Source: Nitrospirota bacterium (GTDB taxonomy: Bacteria > JACPQY01). Taken from it: 60,031 nt of DNA. Positions within the stretch are counted from its first letter, which is position 1, and the number at the start of each line of letters is the position of its first letter. The stretch covers positions 1 to 60,031 of the forward strand of contig JACPQY010000039.1 in NCBI GenBank assembly GCA_016190245.1, in the 5' to 3' direction. Below the pieces are notes generated by a model that was not told the DNA's origin, did not search any database, and saw only the letters and a program-made list of their open reading frames with translations. A program made the position numbers and the translations under genes. Positions 1-60,031 of the stretch are shown in pieces.

Positions 1-352
1 CGCTCGACGGACCACCCGACCATCCCGCCCTGTCCGGATCAGCTTGGCCAACTCGGATTTCTCTCTCCCCGTCAATTCCCTGACGAATCTTGGACGGCTC
101 ACACGCCTTCGCTCCTTCACCCCCGGTTGTCCCCATCATCCTATTCGTCAGGTCCATCGATTTACTTCAAAAGACTTTGGTAAGAGGGCTTAGTGTGGTG
201 ATTCATAAGTTCCCCCACATTCGTCGCCCCGGCGAAGGCCGGGGTCCAGGCCTCAGAACGCCTCTGGATTCCGTCCGCCTGAGGCGGATTCGCCGGAATG
301 ACGGCTTTCCAAAAGTAAGGAAGCGTTAGAATCACTACGCTGGGAACGGGAG
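1..352. other. Gene-free left end with a dispersed repeat
   Basis: No convincing coding region is seen here. One open frame at 90-329 has no ribosome binding site and a composition unlike the neighbouring genes. The only structure is the dispersed repeat at 216-303, listed separately. Confidence 0.6.
216..303. repeat. Dispersed two-hairpin repeat, copy 1
   Basis: Two strong hairpins (CCCCGGC/GCCGGGG at 227-244, then CCGCC/GGCGG near 276-288) lie between the conserved edges 'tcgtc' and 'ggaatgacg'. The same plan of hairpin, 'tccag', 'gattcc' and hairpin recurs at 24690-24760. It looks like a short interspersed intergenic repeat found outside genes. Confidence 0.65.
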
Positions 353-358
353 GTGATC

Positions 359-892
359 ATGAACAACGAGCGGCCAAGATGCGCTCTCCGCAATCAACGG
401 GGTCTCGTCGAACCTGTTTCAGCCGTGGCCATTGCGGCCATGGTCCTGATGATGGGCGCCGTGATGGGCTTCATGATGTGGGACGGTCACAGGATGATGC
501 AGGGCGGCCACGCTCAGAAAGACGAGAAATCCCACGGGAGCAGCGGTCACGAGGAAGGTCACAACGCGAAAGGTGGAATGGGCATGATGGCCGACATGTG
601 TCCCATGATGGGGCACGCGCCGGTCGTCGCGCTGAACCCCGAGCACCTGCCGGACACCGGGTCAGAAGCGGCAGGCCTCTACGCTCGGTACTGTTCCCAA
701 TGTCATGCCTTGCCCTCTCCCCAGATGCACACGGCCGAGGAGTGGAGGACCGCCATCGCTCGCATGATGGAGCGCATGAAGACCGTGCAGGGCATGACGA
801 AGTCCGGCCTCCACGTGCCCTCGGACGCCGACGCCCGAACGATCATGGAATACCTGGCGCGGCATGCTCGTCCACCCGCAGCGTACGAGTAG
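359..892 (+). CDS. Small membrane-anchored monohaem c-type cytochrome, Met/His-rich
   Basis: A single CXXCH haem site (CSQCH) sits in the C-terminal half, preceded by one N-terminal membrane segment of about 20 residues. Between them lies a linker rich in Met and His (MM, GH and MMGH clusters) that could bind copper or another soft metal. The ATG at 359 is preferred over a GTG at 353 because GGGAGG ends 6 bases before it. The protein probably faces the periplasm as a one-haem electron carrier. The next gene is a metal-efflux-like RND operon, but about 100 bp with its own promoter separates them, so co-function is only suggested. No specific family beyond cytochrome c is recognised. Confidence 0.75.
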   Translation: MNNERPRCALRNQRGLVEPVSAVAIAAMVLMMGAVMGFMMWDGHRMMQGGHAQKDEKSHGSSGHEEGHNAKGGMGMMADMCPMMGHAPVVALNPEHLPDTGSEAAGLYARYCSQCHALPSPQMHTAEEWRTAIARMMERMKTVQGMTKSGLHVPSDADARTIMEYLARHARPPAAYE

Positions 893-960
893 CAGCGGAC
901 GGGCGACGGCAGCGCGTTGTTAAGGCGCGTCGGGCACGGCCGGCCTCGTCCGTTGAGGGC

Positions 961-1007
961 TTGACACGATGCGCCCAAACTGATAATTGGTTTCGCATAT
1001 GCGAAAC
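961..1007 (+). promoter_or_regulatory. Promoter with perfect 18-bp palindromic operator before the RND operon
   Basis: TTGACA at 961-966 is followed by TAATTG at 984-989 (17-bp spacer) or GATAAT at 982-987 (15-bp). Directly downstream, GTTTCGCATATGCGAAAC at 990-1007 is a perfect palindrome covering the expected transcription start and the first ATG. An operator here would block initiation. The ArsR-family repressor gene ending the same operon is the obvious candidate ligand; that link is inference. Confidence 0.7.
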
Positions 1008-3347
1008 AATATGAACAATGGCCTCGCGGGGTTCTCGCTGGTGGAGTGGTCCATCCGAAGGCCGAAACGCGTCGTGGCCCTGGCCGTCGTCCTGACGGCC
1101 GCCTTCGGAACACAGTTCCCGAAACTGAAAACGGACACGAACCCCAAGAACATGCTCCCCGCCACCTCGGACGTGCGCATGTGGAACGACGAGGTGGACC
1201 AGACGTTTGCGCTCTATGAAGACACGATCGTGGTGGGGGTCGCCAGGGAAGACGGCGTCCTGAACCCCGACACCCTGGCCAAAATCGCACGCATCACGGA
1301 CGAGGCCGGCACGATCCCCGGCGTGGCGGCGAAGGACGTCACCAGCCTCAAGAATGTGGATAATGTGACCGCGGCAGAGGGCATGCTCAAGGTCAGTCCC
1401 CTGATGGCCGAGGTGCCGCAGTCCCAGGAGGAGGTCGAGGCCCTCAAGAGGACGATCTTCGCAAACCCCCTCCTGATCGGCCGCCTCATCTCAAGGGACG
1501 GCAACACGACGGCTGTGTACGTGCCGCTCGAACGCGGGGCCGACGGGAAAAAGATCGCCGACGACCTCCGGAGGACCGTCGGCAAGCTGAAAGGTCCCGA
1601 GGCGTACTACATCGCGGGTGACCCGGTCGCGCGAGACACCTTCGGGGCGGAGATGTTCAAGCTCATGGGACTCTTCTCCCCTCTGGCCGGAATGATCATG
1701 CTGGCGGCGATCTACCTCATGTTCCGGAGCCTGTCGCTCGCCTTCCTCGTGATGGGCGTGGCCATGATCGCCATCGTCTGGAGCGTCGGCCTCCTGATCG
1801 GGCTGGGCTTCCCCATTCACATCATGAGCTCCATGAGCCCTGTTTTCCTCATGGCGATCGCCACGGACAGCATCCACATCTTCAACGAGTTCTATTTCCG
1901 CTATCGCGAAAGGAAAAACAAAGCGCAGGCCATTCGGGAAACCATGAGCGCCGTGGGTCGCCCCGTTCGCTACACGGCCCTGGCCACGGCGGCGGGGTTT
2001 GCGGTGCTCCTGTTCATGCACATCATCCCCGTGAGGGTCTTCGGTGGCTTGGTCGCCTTCGGCACCGTGGCGCTCCGGCTGCTGAGTTTCAGCCTGGTTC
2101 CCGCCATCCTCACGTTCGTCAGTGAAGAAAAGATGGAGAGGGCCTCGCGCACGGAGGATGTCGGGGCGGATCGGGCGGCGCGGTGGCTTCGAAGCCTGGG
2201 CGACCTGGGCGCGCGTCACCCGGCGGCCACGGTCCTGGCGGGACTGGCGGCCCTGGCCCTCGCCGTCGCGGGCGCGACCCGAACGGTCGTCAACAACAAC
2301 ATGGTGAACTGGTTCAAAGCGGGCAGCGAGGTGCGGACGGCCGACCGGGTCATGAACGAGGCTCTGGGCGGCACCTCCCTCGCCTACATCGTGGCGTCCT
2401 CCCACGAGGAGGACTCCATCAAGACCCCGGAGGCCCTGCGGTACATCGAAGGCCTGCAGCGCGATCTGGAGAAGCTCCCGCTGGTGGGGAAAACCACGTC
2501 TGTTGTGGATTACGTGAAGCGAATCAATCGCGTCCTCCACGGCGACGATCCGCGATACGACACGGTGCCCGACAGCCGGGAGGAGATCGCCCAGTATCTC
2601 TTTCTGTTCGGCATGTCGGCCAAGCCCGCCGACCTCGACAACGTGGTGGACTACCGGTTCCAGAAGGCGAACATCTGGATACAACTCAAGACGTGGGATG
2701 CGCGGGCGATGAGGGGGGTGATCGCGGCCCAGGACGCCTACGCGCGGGCCTCGCCGTTTCCCCTGGAACTGAAACCGGCGGGCACGGCCTACTTCAACCT
2801 CGTCTGGAACGACGAAGTGCTGTGGGACATGGTGAAAGGGTTCGGCCTGGCCCTCGTCGTGGTCTTCGTGATCCTCGTCTTCAATTTCCGCTCTTTCAAA
2901 TGGGCCGTCGTCGGTTACGTTCCCCTGCTGTTCACGATCCTGCTGATCTACGGCGTTCTGGGGTTCGCGGGAAAAGACTTCGACATGCCCATCTCCGTGC
3001 TTTCCTGTCTCTCCCTCGGGATGGCGGTGGACTTCGCCATCCACTTCATCAGCCGCCTCAAGCAGAGGCTGGCGGAGATCGGCCATGAGAGCGGCCGGGC
3101 GCCGGATACGGAAGTCCTGTTGGAAGCGCTCAGGTGGACGGCGGCGAGGCCCGGCAAGGGGATCATGCGGAACGCGGTCCTTTTCGCGTCCGCCTTTTCG
3201 GTGATGCTGTTCGCTCCCCTCACGCCCTACGTCACCGTGGGCGGCTTCATCGCCGGCATGATGACGCTCAGCGCGCTGATGACGATTCTCTACCTCCCGG
3301 CACTCATCGTCCTGTTCAAGGGCAGCCTGTTCGGGAGGGCATCCTGA
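999..3347 (+). CDS. RND superfamily (MMPL-type) exporter
   Basis: About 780 residues arranged as two similar halves. Each half has a membrane segment, a large periplasmic domain and a cluster of five to six membrane helices, as in MMPL/HpnN-like RND permeases. Clear helix clusters lie near residues 220-370 and 610-770. Such proteins use the proton gradient to move lipids, hydrophobic compounds or metals out of the inner membrane. It heads an operon with a LolA-like protein and an outer-membrane barrel, which suggests an envelope-spanning lipid or lipoprotein route. The start is uncertain: ATG 999 lies inside the operator, ATG 1011 is an alternative, and neither has a ribosome binding site, so the message may be nearly leaderless. 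Confidence 0.85.
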   Translation: MRNNMNNGLAGFSLVEWSIRRPKRVVALAVVLTAAFGTQFPKLKTDTNPKNMLPATSDVRMWNDEVDQTFALYEDTIVVGVAREDGVLNPDTLAKIARITDEAGTIPGVAAKDVTSLKNVDNVTAAEGMLKVSPLMAEVPQSQEEVEALKRTIFANPLLIGRLISRDGNTTAVYVPLERGADGKKIADDLRRTVGKLKGPEAYYIAGDPVARDTFGAEMFKLMGLFSPLAGMIMLAAIYLMFRSLSLAFLVMGVAMIAIVWSVGLLIGLGFPIHIMSSMSPVFLMAIATDSIHIFNEFYFRYRERKNKAQAIRETMSAVGRPVRYTALATAAGFAVLLFMHIIPVRVFGGLVAFGTVALRLLSFSLVPAILTFVSEEKMERASRTEDVGADRAARWLRSLGDLGARHPAATVLAGLAALALAVAGATRTVVNNNMVNWFKAGSEVRTADRVMNEALGGTSLAYIVASSHEEDSIKTPEALRYIEGLQRDLEKLPLVGKTTSVVDYVKRINRVLHGDDPRYDTVPDSREEIAQYLFLFGMSAKPADLDNVVDYRFQKANIWIQLKTWDARAMRGVIAAQDAYARASPFPLELKPAGTAYFNLVWNDEVLWDMVKGFGLALVVVFVILVFNFRSFKWAVVGYVPLLFTILLIYGVLGFAGKDFDMPISVLSCLSLGMAVDFAIHFISRLKQRLAEIGHESGRAPDTEVLLEALRWTAARPGKGIMRNAVLFASAFSVMLFAPLTPYVTVGGFIAGMMTLSALMTILYLPALIVLFKGSLFGRAS

Positions 3348-3363
3348 TGCACGGAGGTGCTTG

Positions 3364-4176
3364 ATGGTGGCAAGAAAACGATGGGTGGGCCTGCTCCTGG
3401 CCCTTGTGGGCGCGATCGGCCCGGCCCCCGGTGTTCGGGCATCCGACGCGCCTTCGGCCGAGGAGATCATGCAACGGTTCCACGAGGCGATGTTCTATGC
3501 GGGCCGGGATATGAAAGCAAAGGTGTCCATGCGCCTGGTGAACAGGCAGGGACAAGAGCGTGGCCGGACGATGACGATGCTCCGAGCCAACGCCTCGGAC
3601 GGCCGGAACCAGAAGTACTACATCTATTTTCATCAGCCGGCGGACGTGCGCGGCACGGCCTTTCTCGTGTGGAAGTATCCGGACAAGGATGACGATCGCT
3701 GGCTTCACATCCCAGCCATTCATCTGACGACGCGTGTCGCCGCCAAGGACAGGCAGTCCAGCTTCGTCGGATCGGACTTCACGTACGAAGACATCTCCGG
3801 TCGCGACGTGGGACTCGACCGCTACGAGCTTCTTCGGGAGGAATCCCTTGGCGACAAGGCCTGCTACGTCGTCGAAAGCACCCCGAAAGAGACCTCGGTG
3901 CAGGCCCGGAAGGTTTCGTGGATCGACAAAACGACCTTCCTGCCGCTGAAGGAGGAGTCCTACGACCCGCGGGGCCGCGTGCTCAAGGTGTTCACCGCGG
4001 AGGAGATCCGACCCGTGAAAGGGCGGCCGACGATCGTGCGCCGGACGATGCGGGACGTCCAGTCCGACCACTACACGGAGGTCGTGTTCGAGAGCGTGGA
4101 CTACGACGTCGGCCTAGAAGACGGTCTTTTCGCCGAGCGCTACCTCGAAAAGCCCCCCGGGAAATGGATTCACTGA
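3364..4176 (+). CDS. Outer-membrane lipoprotein-sorting protein, LolA-like
   Basis: A 270-residue exported protein with a classical signal peptide (about residues 1-24, ending near VRA). The mature part matches the LolA-like 'outer membrane lipoprotein-sorting' family: an open beta-barrel that binds acyl chains, with the recognisable stretches VGSDFTYEDISGR and W-[KI]-Y-P-D near the middle. ATG 3364 has GGAGG seven bases upstream. It follows the RND exporter by 16 bp and is almost certainly co-transcribed. Proteins of this family are regularly found beside MMPL permeases and DUF1302-like barrels, where they may carry a hydrophobic cargo across the periplasm. Confidence 0.82.
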   Translation: MVARKRWVGLLLALVGAIGPAPGVRASDAPSAEEIMQRFHEAMFYAGRDMKAKVSMRLVNRQGQERGRTMTMLRANASDGRNQKYYIYFHQPADVRGTAFLVWKYPDKDDDRWLHIPAIHLTTRVAAKDRQSSFVGSDFTYEDISGRDVGLDRYELLREESLGDKACYVVESTPKETSVQARKVSWIDKTTFLPLKEESYDPRGRVLKVFTAEEIRPVKGRPTIVRRTMRDVQSDHYTEVVFESVDYDVGLEDGLFAERYLEKPPGKWIH

Positions 4177-4188
4177 GGGTAAGCGTTC

Positions 4189-4291
4189 ACCCCCACCCCA
4201 ACCCTCCCCCGTCGAGGGGGAGGGGAAAATGGGGAACACCCCATTCTCTTTCTTCCCTTCCCCCCTTGAGGGGGAAGGTGAGGATGGGGGG
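4189..4291. repeat. Dispersed CCCTCCCCC/GGGGGAGGG repeat, copy 1
   Basis: C-rich edges 'cacccccacccc' and 'ggatgggggg' enclose two hairpins made of C5-6/G5-6 stems. Similar blocks occur at 42522-42611 and 57141-57287. This copy fills the gap between the LolA-like gene and the barrel gene and supplies the likely start codon of the latter. Confidence 0.65.
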
Positions 4292-5564
4292 TGCTGAACG
4301 GTTACCACTGAGGATCGTCCGGCTCTCGGCGGCCTGGCTCGTGTTCGCCGTCCAAGCGGACCGGGCCTTCGGGACGGAGGTGGAGGTCCACGGTTTCGCG
4401 CAGGCGAACTACGCCTCGCGCGTCACGGGGGGCGACGTGCGACCCGAGGCCGGCGATTTCCTAATTGGCGAAGAGCGCGTTCAACTCGCCCTTTCCGGGT
4501 CCGAAGTCGCCGCGGGCGGCGGTTTCCTCGCGAAGACCGACATTTTCCATGATGCGGTGGCGGGAGGGGCCAGCGTCGAGGTCCGCGAGGCATACGTGGA
4601 CATGGGCTCGGACCGAGCCGCGCTTCGGGTGGGGAGGCAGATCGTCACGTGGGGGACGGGCGATCTCCTTTTCGTGAACGATGTGTTCCCAAAGGACTGG
4701 GCGGCTCTTCTTTCGGGAAGGCCCCTGGAGTACCTGAAGGTGGGGTCGGACGCCCTCAAGACAGACCTGTTCCTCGGAAGATTCTCCATCGAGGGGATCG
4801 TGGTACCGTTCTTCGAGGCGGATCGGCTCCCCGGACCGGACCGCTTCTTCTTCTTTGACCCGTTCCCGCAGGTGGGCGCAAGGGGCATGACGCCGCCCAA
4901 GAAAGAGATCGGGAACGCCGAACTCGCCCTTCGGCTCTCCCACCCGGTGGCGAACTGGGACGCAGCGGCCTACGCCTACCGCGGTTTTTTCCGCACGCCG
5001 ACCCTCGTGCCGGACGATCCGGCCTCGCCGACGCGGCTGGACATGCGCTTCCCCAGGCTGGCCGTCTACGGCCTCTCCGCGCGCGGTCCCGCGGCGGGTG
5101 GGGTGGTGAACCTTGAAGGCGGCTTCTACGACTCGCGTGAAGACCACGCGGGCTCGGATCCGCTCGTCTCCAACTCGCGGGCGATCCACCTCCTCGGCTA
5201 CCAACGGCAGCTCATGGCGGATTTCATGGCGGGTGTGCAATACTACGGCGAGGTCATGATGAAGCACGACCGCTACGCATCGGCCCTCCCCCAGGACTTT
5301 CCCGAACAGGACGCCTGGCGGCAGCTCGTCACCTTGCGGCTCACCGGGTTGATGAGGTACCAGACCCTGAGGCTGTCCTTGTTCGGCTACTGGAGCCCGA
5401 CGGACGAGGACTTCTACCTGATCCCGGAGGCGCGGTACGCGATGGCGGACGGCTTATGGGCCACCGCCGGGGGGAATATCTTCGGTGGGAAGGAACGCAC
5501 GACGTTTTTCGGCCAGTTCGATCGGAACGACAACGTGTACCTGAACCTGCGATACGAGTTCTGA
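4284..5564 (+). CDS. Outer-membrane beta-barrel protein (DUF1302-like porin)
   Basis: About 426 residues with a signal-like N-terminus (hydrophobic LSAAWLVFAVQA). A long series of amphipathic beta strands follows, and the last residue is Phe after an aromatic-rich strand (LNLRYEF), the hallmark of outer-membrane barrels. The stretch AALRVGRQIVTWGTGD is typical of DUF1302/porin-like proteins. ATG 4284 lies inside a dispersed repeat with AGGTGAGG just before it. The frame is open far upstream, so an earlier start cannot be excluded, but the signal peptide supports 4284. With the RND and LolA-like genes it would complete a trans-envelope export path. Confidence 0.75.
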   Translation: MGGAERLPLRIVRLSAAWLVFAVQADRAFGTEVEVHGFAQANYASRVTGGDVRPEAGDFLIGEERVQLALSGSEVAAGGGFLAKTDIFHDAVAGGASVEVREAYVDMGSDRAALRVGRQIVTWGTGDLLFVNDVFPKDWAALLSGRPLEYLKVGSDALKTDLFLGRFSIEGIVVPFFEADRLPGPDRFFFFDPFPQVGARGMTPPKKEIGNAELALRLSHPVANWDAAAYAYRGFFRTPTLVPDDPASPTRLDMRFPRLAVYGLSARGPAAGGVVNLEGGFYDSREDHAGSDPLVSNSRAIHLLGYQRQLMADFMAGVQYYGEVMMKHDRYASALPQDFPEQDAWRQLVTLRLTGLMRYQTLRLSLFGYWSPTDEDFYLIPEARYAMADGLWATAGGNIFGGKERTTFFGQFDRNDNVYLNLRYEF

Positions 5565-5565
5565 C

Positions 5566-5973
5566 GTGACCCGCTGCGGCGGCGACAAGCACCTCTTCGA
5601 GCTTCACGCCCAAGTGTGCCGCGTGCTGTCCAGCCCCCGACGTCTGGAGATCATCCACCACCTGCGGGACGGCGAGAAAACCGTCTCCGAACTGGTGAAC
5701 GCAACGGGCTACGCCAAGGCCAACCTCTCCCAGCACCTCGCCGTGATGCGGGCGAGCGGTGTGCTGGCCTCGCGCCGGATCGGCCGGCGGATTCTCTACC
5801 GCCTCGCCTTTCCAAAGATGCTCCGGGCCTACGACCTCCTCAGGGAGATCCTTTTCGAGCAGATACGGGAACGGGAGAAGATCCTGTCGCGGGTGGGCCG
5901 GACACCTCCTCCGTGGACGACGAAGCGAGAAACACGGCGGGCCCGCCCGCCAGAGATGGTACGGCGGGCCTGA
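5566..5973 (+). CDS. ArsR-family transcriptional repressor
   Basis: A 135-residue winged-helix protein. Residues about 12-95 match the ArsR/SmtB fold: VCRVLSSPRRLEIIHHL, then TVSELVNATGYAKANLSQHLAVM as the helix-turn-helix and a wing ending in LYRLA. Only one cysteine (near the N-terminus) is seen, and the classical metal motif ELCVCDL is absent, so the effector is unlikely to be a metal bound in the ArsR way. It starts with GTG one base after the barrel gene stops, as the last gene of the RND operon. Autoregulation through the palindrome at 990-1007 is a reasonable inference. Confidence 0.88.
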   Translation: MTRCGGDKHLFELHAQVCRVLSSPRRLEIIHHLRDGEKTVSELVNATGYAKANLSQHLAVMRASGVLASRRIGRRILYRLAFPKMLRAYDLLREILFEQIREREKILSRVGRTPPPWTTKRETRRARPPEMVRRA

Positions 5974-6156
5974 CGCCCACGGATCTCCCCCCTACTCTTC
6001 CTCCTCTCCTCCAGGAGCCAAAGCCCGTGGACCGGTTCACGCTCTGCCTCTCTTGCGACGGGGACGGCCGTTTCCACACCATTCCGGGCTCCCGGGCCTG
6101 AGAAAGGAGGGGACGGCGAACTGTGCATGTTCCGGCCGGATTCCGGATGGGTCACT

Positions 6157-6372
6157 CTACGCCCAATTGAGTTCAAGTTTCTTGCGGTGCAGGGCGCACT
6201 CCCGCAGGTACAGATTGATGAGGTTCTGGTAAGGCATGCCAAGCCGGCCGGCAAGCTCCTTGAAGTAGGACACGGTGGCTTTGTCCAGACGGATGGTGAT
6301 GGGCTGCTTCAACCTGGATACGTAGGGGTTTCTTTCGCCTTTCATCTTCGAAAACTCATAGTGGTGTCTCAT
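6157..6372 (-). CDS. brnA: BrnA-type antitoxin (ribbon-helix-helix)
   Basis: A 71-residue protein whose C-terminal half has the ribbon-helix-helix pattern of BrnA antitoxins (KQPITIRLDKATVSYFKELA, then YQNLINLYLRECA). BrnA neutralises the BrnT ribonuclease and represses the shared promoter. Its ribosome binding site GGAGG lies inside the last codons of brnT, with only four bases between the brnT stop and this ATG, so translation is coupled. An in-frame upstream extension exists but has no role, because the ATG at 6372 has the ribosome binding site. Confidence 0.88.
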   Translation of the reverse strand: MRHHYEFSKMKGERNPYVSRLKQPITIRLDKATVSYFKELAGRLGMPYQNLINLYLRECALHRKKLELNWA

Positions 6373-6376
6373 CGCG

Positions 6377-6661
6377 TCACCTCCAGTAGGCTGTTTCCTC
6401 ACGCCGATTCGCCTTTCTCGCTGAAATGATCCGGATGACATCGTCGCTTTTCCTGAAACAATGGCAGACGACGAGTACGCCCAACTTGAAGCTCATTCCA
6501 AGCATGATGAACCGGTCCTCATCCTGCGAGTGGTCCGGGTCGAAGAACCGCACGGCGTTTTCATCGAGAAACACGGTCTGCGCCTCCTCGAAGGACACGC
6601 CGTGTTTCCTGATATTCGCCCTGTTCTTTGCCTCATCCCATTCGAAGCTCAGGCCAAGCAT
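6377..6661 (-). CDS. brnT: BrnT-type RelE-fold ribonuclease toxin
   Basis: A 94-residue protein with the diagnostic BrnT pattern: FEWDEAKNRANIRKHGVSFE near the N-terminus, then a strand-rich core and the C-terminal RIISARKANRREE. BrnT toxins cleave RNA and slow growth under stress. The gene order toxin then antitoxin and the coupling to brnA are typical. The start ATG at 6661 sits about seven bases after a -10 box, so the message is probably leaderless. The pair stands between the RND operon and the end of the 18-haem cytochrome gene. Confidence 0.9.
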   Translation of the reverse strand: MLGLSFEWDEAKNRANIRKHGVSFEEAQTVFLDENAVRFFDPDHSQDEDRFIMLGMSFKLGVLVVCHCFRKSDDVIRIISARKANRREETAYWR

Positions 6662-6663
6662 AT

Positions 6664-6696
6664 GTACAGTGTACGCACTCCGACGGGTTGGGTCAA
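6664..6696 (-). promoter_or_regulatory. brnTA promoter with overlapping palindromic operator
   Basis: Read on the minus strand: TTGACC (6696-6691), a 17-bp spacer, then TACACT (6673-6668). The 11-bp palindrome GTACA-G-TGTAC at 6664-6674 overlaps the -10 box and is the likely BrnA binding site. The spacing puts transcription start at or next to the brnT ATG. Confidence 0.65.
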
Positions 6697-6737
6697 TGCC
6701 GGTGTTCACCCCCACCTGGGTCGCAACCATCGAGACG

Positions 6738-8714
6738 CTATTCTTCTTCGGCCTCCTCCGGGAGGAAACCCGCACTGAATTCGCCGGGTTCATGGCACTC
6801 CCGGCAGGACTCCCGGTCAATGGCGACCGGCCCACGGGAGCCGACCTCGTGACAGGTCCCGCACATCTTCTCCTTGGCCGTGCCTTCCTTGAACTCCTCG
6901 AAGTGATCGCCGTGCACGAATGGCTCCGCGGAATACTTCACGGCCACCTCCACCCCCTCCATCTCCTTGTGGCAGGTGAGGCAGGATCGCTCCCGCGTCT
7001 CCTCGTGGTGGCAGGTGTGGCAGCTATCGGCGGGCACTTTGGCCTCCGGCGGGTGGTCACCCGGATGGCAGGCGAGACAGCGCGTCCCCTTCTCGATGTG
7101 GACATCGTGGCGCATCTTCGTCCCGGCCGCATCCACGAATCGCGCCCCTTCGAGACCGCCATGGCAAACCACGGTGCAGTTCTCCTTGTCGAACGCGCGC
7201 GAGAAGGCGACCGGAACAGGAAATCCGACAAGGGAAGCCACCATCTTCAGATCTTCCGCGCCCTTCTTGAGCAGGTCCACCGAATAGAACGGGTTGTGGA
7301 TGGGATGGGCCGTGCGGACGAGCCGCGCGTTGGACTCGGCCCGCTTGAGGAGGCGGTGCACTTTTCGTCCTTTTTCTCCATTCATCTTCAGGGTCTTTTG
7401 CCGGGATTTCTCCACCCCGATCAGGACGGTCGAAACCATGTCCTCCACCACCGGCGTCATGTGCTTGTCGAAGCGCTTGTACTCGTTCTCGTGGCACGAG
7501 GCGCAGGAGAGCGTCCCCGCCACCTTCGTCTGACCTTCCCACACCGCATCCGTTCCGGAGTGGAGAGGAATGACGTGGCATCCCGCGCAACTGATCCCCA
7601 CGATCGCCATCGGATCCGGCCGAACCTTGACCCCCTCTCCGCCCACGCCGAGGAAGAGGTCCCGTGGGGGATTGTGCATGCGCGTGTGGCAGCTCTGACA
7701 CTGTTGGTTCTGGGTCTCCGCGAGGTGCTTGTTGAACTCGTGCTTGATGGGATCGTGGCACGACTCGCACTCGATCTTGTGTACGGACGTGTGCTCGATG
7801 TGCATCTCGTCCGTGTTCCCGGCCTTCTCGATCTTGTCGGGCTCGTTGTGGCAGTTGAAGCAGCGCCTCTTGTCGGTCCGCCCGTCGCCGCTGATGACGT
7901 CCGCGTGGCACCGCGTGCACTCGATGTTCCGCTTCACGAAATCCTTGTGCTCGGCTTTGAAGCCCGCGGCCTCGATGGTTTTCTCCGGGGGACCGTGGCA
8001 CACACCGCACTTCCCGAGCTTGCTATCGGGGGACACTCTCTCCGTCTCGTGGAGGTGGCACAGGAAGCAGGTCCCCTCCGTCACCTGCACGTGGGATCCG
8101 ATCACCATCTGGGAATGGCAGCTCGTGCAGCGGAGCTTCATCCCGCGGCGCATCTGAGTGAGGTGGGGTTGGTGGTCGAAGTGGATCTCGCGACCCTCGA
8201 TCTTCCACGTGACTTTCCCTTCGAGGAGCCGCGTCTCGTGGCAGCCGCCGCGCAGGCATGACGCGTCGCTGATCTCCGCGAACGGCTTGCTCGTATAGGT
8301 CTGGGTGACGTACGAGACGAGCTGCTTCAGGGCCTTCCACTTTCCGCGCAACTCATGGAGAGCGCCGGGCTCGAAGTGGCATTCCACGCAGTACACGTCC
8401 TTGTGGCTGGAATGCTTCCAGCTCTCCACGTACGGCTCCATGAAGTGGCAGGAGTTGCAGAAGGTGGGGGTCACGGAGAACTCGTAGCCCGCGAAGACGG
8501 CGGCGAACAGCACGACGAAGACGATCCCGGCGAGCGTGCCTACGCGCAGGGCGATCCCGGCGGGATCCTGGCGGTCGAAGGTGGTCAGCCATCGCACGAA
8601 CCGCCTCACGAGTTGCCTCCTCCTCCCCTGCCCCAGAAGGAGGTCGAGGAGGTGCCGTTCAAGCCTCGCGCCCAAGGCCCTGGCCTTTTTCGCCGTTTCA
8701 ATCAAGCGGTTCAT
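6738..8714 (-). CDS. NapC/NirT-type membrane-anchored octadecahaem cytochrome c
   Basis: 658 residues with one N-terminal membrane helix (about residues 55-80) followed at once by the NapC/NirT signature (CNSCHFMEP then CVECH). I count 18 haem sites: 16 CX2CH, one CX4CH (Cys153) and one CX3CH (Cys513). NapC/NirT proteins take electrons from quinol and pass them into the periplasm; the usual number of haems is four, so this protein carries a long extra haem wire. ATG 8714 overlaps the stop of the upstream cytochrome b gene (ATGA), showing translational coupling. No haem-free catalytic domain is visible, so it is probably an electron conduit rather than a reductase. Confidence 0.88.
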   Translation of the reverse strand: MNRLIETAKKARALGARLERHLLDLLLGQGRRRQLVRRFVRWLTTFDRQDPAGIALRVGTLAGIVFVVLFAAVFAGYEFSVTPTFCNSCHFMEPYVESWKHSSHKDVYCVECHFEPGALHELRGKWKALKQLVSYVTQTYTSKPFAEISDASCLRGGCHETRLLEGKVTWKIEGREIHFDHQPHLTQMRRGMKLRCTSCHSQMVIGSHVQVTEGTCFLCHLHETERVSPDSKLGKCGVCHGPPEKTIEAAGFKAEHKDFVKRNIECTRCHADVISGDGRTDKRRCFNCHNEPDKIEKAGNTDEMHIEHTSVHKIECESCHDPIKHEFNKHLAETQNQQCQSCHTRMHNPPRDLFLGVGGEGVKVRPDPMAIVGISCAGCHVIPLHSGTDAVWEGQTKVAGTLSCASCHENEYKRFDKHMTPVVEDMVSTVLIGVEKSRQKTLKMNGEKGRKVHRLLKRAESNARLVRTAHPIHNPFYSVDLLKKGAEDLKMVASLVGFPVPVAFSRAFDKENCTVVCHGGLEGARFVDAAGTKMRHDVHIEKGTRCLACHPGDHPPEAKVPADSCHTCHHEETRERSCLTCHKEMEGVEVAVKYSAEPFVHGDHFEEFKEGTAKEKMCGTCHEVGSRGPVAIDRESCRECHEPGEFSAGFLPEEAEEE

Positions 8715-10738
8715 CGGCCCGAGAAGAACAAGACCGCCGTGATCATCCCCACGGCGAGGACGGTCCCCACGGCGAGAGCCGCGAATCCGAAGAGGCGCGC
8801 GACGCGGATCTGTGTCGGGGTCGGGGGAGGACACAACATGGAGTCCAACGTGCCCTTCTCCTGGGCCTCTTCAAACTCCAGATGCCTCTCATGCTTGAAA
8901 CGCTCGACCGGCATTGAGCCGGTGAACATGACCACGTCCATCGGGAAATTCTCCGGACGAAGGTGATTGTGGAAGAAATGGAAGATGAAAATGAAACCCG
9001 TGGCGAGGAAGGCCTCCTCGCTGTGGATGAGGAACGTGATGTTGAGGATGTAGCCCGGCAGGATCCGGGTGAACAGCTCCGGGAACCAAAGCGACAGCCC
9101 GGAGAGCCCGATGACCGGGATTCCCCAGAACACCGCGAAGTAATCGAACTTCTCCCAGTAGGTCCAGCGACCCCACTTGGGCAGGGGCCCAAGGTAGAGC
9201 ATCCAGCGCAGGTTCCGGTAGATCGCGGTCACATCGGCCAGCTTGGGCACGATCGCCCAGAAGCCCAGGGACTCCCCTGTATTCCTGCCCCGGAGCTTCC
9301 TCCAGATCCCTTCCGAGAGGTGGTAGATCGCGTAGCCGAACGTGATCACGCCGAAGACACGGTGAAAGTATCGCGCCGTCTCCACGCCGCCGAGGAAGAG
9401 CCCGATGAACTGCGCCCAGGGGGCGTCGTGGAACTTGAGGGGCAACCCCGTGGCGGCCAGACCGAGGAAGCTGACGACGATCGTGACGTGCGTAGCCCGC
9501 TGCGAGGTGGTGAACCGGCGGATGTGGGGGCCGGGGGCGGCGGGGGAGAATCTCTGAAACTCTCCGCGGAAGTAGCCCACGAGGGACCGCTGGAGCCAGA
9601 GCAGCGTGTGCAAACCGAAGAACCCGAAAACCCCGATCCACAGCGCGTGCATCGCCCAGAAAACGAAACTGATGAGAGGCGAGCGCGAGCGATCCCGGGG
9701 ATTGGGATGTGGATCGTAGGTGGCGAATTTCGCCGACGCCTTCTCATGACACTTCTGGCACGTCTTGAGCCGGTTCTCGGGGGCGACGCTGGAGAGGGGA
9801 TCGTCCGCCGGCAGGTTGTGGTGAGGCGTGTGGCAATCGGAGCATTTCGCCGCCACCCAGTAGCCCAGCGAGAACGCCTGACCGTGGAAGGTATCCTTGT
9901 AGGTCGGGGCCTCGTCCTCGTGACACTCCCCACACTCCTTGGCCACGGAGGCCATGAATGCGCGGCTGGTCGGCTCCTGCACGCCGTGAGCCGTATGGCA
10001 GGTGATGCAGACGGGGCCCTCGTCGTCTTCGTCCAGCCACAGCTTCCCGTGGGAGCTTTCGCGGAACGTCCGGAGAATGCCCTCGTGGCACTTCGCGCAT
10101 GTGATCGGGACCTGCCGGCGATGCACCTTCGATTGGGGGTTCTCCTTGCCGAGGATCGAGTGATTTCCGTGACAGTCGGAACAGACCGCCGAGACCACGA
10201 GGCCGCTGATCTCAACGCCGCGCCCGTGAACGCTGTCCCGGTATTTCCGGACGAACTCGGGCTCCGGGAGCTCGTGGCCCTGGGTGATCTTCTCGTCCGT
10301 GTGGCACTCGGAGCAGGTGTCGGCCAGACGGAAATGGCTGGTCTTCGAGTCCGGGTCCTTGCTTGGGTAGATGTCGTGCTCTCCGTGGCAGCTCGAGCAC
10401 CTGGGCGCGTCCTCATCCCCCTCTCGTGCCGCCTGGGCATGGACACTCCGGTCATAGTCCTTTGCGGGGTCCTTGTGGCACCGGACGCAGTCGACCCGAT
10501 CGAGGGTGACGCCCTCGTCGTCGTGATCGTCTTTTTCATCGGCATCCGTGTGGCACTTCGCGCAGGGCTCTTTCTTGTGAACAGACCTCTTCAGGATGGA
10601 GGTGTCCACGATGGGCTCTTCCTCGGCGTGGCATTCGAGGCAGTCCTTGTCGGCGGATCCGGCGGGTGCTTCGAGACAGATGAGCAAGCCCAGAACAACG
10701 ATCACCATCCCAAGGCCCCTGTAGGAGCGGATTCTCAT
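8711..10738 (-). CDS. CbcL-like 11-haem cytochrome c fused to a b-type membrane cytochrome
   Basis: 675 residues. A signal segment is followed by 11 CXXCH motifs in the first half. The C-terminal half has about six membrane helices with His residues placed as in FdnI/HydC dihaem cytochrome b (for example VETARYFHRVFG and FHFFHNH). The layout matches Geobacter CbcL, an inner-membrane quinol oxidase for extracellular electron transfer, which has about nine c haems. The likely role is moving electrons from quinol through b haems to the periplasmic c-haem domain. ATG 10738 is preferred; a longer form starting near 10780 would place a dispersed repeat in the coding region. It is coupled to the 18-haem gene downstream. 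Confidence 0.85.
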   Translation of the reverse strand: MRIRSYRGLGMVIVVLGLLICLEAPAGSADKDCLECHAEEEPIVDTSILKRSVHKKEPCAKCHTDADEKDDHDDEGVTLDRVDCVRCHKDPAKDYDRSVHAQAAREGDEDAPRCSSCHGEHDIYPSKDPDSKTSHFRLADTCSECHTDEKITQGHELPEPEFVRKYRDSVHGRGVEISGLVVSAVCSDCHGNHSILGKENPQSKVHRRQVPITCAKCHEGILRTFRESSHGKLWLDEDDEGPVCITCHTAHGVQEPTSRAFMASVAKECGECHEDEAPTYKDTFHGQAFSLGYWVAAKCSDCHTPHHNLPADDPLSSVAPENRLKTCQKCHEKASAKFATYDPHPNPRDRSRSPLISFVFWAMHALWIGVFGFFGLHTLLWLQRSLVGYFRGEFQRFSPAAPGPHIRRFTTSQRATHVTIVVSFLGLAATGLPLKFHDAPWAQFIGLFLGGVETARYFHRVFGVITFGYAIYHLSEGIWRKLRGRNTGESLGFWAIVPKLADVTAIYRNLRWMLYLGPLPKWGRWTYWEKFDYFAVFWGIPVIGLSGLSLWFPELFTRILPGYILNITFLIHSEEAFLATGFIFIFHFFHNHLRPENFPMDVVMFTGSMPVERFKHERHLEFEEAQEKGTLDSMLCPPPTPTQIRVARLFGFAALAVGTVLAVGMITAVLFFSGR

Positions 10739-10774
10739 CCGTCCGGCCCCGGATCGATCGGAATCGATCCCTAC
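10721..10774. repeat. Short repeat bounded by GTAGG and CCTAC
   Basis: The block begins gtaggagcggattctcatc and ends gaatcgatccctac, which are imperfect inverted repeats of each other. Related sequence with GATTCTCAYC is found at 38867-38961 and 48091-48289. It overlaps the first codons of the cytochrome b gene. Confidence 0.45.
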
Positions 10775-10808
10775 ATTCATCTCACATCGGAAGCCCGGTA
10801 ACCCGCCC

Positions 10809-12122
10809 TCATCTTCTTCGCCAGCGGCGGATCAGTCCCACCGCGACCAGAGTGCTGACGACGAACAGCCCGCCGACCGTGACGCCGATGAGCAGAAAGA
10901 CAACGGCCGGGCTCTCCGGCTTCTTGAGGATGACGCGCTCGGCAAAACGGATCGTGCCCTCGACGAGCGCCTTCGCCTCACCGAGTTGGACCTGCACGCG
11001 CCCGACGTCAAGCGAATGCGTGGCGCGAAGGACCTTAAGCCGCGCCTCGCGCACTTCTTCCGCTTCTCCGTCGAGGAATCTTGCGGCCTCCGGCTGGTCG
11101 CGGTACGTGTCCACAGCTTTGTCGAACCGGGCCCCCAGCGCCTCGGCCTGATCGGCGGCTGTTTGGAGGTCCTTCGCCATCTGCATCACCTTCTCCTCGT
11201 CCTCGTCGTGGCACGACTGGCAGTTCCCTTCCGCTTCGGCGTTACCGGTGACCCGACCACCTGCAGCCGGCGCGGCAGCGCCTCGTCCCGAGGGGGTTGC
11301 AGGTGGTCGGGTGAACAGGCCGCCCGGCGGGATGCTGTTCCGATGGTTGCCGTGGCAGTCCGTGCACTCCGGTTCGTCGAACTGAAGCAGCGCCTCGCGA
11401 TGGGCGCTCGTGCGCAAATGGCGGTACACCTCCCGATGACACGTGCCGCAGACCTTCGGCACTTGGCTCACCTCCGCCGGCCGTGCCCCGTGGATCCCGT
11501 GGCAGTCGGCACATACGGGCACATCGTCGGCCCGAGGCGAGGGCCGCTTCCCATACAGGATCTCGCCATGAATTCCGTTCTTATATTCGTCCACCTGGTC
11601 GGTGGGGATCTTGTACGGCTTCATGAGCTTGGGATCCGAATGACATTCCCCGCAGGTGTCGGGCAGCTTCAGACGGTAGACCGGCGACTCCGGATTATCT
11701 TTTGGAAGGATCTTGTGGACCCCGTGGCACGAGGTGCAGATCGCCACGTTCTTGTCGCCCTTGGCCAGCAGCTCCCCGTGCTGGCTGGTTTGATACTCGC
11801 GCAGGACGTTCGTGTCCACGCGGAAGAACTTCATCTTTTCGACATCGGAGTGGCATTCGCCGCACATCCGGAGGGTCTCCGGCCTCGAGAACTTCCCGCG
11901 GAACTTCTTGGCGGCGGCGTGGCCGGCCTTCTCCTCGCGCGCGTCGGGATCGCCCCCGTGGCAGGCTGCGCAGGTGACGTCCGTCTCGAAATGGATGCTC
12001 GCCCGATGCTCCAGATTCACCTTGGGGGTCGCGATATCGTGGCAGTTCAGACACTCGTCAGGCCCGCCCGGATCCGGTGAAACGATCAGAGACAACAGTA
12101 CCAGTTCAGTCCACAACGCCAT
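10809..12122 (-). CDS. Nine-haem periplasmic cytochrome c with C-terminal coiled coil and membrane anchor
   Basis: 437 residues: a short signal segment, nine CXXCH motifs, then a helical region (about residues 305-390, rich in Ala/Glu/Arg with heptad character) and a single C-terminal membrane helix ending in RRWRRR. It therefore sits on the periplasmic face of the inner membrane. It is first in a minus-strand operon with the 11-haem/cytochrome b and 18-haem proteins and probably works with them in moving quinol electrons outward. An unusual Gly/Ala/Pro-rich insert between haems 8 and 9 is encoded by an inverted repeat (see 11251-11312). ATG 12122 has a purine-rich AGAGGATAGG upstream. Confidence 0.85.
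   Translation of the reverse strand: MALWTELVLLSLIVSPDPGGPDECLNCHDIATPKVNLEHRASIHFETDVTCAACHGGDPDAREEKAGHAAAKKFRGKFSRPETLRMCGECHSDVEKMKFFRVDTNVLREYQTSQHGELLAKGDKNVAICTSCHGVHKILPKDNPESPVYRLKLPDTCGECHSDPKLMKPYKIPTDQVDEYKNGIHGEILYGKRPSPRADDVPVCADCHGIHGARPAEVSQVPKVCGTCHREVYRHLRTSAHREALLQFDEPECTDCHGNHRNSIPPGGLFTRPPATPSGRGAAAPAAGGRVTGNAEAEGNCQSCHDEDEEKVMQMAKDLQTAADQAEALGARFDKAVDTYRDQPEAARFLDGEAEEVREARLKVLRATHSLDVGRVQVQLGEAKALVEGTIRFAERVILKKPESPAVVFLLIGVTVGGLFVVSTLVAVGLIRRWRRR
11251..11312. repeat. In-frame inverted repeat inside the nine-haem cytochrome gene
   Basis: A perfect 15-bp inverted repeat: acccgaccacctgca at 11251-11265 and its complement at 11298-11312, with a 32-bp loop. It encodes a low-complexity linker between haem sites 8 and 9, without breaking the frame. 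No such element is needed by the protein family. Confidence 0.8.
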
Positions 12123-12303
12123 CAGCCTATCCTCTTGGTTTTACGGTAGATTTTGTTCCGGCAGGTTGGTTTCTACCACTATTCGTCCAGCGAGAGTAGC
12201 GGAGACGCGGCAGGATTTCACTAACCTCGGTCAACCTGGCACGCCAGCCGCAGTCAAGGTCAGGCATGCATCTGCCACACTCCTTCTACAGCCCTTTTTT
12301 CGT

Positions 12304-12366
12304 AGCCGCACCCCTCAGGGTGCGCTCTTTCGGGCCCCGGACGCGGGCATAAAGCCCGCGGCTGCC
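12304..12366. repeat. Intergenic two-hairpin repeat
   Basis: Two hairpins follow each other: GCACCC-ctca-GGGTGC and CGCGGGC-ataaa-GCCCGCG, joined by 'gctctttcgggcccc'. This resembles widespread intergenic palindromic repeats. It may also act as a bidirectional terminator or processing site. Confidence 0.5.
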
Positions 12367-12403
12367 GGCCCTGTCGCCAGGTCCATTGGGCTTTTGTGCA
12401 ACA

Positions 12404-12417
12404 TTGACCGCCGTCAT
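12404..12417 (+). promoter_or_regulatory. CRP/FNR-like site 1 (TTGACCGCCGTCAT)
   Basis: TTGAC-N4-GTCAT has the TGA-N6-TCA core of CRP/FNR-family operators. It is one of six similar sites in the window, all in upstream regions of multihaem cytochrome or sensor operons. It lies 203 bp before the trihaem lipoprotein start. Confidence 0.5.
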
Positions 12418-12444
12418 CACACGGCCCTTTTTCATGTAATAGGG

Positions 12445-12462
12445 TGCTGCTGACATGCAGCA
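12445..12462. promoter_or_regulatory. TGCTGC-N6-GCAGCA dyad 1
   Basis: A perfect dyad with TGACAT as spacer. The other three copies are at 22158-22175, 22281-22298 and 38994-39011. The size (18 bp, 6-bp arms, 6-bp spacer) fits a dimeric Fis-type helix-turn-helix regulator such as the response regulators encoded in this window. Confidence 0.6.
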
Positions 12463-12619
12463 GACGCATCCATGCAGCGTGCGCAAGGAGGCAGCAGAGA
12501 CGCCAAGGCTTCCACGCTCCCCGATACGGCCATTCGCTCTCGATCATGAGTGCCGGGCCGCCCGCACGCATCCATACATCGTCTTGTCGCAGGTCTCCTC
12601 TTCGGAAAGGAGGGATCGC

Positions 12620-13351
12620 ATGTTGAGCCGAAACAGTTGTTGCGCGGCCATCCTCGGCGCGCTTCTCACGCTGGTGATGACCTCGTGCGGCGGCGGGGGC
12701 AGTTCGACAGGTTCTCCGTCGGGCCTCAAAGCGACCGCGGTGTCGTTCGAGCAGGTGGACCTCACCTGGACGGACGAGGCCGACGGCGAAGATGGCTACT
12801 ACATCGAACGCCGCGACAAGAATGACGCGACCGGATCTTTCCTGGTGGCAGGAAAAGCCGCGGCCAACGCCAAGGCCTATTCCGACAAAGCCGCCACGGA
12901 GGATTCCACGCTCGTGTACCGCGTGTCCGCCTACAGCGGAAAGAGCAAGGGGGATCCGTCCGGCACCGCCGACGTCACGACCTCGGCCCACGTATTCCCC
13001 GACCTGGCGGCGATCACCGCGAACATCGTCTCTCTCCACAATTACAAGGGCCAGGCGGCGACGCCCGATTGTTTCCAATGCCACGGGCACATGATGTACC
13101 GGAAAACGCTCAACCCGGTCATCAAGGAAATCCACGCCCGGATGATCCCCGCCACGCCCGGATACGACAAGACGAAATACGGCTGGGACGGGCTGGACAC
13201 CAAGGTCTGCACGCACTGCCACCAAAACGTCGACCAGATTGAGCACTCGGGCGCCGGCGCGCGCAAACAGGTCTCGACCGCGACGTGCGCGGCATGCCAC
13301 GGCCCCACCCCGGCCGAGGGCACGAAGACGCTCTTCCTGTCCGCTCCCTGA
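12620..13351 (+). CDS. Trihaem cytochrome c lipoprotein with FN3 domain
   Basis: 243 residues. The lipobox LVMTSC at about residue 20 marks a lipoprotein. Residues about 35-120 form a fibronectin type III domain (LKATAVSFEQVDLTW, then ending with SAYS...GTADVTT). Three CXXCH motifs follow (CFQCH, CTHCH, CAACH). The gene stops 11 bp before the molybdopterin subunit and shares its ribosome-binding style (AAAGGAGGG before ATG 12620), so it is the likely electron-transfer subunit of that enzyme in place of the usual membrane quinol subunit. Outer-membrane or inner-membrane placement cannot be told from the sequence. Confidence 0.8.
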   Translation: MLSRNSCCAAILGALLTLVMTSCGGGGSSTGSPSGLKATAVSFEQVDLTWTDEADGEDGYYIERRDKNDATGSFLVAGKAAANAKAYSDKAATEDSTLVYRVSAYSGKSKGDPSGTADVTTSAHVFPDLAAITANIVSLHNYKGQAATPDCFQCHGHMMYRKTLNPVIKEIHARMIPATPGYDKTKYGWDGLDTKVCTHCHQNVDQIEHSGAGARKQVSTATCAACHGPTPAEGTKTLFLSAP

Positions 13352-13362
13352 GGAGGTGTGCG

Positions 13363-16300
13363 ATGGCGAACGACTCCAAGAACAACTGGCTGAACGGCGT
13401 CACCCGCCGATCGTTCCTGAAGGTCTCCGGCGCGCTGTCGGCGGCCGTCATGGCCAGGCCGATCTTCGCGCTGGCGCAAGATGCGGCGACGCCCGTCTAC
13501 GGGGAAGTCCCCCCCGACGCGCTCACCGGCACGATCCGCTACCGCTTCTCCGTCTGTCAGAACTGCCACGCGCGGTGCGGTCTGATGTGCAAGGTGGTGG
13601 ACGGCGTGCTCGTCAAGATCGATGGCAATCCCTTCCATCCGAACAACCGCGAGGAGGACGAACGGTTCGCCTACGCGACGGACGTCTCCGCGTGGAGCGG
13701 CACCGACTACGAGAAGAACCGCGGCCGGTTGTGTCCGAAAGGTCAGGCCGGCGTGCAGGTCGTGTACGATCCCTACCGGATCAAGCACCCCCTGAAACGG
13801 GCGGGTGGGCGCGGCGAGAACAAGTGGACGGTCATCTCGTGGGACCAAGCGCTCACGGAGATCGCCGACAAGCTCAAGTCGCTCGTTGACGTGACCAACC
13901 GCGTCTCGACCCCCATCTACTCGAGCGATACGGCGCTGAAGGTCGGGCCGATAGCGAACGGACTCGCCTTCTCTCCCGGTCGCTCGACCGACGGCGATTT
14001 CACCTCGCGCATTTTCAAGAGCTCGTGGGGCACGGCCAACGACCGTCTCGATCACACGTCCATCTGCGAAGCCTCGCGCCACGTGGGGACCGATCTCATC
14101 ACCGGCGCGCGGAAGAAAGCCAAGTCCGCCAAGGGCAACAACTTCTTCCGGGCCGACATCATGGGTGCGGAGTACTTCATCATGTGGGGCGCGAACTTCC
14201 TCGAAGCCAACTTCCCCATGCTGGCCCTCTCCCGGAAAGTCGTGGAGATGAAGAAGAAGGGCGGGAAGCTCGTCGTGGTGGACCCGCGCTTCTCGAATTC
14301 CGCGGCCAAGGCGGACCGGTGGCTCCCTGTGAAGCCCGGAACGGACGCGGCCCTCGCGCTGGGCATGGCGCGATGGATCATCGACAACGCGAAGTACGAC
14401 GCCAACTTCCTCAAGGCGCCAAGCTCCGCGGCGGCGGCCGCGGTGAATGAGAAGTCCTGGTCGGACGCCACCTACCTCGTGAACACGAGCACGAAGGCCC
14501 TCCTCACCTCCAAGGACGCCGGGCTGGCCACCACCACGCTCAGCGCGGACGTCACAAGCTCGGCCACGACCATCGCTGCGGCCGACACCTCGGCCTTCCC
14601 GAGCAAGGGCTTCATCAAGATCGGCTCGGAGGTGATCTACTACAAGAGCACCGACGCGACGAACTTCAAGGAGTGCACGCGCGGGATCGTCGGCGCGGCG
14701 GCGGCCGGCACGAGCGGAGCCGAAGTGGTGGCACCGTTCGTCGTCTACCGGAACAGCGCGGCCTCGATCGACGTGAGCTCTGCGGCCGACCTCGAAGTGG
14801 ATACGACCGTCAACGGTGTGGCCGCCAAATCGGTCTTTACGCTGATGAAGGCCCGGGTCCAGGAGAAATCCATTGACGAGTACGCCGCGATCTGCGGGAT
14901 TGATTCCAGCACGATCTCCGCCGTGGCTCAGGAGTTCACCTCCCACGGCAAGAAGGCGGTGGTGGACACCTACCGAGGCGTCGTGAAACACACGAACGGC
15001 ATCTACGCCCACTTCGCCTGCATGCTCCTGAATACGCTCATCGGCAACTACGATTGGAAGGGCGGCAGCTCGAAGGGCGGTGGAGGCTGGAAGATCAACG
15101 GCGTCTCCGGCCAGGTTGACATCAGCAAGGTCCCCAGCGGCGTGAGCGCCAAAGGTCCGCGCATCGACCGTTCGGGAAACGACTACGAGGACGTGAAGTC
15201 TGTCCTCCAGGCCGCCGGGAAGGACAGCGGCGGCTACCCTGCCAAGCGGCCGTGGTTCCCCTTCGGCTTCTACGGCAACTACCAGGAAATCATTCCCGGC
15301 ATGGCCGACGGATACCCCTACCCGTTGAAAGCCCTCTTCCTGTACTGGAACGCGATTCCCTATTCAGTGCCCGGCGCGAAAGCGCTCTATGAAGCCACGA
15401 TGAGGGACGAGAGCAAGATCCCGCTCGTCGTCGGCATCACCACGGTCATAGGCGAGGCGTACGAGTACGCGGACTATCTCCTGCCGGAGTGCGGCTACCT
15501 CGAACGGTGGTCGTTCCCGGGCGTGCCGGCGGCGCTGACCAAGTCAACATCACTCCGCCAGCCGGTGATCGGGAGCTTCGACGACCGATCATGGGACGCG
15601 GAGTTCGATCCGAATCAACCGAACGCCTACAAACCTGCAGCCGTCCCGGATGCCCGCCAGTTGGAAGACATCCTCATCGCCTTGGCGACCAAGCTGGGCC
15701 TGCCGGGCGTCGGCTCCAACGCGATGGTCAAGTCGGACGGAACGGCCGTGCGAAACCTCGACCGGACCTGGGACTTCATCAAGTCCGAGCTCGAGAACCT
15801 CTCGGCGGATTCCGGGAAGTCCATCAAGGAGATCGTCTCCAAGGGCGGCGTCTTTGCCGACCCCGGGGCCGACTACGATGGCAGCTACCTGCACGGGCAG
15901 TACGCAGGCCTCGTCAGGATCTACATCGAGGATCTGGCGACCATCAAGGACTCGATGAACGGAAACGGATGGGATCCGCTGCCCAGGTACGTTCCCATCA
16001 GTCGCGCGGACGACGTGGCGGTGGACGACAGCGCGGGCTATCCTTACCAGCTCATCACGTTCAAGAGCGTCCTCCACGGCCAGGCGCGGACGATCCAGTG
16101 CCCGTGGCTCGTCCAGATCGGCCTCCACGGAAGCCAGTTCCTCTTCAACTTCGTGGAGATGAACGCCTCGGACGCGGCCAAGCTGGGTGTCGTCACCGGC
16201 GACACGGTGAAGGTCACCTCGGCCTCCAGCACGGCCGGCGTAACCGGAAAGGTCTGGGTGACGCAGGGGATGCGGCCCGGCGTGGTGGGGATCTCTCACC

Positions 16301-16536
16301 ACTACGGACACTGGGCGGAAGGCTCCAAGCCCCGCACGGAAGACGGCGCCGAGTGGAAGACCGAGGATGGGAAACCGGGCTACGACCCCAGCAGGGGTTT
16401 GGGCATAGCCCCGAACACGATCATGCGGCTGGACGAGTCGCACGGGAACCGGGGAGCCTCGAACTCCTCGCTCCAGGACAAGATCGGCACCTCGGTGGCG
16501 TTCAACGACACCTGGGTGAAGGTCGAAATCGCGTAG
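13363..16536 (+). CDS. Tat-exported molybdopterin oxidoreductase, catalytic subunit (Psr/Arr/Ttr-like)
   Basis: 1057 residues of the DMSO-reductase family. A Tat signal (TRRSFLKVSG) begins near residue 15. The N-terminal cluster motif is CX2CX3C with a distant fourth Cys in LCPKGQ, as in 4Fe-4S-bearing members. The likely molybdenum ligand is the Cys of HTSICEASRHVG, which places it with Cys-type enzymes (polysulfide, thiosulfate, arsenate, tetrathionate reductases). The C-terminal molydopterin-binding fold includes the stretch SVLHGQARTIQCPW. The substrate cannot be named. Residues about 385-455 are an unusual inserted module. ATG 13363 has GAGGAGG upstream. The neighbours are a 4Fe-4S subunit, a chaperone and an upstream trihaem lipoprotein. 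Confidence 0.88.
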   Translation: MANDSKNNWLNGVTRRSFLKVSGALSAAVMARPIFALAQDAATPVYGEVPPDALTGTIRYRFSVCQNCHARCGLMCKVVDGVLVKIDGNPFHPNNREEDERFAYATDVSAWSGTDYEKNRGRLCPKGQAGVQVVYDPYRIKHPLKRAGGRGENKWTVISWDQALTEIADKLKSLVDVTNRVSTPIYSSDTALKVGPIANGLAFSPGRSTDGDFTSRIFKSSWGTANDRLDHTSICEASRHVGTDLITGARKKAKSAKGNNFFRADIMGAEYFIMWGANFLEANFPMLALSRKVVEMKKKGGKLVVVDPRFSNSAAKADRWLPVKPGTDAALALGMARWIIDNAKYDANFLKAPSSAAAAAVNEKSWSDATYLVNTSTKALLTSKDAGLATTTLSADVTSSATTIAAADTSAFPSKGFIKIGSEVIYYKSTDATNFKECTRGIVGAAAAGTSGAEVVAPFVVYRNSAASIDVSSAADLEVDTTVNGVAAKSVFTLMKARVQEKSIDEYAAICGIDSSTISAVAQEFTSHGKKAVVDTYRGVVKHTNGIYAHFACMLLNTLIGNYDWKGGSSKGGGGWKINGVSGQVDISKVPSGVSAKGPRIDRSGNDYEDVKSVLQAAGKDSGGYPAKRPWFPFGFYGNYQEIIPGMADGYPYPLKALFLYWNAIPYSVPGAKALYEATMRDESKIPLVVGITTVIGEAYEYADYLLPECGYLERWSFPGVPAALTKSTSLRQPVIGSFDDRSWDAEFDPNQPNAYKPAAVPDARQLEDILIALATKLGLPGVGSNAMVKSDGTAVRNLDRTWDFIKSELENLSADSGKSIKEIVSKGGVFADPGADYDGSYLHGQYAGLVRIYIEDLATIKDSMNGNGWDPLPRYVPISRADDVAVDDSAGYPYQLITFKSVLHGQARTIQCPWLVQIGLHGSQFLFNFVEMNASDAAKLGVVTGDTVKVTSASSTAGVTGKVWVTQGMRPGVVGISHHYGHWAEGSKPRTEDGAEWKTEDGKPGYDPSRGLGIAPNTIMRLDESHGNRGASNSSLQDKIGTSVAFNDTWVKVEIA

Positions 16537-16546
16537 GAGGTGAGCG

Positions 16547-17140
16547 ATGGGACAATTCGGCTGGAAACTCGATCTGGGCAAGTGCGTCGGCTGCCACTCC
16601 TGCGCGATTTCGTGCAAGGCGGAAAACAACACCTACCCGCAGACGAGCCCGCTGGAGATGACGCCCGCGGGGAAGGTCAAGTCGGTGAACTACCGCTTCG
16701 TGTACTATTTCGAAGAGGGCACGTTCCCGGCCGTGAAGATGACCTTTCTTACGACGGCGTGCAACCACTGCAAAGAGCCGGCGTGCTTGAAATCCTGCCC
16801 GGTCGGCGCGATCAGCAAGCGGCCGGCGGACGATCCGACGGCGCCGGGCGTGGTGCTCATCGACCAGAACAAGTGCATCGGATGCAAGTACTGCATCTGG
16901 GCCTGCCCGTACGGCGCGCCGCAATTCAACTCGCGGACGAACAAGGTGGAGAAGTGCACGGGGTGCATCCACCGGCTCGAGCAGGGGCTCCTGCCGGCCT
17001 GCGTAACGACCTGCGCCGGGCGGGCGCTGACCCACACGCTGGACTTCCAGGATGGCGACTCGGGGAAGAACAAACCCTCGAACTTCTCGGACGAGAAGTT
17101 CACCAAACCGTCCATCCAGTTCGGGAACTATGAGTTCTGA
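16547..17140 (+). CDS. Four-cluster 4Fe-4S electron-transfer subunit (DmsB/PsrB-like)
   Basis: 197 residues with four cysteine groups: CVGCHSCAISC near the N-terminus, CNHCKEPACLKSC, CIGCKYCIWACP, and CTGC...CVTTC. This is the full set for four 4Fe-4S clusters in DmsB/PsrB/ArrB-type subunits. It has no signal peptide and would be exported with the Tat-bearing catalytic subunit. It starts ten bases after that gene (GGAGG before ATG 16547). The operon has no NrfD or DmsC-type membrane subunit, so electrons probably go to or from a cytochrome such as the trihaem lipoprotein. Confidence 0.92.
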   Translation: MGQFGWKLDLGKCVGCHSCAISCKAENNTYPQTSPLEMTPAGKVKSVNYRFVYYFEEGTFPAVKMTFLTTACNHCKEPACLKSCPVGAISKRPADDPTAPGVVLIDQNKCIGCKYCIWACPYGAPQFNSRTNKVEKCTGCIHRLEQGLLPACVTTCAGRALTHTLDFQDGDSGKNKPSNFSDEKFTKPSIQFGNYEF

Positions 17141-17858
17141 GGCCGGGGGCTCGATCGAGGGGTCAGGCCGACCCGACTTGACCCCGAGCGCCGACGCCCG
17201 CGCCCGCGAAAACCTCTACCGCTTCCTCGCCGCGTCGTTCATCGAACCCCCGTCGCTGGGGTCCTTGCAGAGGTTGGCCGGCGAGGTGGAGGACCTGTGC
17301 GCGCTCTCTCCTCAGGCAGGCGAGCACTTCTCGAGGGAATTGGCCGCCCTCGAACGCGATGCGGCCGGCTGTGTCGGGCGGCTCCGGCAGGAATTCTACG
17401 ACCTCTTTCATGTGCCGACCGGCAAGTACACGAGGCCCTACGAGGCGGTGTACCGGGACTCCCGTGTGGTGGACGCCACACGGGACGGGCGGCCCGGACC
17501 GTTCGAAGTGGGCGGCCTCACCTGGGGCCCCTCCACGGTTGCCGTCGAGCAATTCTACCGCCATGCCGGACTGAACCTCGAGCTCCGCGAGGTGCCGGAC
17601 TATGTCGGTGTAGAGATGGAGTTCATGGCCTTTCTTCTGGGAGAAGAGCGCAAGGCGCTCGAAGCAGGAGAAGCGGAAAAAGCAGGCAACGTCCGCCACT
17701 GGCAGAAAGCCTTCCTCGAGCGCCACTTGGCGCAGTGGGTTCCACTTCTTTGCCGTCAGATCCTGGAAAACTCCGGGAGCGACTACTTCAAAGGATTGGC
17801 TCACCTTACGATGGGCTTCGTGGCCTCCGAATCGGATATCCTGAGCCCCTGCGCCTGA
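17130..17858 (+). CDS. TorD/DmsD-family molybdoenzyme maturation chaperone
   Basis: 242 residues, all-helical, cytoplasmic. It has the family pattern ARENLYRFLAASF at the N-terminus and a central acidic segment PDYVGVEMEFMAFLLGEE that matches the TorD E-x-D-H/EFM region. Such chaperones hold the Tat signal of the catalytic subunit until the cofactor and clusters are inserted. ATG 17130 overlaps the end of the 4Fe-4S gene by 11 bp, so it belongs to the same operon. Its presence supports that the enzyme is folded before export. Confidence 0.85.
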   Translation: MSSEAGGSIEGSGRPDLTPSADARARENLYRFLAASFIEPPSLGSLQRLAGEVEDLCALSPQAGEHFSRELAALERDAAGCVGRLRQEFYDLFHVPTGKYTRPYEAVYRDSRVVDATRDGRPGPFEVGGLTWGPSTVAVEQFYRHAGLNLELREVPDYVGVEMEFMAFLLGEERKALEAGEAEKAGNVRHWQKAFLERHLAQWVPLLCRQILENSGSDYFKGLAHLTMGFVASESDILSPCA

Positions 17859-17879
17859 GAGACCCGAGACCCCGGCCCC

Positions 17880-18045
17880 AAAAGTAGTACCGGCCGCCGA
17901 GGCCGCCCTGCAACTCGAAGCTCGTATCCGGCAGCAGCGAGATGCCCACGCTTCAGGGCGCCGCCGTCACGGCAACGCCTGTCGACCGTGTGCCAGCGTC
18001 GGCCTGCGTGTTGTCCAGGCAGAACTTCTTTTCCTTCATCGCCGG
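17880..18045 (-). pseudogene. Possible relic of an outer-membrane barrel gene
   Basis: Read on the minus strand from 18040, a start MKEKKFCLDN is followed by one stop codon and then VGISLLPDTSFELQGGLGGR-YYF, a strand pattern typical of outer-membrane barrels. The in-frame stop and short length argue for a decayed fragment between the TorD-like gene and sensor module A. The assignment is tentative; chance similarity is possible. Confidence 0.25.
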
Positions 18046-18096
18046 GGCTTTGCGCTGACTTTGTGGGCCGAAGCAACCCCTCCAAGGCCAGAAAGA

Positions 18097-18110
18097 TTGA
18101 CCCCCGTCAT
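18097..18110 (+). promoter_or_regulatory. CRP/FNR-like site 2 (TTGACCCCCGTCAT)
   Basis: TTGAC-N4-GTCAT, the same core as site 1, placed 36 bp before the preferred start of the module A sensor gene. It may control the whole module A operon. Confidence 0.45.
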
Positions 18111-18146
18111 GCCCCGGCTACTCGAACGCCCGCACCATGCCCCGGG

Positions 18147-19094
18147 TTGACAAGAACCGCTTGGATGCTCGCCTCGGGTACTGTGCTGGTGGCGGCAGTT
18201 CTCTCACTGGCCGTGTGGCGGACACTCGAAAAGCGGGAGGAGCCGTTCGAGGTGCGCCTCGACTCGGAGAACCTCGTGCGGCCGGGGCAAGGCGCGGAAC
18301 CGCTCCGGCTGGCCATCGCGCCCGTCCTCTCGCCGGACCTCACCGTGGAGGCCTACCAATCCCTCTCCGACTACCTCTCCGCGCGAATGCCGCGCCCGGT
18401 CCGGCTCGTTCAGCGCAAGACCTACGGAGAGGTGAACGAACTCCTGCGCCACGCCACCATCCAGGCCGCCATCATCTGCACGGGCGCCTACGTTCGCGCC
18501 CTCATGGACAACATCAAGCTCGATGTCATCGCCGTCCCCAGCTACAAGGACGGTCCGGTCTACTATTCCCTGATCGTCGTAAGGTCGGCCGATCCCGCCC
18601 GGAGCCTCAACGACCTGAAGGGCCGCAGCTTCGCGTTCACCGACCCCCTCTCCCTCAGCGGGCACTACTATGCGATCTCGGCGCTTCTGGACATGGGCGC
18701 CAATCCAGCCGCCTACTTCTCGAAAACCACATTCACATACAGCCATGACGGAAGCATGAGGGCCGTGCTGGACGGCATCGCCGACGGCGCCGCCGTGGAC
18801 AGCCTGGTGTACGAGGATATCATCCGTCGCAACCCCGGAATGGGCGAGGCGTTGCGGGTTGTCCACCGCTCCCCTCCGCTGGGCGCGCAGCCCGTGGTCG
18901 TTCCCGCCTCCCTCGACCCGACGCTCCGGGAGGGGTTCCAGAAGGCTTTCCTGGGGATATCCGACTCGGTCCGCGGCCATGTGACGGTGGAGTCGCTCGG
19001 TATCGAGCGGTTCGTCGTCCCCCCCCCCGGTCTCTACGACTCCGCCTCCCAACTCGTCGCCAAGGTGAACCGGTATCTGCAAGAGCGGAGGTAG
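18147..19094 (+). CDS. PhnD-family periplasmic binding protein, module A (AioX-like)
   Basis: 315 residues with an N-terminal hydrophobic segment (signal or anchor) and one PhnD-type substrate-binding domain: APVLSPDLTVEAYQSLSDYL, SLIVVRSADPARSLNDLKG, FAFTDPLSLSGHYY and TYSHDGSMRAV. Such proteins bind phosphonate-like or oxyanion ligands. Here the gene stands before a histidine kinase instead of a transporter, as in AioX-AioS-AioR. Cys111 (in IICTGAYVR) aligns with Cys111 of both paralogues. The TTG at 18147 is chosen because it gives the same length as the paralogues; ATG 18165 is the alternative. No ABC permease genes are nearby, which favours a sensory role. Confidence 0.82.
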   Translation: MTRTAWMLASGTVLVAAVLSLAVWRTLEKREEPFEVRLDSENLVRPGQGAEPLRLAIAPVLSPDLTVEAYQSLSDYLSARMPRPVRLVQRKTYGEVNELLRHATIQAAIICTGAYVRALMDNIKLDVIAVPSYKDGPVYYSLIVVRSADPARSLNDLKGRSFAFTDPLSLSGHYYAISALLDMGANPAAYFSKTTFTYSHDGSMRAVLDGIADGAAVDSLVYEDIIRRNPGMGEALRVVHRSPPLGAQPVVVPASLDPTLREGFQKAFLGISDSVRGHVTVESLGIERFVVPPPGLYDSASQLVAKVNRYLQERR

Positions 19095-19154
19095 GGAAGA
19101 AGGTAAACACCACCGTTGTTTCTGGGCCTGTCCTGTCGTATCTAGCAGCCTAGA

Positions 19155-20570
19155 ATGGCGTTCCTTCCGCGCCCCCCCCTCAAACTGCGGACGCGCATCA
19201 CGGCCAGCTTCGTCCTCGTCCTCTCCGTCTGGGGCCTCATCCTTGCGGCCTCCCTGGGCTACATCCTCCTCGACTCGTCCCACCGCTTCTACCGCGAGCG
19301 CGGGGTCCACCTCATCCGCGCCCTGGCCGCGCAATGCGGCCCCCTCGTGTACTACGAGGACTGGACGGGATTGGACAGCCTGTTTCAGAGCCAGATGAAA
19401 TCCATTCCGGACCTGCGATATATTGCCGTGGTGGATCCCGCCGGCGTTCCGATCTGGAGCACTTTCGCGGCGGGATTCCCCGCGGATCTCCTGGCCGTGC
19501 CGCATGACCCTCCCTCCGCCACGGCCGTCTCCTGGCGACTGGTCCAACTCAGTGGCGAACGAGTCGTTGACTATCAGGTGGAGAAGGGTCGCTTTGTCCT
19601 TCGAATGGGAATGAGCCTGGCTCCGGTGGAGCACTTGAGTCGGCGTGTCGCCCTCTACGGGGCATGCATCGGCCTCGGAGGTCTCCTGGCCGTGCTCATC
19701 ATTGCGCTCTACATAAGCCGGCCCCTTGAGGCCCTCAGTTCCACCATCGAGCGAGCGGTGCTCCTCGATCGGAAGACCGGCGGCCCGGAGGCTTTTCAAG
19801 GCACGCTCGAGACCTCGAAAATAGGGAAGCACTTTCAGGATCTCATGGATCGCCTCGAGGAGCGGACCCGCCAGCTCGATGCCGCCAAGAAGTTGGCCTA
19901 CCTCGGCGAGGTCTCCGCCACCATCGCGCACGAGATCAACAACCCGCTGGGCGTGCTGGCCATCAACTCGGAGTTCCTCGGCGAGCGGGCCCAGGCGGGA
20001 CATCTCGATCCGGAGGCGGTCGAGGAGGTCGAACGGCTCCAGATCGCCTCGAAGCGCGCCACCCTTGCCGTGCAGAAGTTCCTCCAGTTCGCCCGGTACA
20101 CCACAAAGGGTGGCGAGATGCGGCTGCGGCCGACCGCCCTGCAAACCGTCGTCCGCGAGTGCGCCCAGTTGCTCGAAGACCGCCTCCGCCTGGGCCGTCT
20201 CACGCTGAGGACGGAGATCTCTCCGAACCTCCCCCGCGTGATGTGCGACGAACAAGGCCTCCAGCAGGTCCTGTTCAATCTCCTCACCAACGCGGTGGAC
20301 GCGAGCCCCGAGGGCGGGGAGATCACGGTGCAGGTCGCTCTCGATGGCCCCGAGCTCACCCTCCAGGTGTCCGATCGGGGACAAGGCATGACGCCGGAGG
20401 CCCTCCGCCACGCTCCCGAGCCCTTCTTCACCACCAAGGAGCAGGGTCTCGGGCTCGGACTCGCCATCTCGAACACGATCGTCCTCGCCCACGGTGGGGC
20501 CCTCACGCTCGAGAATCGCCCGGGCGGAGGCGTCCTCGCGAGCGTCCGGATCCCGGTGCAAACCCTGTGA
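19155..20570 (+). CDS. Membrane histidine kinase, module A (AioS-like)
   Basis: 471 residues: membrane helix 1 (about 14-38), a periplasmic domain of about 120 residues (FYRERGVHLIRALAAQ, then KSIPDLRYIAVVDPAG, Cache-like), membrane helix 2 (about 168-190), a HAMP region, a HisKA domain with His259 in ATIAHEINNP, and a HATPase domain (NLLTNAVDAS, DRGQGM, GLGLGLAIS). The kinase would read the ligand state of the periplasmic binding protein and phosphorylate the regulator that follows. It starts 60 bp after the sensor gene and overlaps the regulator gene by four bases. Confidence 0.93.
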   Translation: MAFLPRPPLKLRTRITASFVLVLSVWGLILAASLGYILLDSSHRFYRERGVHLIRALAAQCGPLVYYEDWTGLDSLFQSQMKSIPDLRYIAVVDPAGVPIWSTFAAGFPADLLAVPHDPPSATAVSWRLVQLSGERVVDYQVEKGRFVLRMGMSLAPVEHLSRRVALYGACIGLGGLLAVLIIALYISRPLEALSSTIERAVLLDRKTGGPEAFQGTLETSKIGKHFQDLMDRLEERTRQLDAAKKLAYLGEVSATIAHEINNPLGVLAINSEFLGERAQAGHLDPEAVEEVERLQIASKRATLAVQKFLQFARYTTKGGEMRLRPTALQTVVRECAQLLEDRLRLGRLTLRTEISPNLPRVMCDEQGLQQVLFNLLTNAVDASPEGGEITVQVALDGPELTLQVSDRGQGMTPEALRHAPEPFFTTKEQGLGLGLAISNTIVLAHGGALTLENRPGGGVLASVRIPVQTL

Positions 20571-21916
20571 CCACCCCGCTCGCGAAGATCCTCCTCGTGG
20601 AGGACGACAAGGCCATGCGTGAGAGCTGCCGCCAGATCCTCCGGAAGGTTCCCTACGAGGTCATGGACGCGGCGCTGCCCAAAGAGGCCGAGGCGATCCT
20701 CCTGCGCGAAGAGTTCGATCTCGTCGTCACTGACCTCCGGATGCCCCAAGGCGGCGGCCAGGAGGTCCTTCGAGCGGCGCGCAAAGTGTCGCCCGACCTC
20801 CCCGTCATTCTGATCACGGCCTACCCTTCCGTCCAATCCGCCGTCGAGGCCTTCAAGGGAGGCGTGACCGACTACCTGACAAAGCCCTTCACGGTGGAGC
20901 AACTCCGGCAGGCGGTCCAAGCCGCCTTGCGAACGAGCCAGGCCAAGGATCGAGCCGACCTCCTGCGCCGGATGGGACCGTCCGATCCTGCCGCGCAGGA
21001 CCTCATCGGCCAGTCGCCGCGAACGCTCGCTTTCCTGTCCGAACTCAGGCGTGTGGCAAGACTCGAGGCCCACGTGCTCATCTCGGGTGAACCCGGATCC
21101 GGGAAAGATCTCGCCGCGAGAACCCTCCACCGCTTCTCGAACCGCGCCTCAGGCCGCTTCGTGGCTGCGAGCTGCGCCGCGCTGGAGGAATCGCCCCTTG
21201 CCGGAAGCGGGGACGTCCTGCACAAGGCCCTGGAACAGGCTCGAGGCGGGATTCTCTACCTGGATGAACTGAGTGATCTCGCTCCCGGCGCCCAAGCCCG
21301 ACTTCTCGGAATCCCGGACAGCCGGAGGGAAACGACCTCGCCGGCGTCAGACGTCCCTCGTCCATCGTCCGACATCAGAATCGTTGCCTCAACCCGCAAG
21401 GACCTCCTCCAAGACGTCCAAGCAGGCCGCTTCAGGGAGGACCACTACTACCGCCTCACGAGTCTCGAGATCCGGGTCCCGCCGCTTCGCGAGCGACCGC
21501 AGGACATCCCCGGGCTCGCCGTGCACTTCCTCGATCGCTTCGCCGCCGAACTGGACGCGAGGAAGATCGTGGGCCTCGGCGAGGATGCGCTCGGGCTCCT
21601 CGTGGAGCACTCGTGGCCCGGAAACGTGCGGGAGCTTGCGAATGTCCTTCGCAACGCGGTTGCGCGCGCTACGGGCCCCCTCATTACGAAAGAAGATCTT
21701 CTGGAGACCGGGGCGCTCGCTCGCGAAGCCGGCGCGGCGGACGAGCCCGCCTCGCCGAGACGCTCCGCGCTCGACGACTACGAGCGCAAGTACCTCGCCG
21801 GCATGCTCGCGAGCCACTCTGGAAATGTCACGCAGACCGCGCAGGCGCTCGGCATCCATCGAACCACACTGCAGCGCCTGATGAAAAAGTTCGGCATCGC
21901 CGGCTCCGGGCGATAG
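20567..21916 (+). CDS. NtrC-like response regulator, module A (GAFTGA loop absent)
   Basis: 449 residues. Receiver domain with phospho-acceptor Asp56 in VVTDLRMP; AAA+ region with Walker A GEPGSGKD and Walker B ILYLDE; C-terminal Fis-type helix-turn-helix (NVTQTAQALGIHRTTLQRL). The sigma54-contacting GAFTGA loop is missing: the sequence runs from the second strand directly to the Walker B region, so it may act without sigma54. GTG 20567 overlaps the kinase stop (GTGA). The next gene is the eight-haem lipoprotein, whose upstream region holds two TGCTGC-N6-GCAGCA dyads, the presumed binding sites. Confidence 0.9.
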   Translation: MTTPLAKILLVEDDKAMRESCRQILRKVPYEVMDAALPKEAEAILLREEFDLVVTDLRMPQGGGQEVLRAARKVSPDLPVILITAYPSVQSAVEAFKGGVTDYLTKPFTVEQLRQAVQAALRTSQAKDRADLLRRMGPSDPAAQDLIGQSPRTLAFLSELRRVARLEAHVLISGEPGSGKDLAARTLHRFSNRASGRFVAASCAALEESPLAGSGDVLHKALEQARGGILYLDELSDLAPGAQARLLGIPDSRRETTSPASDVPRPSSDIRIVASTRKDLLQDVQAGRFREDHYYRLTSLEIRVPPLRERPQDIPGLAVHFLDRFAAELDARKIVGLGEDALGLLVEHSWPGNVRELANVLRNAVARATGPLITKEDLLETGALAREAGAADEPASPRRSALDDYERKYLAGMLASHSGNVTQTAQALGIHRTTLQRLMKKFGIAGSGR

Positions 21917-22157
21917 CCCCCCCGTCCGTAGACAAGGAGCATCCGTCAAGCATAGACCTGCGATGCCATCGTCGAGCCGAGCCGCCACTCTGTCCTGCTC
22001 GGCCTCATCGTTCGGGAAGCGCTCGACCTGATCGTGGAGTCCCGGCGAAAGCGGCTCCAGCCGAACCCCGATTCGCCGGAGGGGCCGACGATCGACCTCT
22101 TCGAGTTCTCGCGGTAGGACACCAGAACCTTTCCGCCCAGAATCTTTTCACGCCAAC

Positions 22158-22175
22158 TGCTGCATACATGCAGCA
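22158..22175. promoter_or_regulatory. TGCTGC-N6-GCAGCA dyad 2
   Basis: TGCTGC-ATACAT-GCAGCA, extended to 20 bp by flanking C and G (CTGCTGCATACATGCAGCAG). It is the upstream one of two copies before the eight-haem gene. Confidence 0.65.
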
Positions 22176-22280
22176 GCTACAAGCCTTTCAGGGAACGATA
22201 TTGTGACTAGACCGAACCTATTTCAGTAATAACAACGGCAAATAAATATGTTGCATGACAGTGAGAAAGTCTGGCAAGAC

Positions 22281-22298
22281 TGCTGCGTACGCGCAGCA
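22281..22298. promoter_or_regulatory. TGCTGC-N6-GCAGCA dyad 3
   Basis: TGCTGC-GTACGC-GCAGCA, 123 bp downstream of dyad 2 and centred 63 bp (six helical turns) upstream of the CRP/FNR-like site. Paired sites at this spacing fit a regulator that binds as two dimers. Confidence 0.65.
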
Positions 22299-22345
22299 TG
22301 TCGCCTAGATATTGGTGTTGTTCTGATATGTTGCAGGTCTAAGAC

Positions 22346-22359
22346 TTGACGGCTGTCAT
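22346..22359 (+). promoter_or_regulatory. CRP/FNR-like site 3 (TTGACGGCTGTCAT)
   Basis: TTGAC-N4-GTCAT, 148 bp before the eight-haem cytochrome start and downstream of the two dyads. Confidence 0.5.
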
Positions 22360-22507
22360 AACCGACTGCCGTCCGCTTTGGCATGTTGGGGCCGTGAGAA
22401 AGGCGACGAGGCAGATTCACCTGGGTGTGGAGCGATCTCTTTCGTGCCCACTCCAGCCTCGATGGGACGTCTCACAGGGCCATCGCGATGAGCGAAGGAG
22501 GTAGGTC

Positions 22508-24502
22508 ATGATGAAGGGAATCGGCGGTTGGTTGCTTGCGATCACGTTGCTCGCCCTGCCGGGCGTCATCGGTTGCGGCGAAGACGATGAGGAAACGACG
22601 GAGGTCGTGAAACCCGCGACCAAGATCGAGTTCTTCGTGAAGGACGCCGCCGGGAACGCCATCGAGGGCGCGACGGTGAGTGTCGAAGGGCAGGCGGCCA
22701 CGGCGACGACGGACGCGACCGGCGCCTTCAAGCTCGAAGGCCTCTCCGGAGACATGGTGTTTCTGAGGGCCAAAGGTCCCGGCTCTTCTTATCTCGAGGG
22801 CGGAACAAGACACGAGGCCGTGGAAGTGGAAAACGGTGCGCTCGCCGAATCGGTCACGATAAATTTGTCGTCCCGACCGTCCGACTCCGCCAAGTACGTC
22901 GGGGGGACGCAGTGCGGCGCCTGCCACACCACGCAGGCTGCCGACGAAGGCGGCTCCGCCCACGCTCATTCGATCACACCCGATAAAACCCGGATGATCA
23001 GCAAGGACCTGTGGCCTGCGGTGGGCGCCACGAAAGATACGAAGTTCACCGCCCTGGACCCCACCGATGCGACCGGGAAGATTTCGGTGGCCGTCGTCCT
23101 GTGCCAGCCCTCCGCCGGCGACTACCAGATGAAGTTCGGTGGGACGGCGGATTGTTCGGTCACCACCGACGGCACGTTTGTTCCGGTGTCCGGAACGTAC
23201 GGCGGCGAAGGTGACGGCGGGATCGCGAACACGCCGAACTTGGGCAAGTTCAAACAACGGTACCTGGCCAAGCTCTCGGATGTTCCCCTCGCGGCCTCAT
23301 GGACCTACACGGCCGGCAAAGACAAGGACTATCTGATCCTGCCCATCCAGATCACGCAGTCCGGCGACGGATCGCCCAAACTGGGCAAGTATCACGAGAC
23401 GGACTGGACCGGCCGGGGCCGCACCTTCTCGCGGAAGTGTTCGGGGTGTCACAACACGGGACTGGAGATTTCATGGGAGAAGGCCTCCGGCAAGAGTTAC
23501 ATTGAATCCTACAATTACCTGGACCTGAACATCACCTGCGAAATCTGCCACGGGCCCGGTTCGGAGCACATCGCCGCGCCGACCGAGAAGAGAAAACTGA
23601 CGATCATCACCCCCCGGAACCTGACCGCTGAAGCCACAAGCCAGATTTGCGGCGCGTGCCACTCGGGTGACGATGGATCGAGCAAAGATCCCGATGGCGC
23701 CTTCGGTTTCGCCTACAATGCCGGGAACGCCTCCAAGGTCGGCGGGGGCCATTTCGTCCCCGGGGTCTACGACCTGAAGGACTACATCAAAGGGTTCATG
23801 GTCCTTGAGAAAGACGGCGGCGCCTTCAACGCGTGGCCGGACGGCAAGCATGGTCTGGCGCACCGGCAGCAATATCCGGAGTTGGCGGCCTCCAAGCACT
23901 GGAGCAACTCCGAGGAGAAACTCTCGTGCGTGAGCTGCCACAATCCTCACACCCTGTATCAGGGCCCGAAGAAGTTCGAGGAAGAGATGGGGAAGGATGA
24001 GTACGTGCTTGAAACCCCGACGTTCAAGAACAACGTGCTCTGCCTCGGATGCCATGCGGGCGATGGGCCATACACGAGCCTGACCAAGGACAGCGTGGCG
24101 GCCGCCCACGTCGCCGCGGGCGGGAAAGCCACCAAGAACGGCGCAGCCGTGGCTGGCGATGCCGCGGCCGCAACCGCCGTCGCCGATGCCGTCAAGAACC
24201 ACATGAAAGACAAGGTTCCCGGCATGGGCGCCACGTACGATCCGACAAACGACGCCAAGCCTGTCGGACGCTGCCAGTCGTGTCACATGCCCAAGACCGG
24301 AAAGTCCGGAGGCTACACGACGGGCAAGGACGCCGCGGGCAACTCGGCGCTCGTCTCGGGCGACCAGGGTTCCCACGTGTTCGACGTGATCAAGTTCGAG
24401 ACCTCGAGCGCACTCAAGAAGGCCTCGGGGGGCGCGGACACGGACATCATGCCGAACTCCTGCGGAGGCTGCCACGCCAACTTCCTGATCAGCGGCGACT
24501 GA
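22508..24502 (+). CDS. Eight-haem cytochrome c lipoprotein with carboxypeptidase-regulatory-like domain, module A
   Basis: 664 residues. Lipobox LPGVIGC near residue 23; a beta-sandwich of the CarboxypepD_reg type at about residues 38-110 (FFVKDAAGNAIEGATVSV, then TTDATGAFKLEGL); then eight CXXCH sites (CGACH, CSGCH, CEICH, CGACH, CVSCH, CLGCH, CQSCH, CGGCH) in a multihaem c554-like region. The role is electron transfer or reduction at the cell surface or in the periplasm; no substrate can be named. It is the nearest target of sensor module A, which ends 590 bp upstream. A hairpin with a T-run follows the gene. Confidence 0.85.
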   Translation: MMKGIGGWLLAITLLALPGVIGCGEDDEETTEVVKPATKIEFFVKDAAGNAIEGATVSVEGQAATATTDATGAFKLEGLSGDMVFLRAKGPGSSYLEGGTRHEAVEVENGALAESVTINLSSRPSDSAKYVGGTQCGACHTTQAADEGGSAHAHSITPDKTRMISKDLWPAVGATKDTKFTALDPTDATGKISVAVVLCQPSAGDYQMKFGGTADCSVTTDGTFVPVSGTYGGEGDGGIANTPNLGKFKQRYLAKLSDVPLAASWTYTAGKDKDYLILPIQITQSGDGSPKLGKYHETDWTGRGRTFSRKCSGCHNTGLEISWEKASGKSYIESYNYLDLNITCEICHGPGSEHIAAPTEKRKLTIITPRNLTAEATSQICGACHSGDDGSSKDPDGAFGFAYNAGNASKVGGGHFVPGVYDLKDYIKGFMVLEKDGGAFNAWPDGKHGLAHRQQYPELAASKHWSNSEEKLSCVSCHNPHTLYQGPKKFEEEMGKDEYVLETPTFKNNVLCLGCHAGDGPYTSLTKDSVAAAHVAAGGKATKNGAAVAGDAAAATAVADAVKNHMKDKVPGMGATYDPTNDAKPVGRCQSCHMPKTGKSGGYTTGKDAAGNSALVSGDQGSHVFDVIKFETSSALKKASGGADTDIMPNSCGGCHANFLISGD

Positions 24503-24525
24503 GTCGGACATAAGACACGAATAGT

Positions 24526-24561
24526 ACGGCGCGGGCCAAGATGACCTGCGCCGTGCTTTTT
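24526..24561 (+). terminator. Rho-independent terminator after the eight-haem gene
   Basis: Stem ACGGCGC (24526-24532) with GCGCCGT (24548-24554), followed by GCTTTTT. It sits 24 bp after the stop codon. Confidence 0.75.
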
Positions 24562-24689
24562 CCGGCAACTCGCTCTTGGCCTCTGTCAGGTCTGCGCGGC
24601 TGAAGGCCGGCTTTTCCTCACAGACCCCTGATTCGTTGACGACCACGATTCTGCGTGGGCATCGCATGCACCTCTACGGTGAAAGGGAT

Positions 24690-24760
24690 CGTCACTCCCG
24701 CGGAAGCGGGAGTCCAGACCAGACCCCACGATTCCCCGCCGGCTGGCGGGGAAGGACGGA
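24690..24760. repeat. Dispersed two-hairpin repeat, copy 2
   Basis: Hairpins CTCCCGC-ggaa-GCGGGAG (24695-24712) and CCCCGCC-ggct-GGCGGGG (24734-24751) are joined by 'tccag' and 'gattcc', the same plan as copy 1 at 216-303. The surrounding 340-bp gap (24503-24842) holds otherwise only the terminator and the toxin-antitoxin promoter. Confidence 0.65.
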
Positions 24761-24807
24761 AACCGGACGCTTCCTTGTCATCCGGTCATGGCCCAACCCG
24801 GCTCCCA

Positions 24808-24836
24808 TTGACAAAGTAGCTACCGGTAGCTACCAT
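24808..24836 (+). promoter_or_regulatory. Toxin-antitoxin promoter with tandem GTAGCTAC operator
   Basis: TTGACA (24808-24813), 17-bp spacer, TACCAT (24831-24836). Between them GTAGCTACCGGTAGCTAC (24816-24833) is a perfect 18-bp palindrome made of two 8-bp palindromes, the layout of Phd-type autorepressor sites. Transcription start would fall at or near ATG 24843, so the message is likely leaderless. Confidence 0.75.
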
Positions 24837-24842
24837 AGACTC

Positions 24843-25133
24843 ATGCGGGCGGTTGGAATCAAGATCCTCAAGAATCGGCTCAGCGAATACGTCCGCATAG
24901 CCTCAAACGGGGAAACCGTGCTCGTCACGGACAGGGACAAGGTGGTTGCAGAACTCACTCCGCCTCAGCCCGGCCGGGCCCCCGGGCCTTCCGACGCCCT
25001 GTTCGCGGACCTGATACGCAAGGGCTTGGTCACTCCGGCGCGGCGCCCGGGTCGGCCCCTTCCCCCGCGGAATCCCGTGATGAAGTTCGAGGATCTCATG
25101 AAAGATCTTGCCAAGTCGCGCGCTGACCGGTGA
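24843..25133 (+). CDS. Phd/YefM-type antitoxin
   Basis: 96 residues. The N-terminal half has the Phd/YefM fold (IKILKNRLSEYVRIASNGE, then VLVTDRDKVVAEL). The C-terminal tail is Pro/Arg-rich and ends in a helix (FEDLMKDLAK) that would wrap the toxin. It pairs with the PIN-domain gene downstream, whose GTG overlaps its stop by four bases. The palindrome just upstream is the expected autorepression site. No ribosome binding site is seen, in keeping with leaderless translation. Confidence 0.87.
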   Translation: MRAVGIKILKNRLSEYVRIASNGETVLVTDRDKVVAELTPPQPGRAPGPSDALFADLIRKGLVTPARRPGRPLPPRNPVMKFEDLMKDLAKSRADR

Positions 25134-25516
25134 TCTATCTGGACTCTTCTGTCCTTCTCGCGGAGCTTTTCGCGGAGGATCGCGCCCCTGAACCCGGCTT
25201 CTGGCAACTTCCGACGGTGTCCAGCCGTCTGCTTGAGTACGAGGCATGGGTCAACGTGAATTTGAGAAACCTCGCCTCGACCCACGGGAAAAGGCTTCTA
25301 GAATTGATGGATGGTGTCGAGTTCGTCGAGCTTCATCCCTTGAGCCTTGCCCGCGCCCTGGAACCGTTCCCGCGCCCGGTCCGAACGCTCGATGCCCTGC
25401 ATCTGGCCACGGCCCATTTCATCCGAGAGCAGGGATCTTCAATCGAATTCGCCACCTACGACAGGGTCCAGGCAGAGGCCGCGCGTGCCCTGAAATTCAC
25501 CGTCCTGGAGCCGTAG
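25130..25516 (+). CDS. vapC: VapC-type PIN-domain ribonuclease toxin
   Basis: 128 residues with the PIN-domain acidic residues: Asp near the start in MIYLDSSVLL, Glu in SSRLLEYEAW, Asp in RTLDALHLATA and a late Asp in ATYDRVQAEAA. VapC toxins cut RNA, usually tRNA or rRNA, using Mg2+ held by these residues. The pairing with a Phd-like antitoxin and four-base overlap are typical. The pair lies between cytochrome module A and the GH106/module B operon. Confidence 0.9.
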   Translation: MIYLDSSVLLAELFAEDRAPEPGFWQLPTVSSRLLEYEAWVNVNLRNLASTHGKRLLELMDGVEFVELHPLSLARALEPFPRPVRTLDALHLATAHFIREQGSSIEFATYDRVQAEAARALKFTVLEP

Positions 25517-25568
25517 TCCCGCTCTCCTCCGGTCGGCTGCGCCGGCGGGTCGCCCTCCGCGGACAGGG

Positions 25569-25582
25569 TTGACCGCTGTCAT
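25569..25582 (+). promoter_or_regulatory. CRP/FNR-like site 4 (TTGACCGCTGTCAT)
   Basis: TTGAC-N4-GTCAT, 73 bp before the preferred start of the GH106-like gene that leads module B. It suggests that the whole four-gene operon shares the control of the cytochrome genes. Confidence 0.5.
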
Positions 25583-25654
25583 GACGACGACGGGCCTCGC
25601 CTGTGCGATACTGTGCGGACGGGAAGATACGCGACGGGTGCGCCCGTGAGTCGA

Positions 25655-28042
25655 ATGCGGGCGGGATGGTCGGCCGGCCTCCTCCTTCTGGCGGCCGCGG
25701 GCTGTGGCGGCCGCACATCGTCACAAGCGGAAACCGACCTCGCGCTTTTCGACCTCGATCGGTGGCAGTCACCGCCTTCCGCCTTCAGACCCTATTTCCG
25801 CTGGTGGTGGCCGGGCGGGAACGTGGAAGCCAATGAACTGGAAAGGGAACTCCGCCTCTTCACCGAGCAGGGCTTCGGCGGCGTCGAAATCCAACCGCTG
25901 ACTCTGCGCATCCCCCCCCCGGACCGGGAAGATCCGGCCGTCCTTTCCGTCGGTACGGATGCGTACGTACAGCGCCTCCAGACCGTCTGCCGCCTCTCCC
26001 GCGAACTCGGCCTGGCCGTGGACGTGACGTTCGGATCGAGTTGGCCCTCGGGCGGCCCGTTCGTCAGGGAGGGCGCGGCGCGCCAACTCACGATGTCCAC
26101 CCACGCTCCGGCGGGGCCGACCCGGCAGCCCTGGCCACCCCCACCGTCCCGTCCCCCGAACTCCCGGCGCTTCCTGCGATCGAGCGGACCGGTCGCCTTC
26201 CTCGAGAGCGAACTCCTGATCCCCGTGGACAAGCAGGAGATCCTTCTCGCCGTCACCGCAGCCCGGTCTTCCACCCCCCCCGGCCGTGACCCCATCCTCG
26301 AAGGTTTCACCGACCTCACTTCCCGCATCTCCGGCGACAAGGTTGCCTGGGAAGTCCCCGAGGGAAACTGGATCCTGTTCGCCTTCTACGAGAACGCCGT
26401 GGGCCATGAGGTGCCGGGCGCCGCCTATCCCACAACCGAGGGAAGCGCGCTCGTCGCCGATCATCTGGGGCCCCTCGGCGTGCAGGACCTCATTCGCGGG
26501 TTCGGAGAGGCGGTCGCCGACGGACTCCACGCCTGCGACGGCGGACTCCCCCGGAGTCTGTTCATCGACAGCTTCGAATTGATCGCCGAACTCCCATGGA
26601 CCCGCGCCTTTCTTGACGAGTTCAGCAACCGCAAGGGCTACGATCTCCGACCCTACCTGCCTCTTCTCTTCCGCGAGACGGGCGAGGTGTTCTTTCTCCA
26701 GGATCCCCCTTCCATGCCCCTGTTCAGAGCCCCGGGCGTGGACCGCCGCGTGCGCGAGGACTACGAAGACGTCCGAAGCCGCCTGTTCATCGAGAACTTC
26801 CTCGAACCGCTGGCGCGCTGGACCGCGAACGAAGGCATGACCTTGCGGGTGCAGGCTCACGGCGCGTGGGCGGACTATCTCGACGCCTACCAGATCGCGC
26901 ACATCCCCGAGACGGAACAGCTCTACGCCCGCGGCGAGTACGACTTCCTCAAACTCGCCTCGTCCGCCGGTCACGTGAAAGGCCGGCCCTTCGTTTCCGC
27001 GGAGACCTTCGTCGGACCGGGCGCCCTCCGCGGGCTTTCCCTGGAGGACTTCTACCGCGCGGCCGGCTCCGTGATGTCGGCCGGGGTGAACCGCATCGTT
27101 CACCACGGATACCCCTACCGCTACGTGAAGCCGAACGGCTCGCCGTGGCACCCGTTCGACCTCGGCGGTGGCGGTGGCGCACAGAGCTGGAGCGACGAGA
27201 ACCATCCGGTCTGGCCGCACTTCCGCGCGCTCAACGCCTACATCGCGCGCCTCTCCTACGCCCTGACCGTGGGGAAGAACGAGGCCGACGTCGCCTGGCT
27301 CCACCCCGAGGCGAGGTACCCCGGAAACGGCCGGGGTGGCGGGACTGAGTCGGCCGTCATCGAGGGGCTCGGCCTCACCTTCGACCGCGTCAGCCGTCAC
27401 GACCTGGAAGGCGTCCGGGTCGAAAAGAACCGAATCCGGATCGGGGCGGCGGAGTACAGGGCCCTGCTCATCTCCAACCTGGAGAGTGCCGCGCCGGAGC
27501 TCATGGAAGCGATCGAACGCGTGGCCCGATCGGGCACGCCGGTCTTCGTGCTCGGCGGTCTGCCCCGGCGGGCGACCGGTTGGGCTGAGCGGGAAGCGCG
27601 CGACGCCCGGGTGGCTGAGATCGCACTCGGGCTCGAAGACCGGGTGATCCAGGTCGCGAGTGCGGATGGGCTCGCCGAGGCCGTGAGAAACTCCGGGATC
27701 GAGCCCCCTCTTCGAGCGGCCGTCGCCACCTTCCCCTTCCGGATCGTCCACCGATCGGCGCCGAATGCCGAGGTCTTCGTCCTCTTCAATGTCACCCGGT
27801 TCGATCGGTCGGATCTGCTCTCCCTCCCCAACGGCGACGGCCCCATCCATCTCCTCGATCCACGAACCGGGGACGTCCGCGAGCTCGACGTGTCTTCCGC
27901 CGGCGGCGATCGCCCGCGCTTCAGGGTCGGCATCCCCGCCGACCGGGCCGCCGTCCTTCTCGTCGGCTATGACGACCAAGGCGCATCTGGCCGTTCGTCC
28001 CCCGATCGTGTAGCTTTCATGGAGAAATCACCGGCACCATGA
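25655..28042 (+). CDS. Glycoside hydrolase family 106-like lipoprotein
   Basis: About 795 residues. A lipobox (LLLLAAAGC) near residue 14 marks a lipoprotein. The N-terminal part RPYFRWWWPGGNVEANELER and GFGGVEIQPL is typical of GH106 (alpha-L-rhamnosidase-like) proteins, as is the central HHGYPYRY segment. GH106 enzymes remove rhamnose from polysaccharides, but the substrate here is unknown. The stop overlaps the module B sensor start (ATGA), so a sugar-active lipoprotein is translationally coupled to a signalling system, which is odd. ATG 25655 is chosen for the compact signal; GTG 25646 and 25613 are alternatives. Confidence 0.78.
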   Translation: MRAGWSAGLLLLAAAGCGGRTSSQAETDLALFDLDRWQSPPSAFRPYFRWWWPGGNVEANELERELRLFTEQGFGGVEIQPLTLRIPPPDREDPAVLSVGTDAYVQRLQTVCRLSRELGLAVDVTFGSSWPSGGPFVREGAARQLTMSTHAPAGPTRQPWPPPPSRPPNSRRFLRSSGPVAFLESELLIPVDKQEILLAVTAARSSTPPGRDPILEGFTDLTSRISGDKVAWEVPEGNWILFAFYENAVGHEVPGAAYPTTEGSALVADHLGPLGVQDLIRGFGEAVADGLHACDGGLPRSLFIDSFELIAELPWTRAFLDEFSNRKGYDLRPYLPLLFRETGEVFFLQDPPSMPLFRAPGVDRRVREDYEDVRSRLFIENFLEPLARWTANEGMTLRVQAHGAWADYLDAYQIAHIPETEQLYARGEYDFLKLASSAGHVKGRPFVSAETFVGPGALRGLSLEDFYRAAGSVMSAGVNRIVHHGYPYRYVKPNGSPWHPFDLGGGGGAQSWSDENHPVWPHFRALNAYIARLSYALTVGKNEADVAWLHPEARYPGNGRGGGTESAVIEGLGLTFDRVSRHDLEGVRVEKNRIRIGAAEYRALLISNLESAAPELMEAIERVARSGTPVFVLGGLPRRATGWAEREARDARVAEIALGLEDRVIQVASADGLAEAVRNSGIEPPLRAAVATFPFRIVHRSAPNAEVFVLFNVTRFDRSDLLSLPNGDGPIHLLDPRTGDVRELDVSSAGGDRPRFRVGIPADRAAVLLVGYDDQGASGRSSPDRVAFMEKSPAP

Positions 28043-28986
28043 ACCAACGCCAGTATGCGCTCACCCTTGCCCCGGCCGTCGTGGGCGTGGGAATCCTGCT
28101 GGGGACCGGCTGGTTTCTGAACGTCGGGGAGAAGGCGATCGACGTCCGGATGGATTACTCGGTGTCCGAGCGCGACAGCGCGGACGCCCCCCCCTATCGC
28201 GTGGCCGTCGGTCCAATTCTTTCCCCCAACCGGACGGCACACGACTATGAACTTCTGACCAACTATCTTGAGAACCGGCTCTCTCATCCGGTTCGACTGA
28301 TTCAACAGAAGACCCATGCCGAAGTGAACGAACTCCTTCGTAACGGGGCCGTGCAGGTGGCCTTGCTCTGCCCAGGTGCCTACGTCCGCGCCAAGGAGGT
28401 GAATCTTCCGATCGAGAATATCGCGGTCCCCGTCTATGACGATGGGCCTGTCGACCGCGCCCTGATCGTCGTCCGCGCAAACCGACCGGCCCGAACAGTC
28501 AGGGAACTCAAAGGCTACGCCTTCGCGTACACGGACACGCTCTCTCTCGCCGGCTACTACTACCCGTTGTTCCGCTTGCTGAGTCTCGGCATCGAACCGC
28601 AGGGCTTTTTTTCACGGACGACGTTCACGCACAGCAGCGACGGAAGCCTGGAGGCCGTGGCGAGCGGCGTGGTGGATGCGGCGGCGGTGGACAGCCCCAC
28701 CTACCGGCGCGAAACACATCGCAATCCCTCGCTACGGGATGCACTCCAAGTCATCGATACCTCTCCGCTCCTTGGCGCGCCGCCGGTGGTCGTTCCGACG
28801 ACCGTGAGTGCCTACCTTCGGGGTCGGCTCCAGAAAGCGTTTCTGGTCATGGACAAGATCCCACGGGGCAGGAAAGCCTTGGAGGCCATGGGAGTCCTGA
28901 GGTTCGAGGTCCCAACCCCCTCTCTCTACGATTCTGCGAGGGAGATACATGACAGGGTGGATGCCTACCTGGAGGGGGAAAAATAG
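28039..28986 (+). CDS. PhnD-family periplasmic binding protein, module B (AioX-like)
   Basis: 315 residues, the same length as the other two paralogues. N-terminal hydrophobic segment, then a PhnD-type domain: VGPILSPNRTAHDYELLTNY, RALIVVRANRPARTVRELKG, FAYTDTLSLAGYYY and THSSDGSLEAV. Cys111 lies in ALLCPGAYVRA. It starts within the stop of the GH106-like gene and precedes a histidine kinase. The role is ligand sensing for the kinase, inferred from the AioX-like order. Residues around the pocket differ from modules A and C (for example CPG against CTG), so the ligand may differ. Confidence 0.82.
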   Translation: MNQRQYALTLAPAVVGVGILLGTGWFLNVGEKAIDVRMDYSVSERDSADAPPYRVAVGPILSPNRTAHDYELLTNYLENRLSHPVRLIQQKTHAEVNELLRNGAVQVALLCPGAYVRAKEVNLPIENIAVPVYDDGPVDRALIVVRANRPARTVRELKGYAFAYTDTLSLAGYYYPLFRLLSLGIEPQGFFSRTTFTHSSDGSLEAVASGVVDAAAVDSPTYRRETHRNPSLRDALQVIDTSPLLGAPPVVVPTTVSAYLRGRLQKAFLVMDKIPRGRKALEAMGVLRFEVPTPSLYDSAREIHDRVDAYLEGEK

Positions 28987-29039
28987 CACGGGACGCTGTC
29001 CGGCTGCGGACGCGCATCACCGCCTCCTTCGTCGCGTAC

Positions 29040-30488
29040 GTGATGCTCTGGGGCGCCATCATCTCGGCCACGGTGGGCTACCTCCTCTTCACGTCGGCCC
29101 GGAGCTTCTATCGCGACCGCGGCGTGCAGATCGCACGGGCTCTCGCCTCCGAATGCGCCCGGCTGGTCTACTACGACGACCTCGCCGGCATCTCCGATCT
29201 TTTCGAGCGTCAGATGAAATCCATTCCGGACACCCGCTATGTCGCCGTCCTGGACTCCACCGGCCGCAGCATCTGGAGCACGTTCCCGAAGGGCGTCCCC
29301 GCCGACCTTCTCGCCATCCTTCACCCGGCTCCAAGCGGAGAAGACGTCTCCACACAGCTCATACGCCTGGACGGGGAATTTGTGTACGACTATCAAGTCG
29401 TCGGCCGGGGTTTCAGCGTCCGGCTTGGGATGAGTCAGACCCCTCTGCGCAGATTGGTTGGCCGGGTGGGGCGCTGGTTGATTGGGATCGGCGTCGCCGG
29501 CCTCTTGGCGGCCATTCTCACGGCCGTGTACCTGTCGCGGCCGATCGAGGCGCTCAACAAGGCCGTCGAACGCGCGGTGCTCCTCGACGAGAGAACCGGC
29601 GGGAAGAACCCATTCGAGGAGACGCGCGAGACGTCCCGCATCGCGCAGCGATTCCAGGAGCTGATGGATCGCCTGGATGAACGCACCCGCCAACTCGATG
29701 CGGCCAAGAAACTCGCCTACCTCGGCGAGGTCTCGGCCACCATCGCCCACGAGATCAATAATCCCCTGGGCGTGATGACGTTGAACGCCTCCTTCCTCTC
29801 CACCCGCGCCAGGGCGGGCCAGTTCGACTCGGGAGCGGCCGAAGAGGTCCGCCGTCTTCGCACCGCCTCCAAACGCGCCACCCTGGCCACGCAGAAGCTC
29901 CTCCAGTTTGCTCGCTACCTGACACGAAAGGAGGAGGTCCGGCCGAAGGCGGTGAACATCGCCGTACTCGCGGCGGAATGTCTGGAGCTGTTGGAAGACC
30001 GGGTCCGACTGGCCGGCTGCACCGTCCGCGTGGACATCCCACCCGACATTCCGGCAGTCCTGATCGACGAGCAGGGCATCCAACAGGTCCTGTTCAACCT
30101 GCTGACGAACGCGGTGGACGCAAGCGCGGAAGGAGCCGAGGTGGTGGTTCGCGCGACGGTAGCGGATGGTAGCCTGGCACTCAGCGTGTCCGATGCCGGG
30201 CACGGCATGACCGAAGACGTGCTCCAACGCGCAACGGAAGCCTTCTTCTCCACCAAGGAACATGGCCTCGGCGTGGGCCTCTCGATCTCGAACTCGATCG
30301 TGCGCGCACACGGCGGGTCGCTTGCACTCGAGAGTCGGCCCGGATCGGGAACCACCGCCACCGTCCGGCTGCCGGCGCGCGACGTCTCCCCCCCCGTCGC
30401 CCTTGACCTGCCCCCCTCGTGGGAGGTAGAGGGGGCTGGGGTTTCGGAGCCCGAGGGTTCCGGCGCACCACCGACTCCCGACACATGA
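29040..30488 (+). CDS. Membrane histidine kinase, module B (AioS-like; start codon unclear)
   Basis: About 482 residues as called. Domains run as in module A: membrane helix 1, Cache-like periplasmic region (FYRDRGVQIARALASE, KSIPDTRYVAVLDSTG), helix 2, HAMP, HisKA with His237 in ATIAHEINNP, and HATPase (NLLTNAVDAS, DAGHGM). Similarity to kinases A and C reaches upstream to about 28989 (RLRTRITASF), but no ATG, GTG or TTG lies in that frame before 29040; the ATG used in module C has its counterpart here in another frame. Starting at 29040 cuts the charged N-terminus of helix 1. A rare start, a frameshift or a sequence error are all possible. Confidence 0.85.
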   Translation: MMLWGAIISATVGYLLFTSARSFYRDRGVQIARALASECARLVYYDDLAGISDLFERQMKSIPDTRYVAVLDSTGRSIWSTFPKGVPADLLAILHPAPSGEDVSTQLIRLDGEFVYDYQVVGRGFSVRLGMSQTPLRRLVGRVGRWLIGIGVAGLLAAILTAVYLSRPIEALNKAVERAVLLDERTGGKNPFEETRETSRIAQRFQELMDRLDERTRQLDAAKKLAYLGEVSATIAHEINNPLGVMTLNASFLSTRARAGQFDSGAAEEVRRLRTASKRATLATQKLLQFARYLTRKEEVRPKAVNIAVLAAECLELLEDRVRLAGCTVRVDIPPDIPAVLIDEQGIQQVLFNLLTNAVDASAEGAEVVVRATVADGSLALSVSDAGHGMTEDVLQRATEAFFSTKEHGLGVGLSISNSIVRAHGGSLALESRPGSGTTATVRLPARDVSPPVALDLPPSWEVEGAGVSEPEGSGAPPTPDT

Positions 30489-31345
30489 GCCAAAACGTAC
30501 ACGTCCTCCTCGTCGAAGACGACCAAGCGATGCTGGCCAGTTGCCGCCAGGCACTGGAAGCAGGCCGATACAAGGTCGAGTCCGCACCCTCGCCAAAAGA
30601 GGCCAAGTCCATCCTGCTGCGGGACGAATTCGATCTGGTGATCACGGACCTGAGGATGCCCCATGGCGGCGGGATGGCCCTGCTGGAGACGGTGCAGCGG
30701 AACTCGCCCGAGACTCCCGTCATTCTCATCACGGCCTATCCCTCGGTTGAAACCGCCGTAGGGGCGTTCAAAGGCGGCGTCGTGGACTACCTGACGAAGC
30801 CGTTCACGGACGAGCAATTCCTCGATGCCGTTCGGGCCGCCCTCAGCGCCCGTCGCGCGAGGGAGCATGCGGCCCTCCTCAGCCGGATGCAGCCCTCTGC
30901 GCCTCCCCGTCACCGGCCCACCGACGTCCCGCGTCTCGCCATCCAGATCCTGGAGGGTTTCCTGAAGGCGAATCCCCGACTGCGTGTCACGGGCTTCTCC
31001 GATGATGCCCTCGAACTCCTCGCGGAAGACCCCTCATCGGGAAACGCCATCGAACTGCGCAACTGGATCCACCGGGCGCTCTCGAAAACGGTCGGACCGG
31101 TCATTACCGAGAAAAATCTTCGGGAAAGCGGCGCCGTCGGCCAGCCCCTTCTCGACGGGCGCGGAGCCGCGTCGCCCCGTCGCGCCGTCCTCCAGGAATA
31201 CGAGAGGAACTACCTGATCGAGATGCTCGATCAGCACGAGGGAAACGTCACGCATACCGCCGAGACGCTGGGCATTCATCGTGTCACGCTCCAGCGTTTG
31301 ATGAGAAAGCTTGGCATCACCCGATCTTCCGGCCCCCACCCGTAG
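30485..31345 (+). CDS. Response regulator, module B (AAA+ core deleted)
   Basis: 286 residues. Receiver domain with Asp55 in VITDLRMP, then only a remnant of the AAA+ domain (from PRLAIQILEGFL onward, matching the late part of the other two regulators), and a Fis-type helix-turn-helix (NVTHTAETLGIHRVTLQRL). Walker A, Walker B and the sigma54 loop are all gone. It must therefore act as a simple DNA-binding switch. The recognition helix reads HRVTLQRL where A and C have HRTTLQRL. ATG 30485 overlaps the kinase stop (ATGA). The ten-haem cytochrome gene follows. Confidence 0.9.
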   Translation: MSQNVHVLLVEDDQAMLASCRQALEAGRYKVESAPSPKEAKSILLRDEFDLVITDLRMPHGGGMALLETVQRNSPETPVILITAYPSVETAVGAFKGGVVDYLTKPFTDEQFLDAVRAALSARRAREHAALLSRMQPSAPPRHRPTDVPRLAIQILEGFLKANPRLRVTGFSDDALELLAEDPSSGNAIELRNWIHRALSKTVGPVITEKNLRESGAVGQPLLDGRGAASPRRAVLQEYERNYLIEMLDQHEGNVTHTAETLGIHRVTLQRLMRKLGITRSSGPHP

Positions 31346-31378
31346 ACTGACTGTAACGATTCCGCAGCGGCCGTCAAA

Positions 31379-31392
31379 CTGACCTCAATCAT
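31379..31392 (+). promoter_or_regulatory. CRP/FNR-like site 5 (CTGACCTCAATCAT)
   Basis: CTGAC-N4-ATCAT, a variant of the shared site, 156 bp before the ten-haem gene. No TGCTGC dyad is present in this 202-bp gap; a weaker dyad GTGG-N6-CCAC lies at 31412-31425. Confidence 0.4.
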
Positions 31393-31547
31393 AACGGGGC
31401 CTTTTCCCTCTGTGGGACATTCCACGCGAATGGGACGGCGCTCACCGCACACTCCAGCCTGCGCACACCTCGCCCCTCCGGGCTGCAGGCGCTCCGAAGG
31501 AACGGCCAACGGCGGTGGCCCCGCGGACAACACTAAGGAGGTTCGCA

Positions 31548-34112
31548 ATGACGAATAGGAATGCTCGCGCAACATGGGGCCTCGGCACCGCCGCAAGGGC
31601 CGTGGTCGCCCTGCTCGCCATCCACGTCTTCGCCGGGTGCGAAGGAGAGCAAGGGGAACAGGGCCCTCCCGGAGTCGGCGCAGTCAAGTCCGACGGCTTG
31701 ACCGTCGTGCTGTCCGCTTCCAAGCCCGCCAACGGCCAGTTCTTCGCCGCCGGCGAACGGATCGTAGTCACAATCACGCTCACCGACGAAAAGAACACGG
31801 CCCTCTCGCTCGATGACTTGAGCACGGCGGGCCTCTACATGTACGGCCCGAAGAACGTCCAAACGATCAAGACCGCAGCGGCGCTGCTGAATGCTTCGAC
31901 GGATCGGGACGCCGAAGGCAGCCTTCATCACTATGTGGATCTCAAGAAACTGGCCTCAACCGACCTCAAGGTGAATGGGAACGTACTCACCTACACTCTC
32001 CGGCCTATCACGAGCGAGGAGGCCGGCACGTACACGGTGGGGTTCCGCAGCGTGGCCTCGGCCAACGCGCTGAGCCAGTCTTTCGAATTGGGGGACGTCC
32101 AGATCGGCACGGCCGATGTGCAAAAGGAGATCGTCGGGAACTGCGCGGACTGCCACAAGGGCGCGATGAGCGGGAGATTCTACCTGCACCATGCCGACCC
32201 CACCAGCCGGAACCCCGCGGGAAGCTGGTCGATCGATTCCGATCCCGTCCGCACGTGCAAGAACTGCCACAACCAGGAAGGATACGCGGCGTACTGCGCC
32301 AGCCGCACGGAAAGCCCGTGTAGCACCGCCAACAAAGTGCCCGACAATATCGTTCGCCGTGTTCACGGCGTGCACATGGGCGAGGAACTGGAAAACCCCT
32401 TGAACACCGACCCCAAGAACGGCGATTTCAAGGACTACACGGAAGTGGTCTTCCCGGCGGACGTCAGGAACTGCACGAAGTGTCACCTCGATGACTCGTG
32501 GAAAAACAAACCCTCACGCCTGGCCTGCGGCGCCTGCCATGACCACGTCGACTTCTCAACGGGAGAAAACCATGGCGGTCATGAAGGCGGACAGAGCGGT
32601 GGCGTGCAGACGGACGACAAGAATTGCGCGACCTGCCACCCGCCGGACTCCGGCGGCCTGGCGCCCATCTCGGTGGTGCACAAAGTCTCCCAACCGATGA
32701 ACAAGATCGACCTCAGCCTGACCGCCCCCGGAAACGGCAAGTACTATGTTGCCGGCGAGAAGCCCGTGGTCACGCTGGTGATCAAGGACGACAACGGCAA
32801 CCCGATCGACCACACCACGGTGAGTGAGTCCACCTTCTCCACGGCCGCCCTCTATGTCTACGGGCCGCGGCAGGGGACGAAGCCCGTGCTGACGAATTCG
32901 GCGAAGAATGGGAATTCCAAGTCGCGTGCTTCGGCGACCAGCAGCAAAGCGGCGTCAGGGGATCCCAAGGTGTGGACCTTCGCCGCGGGCGATACCTTCA
33001 AGATCGCGGTCAACGGCGGAGCGGTGCAGGTGCTGGATGCGCCTGTCGGAGCCCAGACGCCGACGCAGGTGGTGGACTGGCTGAAGGCCAACCTCAAAGA
33101 TGTCACGGTCTCCGCCAACTCGTCGAACAACATCAACATCCTGAGCAACATCCAGGGCGCGAGTTCCATCATCGCCATCTACAACAGCGCCGTCACGACC
33201 AAGATGGGTTGGAAACCGGGTCCTTTGGAACTCAAGAAGCACGGCGAGGTGTATGGCGCCACACCGGGTACCACCGTGGAGCCGTTTGTGATCATCGGGA
33301 ATGCTTCCACCGCGGGCAACGACCTGCGGCCCCGCAAGGACGCGCTGAACTACACGGATCCGAACGTGACCCGAAGCGCGGGCAACATCACCTACCAGCT
33401 GGATGACGTAAGCGGCCTGAGATCCGGCACTTACATGATGTACTCGTATGTGCTGCCGGTTGCCGACAAGGTTCCCAATTTCAAACTGAAGACGGGAATC
33501 GGTTTCCTGACGTTCCAGGTGGGTACGGAGACTCCGGACAAAAAGACGGCCACCAATTGCACTCAATGTCACGGCGACACCATCTGGCACCTGGACGAAG
33601 GTCCGATACACGCGGAACCCTTCGATACCGACTACTGCAAGGCCTGTCATGACTACAATCGCTCCGGCACCGGCGACCTCTTCTCGCGTGTCGGTGGAAA
33701 CTCGACCAGCGGCTGGGCCGGCTTCGGCGCCAAACCGATCGTGGCCAGGGTGCACGGTGTCCACCGAGGGGCCTACCTGGATCACCCGGAGTGGGTCTAT
33801 GCGGGAGACCCGAACGCATTCAACGGAATCATCTTCCCGCAGGACATCCGCAACTGCACCAAGTGCCACGCGGAGACCAATTCGTGGAACGAGAACCCCG
33901 GACGATTGCAGTGTATGTCCTGCCATGACAGTGATGCCGCCATCGCTCACGGCGCAGCGATGACCGTGGATCCCACTCCCGAAGATCCGTATGGCGGTGA
34001 CGAAAAGGAATCCTGCAAGACCTGCCATGGCGTCGGCAGGGACTTCGCCGTCTCCACCGTGCACAACGTCTGGGACCCGTACAAGCCGCCCTATCCGAGG
34101 GAGAAGGAATAG
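31548..34112 (+). CDS. MtrC/OmcA-like decahaem lipoprotein cytochrome, module B
   Basis: 854 residues. Lipobox near residue 27 (HVFAGC), followed by a short collagen-like stretch (GEQGEQGPPG) as also seen in MtrC. Beta domain I (about 45-180), five haems (CADCH, CKNCH, CTKCH, CGACH, CATCH; about 199-360), beta domain III (about 380-660), then five haems (CTQCH, CKACH, CTKCH, CMSCH, CKTCH; about 670-825). This two-pentahaem plan is that of MtrC/OmcA outer-surface cytochromes that reduce metals or electrodes. Beta domain III carries an extra Flagellin_IN-like insert at about 477-551. No MtrA or MtrB partner is in the window. ATG 31548 has AAGGAGG upstream. Confidence 0.87.
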   Translation: MTNRNARATWGLGTAARAVVALLAIHVFAGCEGEQGEQGPPGVGAVKSDGLTVVLSASKPANGQFFAAGERIVVTITLTDEKNTALSLDDLSTAGLYMYGPKNVQTIKTAAALLNASTDRDAEGSLHHYVDLKKLASTDLKVNGNVLTYTLRPITSEEAGTYTVGFRSVASANALSQSFELGDVQIGTADVQKEIVGNCADCHKGAMSGRFYLHHADPTSRNPAGSWSIDSDPVRTCKNCHNQEGYAAYCASRTESPCSTANKVPDNIVRRVHGVHMGEELENPLNTDPKNGDFKDYTEVVFPADVRNCTKCHLDDSWKNKPSRLACGACHDHVDFSTGENHGGHEGGQSGGVQTDDKNCATCHPPDSGGLAPISVVHKVSQPMNKIDLSLTAPGNGKYYVAGEKPVVTLVIKDDNGNPIDHTTVSESTFSTAALYVYGPRQGTKPVLTNSAKNGNSKSRASATSSKAASGDPKVWTFAAGDTFKIAVNGGAVQVLDAPVGAQTPTQVVDWLKANLKDVTVSANSSNNINILSNIQGASSIIAIYNSAVTTKMGWKPGPLELKKHGEVYGATPGTTVEPFVIIGNASTAGNDLRPRKDALNYTDPNVTRSAGNITYQLDDVSGLRSGTYMMYSYVLPVADKVPNFKLKTGIGFLTFQVGTETPDKKTATNCTQCHGDTIWHLDEGPIHAEPFDTDYCKACHDYNRSGTGDLFSRVGGNSTSGWAGFGAKPIVARVHGVHRGAYLDHPEWVYAGDPNAFNGIIFPQDIRNCTKCHAETNSWNENPGRLQCMSCHDSDAAIAHGAAMTVDPTPEDPYGGDEKESCKTCHGVGRDFAVSTVHNVWDPYKPPYPREKE

Positions 34113-34163
34113 TCGGCGCGGGAGACCGCCCACGCCTCGATAGAGTTCAGTCCCTCCCGGAAT

Positions 34164-34196
34164 CCCCCTTCCTGCGAAGGGGGGTTTCACTTTTTG
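34164..34196 (+). terminator. Terminator after the decahaem gene
   Basis: Perfect 8-bp stem CCCCCTTC/GAAGGGGG (34164-34171 and 34176-34183) with loop CTGC, followed by a gTTTcacTTTTT tract. It closes the module B transcription unit. Confidence 0.8.
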
Positions 34197-34228
34197 CCTC
34201 CCCACCCCGTTCGGTCTACGATAGCGGG

Positions 34229-34777
34229 GTGGATTTCCGGCGCGTCCTCACAGCCCTGATCGAGTCGTTCAACCGGGAAGGCATCCGCTACGCCGCCCTC
34301 GGCGGCTTCGCCGTAAGCGCCCTGGGGGTGCAGAGATCGACGGCGGACCTGGATTTCCTCGCCCACAAGGACGATCTGGCGAAAGTGGGCGAAGTCATGA
34401 CCGCCTTGGGCTATCGAAAAGTGCACGTGGATCAGAATGTCTCCCACTACCAGGCGGAGGACCGGGCGTGGGGATGCGTGGATTTCATTCACGCGTTCCG
34501 TCCGCTTTCCGTCGCGATGCTGACCCGCGCCAAGCCGCTGCCGGTCCTTGAGGGATCGTTCGTTCTTCGAGTGCTCGAACCGGAAGACCTCATCGGATTC
34601 AAGATTCAGGGAATGGCCAACAATCCACTGCGCGAGTCCTTCGATCTCTCGGACATCCACGCCCTTGTCCGGATCCATGCCTCAGGTCTGGACTGGGCGC
34701 GAGTCAAACAGTACTGTGAGGCGTTCGAGATGACCCCTCTCTACGAAGATCTGGAGCGCAAGTTTCGATGCCGCTGA
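34229..34777 (+). CDS. Nucleotidyltransferase-fold protein (AbiEii/DUF6036-like)
   Basis: 182 residues. The pattern GGFAVSALGVQRSTADLDFL at residues 25-45 is the GG...R.T.D.D signature of the polymerase-beta-like nucleotidyltransferase fold, as found in AbiEii and MNT toxins. Such enzymes transfer nucleotides to RNA or protein and often act in toxin-antitoxin or phage-defence pairs. A second part (FKIQGMANNP...DLSDIHAL) fits the helical half of these families. The start is GTG 34229. It overlaps the next small gene by ten bases, so the two probably form a pair. Confidence 0.65.
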   Translation: MDFRRVLTALIESFNREGIRYAALGGFAVSALGVQRSTADLDFLAHKDDLAKVGEVMTALGYRKVHVDQNVSHYQAEDRAWGCVDFIHAFRPLSVAMLTRAKPLPVLEGSFVLRVLEPEDLIGFKIQGMANNPLRESFDLSDIHALVRIHASGLDWARVKQYCEAFEMTPLYEDLERKFRCR

Positions 34778-34986
34778 GCCCGGAAGAGATCGAAGACCTG
34801 AGGGACAAGTCCTACTGGGAATCCCTGGAACGGAGTTTCCGCGAGCTTCACGAGCGGCTCCGGCGGAATCCTCCAAAACCGATGGATCTGGACACCCTGA
34901 TCGATTGGCTGACGTTCATGTCGGAATTGGCGCCGGACCGCAGGCCCCGGGAGTTCCGCACCCTGCCCGGGAAGATGCGTCTGTAG
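34768..34986 (+). CDS. Small protein paired with the nucleotidyltransferase
   Basis: 72 residues, charged and mostly helical, with EEIEDLRDKSYWESLERSFR at the N-terminus. I do not recognise a family. Its ATG overlaps the end of the nucleotidyltransferase gene by ten bases, so it is probably co-translated. It could be a partner or antitoxin, but the sequence alone does not show this. Confidence 0.6.
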   Translation: MPLSPEEIEDLRDKSYWESLERSFRELHERLRRNPPKPMDLDTLIDWLTFMSELAPDRRPREFRTLPGKMRL

Positions 34987-35128
34987 GTTCGATGGGACAC
35001 GGGGCGCCGCACGCGGGCCACAAGTCCACGGAGGAACAGAGGCTCGGCCTCTTTCGTGTCTCGGCGGATGAGCGCCAGTCTGGCCGCGCGTTTCCTGATC
35101 GTGTACAGTACCGGCAACGGCCTGCCCC

Positions 35129-36076
35129 ATGAGCCCTCGCAAGCAGATCCTCACACTCGGGGTAGCCACTGCCGCCGCAGCCCTCATCCTCTCGGCATGG
35201 TGGACGGCCCGCTCCGAAGAGGAGCCGATCGAGGTGCGGCTCGACTCGGCCGATGTGGTCCCGCATGAGGCCACCACCCCGCCTTTCAGGCTGGCCGTGA
35301 CCCCCCTCGTCTCCCCTTTGACCACGGTCGAGCGATATGAACCTCTGCAGGATTACTTGGCCGGTCGCTTGGACCGCCCGGTACGACTGATCCAAAAGAA
35401 GACGTATGGCGAGATCAACGAGCTCCTGCGCCACGGCGCCGTCCAGGCCGCGGTGATCTGTACCGGCGCTCTCCTGCGCGCCCGGAAAGAGGAAATCCCG
35501 CTGGATGTCGTGGCGGTGGGCATCCATCCGCCGGAAGCCGCCACGCGTTCTCTCATCGTGGTCCGAGCGGATGTGCCGGCAACGTCCCTCGCGGATCTCC
35601 GTGACCGGGCGTTCGCCTTCACGGATCCGTCCTCCCTGATCAGCCACTACTACACGCTCTCCTGGCTGCTCGATCACGGCATCGAACCGCGGGACTTCTT
35701 CTCCCGCACGGTATTCACTCACGGACACGACAGCAGCCTGGATGCGGTGCGGGACGGCGTGGCGGACGCGGCAGCGGTGAACAGTCGCGTCTTCGACGAG
35801 GCCGCGCGCCGCGACCCGAGTCTCGCCAAGGCTTTGCGCGTGATTCAGGTATCGCCCCCACTCGGGGGCCGCCCCGTGGTTGTGCCCGCATCAAGCGATC
35901 CGGCCCTACGGGAACGAATCCGTCAGGTCTTCCTCCAGATGGCGTCCACGCCGGAGGGGGAGAAAACCCTGGACACCCTGGGTTTCGTTCGCTTCGACCC
36001 GCCCTCGCCCGAGCAGTATGGGGCGGCGCCGGAGATCCTCGCGAAAGTCGATGCCTACCTCCAGCGAGAGAAGTAG
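35129..36076 (+). CDS. PhnD-family periplasmic binding protein, module C (AioX-like)
   Basis: 315 residues with an N-terminal hydrophobic segment and a PhnD-type domain: TPLVSPLTTVERYEPLQDYL, SLIVVRADVPATSLADLRD, FAFTDPSSLISHYY and THGHDSSLDAV. Cys111 is in VICTGALLRA. It is closer to module A than to B in these motifs (for example EEPxEVRLDS near the N-terminus in both). The gene overlaps the kinase gene by 26 bases. As for A and B, the absence of transporter genes and the linked kinase point to sensing rather than uptake. Confidence 0.83.
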   Translation: MSPRKQILTLGVATAAAALILSAWWTARSEEEPIEVRLDSADVVPHEATTPPFRLAVTPLVSPLTTVERYEPLQDYLAGRLDRPVRLIQKKTYGEINELLRHGAVQAAVICTGALLRARKEEIPLDVVAVGIHPPEAATRSLIVVRADVPATSLADLRDRAFAFTDPSSLISHYYTLSWLLDHGIEPRDFFSRTVFTHGHDSSLDAVRDGVADAAAVNSRVFDEAARRDPSLAKALRVIQVSPPLGGRPVVVPASSDPALRERIRQVFLQMASTPEGEKTLDTLGFVRFDPPSPEQYGAAPEILAKVDAYLQREK

Positions 36077-37487
36077 CACGCGGCGGCCCCCCAAGCTCAG
36101 GACTCGGATCACGGTCTCGTTTTTCCTGCTCCTCGTCCTCTGGAGCGGCCTCCTCCTTGCGGCATTCACGTACATGCAGTGGCAGTCCTCGCGTCGGTTC
36201 TACCGCGAGCAGGAAGGCGTCCACCTCGTGAGATCGCTGATGACGGAGTGCCTTCCCCTCGTCCTCTACGACGATCTCTCGGGCCTCGCGAGCCTCTTCG
36301 ATCAACAGATGAAATCCATTCCCTACACGCGCTACGTGGCCGTGCTGGACTCGGAGAACCGCCCCGTCTGGAGCACGTTTCCCAACGGCGTCCCGGCGGA
36401 CCTGCTGGGGGTGCGACACGAATCGCAGCCCGACGGCGACGTGTCCGTCAGGCTGATCCGAACCGAAAGCGGGCTGACGTACGACTACGAAACCAAGCGG
36501 AGCGGCATCACGCTTAGGCTGGGCCTGAGCCTCGCGCCCATTCAAGCGTTCATGCGCCGCACCTACACCTTCGCGGCCGCCGCCGGCGCGGTCGGCCTCG
36601 TGGCCGTGCTGGGCATGGCCCTCTACGTGAGCCGCCCGCTCGAACGGCTCAGCCGGACGATCGAGCGTGCCGTGCTGCTCGACCGCGATACGGGCGGCCC
36701 CCCACTGAGGGGAGACACACTCGAAGCCTCCACGATCACCCGGGGATTCGAAGAGCTGATGGATCGCCTCGAGGCCCGGACGCGGCAGCTCGACGCCGCA
36801 AAGAAACTCGCCTACCTCGGCGAAATCTCCGCCACCATCGCCCACGAGGTCAACAACCCCCTCGGAATCCTGACGATGAACGCGGAATTCCTGTCCCGCC
36901 GGATCGGGGCCGGGGAGATCGGCGCCGGCGCCGCCACGGAGGTCAAGAGAATGGAGGCCGCGTCCAAGCGAGCCACACTCGCCGCGCAGAAACTCCTCCA
37001 ATTCTCGAAGTATGCGACACGCCACGATCAGGTCCGGTTTCGCCCCACCGACCTGGGCCCGCTGGTCCGGGATTGCCTCGACCTGATGGACGAACGGCTC
37101 CGTCTCGCGAGATGCACGCTGCGCGCGGAAATCCCTGCGGACCTCCCGAAGGTGACCTGCGACGAGCAGGGTCTCCAGCAGGTGCTGTTCAACCTCGTGA
37201 CCAATGCCGTGGATGCCAGTCCCGATGGGAGCGAGATCACCGTCTCGCTTGCGCTCAACAGCGAGGAGCTGATGCTGCGCGTGTCCGATCGGGGGAAAGG
37301 AATGAGCGAGGAGGTGCTCCGGCGCGCCAAGGAACCCTTCTTCACGACCAAGGAGCAGGGGCTCGGGGTCGGGCTGGCCATCTCCAACTCCATCGTCCTC
37401 ACGCACAAGGGAACGCTCACCCTTGAACAACGTCCGGGCGGTGGGGCCATCGCGACCGTCCGACTTCCCATGGAAATGGCCTCATGA
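36051..37487 (+). CDS. Membrane histidine kinase, module C (AioS-like)
   Basis: 478 residues: short N-terminus, membrane helix 1 (about 20-45), Cache-like periplasmic region (FYREQEGVHLVRSLMTE, KSIPYTRYVAVLDSEN), helix 2, HAMP, HisKA with His265 in ATIAHEVNNP, HATPase (NLVTNAVDAS, DRGKGM, GLGVGLAIS). ATG 36051 lies within the end of the sensor gene and keeps the full charged N-terminus of helix 1. An upstream in-frame extension is rejected as read-through of the sensor gene in another frame. The stop overlaps the regulator start (ATGA). Confidence 0.92.
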   Translation: MPTSSERSSTRRPPKLRTRITVSFFLLLVLWSGLLLAAFTYMQWQSSRRFYREQEGVHLVRSLMTECLPLVLYDDLSGLASLFDQQMKSIPYTRYVAVLDSENRPVWSTFPNGVPADLLGVRHESQPDGDVSVRLIRTESGLTYDYETKRSGITLRLGLSLAPIQAFMRRTYTFAAAAGAVGLVAVLGMALYVSRPLERLSRTIERAVLLDRDTGGPPLRGDTLEASTITRGFEELMDRLEARTRQLDAAKKLAYLGEISATIAHEVNNPLGILTMNAEFLSRRIGAGEIGAGAATEVKRMEAASKRATLAAQKLLQFSKYATRHDQVRFRPTDLGPLVRDCLDLMDERLRLARCTLRAEIPADLPKVTCDEQGLQQVLFNLVTNAVDASPDGSEITVSLALNSEELMLRVSDRGKGMSEEVLRRAKEPFFTTKEQGLGVGLAISNSIVLTHKGTLTLEQRPGGGAIATVRLPMEMAS

Positions 37488-38839
37488 CTCCCCCCCCGAA
37501 GATCCTCCTCGTGGAGGACGATGAGGGCATGCGTGAGACCTGCCGGCAAGCCCTTGAGCGAGCGCCCTACACCGTGCTGGGCGCCGCCTCGCCCGTGGAA
37601 GCGGAACCCATCCTCCTTCGTGAAGAACTCGACCTCGTTGTAACGGATCTCCGTATGCCCCACGGGGGAGGCCAGGAGGTCCTGCGCGCAGCCCATCGTG
37701 TTTCGCCGGGCCTCCCCGTTATTCTCATCACCGCCTATCCCTCCGTCGAGTCTGCCGTCGAAGCCTTCAAGGGAGGCGTCGTGGACTACCTGACCAAGCC
37801 CTTCACCGGCGACCAACTCCTCGATGCCGTGGGAAGCGCACTGCGGGCCAGCCACGCCCGAGACCGCGCCGACCTCCTGCGCCGCACAAATCCCACCGAC
37901 TCGCTCCTGCCCGAATGGATCGGCGATTCACCCGCGATGCGCGCGCTCATGGCCGAGGTCCGCCGACTGGCAACAGTGGAGGGAAATGTCCTCATCCTCG
38001 GCGAAATCGGATCGGGTCGAAGGATGGCCGCCCGCGCCCTTCACCGATTCTCCAGGCGGTCACCAGTCCCTCTCGTCGAGGTCACATGCACCGGAACCGA
38101 CACTCCCCCCTTCGAACCGGAACCTTTTCGCCTGCTTCGCCGCGTGGCTCTCAGGAAGGGCGATGTCACGCCGGGCCTTTTCGAACAAGCGGAGGGCGGC
38201 GGCCTCTTCCTGGCCGAAGTCGGAGATCTCTCCGTTGAGGCCCAGGCAAACCTCCTTCTCGCCATGGAACGGGTCACGCCCCGCAAGGCCGACGTAAGGG
38301 TCCTCGCCTCCACCTCCCGTGACCTGTCCCACGAAGTCCGCACCGGGCGTTTCCGCGAGGATACCTTGCGTCGGCTCAGACAGATCGAGCTGCCTGTCCC
38401 GCCCCTCCGGGAACGCACCGACGACATCCCGCGACTGGCGCTCCACTTCCTCGATCGGTTCGCGAAGGAGAACAGCAAGATCCCCGTCGAGGCTTTCACG
38501 GACGACGCGCTCTCCCTCCTGGTCGAACACCCGTGGCCCGGGAATGTGGATGAACTCCGCAACACCGTCCTGAAAGCCGTTGCACACGCCACAGGATCTT
38601 TCATCTCTGCCGAAGATCTGCGTCGCGGCGCGGGGCTCGCCACGCCTTCCCAAGCCCAGAGAAAAACGCCGCACCCGCGCGAAGCGGTCCTCGGCCACTA
38701 CGAAAAGAGCTACCTCGTCCGCATGCTCGAACAGAACGGCAGCAACATCACGCACACCGCCCGCGCCCTCGGTATCCACCGCACCACCCTGCAGCGGCTC
38801 GTGAAGAGGTACGGCATCCCTACTCCCTCGCGCGAGTAA
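37484..38839 (+). CDS. NtrC-like response regulator, module C (degenerate AAA+ domain)
   Basis: 451 residues. Receiver with Asp55 in VVTDLRMP; an AAA+ domain of normal length but with a broken Walker A (GEIGSGRR, Lys lost) and Walker B (LFLAEVGDL, Asp replaced by Ala), and no GAFTGA loop; C-terminal Fis-type helix-turn-helix NITHTARALGIHRTTLQRL. It should neither hydrolyse ATP nor drive sigma54, so DNA binding controlled by phosphorylation is the likely mode. The recognition helix matches module A. The nine-haem cytochrome gene follows 347 bp downstream, with a TGCTGC-N6-GCAGCA dyad between. Confidence 0.9.
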   Translation: MTPPPKILLVEDDEGMRETCRQALERAPYTVLGAASPVEAEPILLREELDLVVTDLRMPHGGGQEVLRAAHRVSPGLPVILITAYPSVESAVEAFKGGVVDYLTKPFTGDQLLDAVGSALRASHARDRADLLRRTNPTDSLLPEWIGDSPAMRALMAEVRRLATVEGNVLILGEIGSGRRMAARALHRFSRRSPVPLVEVTCTGTDTPPFEPEPFRLLRRVALRKGDVTPGLFEQAEGGGLFLAEVGDLSVEAQANLLLAMERVTPRKADVRVLASTSRDLSHEVRTGRFREDTLRRLRQIELPVPPLRERTDDIPRLALHFLDRFAKENSKIPVEAFTDDALSLLVEHPWPGNVDELRNTVLKAVAHATGSFISAEDLRRGAGLATPSQAQRKTPHPREAVLGHYEKSYLVRMLEQNGSNITHTARALGIHRTTLQRLVKRYGIPTPSRE

Positions 38840-38866
38840 AGAGCCCCACCGGCCGAGGGCCCCGGA

Positions 38867-38961
38867 AGGATCGATTCTCATCGATCCGCGAGTGGACCTG
38901 CCGATCGATCCGGCTGCGGACCGAGGGCGTAGAACGCCCCGCGGTAGGAATCGGCCCCTAC
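38867..38961. repeat. GATTCTCATC-type dispersed repeat, copy 2
   Basis: Starts aggatcgattctcatcgatc, continues with GATCGAT palindromes and ends ggtaggaatcggccccta. It shares its core with 10721-10774 and 48091-48289. Confidence 0.4.
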
Positions 38962-38989
38962 CCGAACCCCAGCCCACCTCCCCCACCCC

Positions 38990-39015
38990 TCGCTGCTGCA
39001 CAAACGCAGCAGCGA
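38990..39015. promoter_or_regulatory. TGCTGC-N6-GCAGCA dyad 4 (arms extended to 10 bp)
   Basis: TCGCTGCTGC and GCAGCAGCGA around the spacer ACAAAC; the core TGCTGC-N6-GCAGCA is at 38994-39011. It ends 7 bp before CRP/FNR-like site 6. Confidence 0.65.
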
Positions 39016-39021
39016 CCCGCG

Positions 39022-39035
39022 CTGATACCTGTCAT
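39022..39035 (+). promoter_or_regulatory. CRP/FNR-like site 6 (CTGATACCTGTCAT)
   Basis: CTGAT-N4-GTCAT, 151 bp before the nine-haem gene. The following bases (CACACGCCCCTT) match those after site 1. Confidence 0.45.
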
Positions 39036-39186
39036 CACACGCCCCTTCGCCATGTGACAGGGTGCACGTGTATGGAAATTCGCACGCGTACCGCGCTAGG
39101 GCCTGCGGCTCACTGGGACGCTTCTGCGCCCATGACTCATGTCGCATGTCCCATGGCTCCGTAGGGAACGAAAGGAGACGACTGTC

Positions 39187-41811
39187 ATGACAAACACCGC
39201 TCACAATCACCATCAAGGGATCCTGAAAAGGATTGTGGCCAGCGCAGGGCTTCCAGCCTCGCTCATGGCAACCCTTCTCCTCGCCGCATGCTCGGAGGAC
39301 ATAAGCACCGGAACTCTCAAGGGCAAGGTCACGAACAGCATCTCGGGCGGCGCGGTGGCGAACGTGGAAATCACCCTCGATCCGCCGCCCAATGGGCCGG
39401 TCGAGTCGAAACCGGGCGAAACCCCAAAGCCGGACATCGTGACGGATTCCGCGGGCGCTTTCGAGATCGATTTGCCCGTGGGAACCTACACGCTCAAGAT
39501 CAAACGCTCCTTCTTCAAGGCCCCTTCCCCGGACGTCACGGCCTCGGTCCTGCCCAACGACACGGTGGATAAGAGCTTCAAGCTCACACCCGAGAAATCG
39601 GTGGGCATCGAGATCAAGGAGCAGAAAGGCGAGTACGGCGCTTCGATCGAGATGAAGGCCACGGTCGAGATCCTCGACGGATCGAGCCTGGCCAGTATGA
39701 AGTGGACGCAGACAAGCGGCCCCGCCGTCTCTCTCTCCGGAGCGGACTCCGAGACCGTGTCGTTCAATCTCCCCGACGCGGCCGCGAGCAAGGCGAAACT
39801 CGTCTCGATCCTCAAGGTGCCGGATCGCGCGCTTGTCCAGGCCATTGACCCTCATTCCCTGGATTCGGCCACTGCGGTCAAGGTCAAACTCACGGTCGTC
39901 ACCTCCATCAGCAGCGGCTCCGCCGAGGGCGTCGCACGGATCGAGAAACCGGCCTTCGAGACGACACTGGGCATCGGTAATGTTCCCGTCGGAATTCCCG
40001 TTCTTCTCCACGCGAAGAAGGGGAGCGGCTACAGTTGGTCGCTCACCACTCCCGGCGGATCGGCCGCGCTCGATGACGCAGGCAGTCAGAACCCGGCCTT
40101 CACGCCGGACACGGCAGGCCAGTACGTCGCGAAGGAGAACAACAGTGGCGCGACCCTCAACATCTACGCCGGGAACTGGCAGGGCGCGATCACCGGCCGA
40201 GGGGCGGATGGCCGGCCCAATGCCGATCAATGCACGACCTGCCACAACAACAGCATCGCGCCGGACAAGTTCACGGCCTGGAAGAAATCGGGTCATGCCG
40301 AGATCTTCACCAACAACGTGAACACCTCCGCCTCCTACAAGGAGACGTGTCTCGAATGCCACTCGGTCGGCTACGACAAGAACGTGAGCAACGGCGGCGT
40401 GGACGAAGCCGCCGATTTCCAATCCTTCATTGACGCGAAAGTACTCGGCAGCGCCAAACCGACCAACTGGGATACGGTGCTCGCGACCTACCCCGCCACG
40501 GCCAGGATGGCAAACATCCAGTGCGAGAGCTGCCACGGGCCCAACGGGACCGCGCTCCACAACAACAGCAAGAGCGATGCGGAGCGCGTCAGTCTCGCCT
40601 CCGGCGTCTGCGGCAAGTGCCACGGCGAGCCGCCTTCCCACGGGCGGTATCAGCAGTGGGAGGAGAGCAAGCACGGCGACTACGAGCTGGCGCTCGCCCA
40701 GGCCACCGTGGAAGGCCGCGGAGCCACGGCCGGCCACTGCGGGCGCTGTCACTCCGCCCAGGGCTTTCTGGCATGGACCAGCCAGGGCGACTTGACCAAG
40801 CAGATCCAGGGCGCGAATGGCAACGCCACCGTGGACGAACTAAAGGCCTTGGGTATGACAAAAGACTCGGTCCAACCCCAGACCTGCGTGGTCTGCCACG
40901 ATCCCCACGCACAAGGCACCACCTCCGGAGAGCCCAACACCGCCACCGTGCGGATCGAAGGGAACACCGGCATGCTGCCTGCCGGCTTCGAGGCAAAAGA
41001 CGTCGGCCACGGCGCGCTGTGCATGACATGCCACAACTCGCGCAACGGCCTGCGCAACGACTCCGTGGCTGTCACGGCCTACTCGGCCCCCCATGCGGCC
41101 TGCCAGACGGACGTGTTCATGGGCCAGAACGCCTACTTGGTCAACGTAGGCACACCATCGAAGCACGCGCTCGTCAAAGACACCTGCACGAGTTGCCACA
41201 TGGTTCAAACCGACCCCCCCAAGGAATACAGTCGTGACTCCCGAGGCACGAACCACGCATTCGAAGCAGATGGGAAGATCTGCTCGAACTGCCACGGCAA
41301 CAAGGACACGAACGCCTTCGTGGACATGAAGGTGCTCCAGGGGGCGGCTGAGGAAGAACTCAAGGGGCTGGCCGCCAAGATGGCCTCCTACCTGACCGGG
41401 AAGCTCCCGGATACGTTCTACGTCAAGGACTACATGCCTCACTCGTACAACGGCAAGGACTACGACGTGAAGAGCTCCACGGTGACGCTCACCAAGAACA
41501 ACATCGCGTCGCTCGAGTCCACGGAGCCCCACGGACAGCAGGGCTTCTTCGTGAACCTCAAGAACGCGGTCACGGTCAGCTACACTCCGACCGGCGAATC
41601 GGCCCACACGATGTCGGTGACCAAGCTCGAGGTCCAGCTCGGCGATTTCTACTCGGACTCCGCAGGAACGACGAAGGTCATCGCCGTCACGGACAACCTC
41701 GTGAAGGCCGGCTGGAACTACTTCCTCCTCCATGCCGGGAGCGCGGAAGGCGTCCACAACCCCACCTTCACGTGGGATGTGATCGAGGCGTCGATGGCGG
41801 CGCTCAACTAG
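39187..41811 (+). CDS. Nine-haem cytochrome c lipoprotein with beta domains, module C
   Basis: 874 residues. Lipobox LLLAAC near residue 35. Residues about 42-130 form a carboxypeptidase-regulatory-like beta-sandwich (GTLKGKVTNSISGGAVANVE, DSAGAFEIDLPVGTYTLKI); about 145-330 holds two further Ig/PKD-like regions. Nine CXXCH sites follow (CTTCH, CLECH, CESCH, CGKCH, CGRCH, CVVCH, CMTCH, CTSCH, CSNCH). The last 140 residues are haem-free and strand-rich. The likely role is extracytoplasmic electron transfer; the terminal acceptor is unknown. It is the probable target of module C. A 13-bp stem follows the gene. Confidence 0.85.
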   Translation: MTNTAHNHHQGILKRIVASAGLPASLMATLLLAACSEDISTGTLKGKVTNSISGGAVANVEITLDPPPNGPVESKPGETPKPDIVTDSAGAFEIDLPVGTYTLKIKRSFFKAPSPDVTASVLPNDTVDKSFKLTPEKSVGIEIKEQKGEYGASIEMKATVEILDGSSLASMKWTQTSGPAVSLSGADSETVSFNLPDAAASKAKLVSILKVPDRALVQAIDPHSLDSATAVKVKLTVVTSISSGSAEGVARIEKPAFETTLGIGNVPVGIPVLLHAKKGSGYSWSLTTPGGSAALDDAGSQNPAFTPDTAGQYVAKENNSGATLNIYAGNWQGAITGRGADGRPNADQCTTCHNNSIAPDKFTAWKKSGHAEIFTNNVNTSASYKETCLECHSVGYDKNVSNGGVDEAADFQSFIDAKVLGSAKPTNWDTVLATYPATARMANIQCESCHGPNGTALHNNSKSDAERVSLASGVCGKCHGEPPSHGRYQQWEESKHGDYELALAQATVEGRGATAGHCGRCHSAQGFLAWTSQGDLTKQIQGANGNATVDELKALGMTKDSVQPQTCVVCHDPHAQGTTSGEPNTATVRIEGNTGMLPAGFEAKDVGHGALCMTCHNSRNGLRNDSVAVTAYSAPHAACQTDVFMGQNAYLVNVGTPSKHALVKDTCTSCHMVQTDPPKEYSRDSRGTNHAFEADGKICSNCHGNKDTNAFVDMKVLQGAAEEELKGLAAKMASYLTGKLPDTFYVKDYMPHSYNGKDYDVKSSTVTLTKNNIASLESTEPHGQQGFFVNLKNAVTVSYTPTGESAHTMSVTKLEVQLGDFYSDSAGTTKVIAVTDNLVKAGWNYFLLHAGSAEGVHNPTFTWDVIEASMAALN

Positions 41812-41828
41812 CGGCAGTTTGACGAGTC

Positions 41829-41868
41829 GGGGCTGCCTGCGCTCGCGTCCCACACCGCAGGCAGCCCC
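41829..41868 (+). terminator. Strong hairpin after the nine-haem gene
   Basis: Perfect 13-bp stem GGGGCTGCCTGCG/CGCAGGCAGCCCC with a 14-base loop, 17 bp after the stop. It lacks a T-run, so it may protect the message end or act with Rho rather than as a classical terminator. Confidence 0.5.
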
Positions 41869-41936
41869 CGGCGGTGCGGCCCCGTCCGCCCGAGTGGCCG
41901 ATTGCAAACGGTGCTGAGTTTGCGTAGCCTCACCGC

Positions 41937-42512
41937 ATGCGGCGCCGTGAGTTCCTGACCTCCTCACTTGCCGCGATAGCAACCTCTTTCACGGCGCCTT
42001 CGCTCGGCGGCGTGGCCTGCGCAGCCTCCCCGCCCGGCCGGGGAAACACGTTCAGCCCGTCACATCTCCACACGCTCCGCGCAGCGGCGGAGGCCGTCCT
42101 GCCCAACGGCTCCGAGTGGCCGACACTGGACGCCATCCCTGTCGTTGAACGCATCGACAAGCACCTCGGGAAGATGGGCGTGGCCTATCCGAAGGTGGTG
42201 CAGGACTTCGGCAGCCTCCTTGGTCTGGTGGAGTGGTGGCCGTGGCTCGCGAGCTTCCGTTTCAGCCGGTTCTCCGCCCTCCCGCTGGAGACGCGCAGGA
42301 AGGAACTCGAAGGCTGGGGCCGGTCGCGCTGGGGCTGGCGGCGGCTCGGCTTCTACGCGCTCAAGTCCGCCAGCGCGTTCTTCTACTTCGGCGATCCGCG
42401 CGTGTTCACGCTCGTGCCGTATGATGGGACCTGGAAAGACAAATACGGCATTCCACCCGAGGAAATCCCCGGGCTGGTGGAAACTGCCTACGCGGAGCCT
42501 CCATCACAGTGA
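41937..42512 (+). CDS. Tat-exported gluconate-2-dehydrogenase subunit 3-like protein (FAD-GDH gamma subunit)
   Basis: 191 residues with a Tat signal (MRRREFLTSSLAAIATSF) and a helical domain of the gluconate_2-dh3 type (FSPSHLHTLRAAAEAVLPNG, then FSALPLETRRKELEGW). In Burkholderia FAD-dependent glucose dehydrogenase the matching gamma subunit carries the catalytic alpha subunit across the membrane by Tat. The GMC oxidoreductase that lacks its own signal follows 133 bp downstream, which fits that hitch-hiker role. The intervening gap holds a dispersed repeat. Confidence 0.8.
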   Translation: MRRREFLTSSLAAIATSFTAPSLGGVACAASPPGRGNTFSPSHLHTLRAAAEAVLPNGSEWPTLDAIPVVERIDKHLGKMGVAYPKVVQDFGSLLGLVEWWPWLASFRFSRFSALPLETRRKELEGWGRSRWGWRRLGFYALKSASAFFYFGDPRVFTLVPYDGTWKDKYGIPPEEIPGLVETAYAEPPSQ

Positions 42513-42521
42513 CGGCGAAGC

Positions 42522-42611
42522 TCTACCTCCCCCCGCCCCTCCTTGCAAAAGAGGGGAGAACGAATGAGCACCTTGGGGTCCATCCCCTTCGTAAGGGGAG
42601 GATAGGTGGGG
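42522..42611. repeat. Dispersed CCCTCC/GGAGG repeat, copy 2
   Basis: C-rich left edge (ctccccccgcccctcc) and G-rich right edge (ggggaggataggtgggg) with short internal hairpins such as CCCCTTCGTAAGGGG. It is related to 4189-4291 and 57141-57287. Confidence 0.55.
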
Positions 42612-42645
42612 TCGAGCCGAGCCCGCTCAGGGGGCCAGCCACGCC

Positions 42646-44160
42646 ATGATCCACACCACGCGTTCCATCCGCGGCCCCGTGCGGGAGAAGGTTGATGTGA
42701 TCGTCGTCGGCTCCGGCGCGGGCGGGGGTGTCGTCGCCGGTGAGCTGGCGGAGGCCGGCCACTCCGTCGCGGTCCTCGAGGAAGGCGGCTTCTGGAAGGC
42801 CGAGGACTTCAACGAGATCGAGATCGACAGTTTCCCGCGCGTGGCGGCCTGGGGTGGATTCACCACCACCCCCGAGGGCGTCATCCTGTCATATGGCCGA
42901 TGCGTGGGGGGGGGGACCGTGAAGTATTGGGCTGACAGTTTCCGACTGCCGGCGGACCGATACGCCCTCTGGAAAGACCGCTACGGAATAGGCGACGAAT
43001 TCTATTCCTACTACGATCGCGTCGAGCGGAACATTCACGTCGAGGTTGCGCCGGAATACCTTTTCAACGAGCAGAACCGCCGCTACCGCGAGGCGTGCCG
43101 CCTGCTCCACTGGGAAGGCGCCGCGGTGCCGCAGGCGCGAAAGAACTGCACCTCGTCCGGCTATTGCACGCTCGGCTGCCCCTACAATCGGAAACAGAGC
43201 ATGCTCGTCACATACATCCCACGCGCCTCCCTCGCGGGCGCCAAGGTGTTCGCCAACTGCCGCGTGGACCGCGTCCTTGTGGAAGACGGCCGCGCCACGG
43301 GCATCGCCGGCACGCTCCTCGATGCACAGACCGACGTCCCGATTCACCCCATCGAGATCCGCGCCAAGGCCGTTGTGGTGAGCGCCGGCGGTCTGGGCTC
43401 GGCAGGGCTCCTCCTGCGATCCGGACTGCGTCATCCGAGACTGGGCAAGCAGCTTTTCCTCAACCCCAACTACTTCGTGGTCGGCCGGTTCGACGAGGAG
43501 ATGAACTCGCACCGCAATATCCCCTCCCCATTTGCCGTCCACGAGTGGCGACAGACCCGGACCGACGCCAGAGGCCGCTACGTCGAGGGCGGGTACTTGA
43601 TCCTCCCCGGCTTCCTCCATCCGGGCACGCTTGCGGCGCTGGCACCCGGCATAGGTGACGCGCTCGTGGACTTCATGGGCCACTATGATCGGTACGGCCT
43701 CACGCTCTCCATCCTGGATGACGAGGTGGGAGGGACGGTCGAACTGGACGGCCGGGGGCGCGAAGTCCCCCACTACCGGATTTCGAAGCCGGACGAGCTC
43801 AAGGCGCGCGACTATCTGCGTAAGACGGCGGCGCTCTTCTTTGCCGCCGGGGCGCGCGAGGTCTGGCTGATGGATCTGCGGGGCACACACATCCAAAACG
43901 CCGCACAAATCGACGACATCGTGAACGGCGTGCGGATCGAGGAGTGCCTCGCCATCGGGCCTCACATCATGGGATCGGTCCCGATGACGGCGAACCCCGA
44001 GTCGGGGGTCGTGGACCTCGAGGGGGAGACGCGTGAAGTGAAGGGGCTCTACGTGGCCGACGGCAGCGTCTTCCCCACGTCACTCTCCCTCGATCCCTCG
44101 CTCACGATCATGGCCACAGCCACCAAGGTCGCCGAGGGCCTTAAGCGCCGGCTGGCGTAA
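42646..44160 (+). CDS. GMC-family FAD oxidoreductase with C-X5-C-X3-C cluster motif (FAD-GDH alpha-like)
   Basis: 504 residues. The N-terminal FAD fold reads VIVVGSGAGGGVVAGELAEA; the C-terminal GMC part ends with GLYVADGSVFPTSLSLDPSL. Cys168, Cys174 and Cys178 form C-X5-C-X3-C (NCTSSGYCTLGC), the spacing that holds a 3Fe-4S cluster in Burkholderia FAD-dependent glucose dehydrogenase. It has no signal peptide, so export would depend on the Tat-borne small subunit upstream. The substrate (sugar or alcohol) is unknown. Electrons would pass through the cluster to a c-type cytochrome. Confidence 0.88.
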   Translation: MIHTTRSIRGPVREKVDVIVVGSGAGGGVVAGELAEAGHSVAVLEEGGFWKAEDFNEIEIDSFPRVAAWGGFTTTPEGVILSYGRCVGGGTVKYWADSFRLPADRYALWKDRYGIGDEFYSYYDRVERNIHVEVAPEYLFNEQNRRYREACRLLHWEGAAVPQARKNCTSSGYCTLGCPYNRKQSMLVTYIPRASLAGAKVFANCRVDRVLVEDGRATGIAGTLLDAQTDVPIHPIEIRAKAVVVSAGGLGSAGLLLRSGLRHPRLGKQLFLNPNYFVVGRFDEEMNSHRNIPSPFAVHEWRQTRTDARGRYVEGGYLILPGFLHPGTLAALAPGIGDALVDFMGHYDRYGLTLSILDDEVGGTVELDGRGREVPHYRISKPDELKARDYLRKTAALFFAAGAREVWLMDLRGTHIQNAAQIDDIVNGVRIEECLAIGPHIMGSVPMTANPESGVVDLEGETREVKGLYVADGSVFPTSLSLDPSLTIMATATKVAEGLKRRLA

Positions 44161-44190
44161 CGCCCACGTGCACCGGGTAAAACAAGCGGA

Positions 44191-44237
44191 TATAATCGCC
44201 CGATAAACTGGACCGCCGCGGTTCACAATAGGAACCG
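44191..44237 (+). promoter_or_regulatory. Candidate nirK promoter and inverted repeat
   Basis: A perfect TATAAT at 44191-44196 has no good -35 box, which suggests an activated promoter. Downstream, CGGTTC (44219-44224) and GAACCG (44232-44237) form an inverted repeat with a 7-bp spacer within the leader. The regulator is unknown. Confidence 0.45.
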
Positions 44238-44276
44238 TCTCGGCCACTCGTCCGCATCCCCAAGGAGCCCGACACG

Positions 44277-45749
44277 ATGCAACGCAGCCACCGGAATCAC
44301 GTGGTTCCCACTCTCGTTCTCTCGCTCATCCTCGCTCTCACACTTGCCGTCCCAGCTCTCGCGCCTGCCGCGGAACCGCCGACCGAGGAGGCCGTGCTCA
44401 CGGATCCCCCGTTCGTCCCCCCCCCCATCACGCGCAAAGACGCGGCTCGCGTCATCGTCCGCCTCGAAGTCATTGAGCGCGTGGCGGATCTGGCCGACGG
44501 CGTCCAGTATCTGTATTGGACCTTCGGCGGCAAGGTGCCGGGCAAGTTCATCCGCCTGCGCGAAGGCGACACAGTCGAGTTTCACCTCCAGAATCACCCC
44601 AACAACAAACTCCCCCACAACATCGATCTCCACGCCGTCACCGGCCCCGGCGGCGGCGCGGCCAGTTCCTTCACGGCCCCGGGCCACGAAACCCGCTTCA
44701 CGTTCAAGGCCATGAATCCCGGGCTGTACGTCTACCACTGCGCCACAGCGCCCGTCCCCATGCACGTGGCGAACGGGATGTATGGCCTGATTCTGGTGGA
44801 GCCCAAGGACGGCATGAAACCCGTGGACCATGAGTACTACGTGATGCAAAGCGAGTTCTACACGAAAGGCAGGTTCGGCGAGAAAGGCATGCAGCCCTTC
44901 GACATGCAGAAAGGGATCGACGAGAACCCCGGCTACATCGTGTTCAACGGCTCCGTGGGCTCCCTCGTGGGTGACCGGGCCCTCCAAGCCAAGGTCGGCG
45001 AGACGATCCGCCTCTTCATCGGCAACGGCGGCCCCAACCTTCTCAGCTCATTCCACGTCATCGGCGAGATCTTCGACAGCGTGTACGCCGAGGGAGGCAT
45101 CCGAATCAGCCAGAACCAAGTTCAAACCACCCTCATCCCCGCCGGCGGCTCTGCGGTGGTCGAGTTCAAGGTGGACGTCCCCGGCACGTTCATCCTAGTG
45201 GACCACTCCATCTTCCGCGCCTTCAACAAGGGCACCCTCGGCATGCTGAAAGTCGCGGGGCCGGAAGACAAGGCGATCTATTCCGGCAAGGAGGTGGACG
45301 AGGTGTATCTCGGCGCCCAGGCACCCATGGCGGACAAGGCTCGCCAGGAGCTGACCGAGTTGCGCGCCAAACTCGAAGAGGAGAAACGCACCAATCCCCG
45401 CATCCGCGAGATCGCAAAGGAAGTGCTGATGCGCGAGGGCCAGCAGCTCTTCCTCACCAATTGCTCCGTCTGTCACCAGCCCTCGGGCGAAGGCCTGATG
45501 AACGTCTTCCCGCCGCTGGCCAAGTCCGACTACTTGATGGAGGACAAGGCCCGAAGCATCCACATCGTTCTCAACGGGCTCAAGGGGCCGGTCCGCGTGA
45601 ACGGTGTGGACTACGCCGCCGAAATGCCCAAGCTGAACCTTACGGACGACGAGATCGCAGCCATCCTGACCTACGTTCGCAACTCGTGGGGGAACAAGGG
45701 AGACATGGTAATGCCGGAGGAAGTGGCGGTTGAAAGGGCGAAGCAATAG
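44277..45749 (+). CDS. nirK: Copper nitrite reductase with C-terminal cytochrome c domain
   Basis: 490 residues: signal peptide (about 1-31), two cupredoxin domains, and a C-terminal cytochrome c (CSVCH near residue 397). Type 1 copper ligands are visible in [16 protein letters not shown] (Cys, His, Met) with the His of LPHN; type 2 copper His residues are His119 in the LPHNIDLHA segment, the His of YHC and the His of VDHSIF; catalytic Asp117 and the His of SSFHVIGE are also present. The enzyme reduces nitrite to nitric oxide in the periplasm, and the fused cytochrome would supply electrons directly. nirV and a SCO copper protein follow with overlapping or close starts. Confidence 0.95.
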
Positions 45750-46578
45750 GCCGGGAGCGGGGAGGCGCGCCGCCGCGTGCGCCGCGGCCGTTCTGCTCGC
45801 TTCTGCCCTGCTCAAGCCGGTGCCCGCCCGGGCAGACCTCGCCGACGAGATGGCCTTCGTGCGGGGTGGAGAGCTGACACCGCTCTACCGTCCTGAGAAG
45901 AACCGAACCACGGTCCGCGTGGATCCCTTCTTCATCGACCGACGCCCGGTGACGCGCGCCGAGTTCCTGCGTTTCATCACGGCGAACCCCCGCTGGCGGC
46001 GATCCTCCGCCCCCGAGGTCTTCCGCGACGCAAACTATCTTTCCGATTGGCGCGGCGATCTCCTTCTCCCCGTTGATCCGGAGGAGCCGCTCGGCCATGG
46101 GAGGCCGATCGTCCAGGTCTCCTGGTTTGCAGCACGCGCGTACTGTGCCTCACGGGGAGAACGCCTCCCGACAACGGCCGAATGGGAGTTCGTCGCCACA
46201 ACCACGCCGTCCGGACGACGCGCCGCCGATGATCCGGCCCAGGCCGGGGCCCTCGAATGGTACGCCCGCCCGAGCGAAGAGCTTCTGGCGCCCGTGGCGA
46301 ACGCCGAGGCGAACGCCTGGGGCGTGAGCGGCCTCCACACCCTCTGGGAATGGGTGGAGGATTTCAGCTCCAGCCTGCTGCGCGGAGACAATCGGGCCGA
46401 CAGCGATAACGAGCGAAACCTCTATTGCGGCGGCGGCACAGAGGAAGCCCTCGATCGGGCGGACTACGCGGCCTTCATGCGCTACGCCTTCCGCTCGGCG
46501 CTCCATGCGTCCTACAGCACGCGCAACCTCGGCTTCCGCTGCGCACGAAACGGCACGAAAACTGGACACTCACAGTGA
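45730..46578 (+). CDS. nirV: NirV-like formylglycine-enzyme-fold (SUMF1) protein
   Basis: 282 residues with a signal peptide (hydrophobic [15 protein letters not shown], cleavage near ARA) and the SUMF1/FGE-sulfatase fold: EMAFVRGGE at the start, [33 protein letters not shown] and a C-terminal NLGFRCAR. NirV is a regular neighbour of nirK but its exact function is not settled. TTG 45730 overlaps the end of nirK by 20 bases; no better start exists downstream that keeps the signal peptide. Coupled to the SCO gene by a GTGA overlap. Confidence 0.85.
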
Positions 46579-47183
46579 GAAAACGGGTACTCGCATGCGT
46601 CTGCAGCCTCGGACTCCTCCTCCCGGGGCGCGCCTATGCCACCACCTTGACCATGCCGACGACTCCTTCCAAGTCATCCATCTACTGGCTTGAGGGTGAG
46701 TGGCAGAGCGATCGCGGCGAGCTCGTTTCGCTCCGCGTTCTCGAGGGAAAACCGGTTCTCTTGGCGATGGTCTATGCCTCCTGCAAGTCGGCATGCCCCT
46801 TGATCGTCCATCGGATAGAGAAGGTCCTGGCCGCGCTGGCGCCGCGCGAGCGCTCCGGCGTCTCTGTGGTTCTGGCCACCCTCGATCCGGAGAACGACAC
46901 GCCGCCACGCCTGGCGAAGTTCAGGGCGGAGTTGCGGGAGGTCGCCGTCAACTGGTATCTCCTACGGGGCACGCCATCTCAAACGCGCGAGCTCGAAGCC
47001 GTCCTCAATGTCAAAGTACGAAAACTGGAGAGCGGCGACTTTTCCCACAGCAACAAGCTCACCGTGCTCAACCCTGCCGGAGAGATCGTCCACCAGACGG
47101 AGGGCCTGAACACACCCCCGACGGAAGCAGCCGCCGTTCTACGCGGCCTCTTGCAGCACGACCCCGCCTCTCCAGAAGATTAG
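46575..47183 (+). CDS. SCO1/SenC/PrrC-type copper chaperone
   Basis: 202 residues with a signal peptide (LACVCSLGLLLPGRAYA) and a thioredoxin-like fold. The copper-binding CX3C is in YASCKSACP and the third ligand His in DFSHSNKLTVL. SCO proteins deliver copper to cuproenzymes, usually the CuA site of cytochrome oxidase; here the place behind nirK and nirV suggests copper loading of nitrite reductase. GTG 46575 overlaps the nirV stop by four bases. Confidence 0.88.
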   Translation: MRKRVLACVCSLGLLLPGRAYATTLTMPTTPSKSSIYWLEGEWQSDRGELVSLRVLEGKPVLLAMVYASCKSACPLIVHRIEKVLAALAPRERSGVSVVLATLDPENDTPPRLAKFRAELREVAVNWYLLRGTPSQTRELEAVLNVKVRKLESGDFSHSNKLTVLNPAGEIVHQTEGLNTPPTEAAAVLRGLLQHDPASPED

Positions 47184-47199
47184 CGGGGTGCCGCTCCCC

Positions 47200-47988
47200 T
47201 TACCCCTCCTGCCGGGGCCCAGACGAAACCCAGCGAATGTACGCCTTGATCGCGGCCAGGTCGTCCTCGTCCAGCACGCCTTTGTAGGCCGGCATCTTGA
47301 TCTTCTGGCGCTCGAGGAAAAACCGCGCCAAGGGGTTTTCTTCAAAGCGGGGGATAGTACCCTCGAGAATCCACCCATCCAGCTCCTCTTCAGTCTTCAC
47401 CAGTTCCGCGAAATCCCGGCTGCCCCACGACGGGATGTAGCCCGTCAGTGAGCCGGGGTTCGGCGGCGCGCCGAGCCCCATGGGACCATGGCAGCCGAAG
47501 CAGCCGTGTTCCCCGGCCTCGCGGTAGCCATCGTGGTCGGGCGTTCCCTTCGCAGGAGCGTCCATTCCGCTCGCGGCCCGGAAGTAGGCCACGAGGTACT
47601 CGAGGTCGCGGTCGCAGATCACACCGGCATAGGCCGGCATCTTGACCTTCATCGCGTCGCGGGCGACCCGAAATTCGACCTGCTCCATTTTCCGCCGAGG
47701 CGCTCCGTAGAGGATCCATTCGCGGATCTCCTCTGAGCTCTTGTTCTCGACGTACATCATGTGCGTGCCCCCCACCCACGCGGGCACCTCCTCCTCTTCC
47801 GAACCTGGGTTCGCGATGCCTTGGAGCCCTCCCGCGCCGTGGCAATTGAAACACCCCGACCGAGCCGCCACGCGGAACCCGCGCTGAACCGGCGTGAGTT
47901 CACGATACCGAACGCGCCACACGCCGTACCCCGCGAGAAGACCCGCCAGCCCCACAAGGACCAAAAGCGCGCGCACCCTGCTTCTCAT
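47200..47988 (-). CDS. Dihaem cytochrome c with N-terminal membrane anchor
   Basis: 262 residues: one N-terminal helix (about 8-25) and two class I cytochrome c domains, each with one CXXCH (CFNCH, CFGCH) and a distal Met in KVKMPAYAG and KIKMPAYKG. It faces the periplasm. It is convergent with the nirK operon (16 bp between stops) and lies downstream of the fused GMC oxidoreductase on the same strand, so it could accept electrons from that enzyme or feed nitrite reductase. ATG 47988 has GAGGAGG upstream; a TTG three bases earlier is rejected. Confidence 0.88.
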   Translation of the reverse strand: MRSRVRALLVLVGLAGLLAGYGVWRVRYRELTPVQRGFRVAARSGCFNCHGAGGLQGIANPGSEEEEVPAWVGGTHMMYVENKSSEEIREWILYGAPRRKMEQVEFRVARDAMKVKMPAYAGVICDRDLEYLVAYFRAASGMDAPAKGTPDHDGYREAGEHGCFGCHGPMGLGAPPNPGSLTGYIPSWGSRDFAELVKTEEELDGWILEGTIPRFEENPLARFFLERQKIKMPAYKGVLDEDDLAAIKAYIRWVSSGPRQEG

Positions 47989-48306
47989 CAATGCCTCCTC
48001 CTCTCGTCAACCCGCGCCGGCCAGCCGCAGACCGTAGACAAGGCCCGATTACCCTATCAGAGAAGCGCACCCGATGGGTGGGCCATTCCGGTAGGGAACG
48101 ATTCTCACCTGCCCGCCGATTGGCAGGCGGGTCGCTCCGTCTTTTCGGACGCACAGGAATGCCACGTAACATGCCCCGCATCCCCTTGCCGAGGAGGGCA
48201 AGGTGCCATGCTGATGGCAGCCCCTCTCCCCCGCGGCGGACTGCTTTCTGCTCATGGCACCAGGGCTCCTTGCCCAGGTGCGCCCCTACGCGACAGAACC
48301 AATTGT
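47989..48306. other. Gap with repeat elements
   Basis: About 318 bp with no gene. It contains a block from GTAGGG (48091) to CCCCTAC (48289) with internal hairpins (CCTGCC/GGCAGG near 48108-48128, CCTTGCC/GGCAAGG near 48184-48204) that belongs to the GATTCTCAYC repeat family. Confidence 0.5.
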
Positions 48307-50385
48307 CTACGGATCAAGGGCCAGGCGCTCCCCGAGCCTCGCCCCCAGCGCCATGGCGGTAAGCTGGGGCGGGGAACCGATCGAATCCGGATAGAGACTC
48401 GTATCGCAGACGTACACGCCCTCCCATCCGAAAAGGGCGCACCCCTCATCCACGGCCCCGCGGCCGGGATCGGACGCCATCCGGCAGGCGGATTGCGGAT
48501 GGACCGACACCAGAGGAGACTTGCGAACGTCAAACCCGCGAATCCGTGCGACTTGGTCCCGGCCCTCGAGTATTACCCCCTCCGGCATCGCGAGCAAAAG
48601 GCGGCGGGCCCCCGCGGCCAGGAGGATCTCGGCTCCCTTCACCCATGAGTCTCGGAGCGACTCGCAGTCCGGCTCCGTCAGCTCGTATGCTATCCGTGGC
48701 CTGCCCTCGCCGTCCGGTTCCACCTCACCTTCAGTTCGGTCGTGGATGAACGGCGATACAGCGGCAATGTACCTGTAGTTCGTCATCAGCTCGCGATGGA
48801 ACCGGCCGACGCCGGGCACCATGGCCCCGAACATGAGCGGATGCGCAAAGGCCGACACGATAACATACGCCCCCTCCGGACGCGGCGCGAGGAACTCGGT
48901 GACGACGACGCTCTGGGGGATCCCGCGCCAGCCCTCCACCGGCTCCTCGAAGAGCCCCGCGACGGTGGTGCCGGGGTGCAGGTGCAGCCCGCGACCGATC
49001 CAGGCGTTGCGATCCTTGAGACCCGAACGGATCAGGATCGCCGGCGTGTCGATGCCGCCCGCGGAAACCACAACGCGCTTGCAGTCGATCGTGAGCCGCC
49101 GCCCTCCCATCGAGACCGCCTCGATCGAACGGACGGCCTTTCCTTCCATGACGATGCGATCCACCTTGCAGCGTGACACGATCCGCCCGCCGTGCTCCAC
49201 GAACGAGGGCAGGTAGGCCACGGCAACATTGTTCTTCCGGTCATAAGCGCACCCGATCTCGCAGAACCCGCTGCCCAGGCAGTTCGTACGGTTGTGGCGG
49301 GCGATCTCCGCCGCCCAGCCGAGTTTCGTGGCGCCGTCCCACGTGATGCGATTGTTCCGGTTGACCATCTGCTCGGGAATCCGGTTGACGCGGATGCGGT
49401 CCTCCACGCGCTCGTAGTACGGATTCATCCCACCGCCTCGGAAAAGGTCGAGCCCGGAGCGCTCTGCCCATTCCTCCAGGATCCATTCAGGCGCCCGGTA
49501 ACAGAGGTTGATGTTGTGCACGGTCGATCCGCCCACGCCCTGGCCCTGGACAATGTTGACCCCTCGGTCCCGTGTCTGCCGCATCCCGAAATCGCGGAAC
49601 AGCCAGGGGATCATTTCCTCCTCGCGCTGCGTCATCCCATCGCTCGTGAGGTAGGGTCCGGCCTCCAATGCCAACACCTCCACGCCCCGCTCCGCAAGTT
49701 CCGTGGCCAGCACCCCCCCCCCGGCGCCGAATCCGATCACCACGGTGTGGGCGGAGAGCCGTTCGGGAACGGCCGGGTCATCCGCCGAGAGCACGCCGGC
49801 CACGCGCACGGGCTCGTGGGGAATCGGGATCCGGCCGATCCACGGTCCGTCGTAGCCAAGCTCGCCCCAGGTGGCGTGGTGACTGTAATGCGACATGGAG
49901 CACAACGTGCGCAAGAGAATAATGAGCAACCTCCGGGTCTCCGACCGGCTCTCGACCCAGCCTTTCAAGACCTCCTCCTGCTTGTCCCGCGGTAGCGCGC
50001 TGAACCGCTTGAAGTAACCCGTGCACCACGGCTGGTATTCGATGATCAAGCTGAGCCAGTCCGCCACCTTGAGGAGATCGATCTCCGGCTTCGGGAAGAG
50101 CCGCCGGACGACCTCCACCATCCTCGACGGATCGAAGGGCGCCGCGGGCGCTCCCGAAGACTCCCCGCGCTCCAGCCCCAGCACGGCCTCTCCGATCGCC
50201 CGCATCCGATCCGGCAACGGCTCGCCTTCCCCCCCCCCGGCGCGGCTCTCGCACGCCATCGCGAGCCACGCCCCCAGAACCCCCGCGCGCCTGAAAAAAT
50301 CCCTCCGCGTGTACGGCTCGAGCGCGGACACCGCCCACGCCTCGATGTAGCCTCTCACGTCCAAACCCCCATGCCGGCCATCCAC
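48307..50385 (-). CDS. Fused gluconate-2-DH subunit 3 and GMC FAD oxidoreductase
   Basis: 692 residues. A Tat-like signal (YTRRDFFRRAGVLGAW, near residues 25-40) is followed by a gluconate_2-dh3-type helical domain (about 60-190) and a complete GMC oxidoreductase (VVIGFGAGGGVLATELAERG from about 215 to the end SLYPDSIGSPPQL). A C-X5-C-X3-C motif (NCLGSGFCEIGC, about residues 369-379) again suggests a 3Fe-4S cluster. In one chain it joins what is split into two genes at 41937-44160. GTG 50385 is used; GTG 50358 is an alternative, and neither has a clear ribosome binding site. The substrate is unknown. Confidence 0.85.
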   Translation of the reverse strand: MDGRHGGLDVRGYIEAWAVSALEPYTRRDFFRRAGVLGAWLAMACESRAGGGEGEPLPDRMRAIGEAVLGLERGESSGAPAAPFDPSRMVEVVRRLFPKPEIDLLKVADWLSLIIEYQPWCTGYFKRFSALPRDKQEEVLKGWVESRSETRRLLIILLRTLCSMSHYSHHATWGELGYDGPWIGRIPIPHEPVRVAGVLSADDPAVPERLSAHTVVIGFGAGGGVLATELAERGVEVLALEAGPYLTSDGMTQREEEMIPWLFRDFGMRQTRDRGVNIVQGQGVGGSTVHNINLCYRAPEWILEEWAERSGLDLFRGGGMNPYYERVEDRIRVNRIPEQMVNRNNRITWDGATKLGWAAEIARHNRTNCLGSGFCEIGCAYDRKNNVAVAYLPSFVEHGGRIVSRCKVDRIVMEGKAVRSIEAVSMGGRRLTIDCKRVVVSAGGIDTPAILIRSGLKDRNAWIGRGLHLHPGTTVAGLFEEPVEGWRGIPQSVVVTEFLAPRPEGAYVIVSAFAHPLMFGAMVPGVGRFHRELMTNYRYIAAVSPFIHDRTEGEVEPDGEGRPRIAYELTEPDCESLRDSWVKGAEILLAAGARRLLLAMPEGVILEGRDQVARIRGFDVRKSPLVSVHPQSACRMASDPGRGAVDEGCALFGWEGVYVCDTSLYPDSIGSPPQLTAMALGARLGERLALDP

Positions 50386-50472
50386 GCCACCCTACCACAC
50401 GCCGCATCCCGAACACGAGCCGCGCGTTGACATTCGCGCGTGTCTCGCGTATTGGCGGGTACCGGGGAAACA

Positions 50473-51357
50473 ATGGATCCGACGCGATGCCAGGTCATTC
50501 TCATCACGGGCACCTCGTCCGGCTTCGGCCTCCTGACCGCCGTGTCCCTCGCCCGGCGCGGTCACCGCGTCTTCGCCTCGATGCGCAACCTCGACAAGGC
50601 CGCCAAGCTCAAAGCAGCCGCGGAAAAGGCAGGCCTCACAATCGGCGGACAGGGCCCGATCACCCTCGTGCCCCTCGATGTGACCCGGCCGGAAACGGGA
50701 CGCGCCGCCGTCCAGACCGTCCTGCGCAGCGTGGGAAGGCTGGATGCCCTCGTGAACAATGCCGGCATCGGCACGGGCGGGTTCTTCGAGGACATGACCG
50801 AGCAGGAACTCCGCGACACCTTCGAGACCAATTTCTTCGGCGCCGTTGCCCTCATGCGCGAGGTCATCCCACACATGCGGGAGCGAAAATCCGGCAAGAT
50901 CATCAACGTCACGAGCATCAGCGGGCGCGTTCCCCTGCCGGGGATGTCGGCGTACAGCAGCAGCAAGTTCGCCCTGGAAGCCGTGAGTGAAGTCCTCCGC
51001 TACGAGCTGGGGCCGTTCGGCGTCCGCATCGTGGTCGTCGAGCCCGGCACGTTCGGCACCGAAATCTTCAGCGAAAACCGGCGGACGGCCAAGGGATCAT
51101 CGAATCCGGCGAGCCCCTACCGCACCGCCAATGAGCGCCTCATCGAGAAAATCTACGAGCGCGCCCTCAAGAACGGCCGCGACCCCCAGGACGTGGCCGA
51201 CCGTATCGTGAGGGTAGTGGAATCGAACCGGCCCCGTCTGCGCTACACGGTGGGACCGGACGCAAAAGCCGAGGCCCTGCTTCGCTGGTCCCTACCCCAC
51301 GCCGTGCCGGACACGGCGGTCCGGCTCTTCCTGCGCCGCTTCGGCCTCGGTCGCTGA
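50473..51357 (+). CDS. Short-chain dehydrogenase/reductase
   Basis: 294 residues of the classical SDR fold: nucleotide-binding TGTSSGFG near the N-terminus, structural NNAG, catalytic Ser in TSISG and the YSSSK (Tyr-x3-Lys) motif, then VVEPGTFGTEIF. An NAD(P)-dependent oxidoreductase in the cytoplasm; the substrate is not predictable. ATG 50473 is chosen because GGGGAAACA precedes it and the fold starts soon after. Codon use and context look like ordinary chromosome. Confidence 0.9.
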   Translation: MDPTRCQVILITGTSSGFGLLTAVSLARRGHRVFASMRNLDKAAKLKAAAEKAGLTIGGQGPITLVPLDVTRPETGRAAVQTVLRSVGRLDALVNNAGIGTGGFFEDMTEQELRDTFETNFFGAVALMREVIPHMRERKSGKIINVTSISGRVPLPGMSAYSSSKFALEAVSEVLRYELGPFGVRIVVVEPGTFGTEIFSENRRTAKGSSNPASPYRTANERLIEKIYERALKNGRDPQDVADRIVRVVESNRPRLRYTVGPDAKAEALLRWSLPHAVPDTAVRLFLRRFGLGR

Positions 51358-51383
51358 TCATTCGGAACAGCCGTCGGCGTGGA

Positions 51384-51412
51384 TTGACAACCTCGCCGCG
51401 CACCCCTACGAT
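51384..51412 (+). promoter_or_regulatory. thiC promoter
   Basis: TTGACA (51384-51389), 17-bp spacer, TACGAT (51407-51412). The expected start at about 51419 is just before the riboswitch. Confidence 0.7.
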
Positions 51413-51423
51413 GACGGCTGCTA

Positions 51424-52991
<1,568 letters not shown>

Positions 52992-52994
52992 CCC

Positions 52995-53777
52995 ATGAAC
53001 GACCTTCCGTCGGACCGCCCCGTTCTGCTCGACGAAGGCGGTGGGTTCGCGAACGAACCACCGGCCCCCGTCACGGCGGCGCCCTTTCCGGAACCATCAC
53101 CCACTGTGTTTCGCCAGGCTTGGGAGGACTGGACCGGCGCGATCCTCTCCCCAACAGTTTTCTTCCGCCGGGCGCGCGGACGCACATCGCTCTGGAGCGC
53201 GTTCGGATTCGCCATTGCCATGAGCGTTCTTGGCCACGTCGTTTCGCTGCCCGCCTCCCTCCTCCGTGCCGAGGAGACCGTGCGCCAGATCGAGGAGAAC
53301 GTGTTCGAACACTGGCCCTCCCTTCAGGATCAGCTCGGGACCGAGATGGCCCAGAGCTGGATCCTGCGCTGGCCCTATCTGTGGCACGCCGGGAACATCC
53401 TCCTCGCACCTATCCTCGTCCCCCTCGCCATCTTTGGATTCGCCCTCTGCTTCGTCCACCCGGTGGGCCGGATGTTGGGCGGCCGCGCAACGCTGCGTCA
53501 ATCGACGCTCACCCTCTCTTATGCCAGCGCCGCCGCTCCCCTGCTCGCGCTCACCGTGATCCCGGTGCTCGGCTGGCTCCTCTACATGGCCTACTACGCG
53601 AGGCTGGCCGTGGTGGCGGTTCGGGAAACGCAGCAGATTACAACCGGCCGCGCCATCCTAGCCCTCCTCATTGGCGGGTTCATTCTGCCCGGGCTCCTGG
53701 TCGGGATCTCCATCGCGCTGATCGTCCTGTCCTTTATGATGCTCATGCCCTTCGAGCCCCTCCTCCAAGCCGCCTGA
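52995..53777 (+). CDS. Yip1-domain membrane protein
   Basis: 260 residues: a soluble Pro-rich N-terminus (about 1-45), then about five to six membrane helices with the pattern of Yip1 family proteins (FRRARGRTSLWSAFGFAIAM, HPVGRMLGG, and two late helices). Function in bacteria is unknown. It starts four bases after the thiC stop and may be read from the same message, although a link to thiamine is not evident. Confidence 0.7.
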   Translation: MNDLPSDRPVLLDEGGGFANEPPAPVTAAPFPEPSPTVFRQAWEDWTGAILSPTVFFRRARGRTSLWSAFGFAIAMSVLGHVVSLPASLLRAEETVRQIEENVFEHWPSLQDQLGTEMAQSWILRWPYLWHAGNILLAPILVPLAIFGFALCFVHPVGRMLGGRATLRQSTLTLSYASAAAPLLALTVIPVLGWLLYMAYYARLAVVAVRETQQITTGRAILALLIGGFILPGLLVGISIALIVLSFMMLMPFEPLLQAA

Positions 53778-53819
53778 TTCCCGACCTTTCCAAGCCGCTT
53801 TTGACTACAATGGATCGCC

Positions 53820-57287
<3,468 letters not shown>

Positions 57288-57305
57288 GCCACAGGCGGGC
57301 CCGCT

Positions 57306-58862
57306 TCAGCCCGCCGCTACCTCGCCGCGAATCTCGGCGATCGCCTTCCGAAGACCCTCGAGAGTTCGATCGCGCCCCAGCAACCAGATCACATCGAAAA
57401 TCCCTGGGCTGGCTGAGCTACCCGTCAACGCCACGCGCACCGGCTGCGCGAGCTGTCCCATCTTGATCTCGGCCCTCTCGCAGATGGCCTTGAACGCCTC
57501 CTCCAACGGCGCCGTCTCGAACGGCTGGGCCTCTTCAATACTGCGAACGGCCTGCTCTAGATAGGGCAGCGCCTCGGGTCGAAGGAATTTCCCGCGAGCC
57601 TTCTCATCGAACGTCACGCTCTCGACGAACAGAAACGTCATCTGCTCTGCCATCACTTTCAGCGTCCCGGCGCGCTCGCGGAAGGCGTCCATGGCGCGGT
57701 CCCACCAATCGGGCGTGAATCGTGAACCCCGCACCAGAGGCTCGGATTCGCCCCTGGGCACTTCGGCCTCCCTGCTATGCCCGGAAGAGATCCCGTCGGA
57801 CGGGGTAGCCACCTCGGTGCGGGGCGAATCGTGAATCGTGAGGTCGGAGCCGCCACCGGAGGCGCGAAGCCTCTCCACCAGGAAGGGCATGAGGCGCCGC
57901 CTCAACTCATCCTTCGAGAGTTGCCGCGTGTAGTGGGCGTTCAGCCACTCGAGCTTCTGCTCGTTGAACACACCGGACGTCTTGCCCACCCCTTTGAGAG
58001 TGAACTTCTCGAGGAGGTCTGCGACGGTGAAGATCTCCTCATCGCCATGGGACCACCCTATCCTCGCCAGAAAATTGAGAAGCGCCTCCGGAAGAAATCC
58101 TTCCTCGCGGTAGGCTGTGACGGACACCGCGCCGTGGCGCTTGGAGAGCCGCGAGCGGTCCTCACCGAGAATCAGCGGCAGGTGCGCAAATTGAGGCGGA
58201 TCGAGTCCCAGCGCGCGATAGAGGTGGATCTGCTTCGGCGTGTTGTTGAGGTGGTCCTCCCCGCGGATGACGTGCGTGATCCGATTTTCAGCGTCGTCCA
58301 CCACGACGGTGAGGTTGTACGTGGGCATCCCGTTGCTGCGCAACACGATAAGGTCCTCGATCTCCTCGTTGGGGAACCGGATCGTCCCCCGGATAAGATC
58401 CTGCACCTCCGTAACGCCGGCCTCCGGCGCCTTGAAACGAAGGGCGTACGGCCCCGCGGGCGAGTCCGTGCGGCGACGACACCTCCCGTCGTATTTCGGG
58501 GGCCGCCCCTCCTTCATCGCCGCCCTCCTCCGCTCCTCCAGCTCGGCCGGAGAGCAGGTGCAGCGGTAGACGTGCCCCGCCTGTTCGAGACGCCCCACAT
58601 ACGACCGGTAGAGCTCGATCCTCTCCGTTTGCCGAATCGGCCCCTCGTCCCAACCCAGCCCGAGCCAGCCCATGCTGTCCACGATATCCTTGAGGTACTC
58701 TTCCCGGCTCCGCTCGCGATCGGTGTCCTCGATCCGGAGGACAAACGTGCCCTTGTGTTGGCGTGCATACAACCAGTTGTATAGCGCGGTGCGCGCGCCG
58801 CCGATGTGAAGGTAGCCCGTTGGGCTGGGTGCGAAGCGGGTGCGAACGGGACTCGATGACAT
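57306..58862 (-). CDS. gltX: Glutamyl-tRNA synthetase
   Basis: 518 residues. Class I synthetase signatures: HIGH-type RFAPSPTGYLHIGGARTALY at the N-terminus and the KMSKS-type RLSKRHG near residue 250. It charges tRNA with glutamate. ATG 58862 is chosen because the HIGH motif usually starts about ten residues into the protein; a longer frame upstream has no support. Residues about 339-382 (SDLTIHDSPRTEVATPSDG and following) are a low-complexity in-frame insert encoded by repeat-like DNA. The gene is convergent with mfd and divergent from cdsA. Confidence 0.96.
   Translation of the reverse strand: MSSSPVRTRFAPSPTGYLHIGGARTALYNWLYARQHKGTFVLRIEDTDRERSREEYLKDIVDSMGWLGLGWDEGPIRQTERIELYRSYVGRLEQAGHVYRCTCSPAELEERRRAAMKEGRPPKYDGRCRRRTDSPAGPYALRFKAPEAGVTEVQDLIRGTIRFPNEEIEDLIVLRSNGMPTYNLTVVVDDAENRITHVIRGEDHLNNTPKQIHLYRALGLDPPQFAHLPLILGEDRSRLSKRHGAVSVTAYREEGFLPEALLNFLARIGWSHGDEEIFTVADLLEKFTLKGVGKTSGVFNEQKLEWLNAHYTRQLSKDELRRRLMPFLVERLRASGGGSDLTIHDSPRTEVATPSDGISSGHSREAEVPRGESEPLVRGSRFTPDWWDRAMDAFRERAGTLKVMAEQMTFLFVESVTFDEKARGKFLRPEALPYLEQAVRSIEEAQPFETAPLEEAFKAICERAEIKMGQLAQPVRVALTGSSASPGIFDVIWLLGRDRTLEGLRKAIAEIRGEVAAG
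57716..57845. repeat. In-frame repeat-like insert in gltX
   Basis: CCCCGCACC (57727-57735) and GGTGCGGGG (57816-57824) form an inverted repeat. GAATCGTGAA occurs at both ends and again as a tandem at 57825-57842. The DNA lies between two well-conserved parts of the protein. Confidence 0.55.
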
Positions 58863-58926
58863 GTCGTGGAATGCCGCGATAGTTAGCACGCCACCCGTCC
58901 CCGTGCAACACGGGTGGCGTTTGAGT

Positions 58927-59805
58927 ATGATGGCGGCGCTCATGGCGGAAGCGGACAAGCGAAGGGAGCTTCGCAATCGGCTCCTGACGGCGGCCGTCGC
59001 CGCTCCCGTTCTCATCTACTGTTTTTGGCAGGGCACGTGGAGCCTGCTTCTGCTGGTGACCACCTTTAGCATCCTGGGCGTGCTCGAATTCTGCGATCTC
59101 CAGGAGAAAAAAGGCGTCCTGGCCTTTCGGGGGACAGCCGTGGTCGCGGCCCTCGCGCTCAACCTCGCGGTCTACTTCGGCGGTCTTGCCGCAGCCGCCG
59201 TGACATTCGCCCTCATTGCCATCCTGCTCGTGCTCAGCACCGTCCTCGGCCCCTACCAAGAGACGGCTCTCCAGCGCATCGCCGGCACGCTCTTCCCCCA
59301 GGCCTACATCAGCCTGCTCATGAGCCACTTCTACCTGATTCGTCAAAAGACGATGCCGTTCGATCTCTCGCCGCTCGATGTCGAGGACGGGTTCGTGTTT
59401 CTCCTCCTTGTGGTGTTCCTGGCCATGCTGAACGACACGGGGTCCTACTTCGGCGGCCGCTTTTTCGGCAAGCACCCCCTCGCTCCGGGGATAAGCCCCA
59501 AGAAAACGTGGGAGGGGGCGCTCGGAGGCGCCCTCACATGCCTGGCAACGGCCCTCCTCGTCAAACTCGCGTTCCGGATCCCCGGCGCGGTCGGCCCCCT
59601 CGTCTGCCTCGCTCTCATCGTACACGTGATGGGACTCCTGGGTGACTTGGCCGAATCGCAACTCAAGCGCTCCGCCCAGGTAAAGGACTCGGGAGACTTC
59701 TTCCCGGGCCACGGCGGCGTGCTCGACCGGCTCGACAGCCTCGTCTTCGTCGCGCCGGCCGCGTACTACTTCATTGAGATATGGGCGCGATACCGGTTGT
59801 CGTAA
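58927..59805 (+). CDS. cdsA: Phosphatidate cytidylyltransferase
   Basis: 292 residues with about seven to eight membrane helices and the CDP-alcohol signature near the C-terminus: KDSGDFFPGHGGVLDRLDSL, preceded by LNDTGSYFGGRFFGKH and SPKKTWEG. CdsA makes CDP-diacylglycerol from phosphatidate and CTP at the inner membrane. The exact start is uncertain among ATGs at 58927, 58930 and 58942; none has a strong ribosome binding site. It overlaps the next gene by 25 bases. Confidence 0.94.
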   Translation: MMAALMAEADKRRELRNRLLTAAVAAPVLIYCFWQGTWSLLLLVTTFSILGVLEFCDLQEKKGVLAFRGTAVVAALALNLAVYFGGLAAAAVTFALIAILLVLSTVLGPYQETALQRIAGTLFPQAYISLLMSHFYLIRQKTMPFDLSPLDVEDGFVFLLLVVFLAMLNDTGSYFGGRFFGKHPLAPGISPKKTWEGALGGALTCLATALLVKLAFRIPGAVGPLVCLALIVHVMGLLGDLAESQLKRSAQVKDSGDFFPGHGGVLDRLDSLVFVAPAAYYFIEIWARYRLS

Positions 59806-60031
59806 TCGGCGGCTGGGACCCCTCGGGCGGGGCCGGGGTGGCGCGCGATCTCCTCACCCTGCAGAAGCTGGGCGTGCGCCCTTCCGCGGTGATCACAGCG
59901 ATCACAAGCCAGGACGCGCGGGCGCGCGGCCGGGTCTTCCCTCTCGATCCCTCGACCGTGACCGCCCAGATCGAGGCGGCTTGGCCCCGAACTCCACCCG
60001 TGGTGAAAGTCGGGATGGTCTACAGCCGCGC
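59781..60031 (+). CDS. thiD: Hydroxymethylpyrimidine (phosphate) kinase ThiD, partial
   Basis: The first 83 residues of a ribokinase-fold protein, cut by the window end. The N-terminal pattern VVVIGGWDPSGGAGVARD and SAVITAITSQD matches ThiD, which phosphorylates the pyrimidine made by ThiC. ATG 59781 lies inside the end of cdsA in another frame. It is the second thiamine gene of the window; no riboswitch is seen before it. Confidence 0.88.
   Translation, partial: MGAIPVVVIGGWDPSGGAGVARDLLTLQKLGVRPSAVITAITSQDARARGRVFPLDPSTVTAQIEAAWPRTPPVVKVGMVYSR

Follow-up and report, generated by a model that had tools for sequence, protein, structure and literature searches.

CymA serves ArrAB in Shewanella, and the locus described here resembles several such quinone-linked cytochrome systems. 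In the accessible text of one paper, cytochrome b/c fusions of the CbcL/MtrH/MtoC family are described with 3–23 haem motifs in the N-terminal half, and R. ferrireducens is described as carrying two cymA genes, mtrH and mtrABC in one cluster (Zhong and Shi 2018, PMC6295460). In excerpts of another, the ImcH and CbcL homologues of D. acetexigens bear consecutive accession numbers, suggesting that their genes are neighbours (PMC12133095). The clustering of NapC-type with CbcL-type genes is already published.

We analysed a 60,031-nucleotide stretch of DNA from a Nitrospirota bacterium (the window) and found three haem-rich open reading frames on the minus strand at 6738–12122, termed genes A, B and C (Table 1). 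A and B were separated by 28 bp and B and C overlapped in an ATGA that was read directly in the sequence; judging by spacing and strand, the three genes appear to form one operon. Their haem motifs comprised 36 canonical and 2 atypical sites, the latter supported by alignment. The sequence-only reading had described nine-haem anchored, 11-haem/cytochrome b and 18-haem proteins on this strand, 38 haems in total and an ATGA coupling of the last two genes, and each of these was recovered, the genes and motifs both in the window and in a sister genome, G001. There the same trio occurred in the same order, with 16+2 sites in C, 11 in B and 9 in A. Elsewhere in the window, no more than five stop-to-stop frames contained at least two CXXCH motifs, which together with the corresponding trio in G001 excluded a chance origin. 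When NCBIfam models were compared with A, B and C, every match fell under its cut-off.

Table 1. Features of the trio and of the neighbouring plus-strand genes (window positions).
Feature	Positions	Strand	Details
Gene A, nonahaem cytochrome	10809–12122	−	437 aa, 9 CXXCH
Gene B, 11-haem c domain and six-helix di-haem cytochrome b	8711–10780	−	689 aa, 11 CXXCH
B c-type domain, residues 47–345	9746–10642	−	11 CXXCH
B membrane cytochrome b domain, residues 368–686	8723–9679	−	FdnI alignment
Gene C, 18-haem membrane-anchored cytochrome	6738–8714	−	658 aa from ATG; 16 CXXCH + CX3CH + CX4CH
C NrfH-like head, residues 58–207, haems 1–4, one membrane helix	8094–8543	−	NrfH fold and alignments
C site 3, CLRGGCH at residue 153 (CX4CH)	8238–8258	−	CX4CH 75/86, CX2CH 11/86, never lost
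C OcwA/NrfA/MccA-like part, three-helix bundle, residues 328–498, haems 10–12	7221–7733	−	Profile and fold
C site 13, CTVVCH at residue 513 (CX3CH)	7161–7178	−	CX3CH 27, CX2CH 36, gap 22, other 1 of 86
C six-haem extension, haems 13–18, residues 505–641	6792–7202	−	Similar to sixteen-haem cytochrome 1z1n
Divergent operon, proposed client	12455–17858	+	Mo reductase and partners
3-haem fn3 cytochrome	12455–13351	+	
Tat-exported molybdopterin reductase	13285–16536	+	
FeS subunit	16547–17140	+	
TorD-type chaperone	17052–17858	+	
ArrX/AioX-like periplasmic sensor	17988–19094	+	ArrX 6x6b E 1.5e-52; AioX 6esv E 3.4e-28

Gene A was predicted to have a signal sequence, a periplasmic portion, a long helical C-terminal region and a single C-terminal membrane anchor helix. 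In an alignment of 46 of the 48 A open reading frames, window counted, the nine motifs, seven further histidines and M97 were kept in all 46 rows and H241 in 45. The profile of the B c-type domain scored A at 133 bits, indicating that A and this domain are homologous, and the possibility that A and B are unrelated was rejected on the same score. In B, Met15, near position 10738 and signal-peptide-like, is the more likely start. Fold comparison related B residues 43–267 to hydroxylamine oxidoreductase-type haem domains (Z about 8). The model of B (pLDDT 88.9) had six long helices, at residues 368–405, 425–449, 466–496, 541–565, 577–607 and 655–686, and its membrane part matched FdnI (1kqf_C) by profile (E 2.1e-16) and by fold (Z 15.6 over 203 residues, 2.7 Å). 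H431, H473, H586 and H601 aligned with FdnI H18, H57, H155 and H169, which we take to be the haem b ligands, and all four were kept in 45/45 rows of an alignment covering 45 of the 50 fused B-type frames, window counted. With its 11 CXXCH motifs, B thus fits a cytochrome b/c fusion of the CbcL/MtrH/MtoC type, as the sequence-only reading had proposed.

Gene C looks like a single chain in which an NrfH-like four-haem quinol head is followed by a tail resembling OcwA/NrfA and by an extension of six haems (model pLDDT 81.5). The head scored 39.2 bits against Pfam PF03264 (NapC/NirT N-terminal; cut-off 24.1) and 43.8 bits against the NCBIfam NrfH model (cut-off 134.2), and it superposed on DvNrfH (2j7a_O) with Z 7.9 over 127 residues at 28% identity. 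We aligned 86 of the 95 C-like frames, leaving out five weaker second copies and L079, L114, L115 and L137. M92, the counterpart of DvNrfH M49 in the CXXCHXM of haem 1, was kept in 86/86 rows and K125, the counterpart of K82, in 82/86; roles for this methionine and for Lys82 in quinol dehydrogenases are given in the accessible parts of PMC10654088 and PMC4683180. NrfH Asp89 had no clear counterpart in C, the alignments stopping short of it. The tail matched OcwA (6i5b) by profile (E 3e-27, in an alignment that also takes in haems 8 and 9), and its fold matched MccA (Z 11.8), OcwA (Z 10.5) and NrfA (about 8). The NrfH and OcwA readings of C were obtained with VIA-align and profiles; Foldseek searches returned nothing at E ≤0.001 from the PDB and nothing from viral proteins (best E 0.35). 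Among the matches listed, 12 core haem sites were kept in 86/86 rows, while extension sites 16–18 were present in 54/86 and site 14 in 63/86. C had no CXXCK, and the core sites of the 86-row alignment all ended in CH. The earlier description of C as an enlarged NapC type therefore holds for the head, both in the Pfam match and in the predicted structure, but not for the C-terminal half, which is an OcwA/NrfA-like module and in the model resembles OcwA and MccA. C was not assigned to ImcH (a single predicted helix; haem 1 bound by CX2CH in 86/86 rows), to NrfA (CXXCK lacking) or to the ordinary four/five-haem NapC/NrfH proteins (18 sites).

The composition of the tail raised the question of whether C might itself be a terminal reductase, a single-chain NrfH–OcwA/NrfA fusion in which haem 8 is five-coordinate and H347 lies over its open face. 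Haems 8–12 of C align by that profile to OcwA haems 5–9, making haem 8 the equivalent of OcwA haem 5 and NrfA haem 1, and the invariant H347 aligns with OcwA chain residue 351, which we equate with H380 of the published description. According to excerpts of that description, OcwA haem 5 is open with H380 and H381 above it, and the enzyme reduces nitrite and hydroxylamine without a CXXCK (PMC6703420). The ligand tally with haem 1 set aside, 11 core haems against nine invariant histidines and M369, plus H347, can be read in the same sense but is ambiguous. However, C has no CXXCK, and its invariant H305 and H308 are absent from OcwA, so that six-coordination could extend to all core haems; C also often lies beside another quinone module, although an enzyme sufficient by itself would have no need of one. 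We therefore regard a terminal reductase as unlikely. Its fuller form is distinctly unlikely: an undescribed, phylum-crossing family of quinol dehydrogenase-reductases with an NrfH head, an OcwA/NrfA-type catalytic module in which haem 8 is open, and six haems as an output branch, a single polypeptide thus oxidizing quinol, reducing a small substrate and feeding a periplasmic wire. If haem 8 were open, dehydrogenase and reductase would be united in one chain.

We found C relatives in 30 of 290 sampled genomes, about a tenth; G001 was the one same-family genome in the sample and all others shared only the taxonomic domain. Ninety-five C-like frames scored above 440 bits, and neighbours were counted for the 89 at ≥495 bits after six second copies were dropped. 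The loci scanned were the best 80 of at least 463 relatives, and the sample is thus biased towards closer ones. Of the 89 C genes listed, 22, window and sister genome counted, had both an A and a B type on their own strand no more than 5 kb away, and these 22 loci reached at least nine phylum-level groups besides the window's own. By the same distance and strand limits, an A type accompanied 44/89 C genes listed, some loci ending early. The trio is therefore a recurring module across many bacterial phyla, and we rejected the idea of a unique 38-haem set. The suggestion in the sequence-only reading that two kinds of quinol oxidase in one operon are unusual likewise did not survive, given these loci and the published NapC and CbcL clusters.

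The recurrence also bears on whether B and C act together. They might be independent quinol oxidases for acceptors of different potential, as ImcH and CbcL are in Geobacter, co-regulated and forming no complex; CbcL is required at low potential, according to excerpts of PMC9129911. B is CbcL-like and C has its own quinol head, and among the 47 C genes listed that had 5 kb or more of sequence to either side, 6 stood with A only and 16 with B only, next to 18 complete trios. Against this, B and C are coupled by the ATGA, and close same-strand pairing recurs among the C genes listed, with A ≤300 bp upstream of C in 31/89 and B ≤300 bp in 33/89. We consider fully separate oxidases somewhat unlikely.

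A divergent operon next to the trio offered a candidate partner. It encodes a molybdenum enzyme whose best-scoring models were the reductases TtrA and PhsA, and it contained no NrfD-type membrane subunit. The ArrX-like sensor gene beyond it adjoins a histidine kinase and a sigma-54 regulator. The likeliest client here would be this Tat-exported reductase of the Ttr/Phs/Arr kind, lacking a membrane subunit of its own. In G001 the counterparts of the enzyme, FeS subunit and chaperone were also divergent from the trio. Between the two genomes the Mo enzymes were only 25–27% identical over their aligned parts, but C was 83% and B 54% identical, indicating that the trio is the constant part. Beyond these two genomes, only two more loci among the matches listed (L117 and L120) had a related Mo enzyme, and any link to this client is therefore no more than local. 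The trio is not the only electron route of the genome, which also encodes a haem-copper oxidase, a cytochrome b of the bc type and two proteins of the NrfD type. No MtrB/PioB match was found in the genome (84.8% complete), a weak test, as the model exceeded its cut-off in 0/14 control genomes; on this weak test, we set aside the idea that the trio belongs to an Mtr conduit here.

Collectively, the NrfH head of C, the FdnI-like B, the recurrence and a Mo reductase without NrfD suggest that the trio is probably an inner-membrane module linking the quinone pool to the periplasm. We infer quinol oxidation, the direction of electron flow, complex formation and the identity of the client. In B, as in CbcL/MtrH/MtoC, the membrane di-haem cytochrome b would connect a quinone site with the periplasmic domain and its 11 haems, passing electrons between them. 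At the head of C, quinol would be oxidized beside haem 1 on the periplasmic face, as in NrfH and CymA, and electrons would then run through the 12-haem core and the six-haem extension. Tethered A, given its homology to the B domain, may be an exchange hub for soluble partners, and the divergent Mo reductase would take the module's electrons much as ArrAB does from CymA. Flow might instead be reversed, from a periplasmic or extracellular donor through B and C to the quinone pool. In the accessible text of PMC6295460, CbcL/MtrH/MtoC proteins occur in both Fe(II) oxidizers and Fe(III) reducers and sequence does not tell direction, and the genome does have the haem-copper oxidase gene; the best models of the neighbouring Mo enzyme, however, are reductases, although the name of a model does not prove which way electrons flow. 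We judge reverse flow quite improbable.

The C family thus appears as an NrfH-headed group with a fixed 12-haem core, often in uncultured phyla and beside CbcL-type or NrfD-type quinone modules. If C is a quinol module, it would serve as a respiratory marker for these phyla and as a protein with which their respiration could be tested. We found no description of a C-like NrfH–OcwA fusion in the open-licence literature searched.

Among described systems, the mtr cluster of R. ferrireducens is like the trio in grouping NapC-type and CbcL-type quinone enzymes, but its NapC type is the four-haem CymA, and the MtrB/PioB component was not found in the window genome (the weak test above). B shares with CbcL/MtrH/MtoC an N-terminal multihaem c domain and a C-terminal six-helix HydC/FdnI-like cytochrome b; it has 11 haems against the 9 of CbcL, and the likeness is one of family features. 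Like NrfH, NapC and CymA, the head of C has one helix at its N-terminus, a CXXCHXM motif for haem 1, a lysine in the place of K82 and the NrfH fold; it differs in the 14 haems that follow the four-haem head and in the CX4CH of site 3. Its tail shares with OcwA and with NrfA/MccA/HAO five C-terminal haems and a three-helix bundle, with an invariant histidine at the OcwA H380 position; it differs in being membrane-anchored, fused to a quinol head and endowed with extra invariant histidines, and, unlike NrfA, has no CXXCK. With ImcH, C shares a NapC-like part, a multihaem inner-membrane character and frequent proximity to other cytochrome genes, whereas ImcH has three helices and a CX3CH beside the membrane and C has one helix and a CX2CH there.

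The multihaem cytochrome genes A, B and C (the trio) are borne out by the sequence as three adjoining minus-strand genes, with 28 bp between A and B and an ATGA common to B and C. The 38 haems of the sequence-only reading hold as sites, of which 36 are canonical and two, both in C, are atypical (CX4CH and CX3CH). The window makes up an entire contig of 60,031 bases from a draft genome (3.29 Mb, 84.8% complete). In G001, the only other family member among the genomes compared, we found the trio in identical order with identical motif counts (identity to the window: C 83%, B 54%, A 76%). Immediately downstream of C, and also on the minus strand, lies a BrnT-type toxin domain.

Positions of features in the window, and loci of relatives where named
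Feature	Location	Strand	Details
A	10809-12122	minus	9 canonical haem motifs
B	8711-10780	minus	11 canonical haem motifs
C	6738-8714	minus	16 canonical haem motifs, CX4CH, CX3CH
BrnT-type toxin domain	6377-6835	minus	PF04365, E 8.1e-30
First sensor set	17988-21916		ArrX-like
Second sensor set	28039-31345
Third sensor set	35129-38839
Decahaem cytochrome	31515-34112		OmcA/MtrC family, 179.6 bits (below 209.3 cut-off)
Other genes	42646-50385		two GMC oxidoreductases, multicopper oxidase-cytochrome c fusion, FGE-sulfatase-domain protein, SCO1
8-haem cytochrome, FeS protein, NrfD-type membrane protein	L070, L074, L090, L061, L047, L113 and others		L070 checked by Pfam
Paired cytochromes (~13 CXXCH)	L078, L087, L101, L106, L108, L112, L115, L119, L121, L125		L119 titled Vicinamibacteraceae
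ImcH-like NapC-type proteins	L044 6075-7949; L045 8380-9855		three to four helices, CX3CH

Sequence and fold comparisons suggest that C joins an NrfH head to an OcwA/NrfA tail and has a fixed 12-haem core. The head matched PF03264 and Desulfovibrio NrfH (profile E 1.1e-15; fold Z 7.9, residues 58-207). NrfH Met49 and Lys82, which PMC10654088 and PMC4683180 connect with haem 1 and the quinone pool, correspond to C M92 (86 of 86 aligned C proteins) and K125 (82 of 86). The earlier label of C as NapC-type suits its head but not the remainder, where residues 328-498 matched the folds of MccA (Z 11.8), OcwA (Z 10.5) and NrfA (about 8). The 86-row profile matched OcwA (E 3e-27), with haems 8-12 aligned to OcwA's final five, which superimpose on NrfA (PMC6703420). 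A six-haem extension follows, its final three sites present in 54 of 86 rows. All 12 core sites were kept in every row, with CX3CH at site 6 in one; site 3 is CX4CH in 75 and CX2CH in 11, an alternation supporting it as a true haem site.

Beyond M92, the core contains ten invariant non-motif histidines and an invariant M369, making eleven candidate ligands for the eleven core haems after haem 1. One of these histidines, H347, sits at the position of the OcwA histidine above open haem 5. If H347 has the OcwA-like role, haem 8 would be open and the ligand count would balance for the other ten haems; if it is a ligand, every core haem after haem 1 would be closed. The ligand count fits either arrangement.

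For B, Pfam revealed cytochrome c7/c3 motifs and a Ni_hydr_CYTB match barely above cut-off. The 45-row B profile matched FdnI, the cytochrome b of formate dehydrogenase-N (E 2.1e-16), as did the predicted model (pLDDT 88.9; Z 15.6 across 203 residues). B H431, H473, H586 and H601, kept in all 45 rows, align with FdnI H18, H57, H155 and H169, which we take to be the haem b ligands. The nine-haem protein A, anchored at its C-terminus, is homologous to the c domain of B and keeps all nine motifs across 46 rows; it may serve as an exchange hub.

Scanning the C alignment against 84,980 species genomes gave at least 463 relatives, of which the best 80 loci were kept; in a separate sample, 30 of 290 genomes had C at E 1e-60. 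On the tree of 86 C proteins, which covers 18 named phylum-level groups, the window's C sits with that of G001 and, less closely, with a sequence from a planctomycete and one from an acidobacterium. Among 89 C genes, those of the window and G001 included, A lay within 300 bp upstream in 31 and within 5 kb on the same strand in 44; a cytochrome b lay within 2.5 kb on the same strand in 44, and both A and B types within 5 kb on the same strand in 22. For the 47 C genes with at least 5 kb on either side, 18 had both and 7 (by subtraction) neither; A alone accompanied 6, and B alone 16. Having NapC and CbcL types in one operon, previously considered unusual, is therefore not so, and such a pairing in a cluster is published. 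The search for an equal trio found it beyond the window and G001 in at least nine phylum-level groups, assigned by title or tree group: Acidobacteriota, Gemmatimonadota, Methylomirabilota, Bipolaricaulota, Planctomycetota, Caldifarciminota, Omnitrophota, Kryptoniota and Myxococcota. Gene order varies; the window's A-B-C order also occurs in G001 and in three Methylomirabilota loci (L067, L099, L131), which have small cytochrome genes interposed between A and B.

Other genes were seen at these loci. An NrfD-type gene is present in 17 of 87, two with weak scores of 43 and 75 bits, and a further conserved set near C consists of an 8-haem cytochrome, an FeS protein and a membrane protein of the NrfD type. 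In planctomycete loci, and in L119, two cytochromes, each with two atypical motifs besides CXXCH, follow B and C. The ImcH-like proteins of L044 and L045 adjoin B-type genes in distant genomes; this is another NapC type in an equivalent pairing.

Divergent from A are genes for a cytochrome with three haems, a molybdopterin reductase bearing a visible Tat motif, an FeS subunit and a chaperone of the TorD type. After them come genes for a sensor resembling ArrX (E 1.5e-52), for a histidine kinase and for a sigma-54 regulator. The closest model to the Mo enzyme was TtrA (374.5 bits; cut-off 1750), and its closest solved relatives were thiosulfate reductase and ArrA. No NrfD-type membrane subunit was found in this operon or seen in its G001 counterpart, and the two Mo enzymes are only 25-27% identical; we read this as a quinol module that stays constant while the reductases it serves change. 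A related Mo enzyme occurred in only two further loci among those compared, which counts against the generality of this proposed client link.

Three sensor sets lie in the window, the first being the ArrX-like one above. Each comprises a PhnD-like periplasmic protein (46-51% identical among themselves), a histidine kinase and a response regulator whose domains are of the sigma-54-activator type, and has a multihaem cytochrome gene nearby. Although the window encodes a decahaem cytochrome of the OmcA/MtrC family (below cut-off), an MtrB/PioB porin was not found in the 84.8%-complete genome, with a model that exceeded its cut-off in none of 14 control genomes.

In the open-licence literature searched we found no description of a C-like NrfH head with an OcwA/NrfA tail; C is like NrfH in the fold and Met49/Lys82 positions of its head, and like OcwA/NrfA in haems 8-12 and the fold of its tail. 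NapC-type and CbcL-type proteins in one cluster are already known, as is the family of B. According to PMC6295460, CbcL, MtrH and MtoC join an N-terminal multihaem domain to six long helices, carry 3 to 23 haems and are known from 15 phyla; B was compared with them by these published features. Because B shares the six long helices and the N-terminal multihaem domain, it is, judged by these features, an ordinary member of the known CbcL/MtrH/MtoC family.

Follow-up and report, generated by a model that had tools for sequence, protein, structure and literature searches.

A triplicated ArrX/AioX-type sensor–kinase–regulator module next to multihaem lipoprotein cytochromes in a Nitrospirota bacterium

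The control of which extracellular-respiration cytochromes bacteria make is poorly known. Among known regulators, RegA/PrrA consist of a receiver and a Fis HTH. The modules closest to the locus described here are ArrXSR and AioXSR/ArxXSR. AioR works at a sigma-54 promoter (PMC6011840, PMC7533571), and the ligand pocket of AioX is built from the residues Y88, C106, Y131, S161, S163, H192 and D210 (PMC5908839). On the cytochrome side, Thermincola potens uses OcwA as a terminal reductase on its cell surface (6i5b; PMC6703420). We analysed a stretch of DNA of 60,031 nucleotides from a Nitrospirota bacterium, here called the window, in which a triad of PhnD-like protein (X), kinase (S) and regulator (R) occurs three times in identical order. 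Each triad stands ahead of a multihaem lipoprotein cytochrome with 8, 10 and 9 CxxCH motifs for triads 1, 2 and 3, respectively. With the cytochromes, all 12 genes were confirmed in the order that the original prediction had given.

All genes lie on the plus strand. In triad 1, the ArrX/AioX-type periplasmic binding protein X1 (18147..19094, starting with TTG at 18147 or ATG at 18165) is followed by the membrane histidine kinase S1 (19155..20570) and the NtrC-like regulator R1 (20567..21916), which has no GAFTGA loop and an intact Walker A motif. Triad 2 comprises the ArrX-type protein X2 (28039..28986), the histidine kinase S2 (28983..30488), with no in-frame ATG, GTG or TTG before 29040, and R2 (30485..31345), which is made of a receiver, an AAA lid and a Fis HTH. 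Triad 3 contains the ArrX-type protein X3 (35129..36076), the histidine kinase S3 (36051..37487), whose start codon, ATG at 36051, lies within the last bases of X3, and R3 (37484..38839), an NtrC-like regulator again without GAFTGA, in which Walker A (GEIGSGRR) and Walker B (LFLAEV) are degenerate. X1, X2 and X3 match PF12974 with E values of 2e-52, 1e-52 and 4e-59, the kinases contain HisKA and HATPase_c, and the regulators a receiver and HTH_8. Kinase and regulator genes overlap each time, with GTGA at 20567 (S1/R1) and ATGA at 30485 (S2/R2) and 37484 (S3/R3); X2 shares its first 4 bases with a GH106-like gene. From regulator to cytochrome, the gaps are about 590 bp, 170–200 bp and 300–350 bp for triads 1 to 3, and gaps of such size do not imply that the cytochromes are co-transcribed with the regulators. 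For comparison we used one other genome of the phylum, which belongs to a second genus (the sister genome). Its orthologs of S1 and of the third cytochrome, Cyt9, are 64% and 73% identical.

The first cytochrome, Cyt8 (22508..24502, 8 CxxCH), is distantly OcwA-like and matches 6i5b over residues 297–598 (E 4e-15). Cyt10 (31515..34112, start possibly 31548; 10 CxxCH) is an OmcA/MtrC-like decahaem protein, which scores 92 bits with PF22113, above the cut-off of that model, and 179.6 bits with TIGR03507 (E 1e-52), below the cut-off of 209.3. Cyt9 (39139..41811, start possibly 39187; 9 CxxCH) contains Cytochrome_C7 and MtrC II/IV Pfam domains. Read by eye, the three N-termini carry the lipobox-like motifs VIGC, FAGC and LAAC, and none of the three proteins has a CxxCK or CX3-4CH haem motif. 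The structure predictions of Cyt8 and Cyt9 reached a pLDDT of only about 30. An MtrB/PioB porin was recognised in neither genome. Triad 1 is, in addition, the direct downstream neighbour of an operon (13285–17858) encoding a TtrA-like molybdopterin oxidoreductase (13285..16536), its FeS subunit (16547..17140) and a putative TorD-like chaperone (17052..17858, start uncertain), the last assigned by operon position and by similarity to the ORFs in the chaperone position of related operons. TtrA is the nearest family of the molybdoenzyme, which lies far under every curated cut-off (TtrA 374.5 bits against 1750, ArrA 160 bits against 1600). Neither genome encodes an ArrA above the cut-off, and no Aio, Arx or Arr enzyme was found next to the triads; the molybdoenzyme beside triad 1 is the TtrA-like one.

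In the second genus, triads 1 and 2 are found again together with the three cytochromes and in conserved order, so that the pattern exceeds chance. The sister genome contains X1 and the series Cyt8-X2-S2-R2-Cyt10-Cyt9, with Cyt8 directly before X2. Triads 1 and 2 have orthologs there, and no ortholog of X3 and no triad 3 were found. The sister contigs C12 and C16 were considered as one locus; their 71-base end overlap is a nine-copy repeat, and the join is thus backed by synteny only. A fourth triad on contig C68 of the window's own genome was not counted. The last 6 kb of this contig are 99.93% identical to sister contig C16, while orthologs elsewhere share about 75% at the DNA level, and the match starts at a dispersed repeat; a chimera, misbinning or a recent transfer would produce such a picture. 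The trees of X and R are concordant, with copy 1 apart and copies 2 and 3 as sisters, and the X clade of ten has an SH-aLRT of 99. Judged from these trees, the three triads are paralogs, as had been proposed, and belong to one lineage that was duplicated as a whole unit. A search of genome contigs with X2 as the sole query found no relatives; the alignment-based contig search gave 161, of which 80 were kept. Most related triads adjoin molybdoenzymes. The search of genomes that had been proposed yielded further triads next to multihaem cytochromes in Planctomycetota, namely beside an MtrC-domain decahaem protein (loci L052 and L166) and beside other multihaem cytochromes (L160 and L162), and at one more locus of this phylum (L157) the triad lies beside a molybdoenzyme and an MtrB/PioB porin. 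Repetition of the triad is by itself not unique: two triads near a molybdoenzyme occur in two Chloroflexi genomes and in one genome of the Planctomycetota search.

The closest solved relative of X1, X2 and X3 is ArrX (E 9e-53, 1e-45 and 1e-44), followed by AioX (E 2e-28 for X1), and the PtxB/PhnD transport proteins are far behind. The genome has five PF12974 genes, all of which were located, one of them on contig C33 followed by a kinase and then the contig end, and no transporter genes were seen beside any of the five. The assignment to the AioXSR/ArrXSR kind, and not to transport, is therefore borne out. The pocket of X1 (YCYSSHD) retains all seven AioX residues; with this pocket and its place after the TtrA-like operon, X1 probably senses an arsenic oxyanion or a similar one. 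X2 (HCDSASD) retains three and X3 (YCTSIHN) four of the seven; C106 and S161 are kept in all three proteins. With the cysteine kept and so many ligand positions changed, the ligand of X2 and X3 probably differs from that of an X1-type pocket. The idea of different ligands per sensor hence fits X2 and X3, while X1 stays with the AioX pocket. The changes Y88H, S163A and H192S in X2 are common to both genera and the dN/dS between the X2 orthologs is 0.18, which argues for selection and not for decay. Among the relatives, the pocket YCYS[ST]HD is found in 45 of 48 that are linked to a molybdoenzyme, and the pocket is altered in seven of nine that are linked to cytochromes without a molybdoenzyme (Fisher p 1.5e-5, uncorrected for relatedness). 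When relatedness is accounted for, only 5 independent pairs are left and the trend is not significant, which makes the correlation only suggestive.

The GAFTGA sigma-54 loop is present in the regulators of 54 relatives and missing in all of this lineage. In an alignment, PDB 5m7n, an NtrC-family regulator that we take to be Brucella NtrX, lacks it as well. R2, with 286 aa, is short of a full NtrC: its AAA+ core is gone and a relic AAA lid is kept, in the same form in the sister genome. The original description of all three as NtrC-like thus needs correcting for R2. Receiver and HTH are intact in R2 and R3, and the ActR/PrrA model matches R3. Both genomes contain an RpoN gene; upstream in this region, no match to TGGCAC-N5-TTGC with at most one mismatch was detected. 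Given the loss of the loop and, in R2, of the entire core, we propose promoter activation without sigma-54. The DNA-recognition helix is nearly identical among R1, R2 and R3, so that they probably converge on one regulon and do not serve one cytochrome each. A palindrome, TGAC-N4-GTCA, lies upstream of several units of the region: before the molybdoenzyme operon (TGACCGCCGTCA, 12405..12416), before X1 (TGACCCCCGTCA, 18098..18109, the same 12-mer as before X1 of the sister genome), before Cyt8 (TGACGGCTGTCA, 22347..22358) and before the GH106-X2-S2-R2 unit (TGACCGCTGTCA, 25570..25581). It is also common in the rest of both genomes, with 48 and 83 sites, and was not seen at the Planctomycetota triads, for which reason it may belong to another regulator; a CRP/FNR-type protein is as likely to be its binder as R1–R3.

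From these data we infer the ligands and the regulon of the triads as well as an extracellular role of Cyt8, Cyt10 and Cyt9. The explanation we consider the most probable, with some confidence, is that the region forms an electron-transfer island and that a three-component regulator of ArrX/AioX type was duplicated in it twice as an entire unit. Copy 1 would have kept the ancestral setting after the TtrA-like operon and the ancestral pocket, and copies 2 and 3 would have been recruited to the large lipoprotein cytochromes with changed pockets. Ligand-bound X would act on S, S would phosphorylate R, and R would activate putative promoters of the cytochromes and the molybdoenzyme without sigma-54. 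One may speculate further that X2 and X3 sense something other than arsenic oxyanions and that their regulators, once phosphorylated, turn on multihaem cytochromes of the cell surface directly and without sigma-54. At least two phyla would then share a control of extracellular respiration that is triggered by a binding protein, a reading we regard as tentative and rather doubtful.

The original prediction had gone in another direction and given every cytochrome a private sensor, each triad with its own ligand and control over only the cytochrome that follows. The X-S-R-cytochrome order in all three cases of the window, the three different pockets and the differing domain content of R2 and R3 would agree with this. 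We nevertheless consider it unlikely, because in the sister genome only two triads accompany the three cytochromes and Cyt8 stands directly ahead of X2, triad 1 adjoins a molybdoenzyme as most of its relatives do, the recognition helices hardly differ, and one palindrome is common to several units. We give equally little credence to an ordinary arsenic island, in which arsenate or arsenite would be the ligand of all triads, with cytochromes that serve arsenic respiration or its electron supply. Here the ArrX/AioX kinship, the conserved cysteine and the intact X1 pocket have to be set against a molybdoenzyme far under the ArrA cut-off, the lack of any ArrA above it in both genomes, the loss of several oxyanion-binding residues in X2 and X3, and the resemblance of Cyt10 to OmcA/MtrC and of Cyt8 to OcwA. 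Finally, the triads could have been copied within a redox island as neighbours without regulatory meaning, copies 2 and 3 being drifting remnants that regulate little. Such drift would explain the lost AAA+ core of R2, the lost ATPase motifs of R3 and the missing triad 3 of the sister genome. It seems still less likely, since dN/dS between the genera is 0.13–0.21 for X2, S2 and R2, receiver and HTH are intact, R2 has an identical form in both genera, and triads beside cytochromes recur in Planctomycetota.

If the recruitment of duplicated triads in an electron-transfer island is true, surface cytochromes came under sensors of a family otherwise known from arsenic molybdoenzymes, with a ligand change that can be tested and a stepwise loss of sigma-54 dependence that is visible. 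Because the cysteine is conserved and other pocket positions are altered, purified X1, X2 and X3 are open to direct binding tests. Among the papers that our search of the open-access literature found, none joins AioX/ArxX with MtrC, OmcA or multihaem cytochromes. Compared with ArrXSR (ArrX of Chrysiogenes arsenatis, PDB 6x6b), the locus shares the X family (E 1e-44 to 9e-53), the X-S-R order without transporter genes and the X1 pocket; it differs by a genome without an above-cut-off ArrA, the altered pockets of X2 and X3, the lost GAFTGA and the adjoining cytochromes. With AioXSR/ArxXSR it has the X family, the pocket cysteine, the three-gene module and an NtrC-derived regulator in common, whereas the sigma-54 contact loop is missing and no Aio/Arx enzyme adjoins. 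R2, as receiver plus Fis HTH, is like RegA/PrrA; unlike in NtrX-type or RegA/PrrA-type regulators, sensors and context differ and R2 keeps its relic lid. Cyt10 shares PF22113 domains, ten haems and the lipoprotein nature with the OmcA/MtrC decahaem outer-membrane cytochromes, but it falls under the TIGR03507 cut-off and no MtrB/PioB porin was found in the genome. Cyt8, finally, differs from OcwA, a nonahaem protein of NrfA-like fold, by 8 haems versus 9, an extra N-terminal CarboxypepD_reg domain and a lipoprotein signal, and is nevertheless like it over about 300 residues.

All twelve genes of the three predicted sets are found in the window, which is the entire contig, and the claimed order is borne out. 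A PhnD-like binding protein (X1–X3, PF12974 by domain search), a histidine kinase (S1–S3, HisKA and HATPase_c) and a regulator (R1–R3, receiver and Fis-type HTH) are followed by a multihaem lipoprotein cytochrome with 8, 10 and 9 CxxCH motifs (Cyt8, Cyt10 and Cyt9), respectively. The S and R genes overlap in all three triads, by GTGA or ATGA. The gap between R and the cytochrome is 170–590 bp, so that the cytochromes may be transcribed from promoters of their own. A strong terminator-like hairpin lies 3′ of Cyt10 (34159–34188); over the whole scan such sites are no commoner than in shuffles. A GH106-like gene (alpha-L-rhamnosidase family, 25613–28042), absent from the sister genome G001, shares four bases with the beginning of X2 and directly follows a PIN-like ORF recognized by eye.

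The analysis covered two genomes of the phylum, that of the window and G001, a second genus, with protein identities of 58–75% between them. One G001 contig end carries three multihaem cytochromes, a molybdoenzyme operon and X1-S1-R1; another carries Cyt8-X2-S2-R2-Cyt10-Cyt9 and then a NirK-like gene, which is also next in the window. Because Cyt9 directly follows Cyt10 there, triad 3 is absent from G001. The molybdoenzymes at the matching place, TtrA-like with 1083 aa in the window (13285–16536) and PhsA-like with 913 aa in its counterpart (L039:5464–8205), are only 24% identical, and triad 1 is conserved behind both, indicating that the enzyme was exchanged and the triad stayed. G001 also contains a dispersed repeat around GTAGGGGAGCATCTTCAGATGCTCCC at nine places; it lies at several contig ends, among them the two at which the island is split. 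A 6 kb stretch of the window's genome (L036, G000:C68, 13942–19978) that is 99.93% identical to G001 starts inside a dispersed repeat; it is treated as a chimera, a misbinning or a recent transfer.

In the X tree, X1–X3, their G001 orthologs and the relatives L050, L051, L052, L157 and L160 form a ten-member clade (SH-aLRT 99), with X2 and X3 as sisters (94). The five regulators likewise form one clade (97/96), in which R2 and R3 are sisters (97/94) and R1 stands apart, as in the X tree; the kinases form a single clade (80/97), whose inner branching order the tree does not resolve. These trees indicate that each triad was duplicated as a whole before the two genera diverged, and that G001 has since lost triad 3 or that it was moved.

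An NtrC-like regulator had been predicted in each set. Receiver and HTH are indeed present in all three, but R2 is an incomplete NtrC of 286 residues with receiver, AAA lid relic and HTH. AioR acts at a sigma-54 promoter (PMC6011840, PMC7533571), RpoN is encoded in both genomes, and 54 regulators adjoining X in relatives contain GAFTGA. None of R1, R2, R3 and the two G001 regulators does. Within the ten-member X clade the loop decays stepwise, from intact (L160, one L051 copy) through GAFTGV (L050), GAFAGA (the other L051 copy), QAIPGA (L052) and GDDTNA (L157) to its loss in the Nitrospirota lineage of the window and G001, where the Walker motifs of R3 and the AAA+ core of R2 are also gone. 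Since a search upstream of the island genes found no sigma-54 site either, activation would proceed through a different sigma factor.

The recognition helices of the three regulators are almost identical (IHRTTLQRLMKK, IHRVTLQRLMRK and IHRTTLQRLVKR), which predicts overlapping targets. Four TGAC-N4-GTCA palindromes occur in the window, all intergenic: one each ahead of X1, Cyt8, the molybdoenzyme operon and the GH106-X2 unit. The mean in dinucleotide shuffles is 0.85, and 1 of 100 reaches four, a significance that is overstated, as the palindrome was noticed first. G001 has exact copies before X1 (the same 12-mer), Cyt8, X2, Cyt10 and NirK; the copy ahead of its molybdoenzyme has one mismatch. 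The motif is frequent elsewhere in both genomes, was looked for and is absent at the Planctomycetota triads, and has a form that also suits a CRP/FNR-type site. It thus supports common control of the units without indicating the controlling protein. Private sensor-effector cassettes, as originally proposed, hold up in their paralogy, one clade copied as units, but the pairing of one sensor with one cytochrome is not supported: G001 lacks triad 3 yet keeps Cyt10-Cyt9, the helices predict overlapping targets, and the palindrome speaks for common control.

The ligand residues of AioX (Tyr88, Cys106, Tyr131, Ser161, Ser163, His192 and Asp210) are common to AioX, ArxX and ArrX despite differing ligands, and the pocket cysteine is missing from PhnD (PMC5908839). 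X1 has all seven in both genomes. In X2 the pocket is HCDSASD in the window but HCYSASH in the G001 ortholog, and in X3 it is YCTSIHN; the cysteine is kept throughout. Because X2 is under purifying selection between the orthologs (dN/dS 0.18, dS 0.85), a changed pocket is more probable than a broken one.

Scanning genome contigs with the X alignment gave 161 relatives, of which 80 were kept; in the phylum to which the Planctomycetota record L052 belongs, 11 of 392 genomes had matches. The scan patterns derive from the query alignment and possibly favour some pocket types. Most triads with enough flanking DNA adjoin a TtrA/ArrA/PhsA-type molybdoenzyme. A minority adjoin multihaem cytochromes with no molybdoenzyme in reach, on contigs several of which are short enough that one may lie further away: L052 (13 and 10 haems, MtrC domain), L166 (10 haems, MtrC domain), L160 (8 haems) and L162 (10 haems). 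In L157 the triad is flanked by both kinds of neighbour, a molybdoenzyme to one side and, to the other, an MtrB/PioB porin together with two multihaem cytochromes. L050, a near ortholog of module 1, shows X-S-R, a tetrahaem cytochrome, the molybdoenzyme (43% identical) and an FeS subunit (60%). Cytochromes with at least 8 haems are weakly enriched near X: their density is about 1.8 per 100 kb up to 6 kb away (17 cases) and 0.7 at 6–10 kb (3 cases). In the 57 relatives whose neighbourhood is clear, the YCYS[ST]HD pocket occurs in 45 of 48 molybdoenzyme-linked X proteins and is absent from 7 of the 9 linked to cytochromes; of the two that do have it, L101 ends where its relatives carry the molybdoenzyme. 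Fisher's test gives p 1.5e-5 with kinship ignored, and independent pairs, only five contrasts, give no significance. Other arrangements were also seen. L077, L083 (both Chloroflexi, with short, LuxR-type-looking regulators) and L158 have two triads, in tandem or close, by a single molybdoenzyme. A recurring operon form in Desulfobacterales and Deltaproteobacteria (L068, L079, L081, L101, L110) has X beside a protein labelled as a regulator, which at about 740 aa exceeds the size of a lone NtrC; an 11-haem cytochrome, an FeS subunit and a molybdoenzyme follow, the last truncated away in L101.

PF22113 and, under its cut-off, TIGR03507 mark Cyt10 as MtrC/OmcA-like, and Cyt8 matches the terminal reductase OcwA, which is located at the cell surface (PMC6703420). 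From these matches and the lipoboxes we infer a location at the cell surface. Cyt9 matches cytochrome c7, c554 and, weakly, PKD-like domains, and sequence search gave it no solved relative. A search of both genomes for an MtrB/PioB porin gave none. Three further large cytochromes with 16, 11 and 9 CxxCH (6738–12122, minus strand), one NapC/NirT-like and one cytochrome b561-like, diverge from the molybdoenzyme operon and are a likely quinol-to-periplasm electron entry. Downstream, at 44277–47183, a copper nitrite reductase-cytochrome c fusion (TIGR02376 above cut-off) precedes an FGE-sulfatase-like and a SCO1/SenC protein, an arrangement kept in G001.

In summary, the triad-cytochrome arrangement is real and unusual. 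Most likely, judging from the sequences, an arsenic-type three-component regulator was duplicated and recruited to cytochromes. The kinship with this family is firm: PtxB, HtxB and PhnD are far weaker matches to the X proteins (E 3e-13, 3e-11 and 1e-14 at best), and no transporter genes were seen beside the PF12974 genes of the window's genome. The original prediction named AioXSR and ArxXSR, and this relationship is confirmed; among the members with solved structures, however, ArrX is nearest to X1–X3, and AioX comes next.
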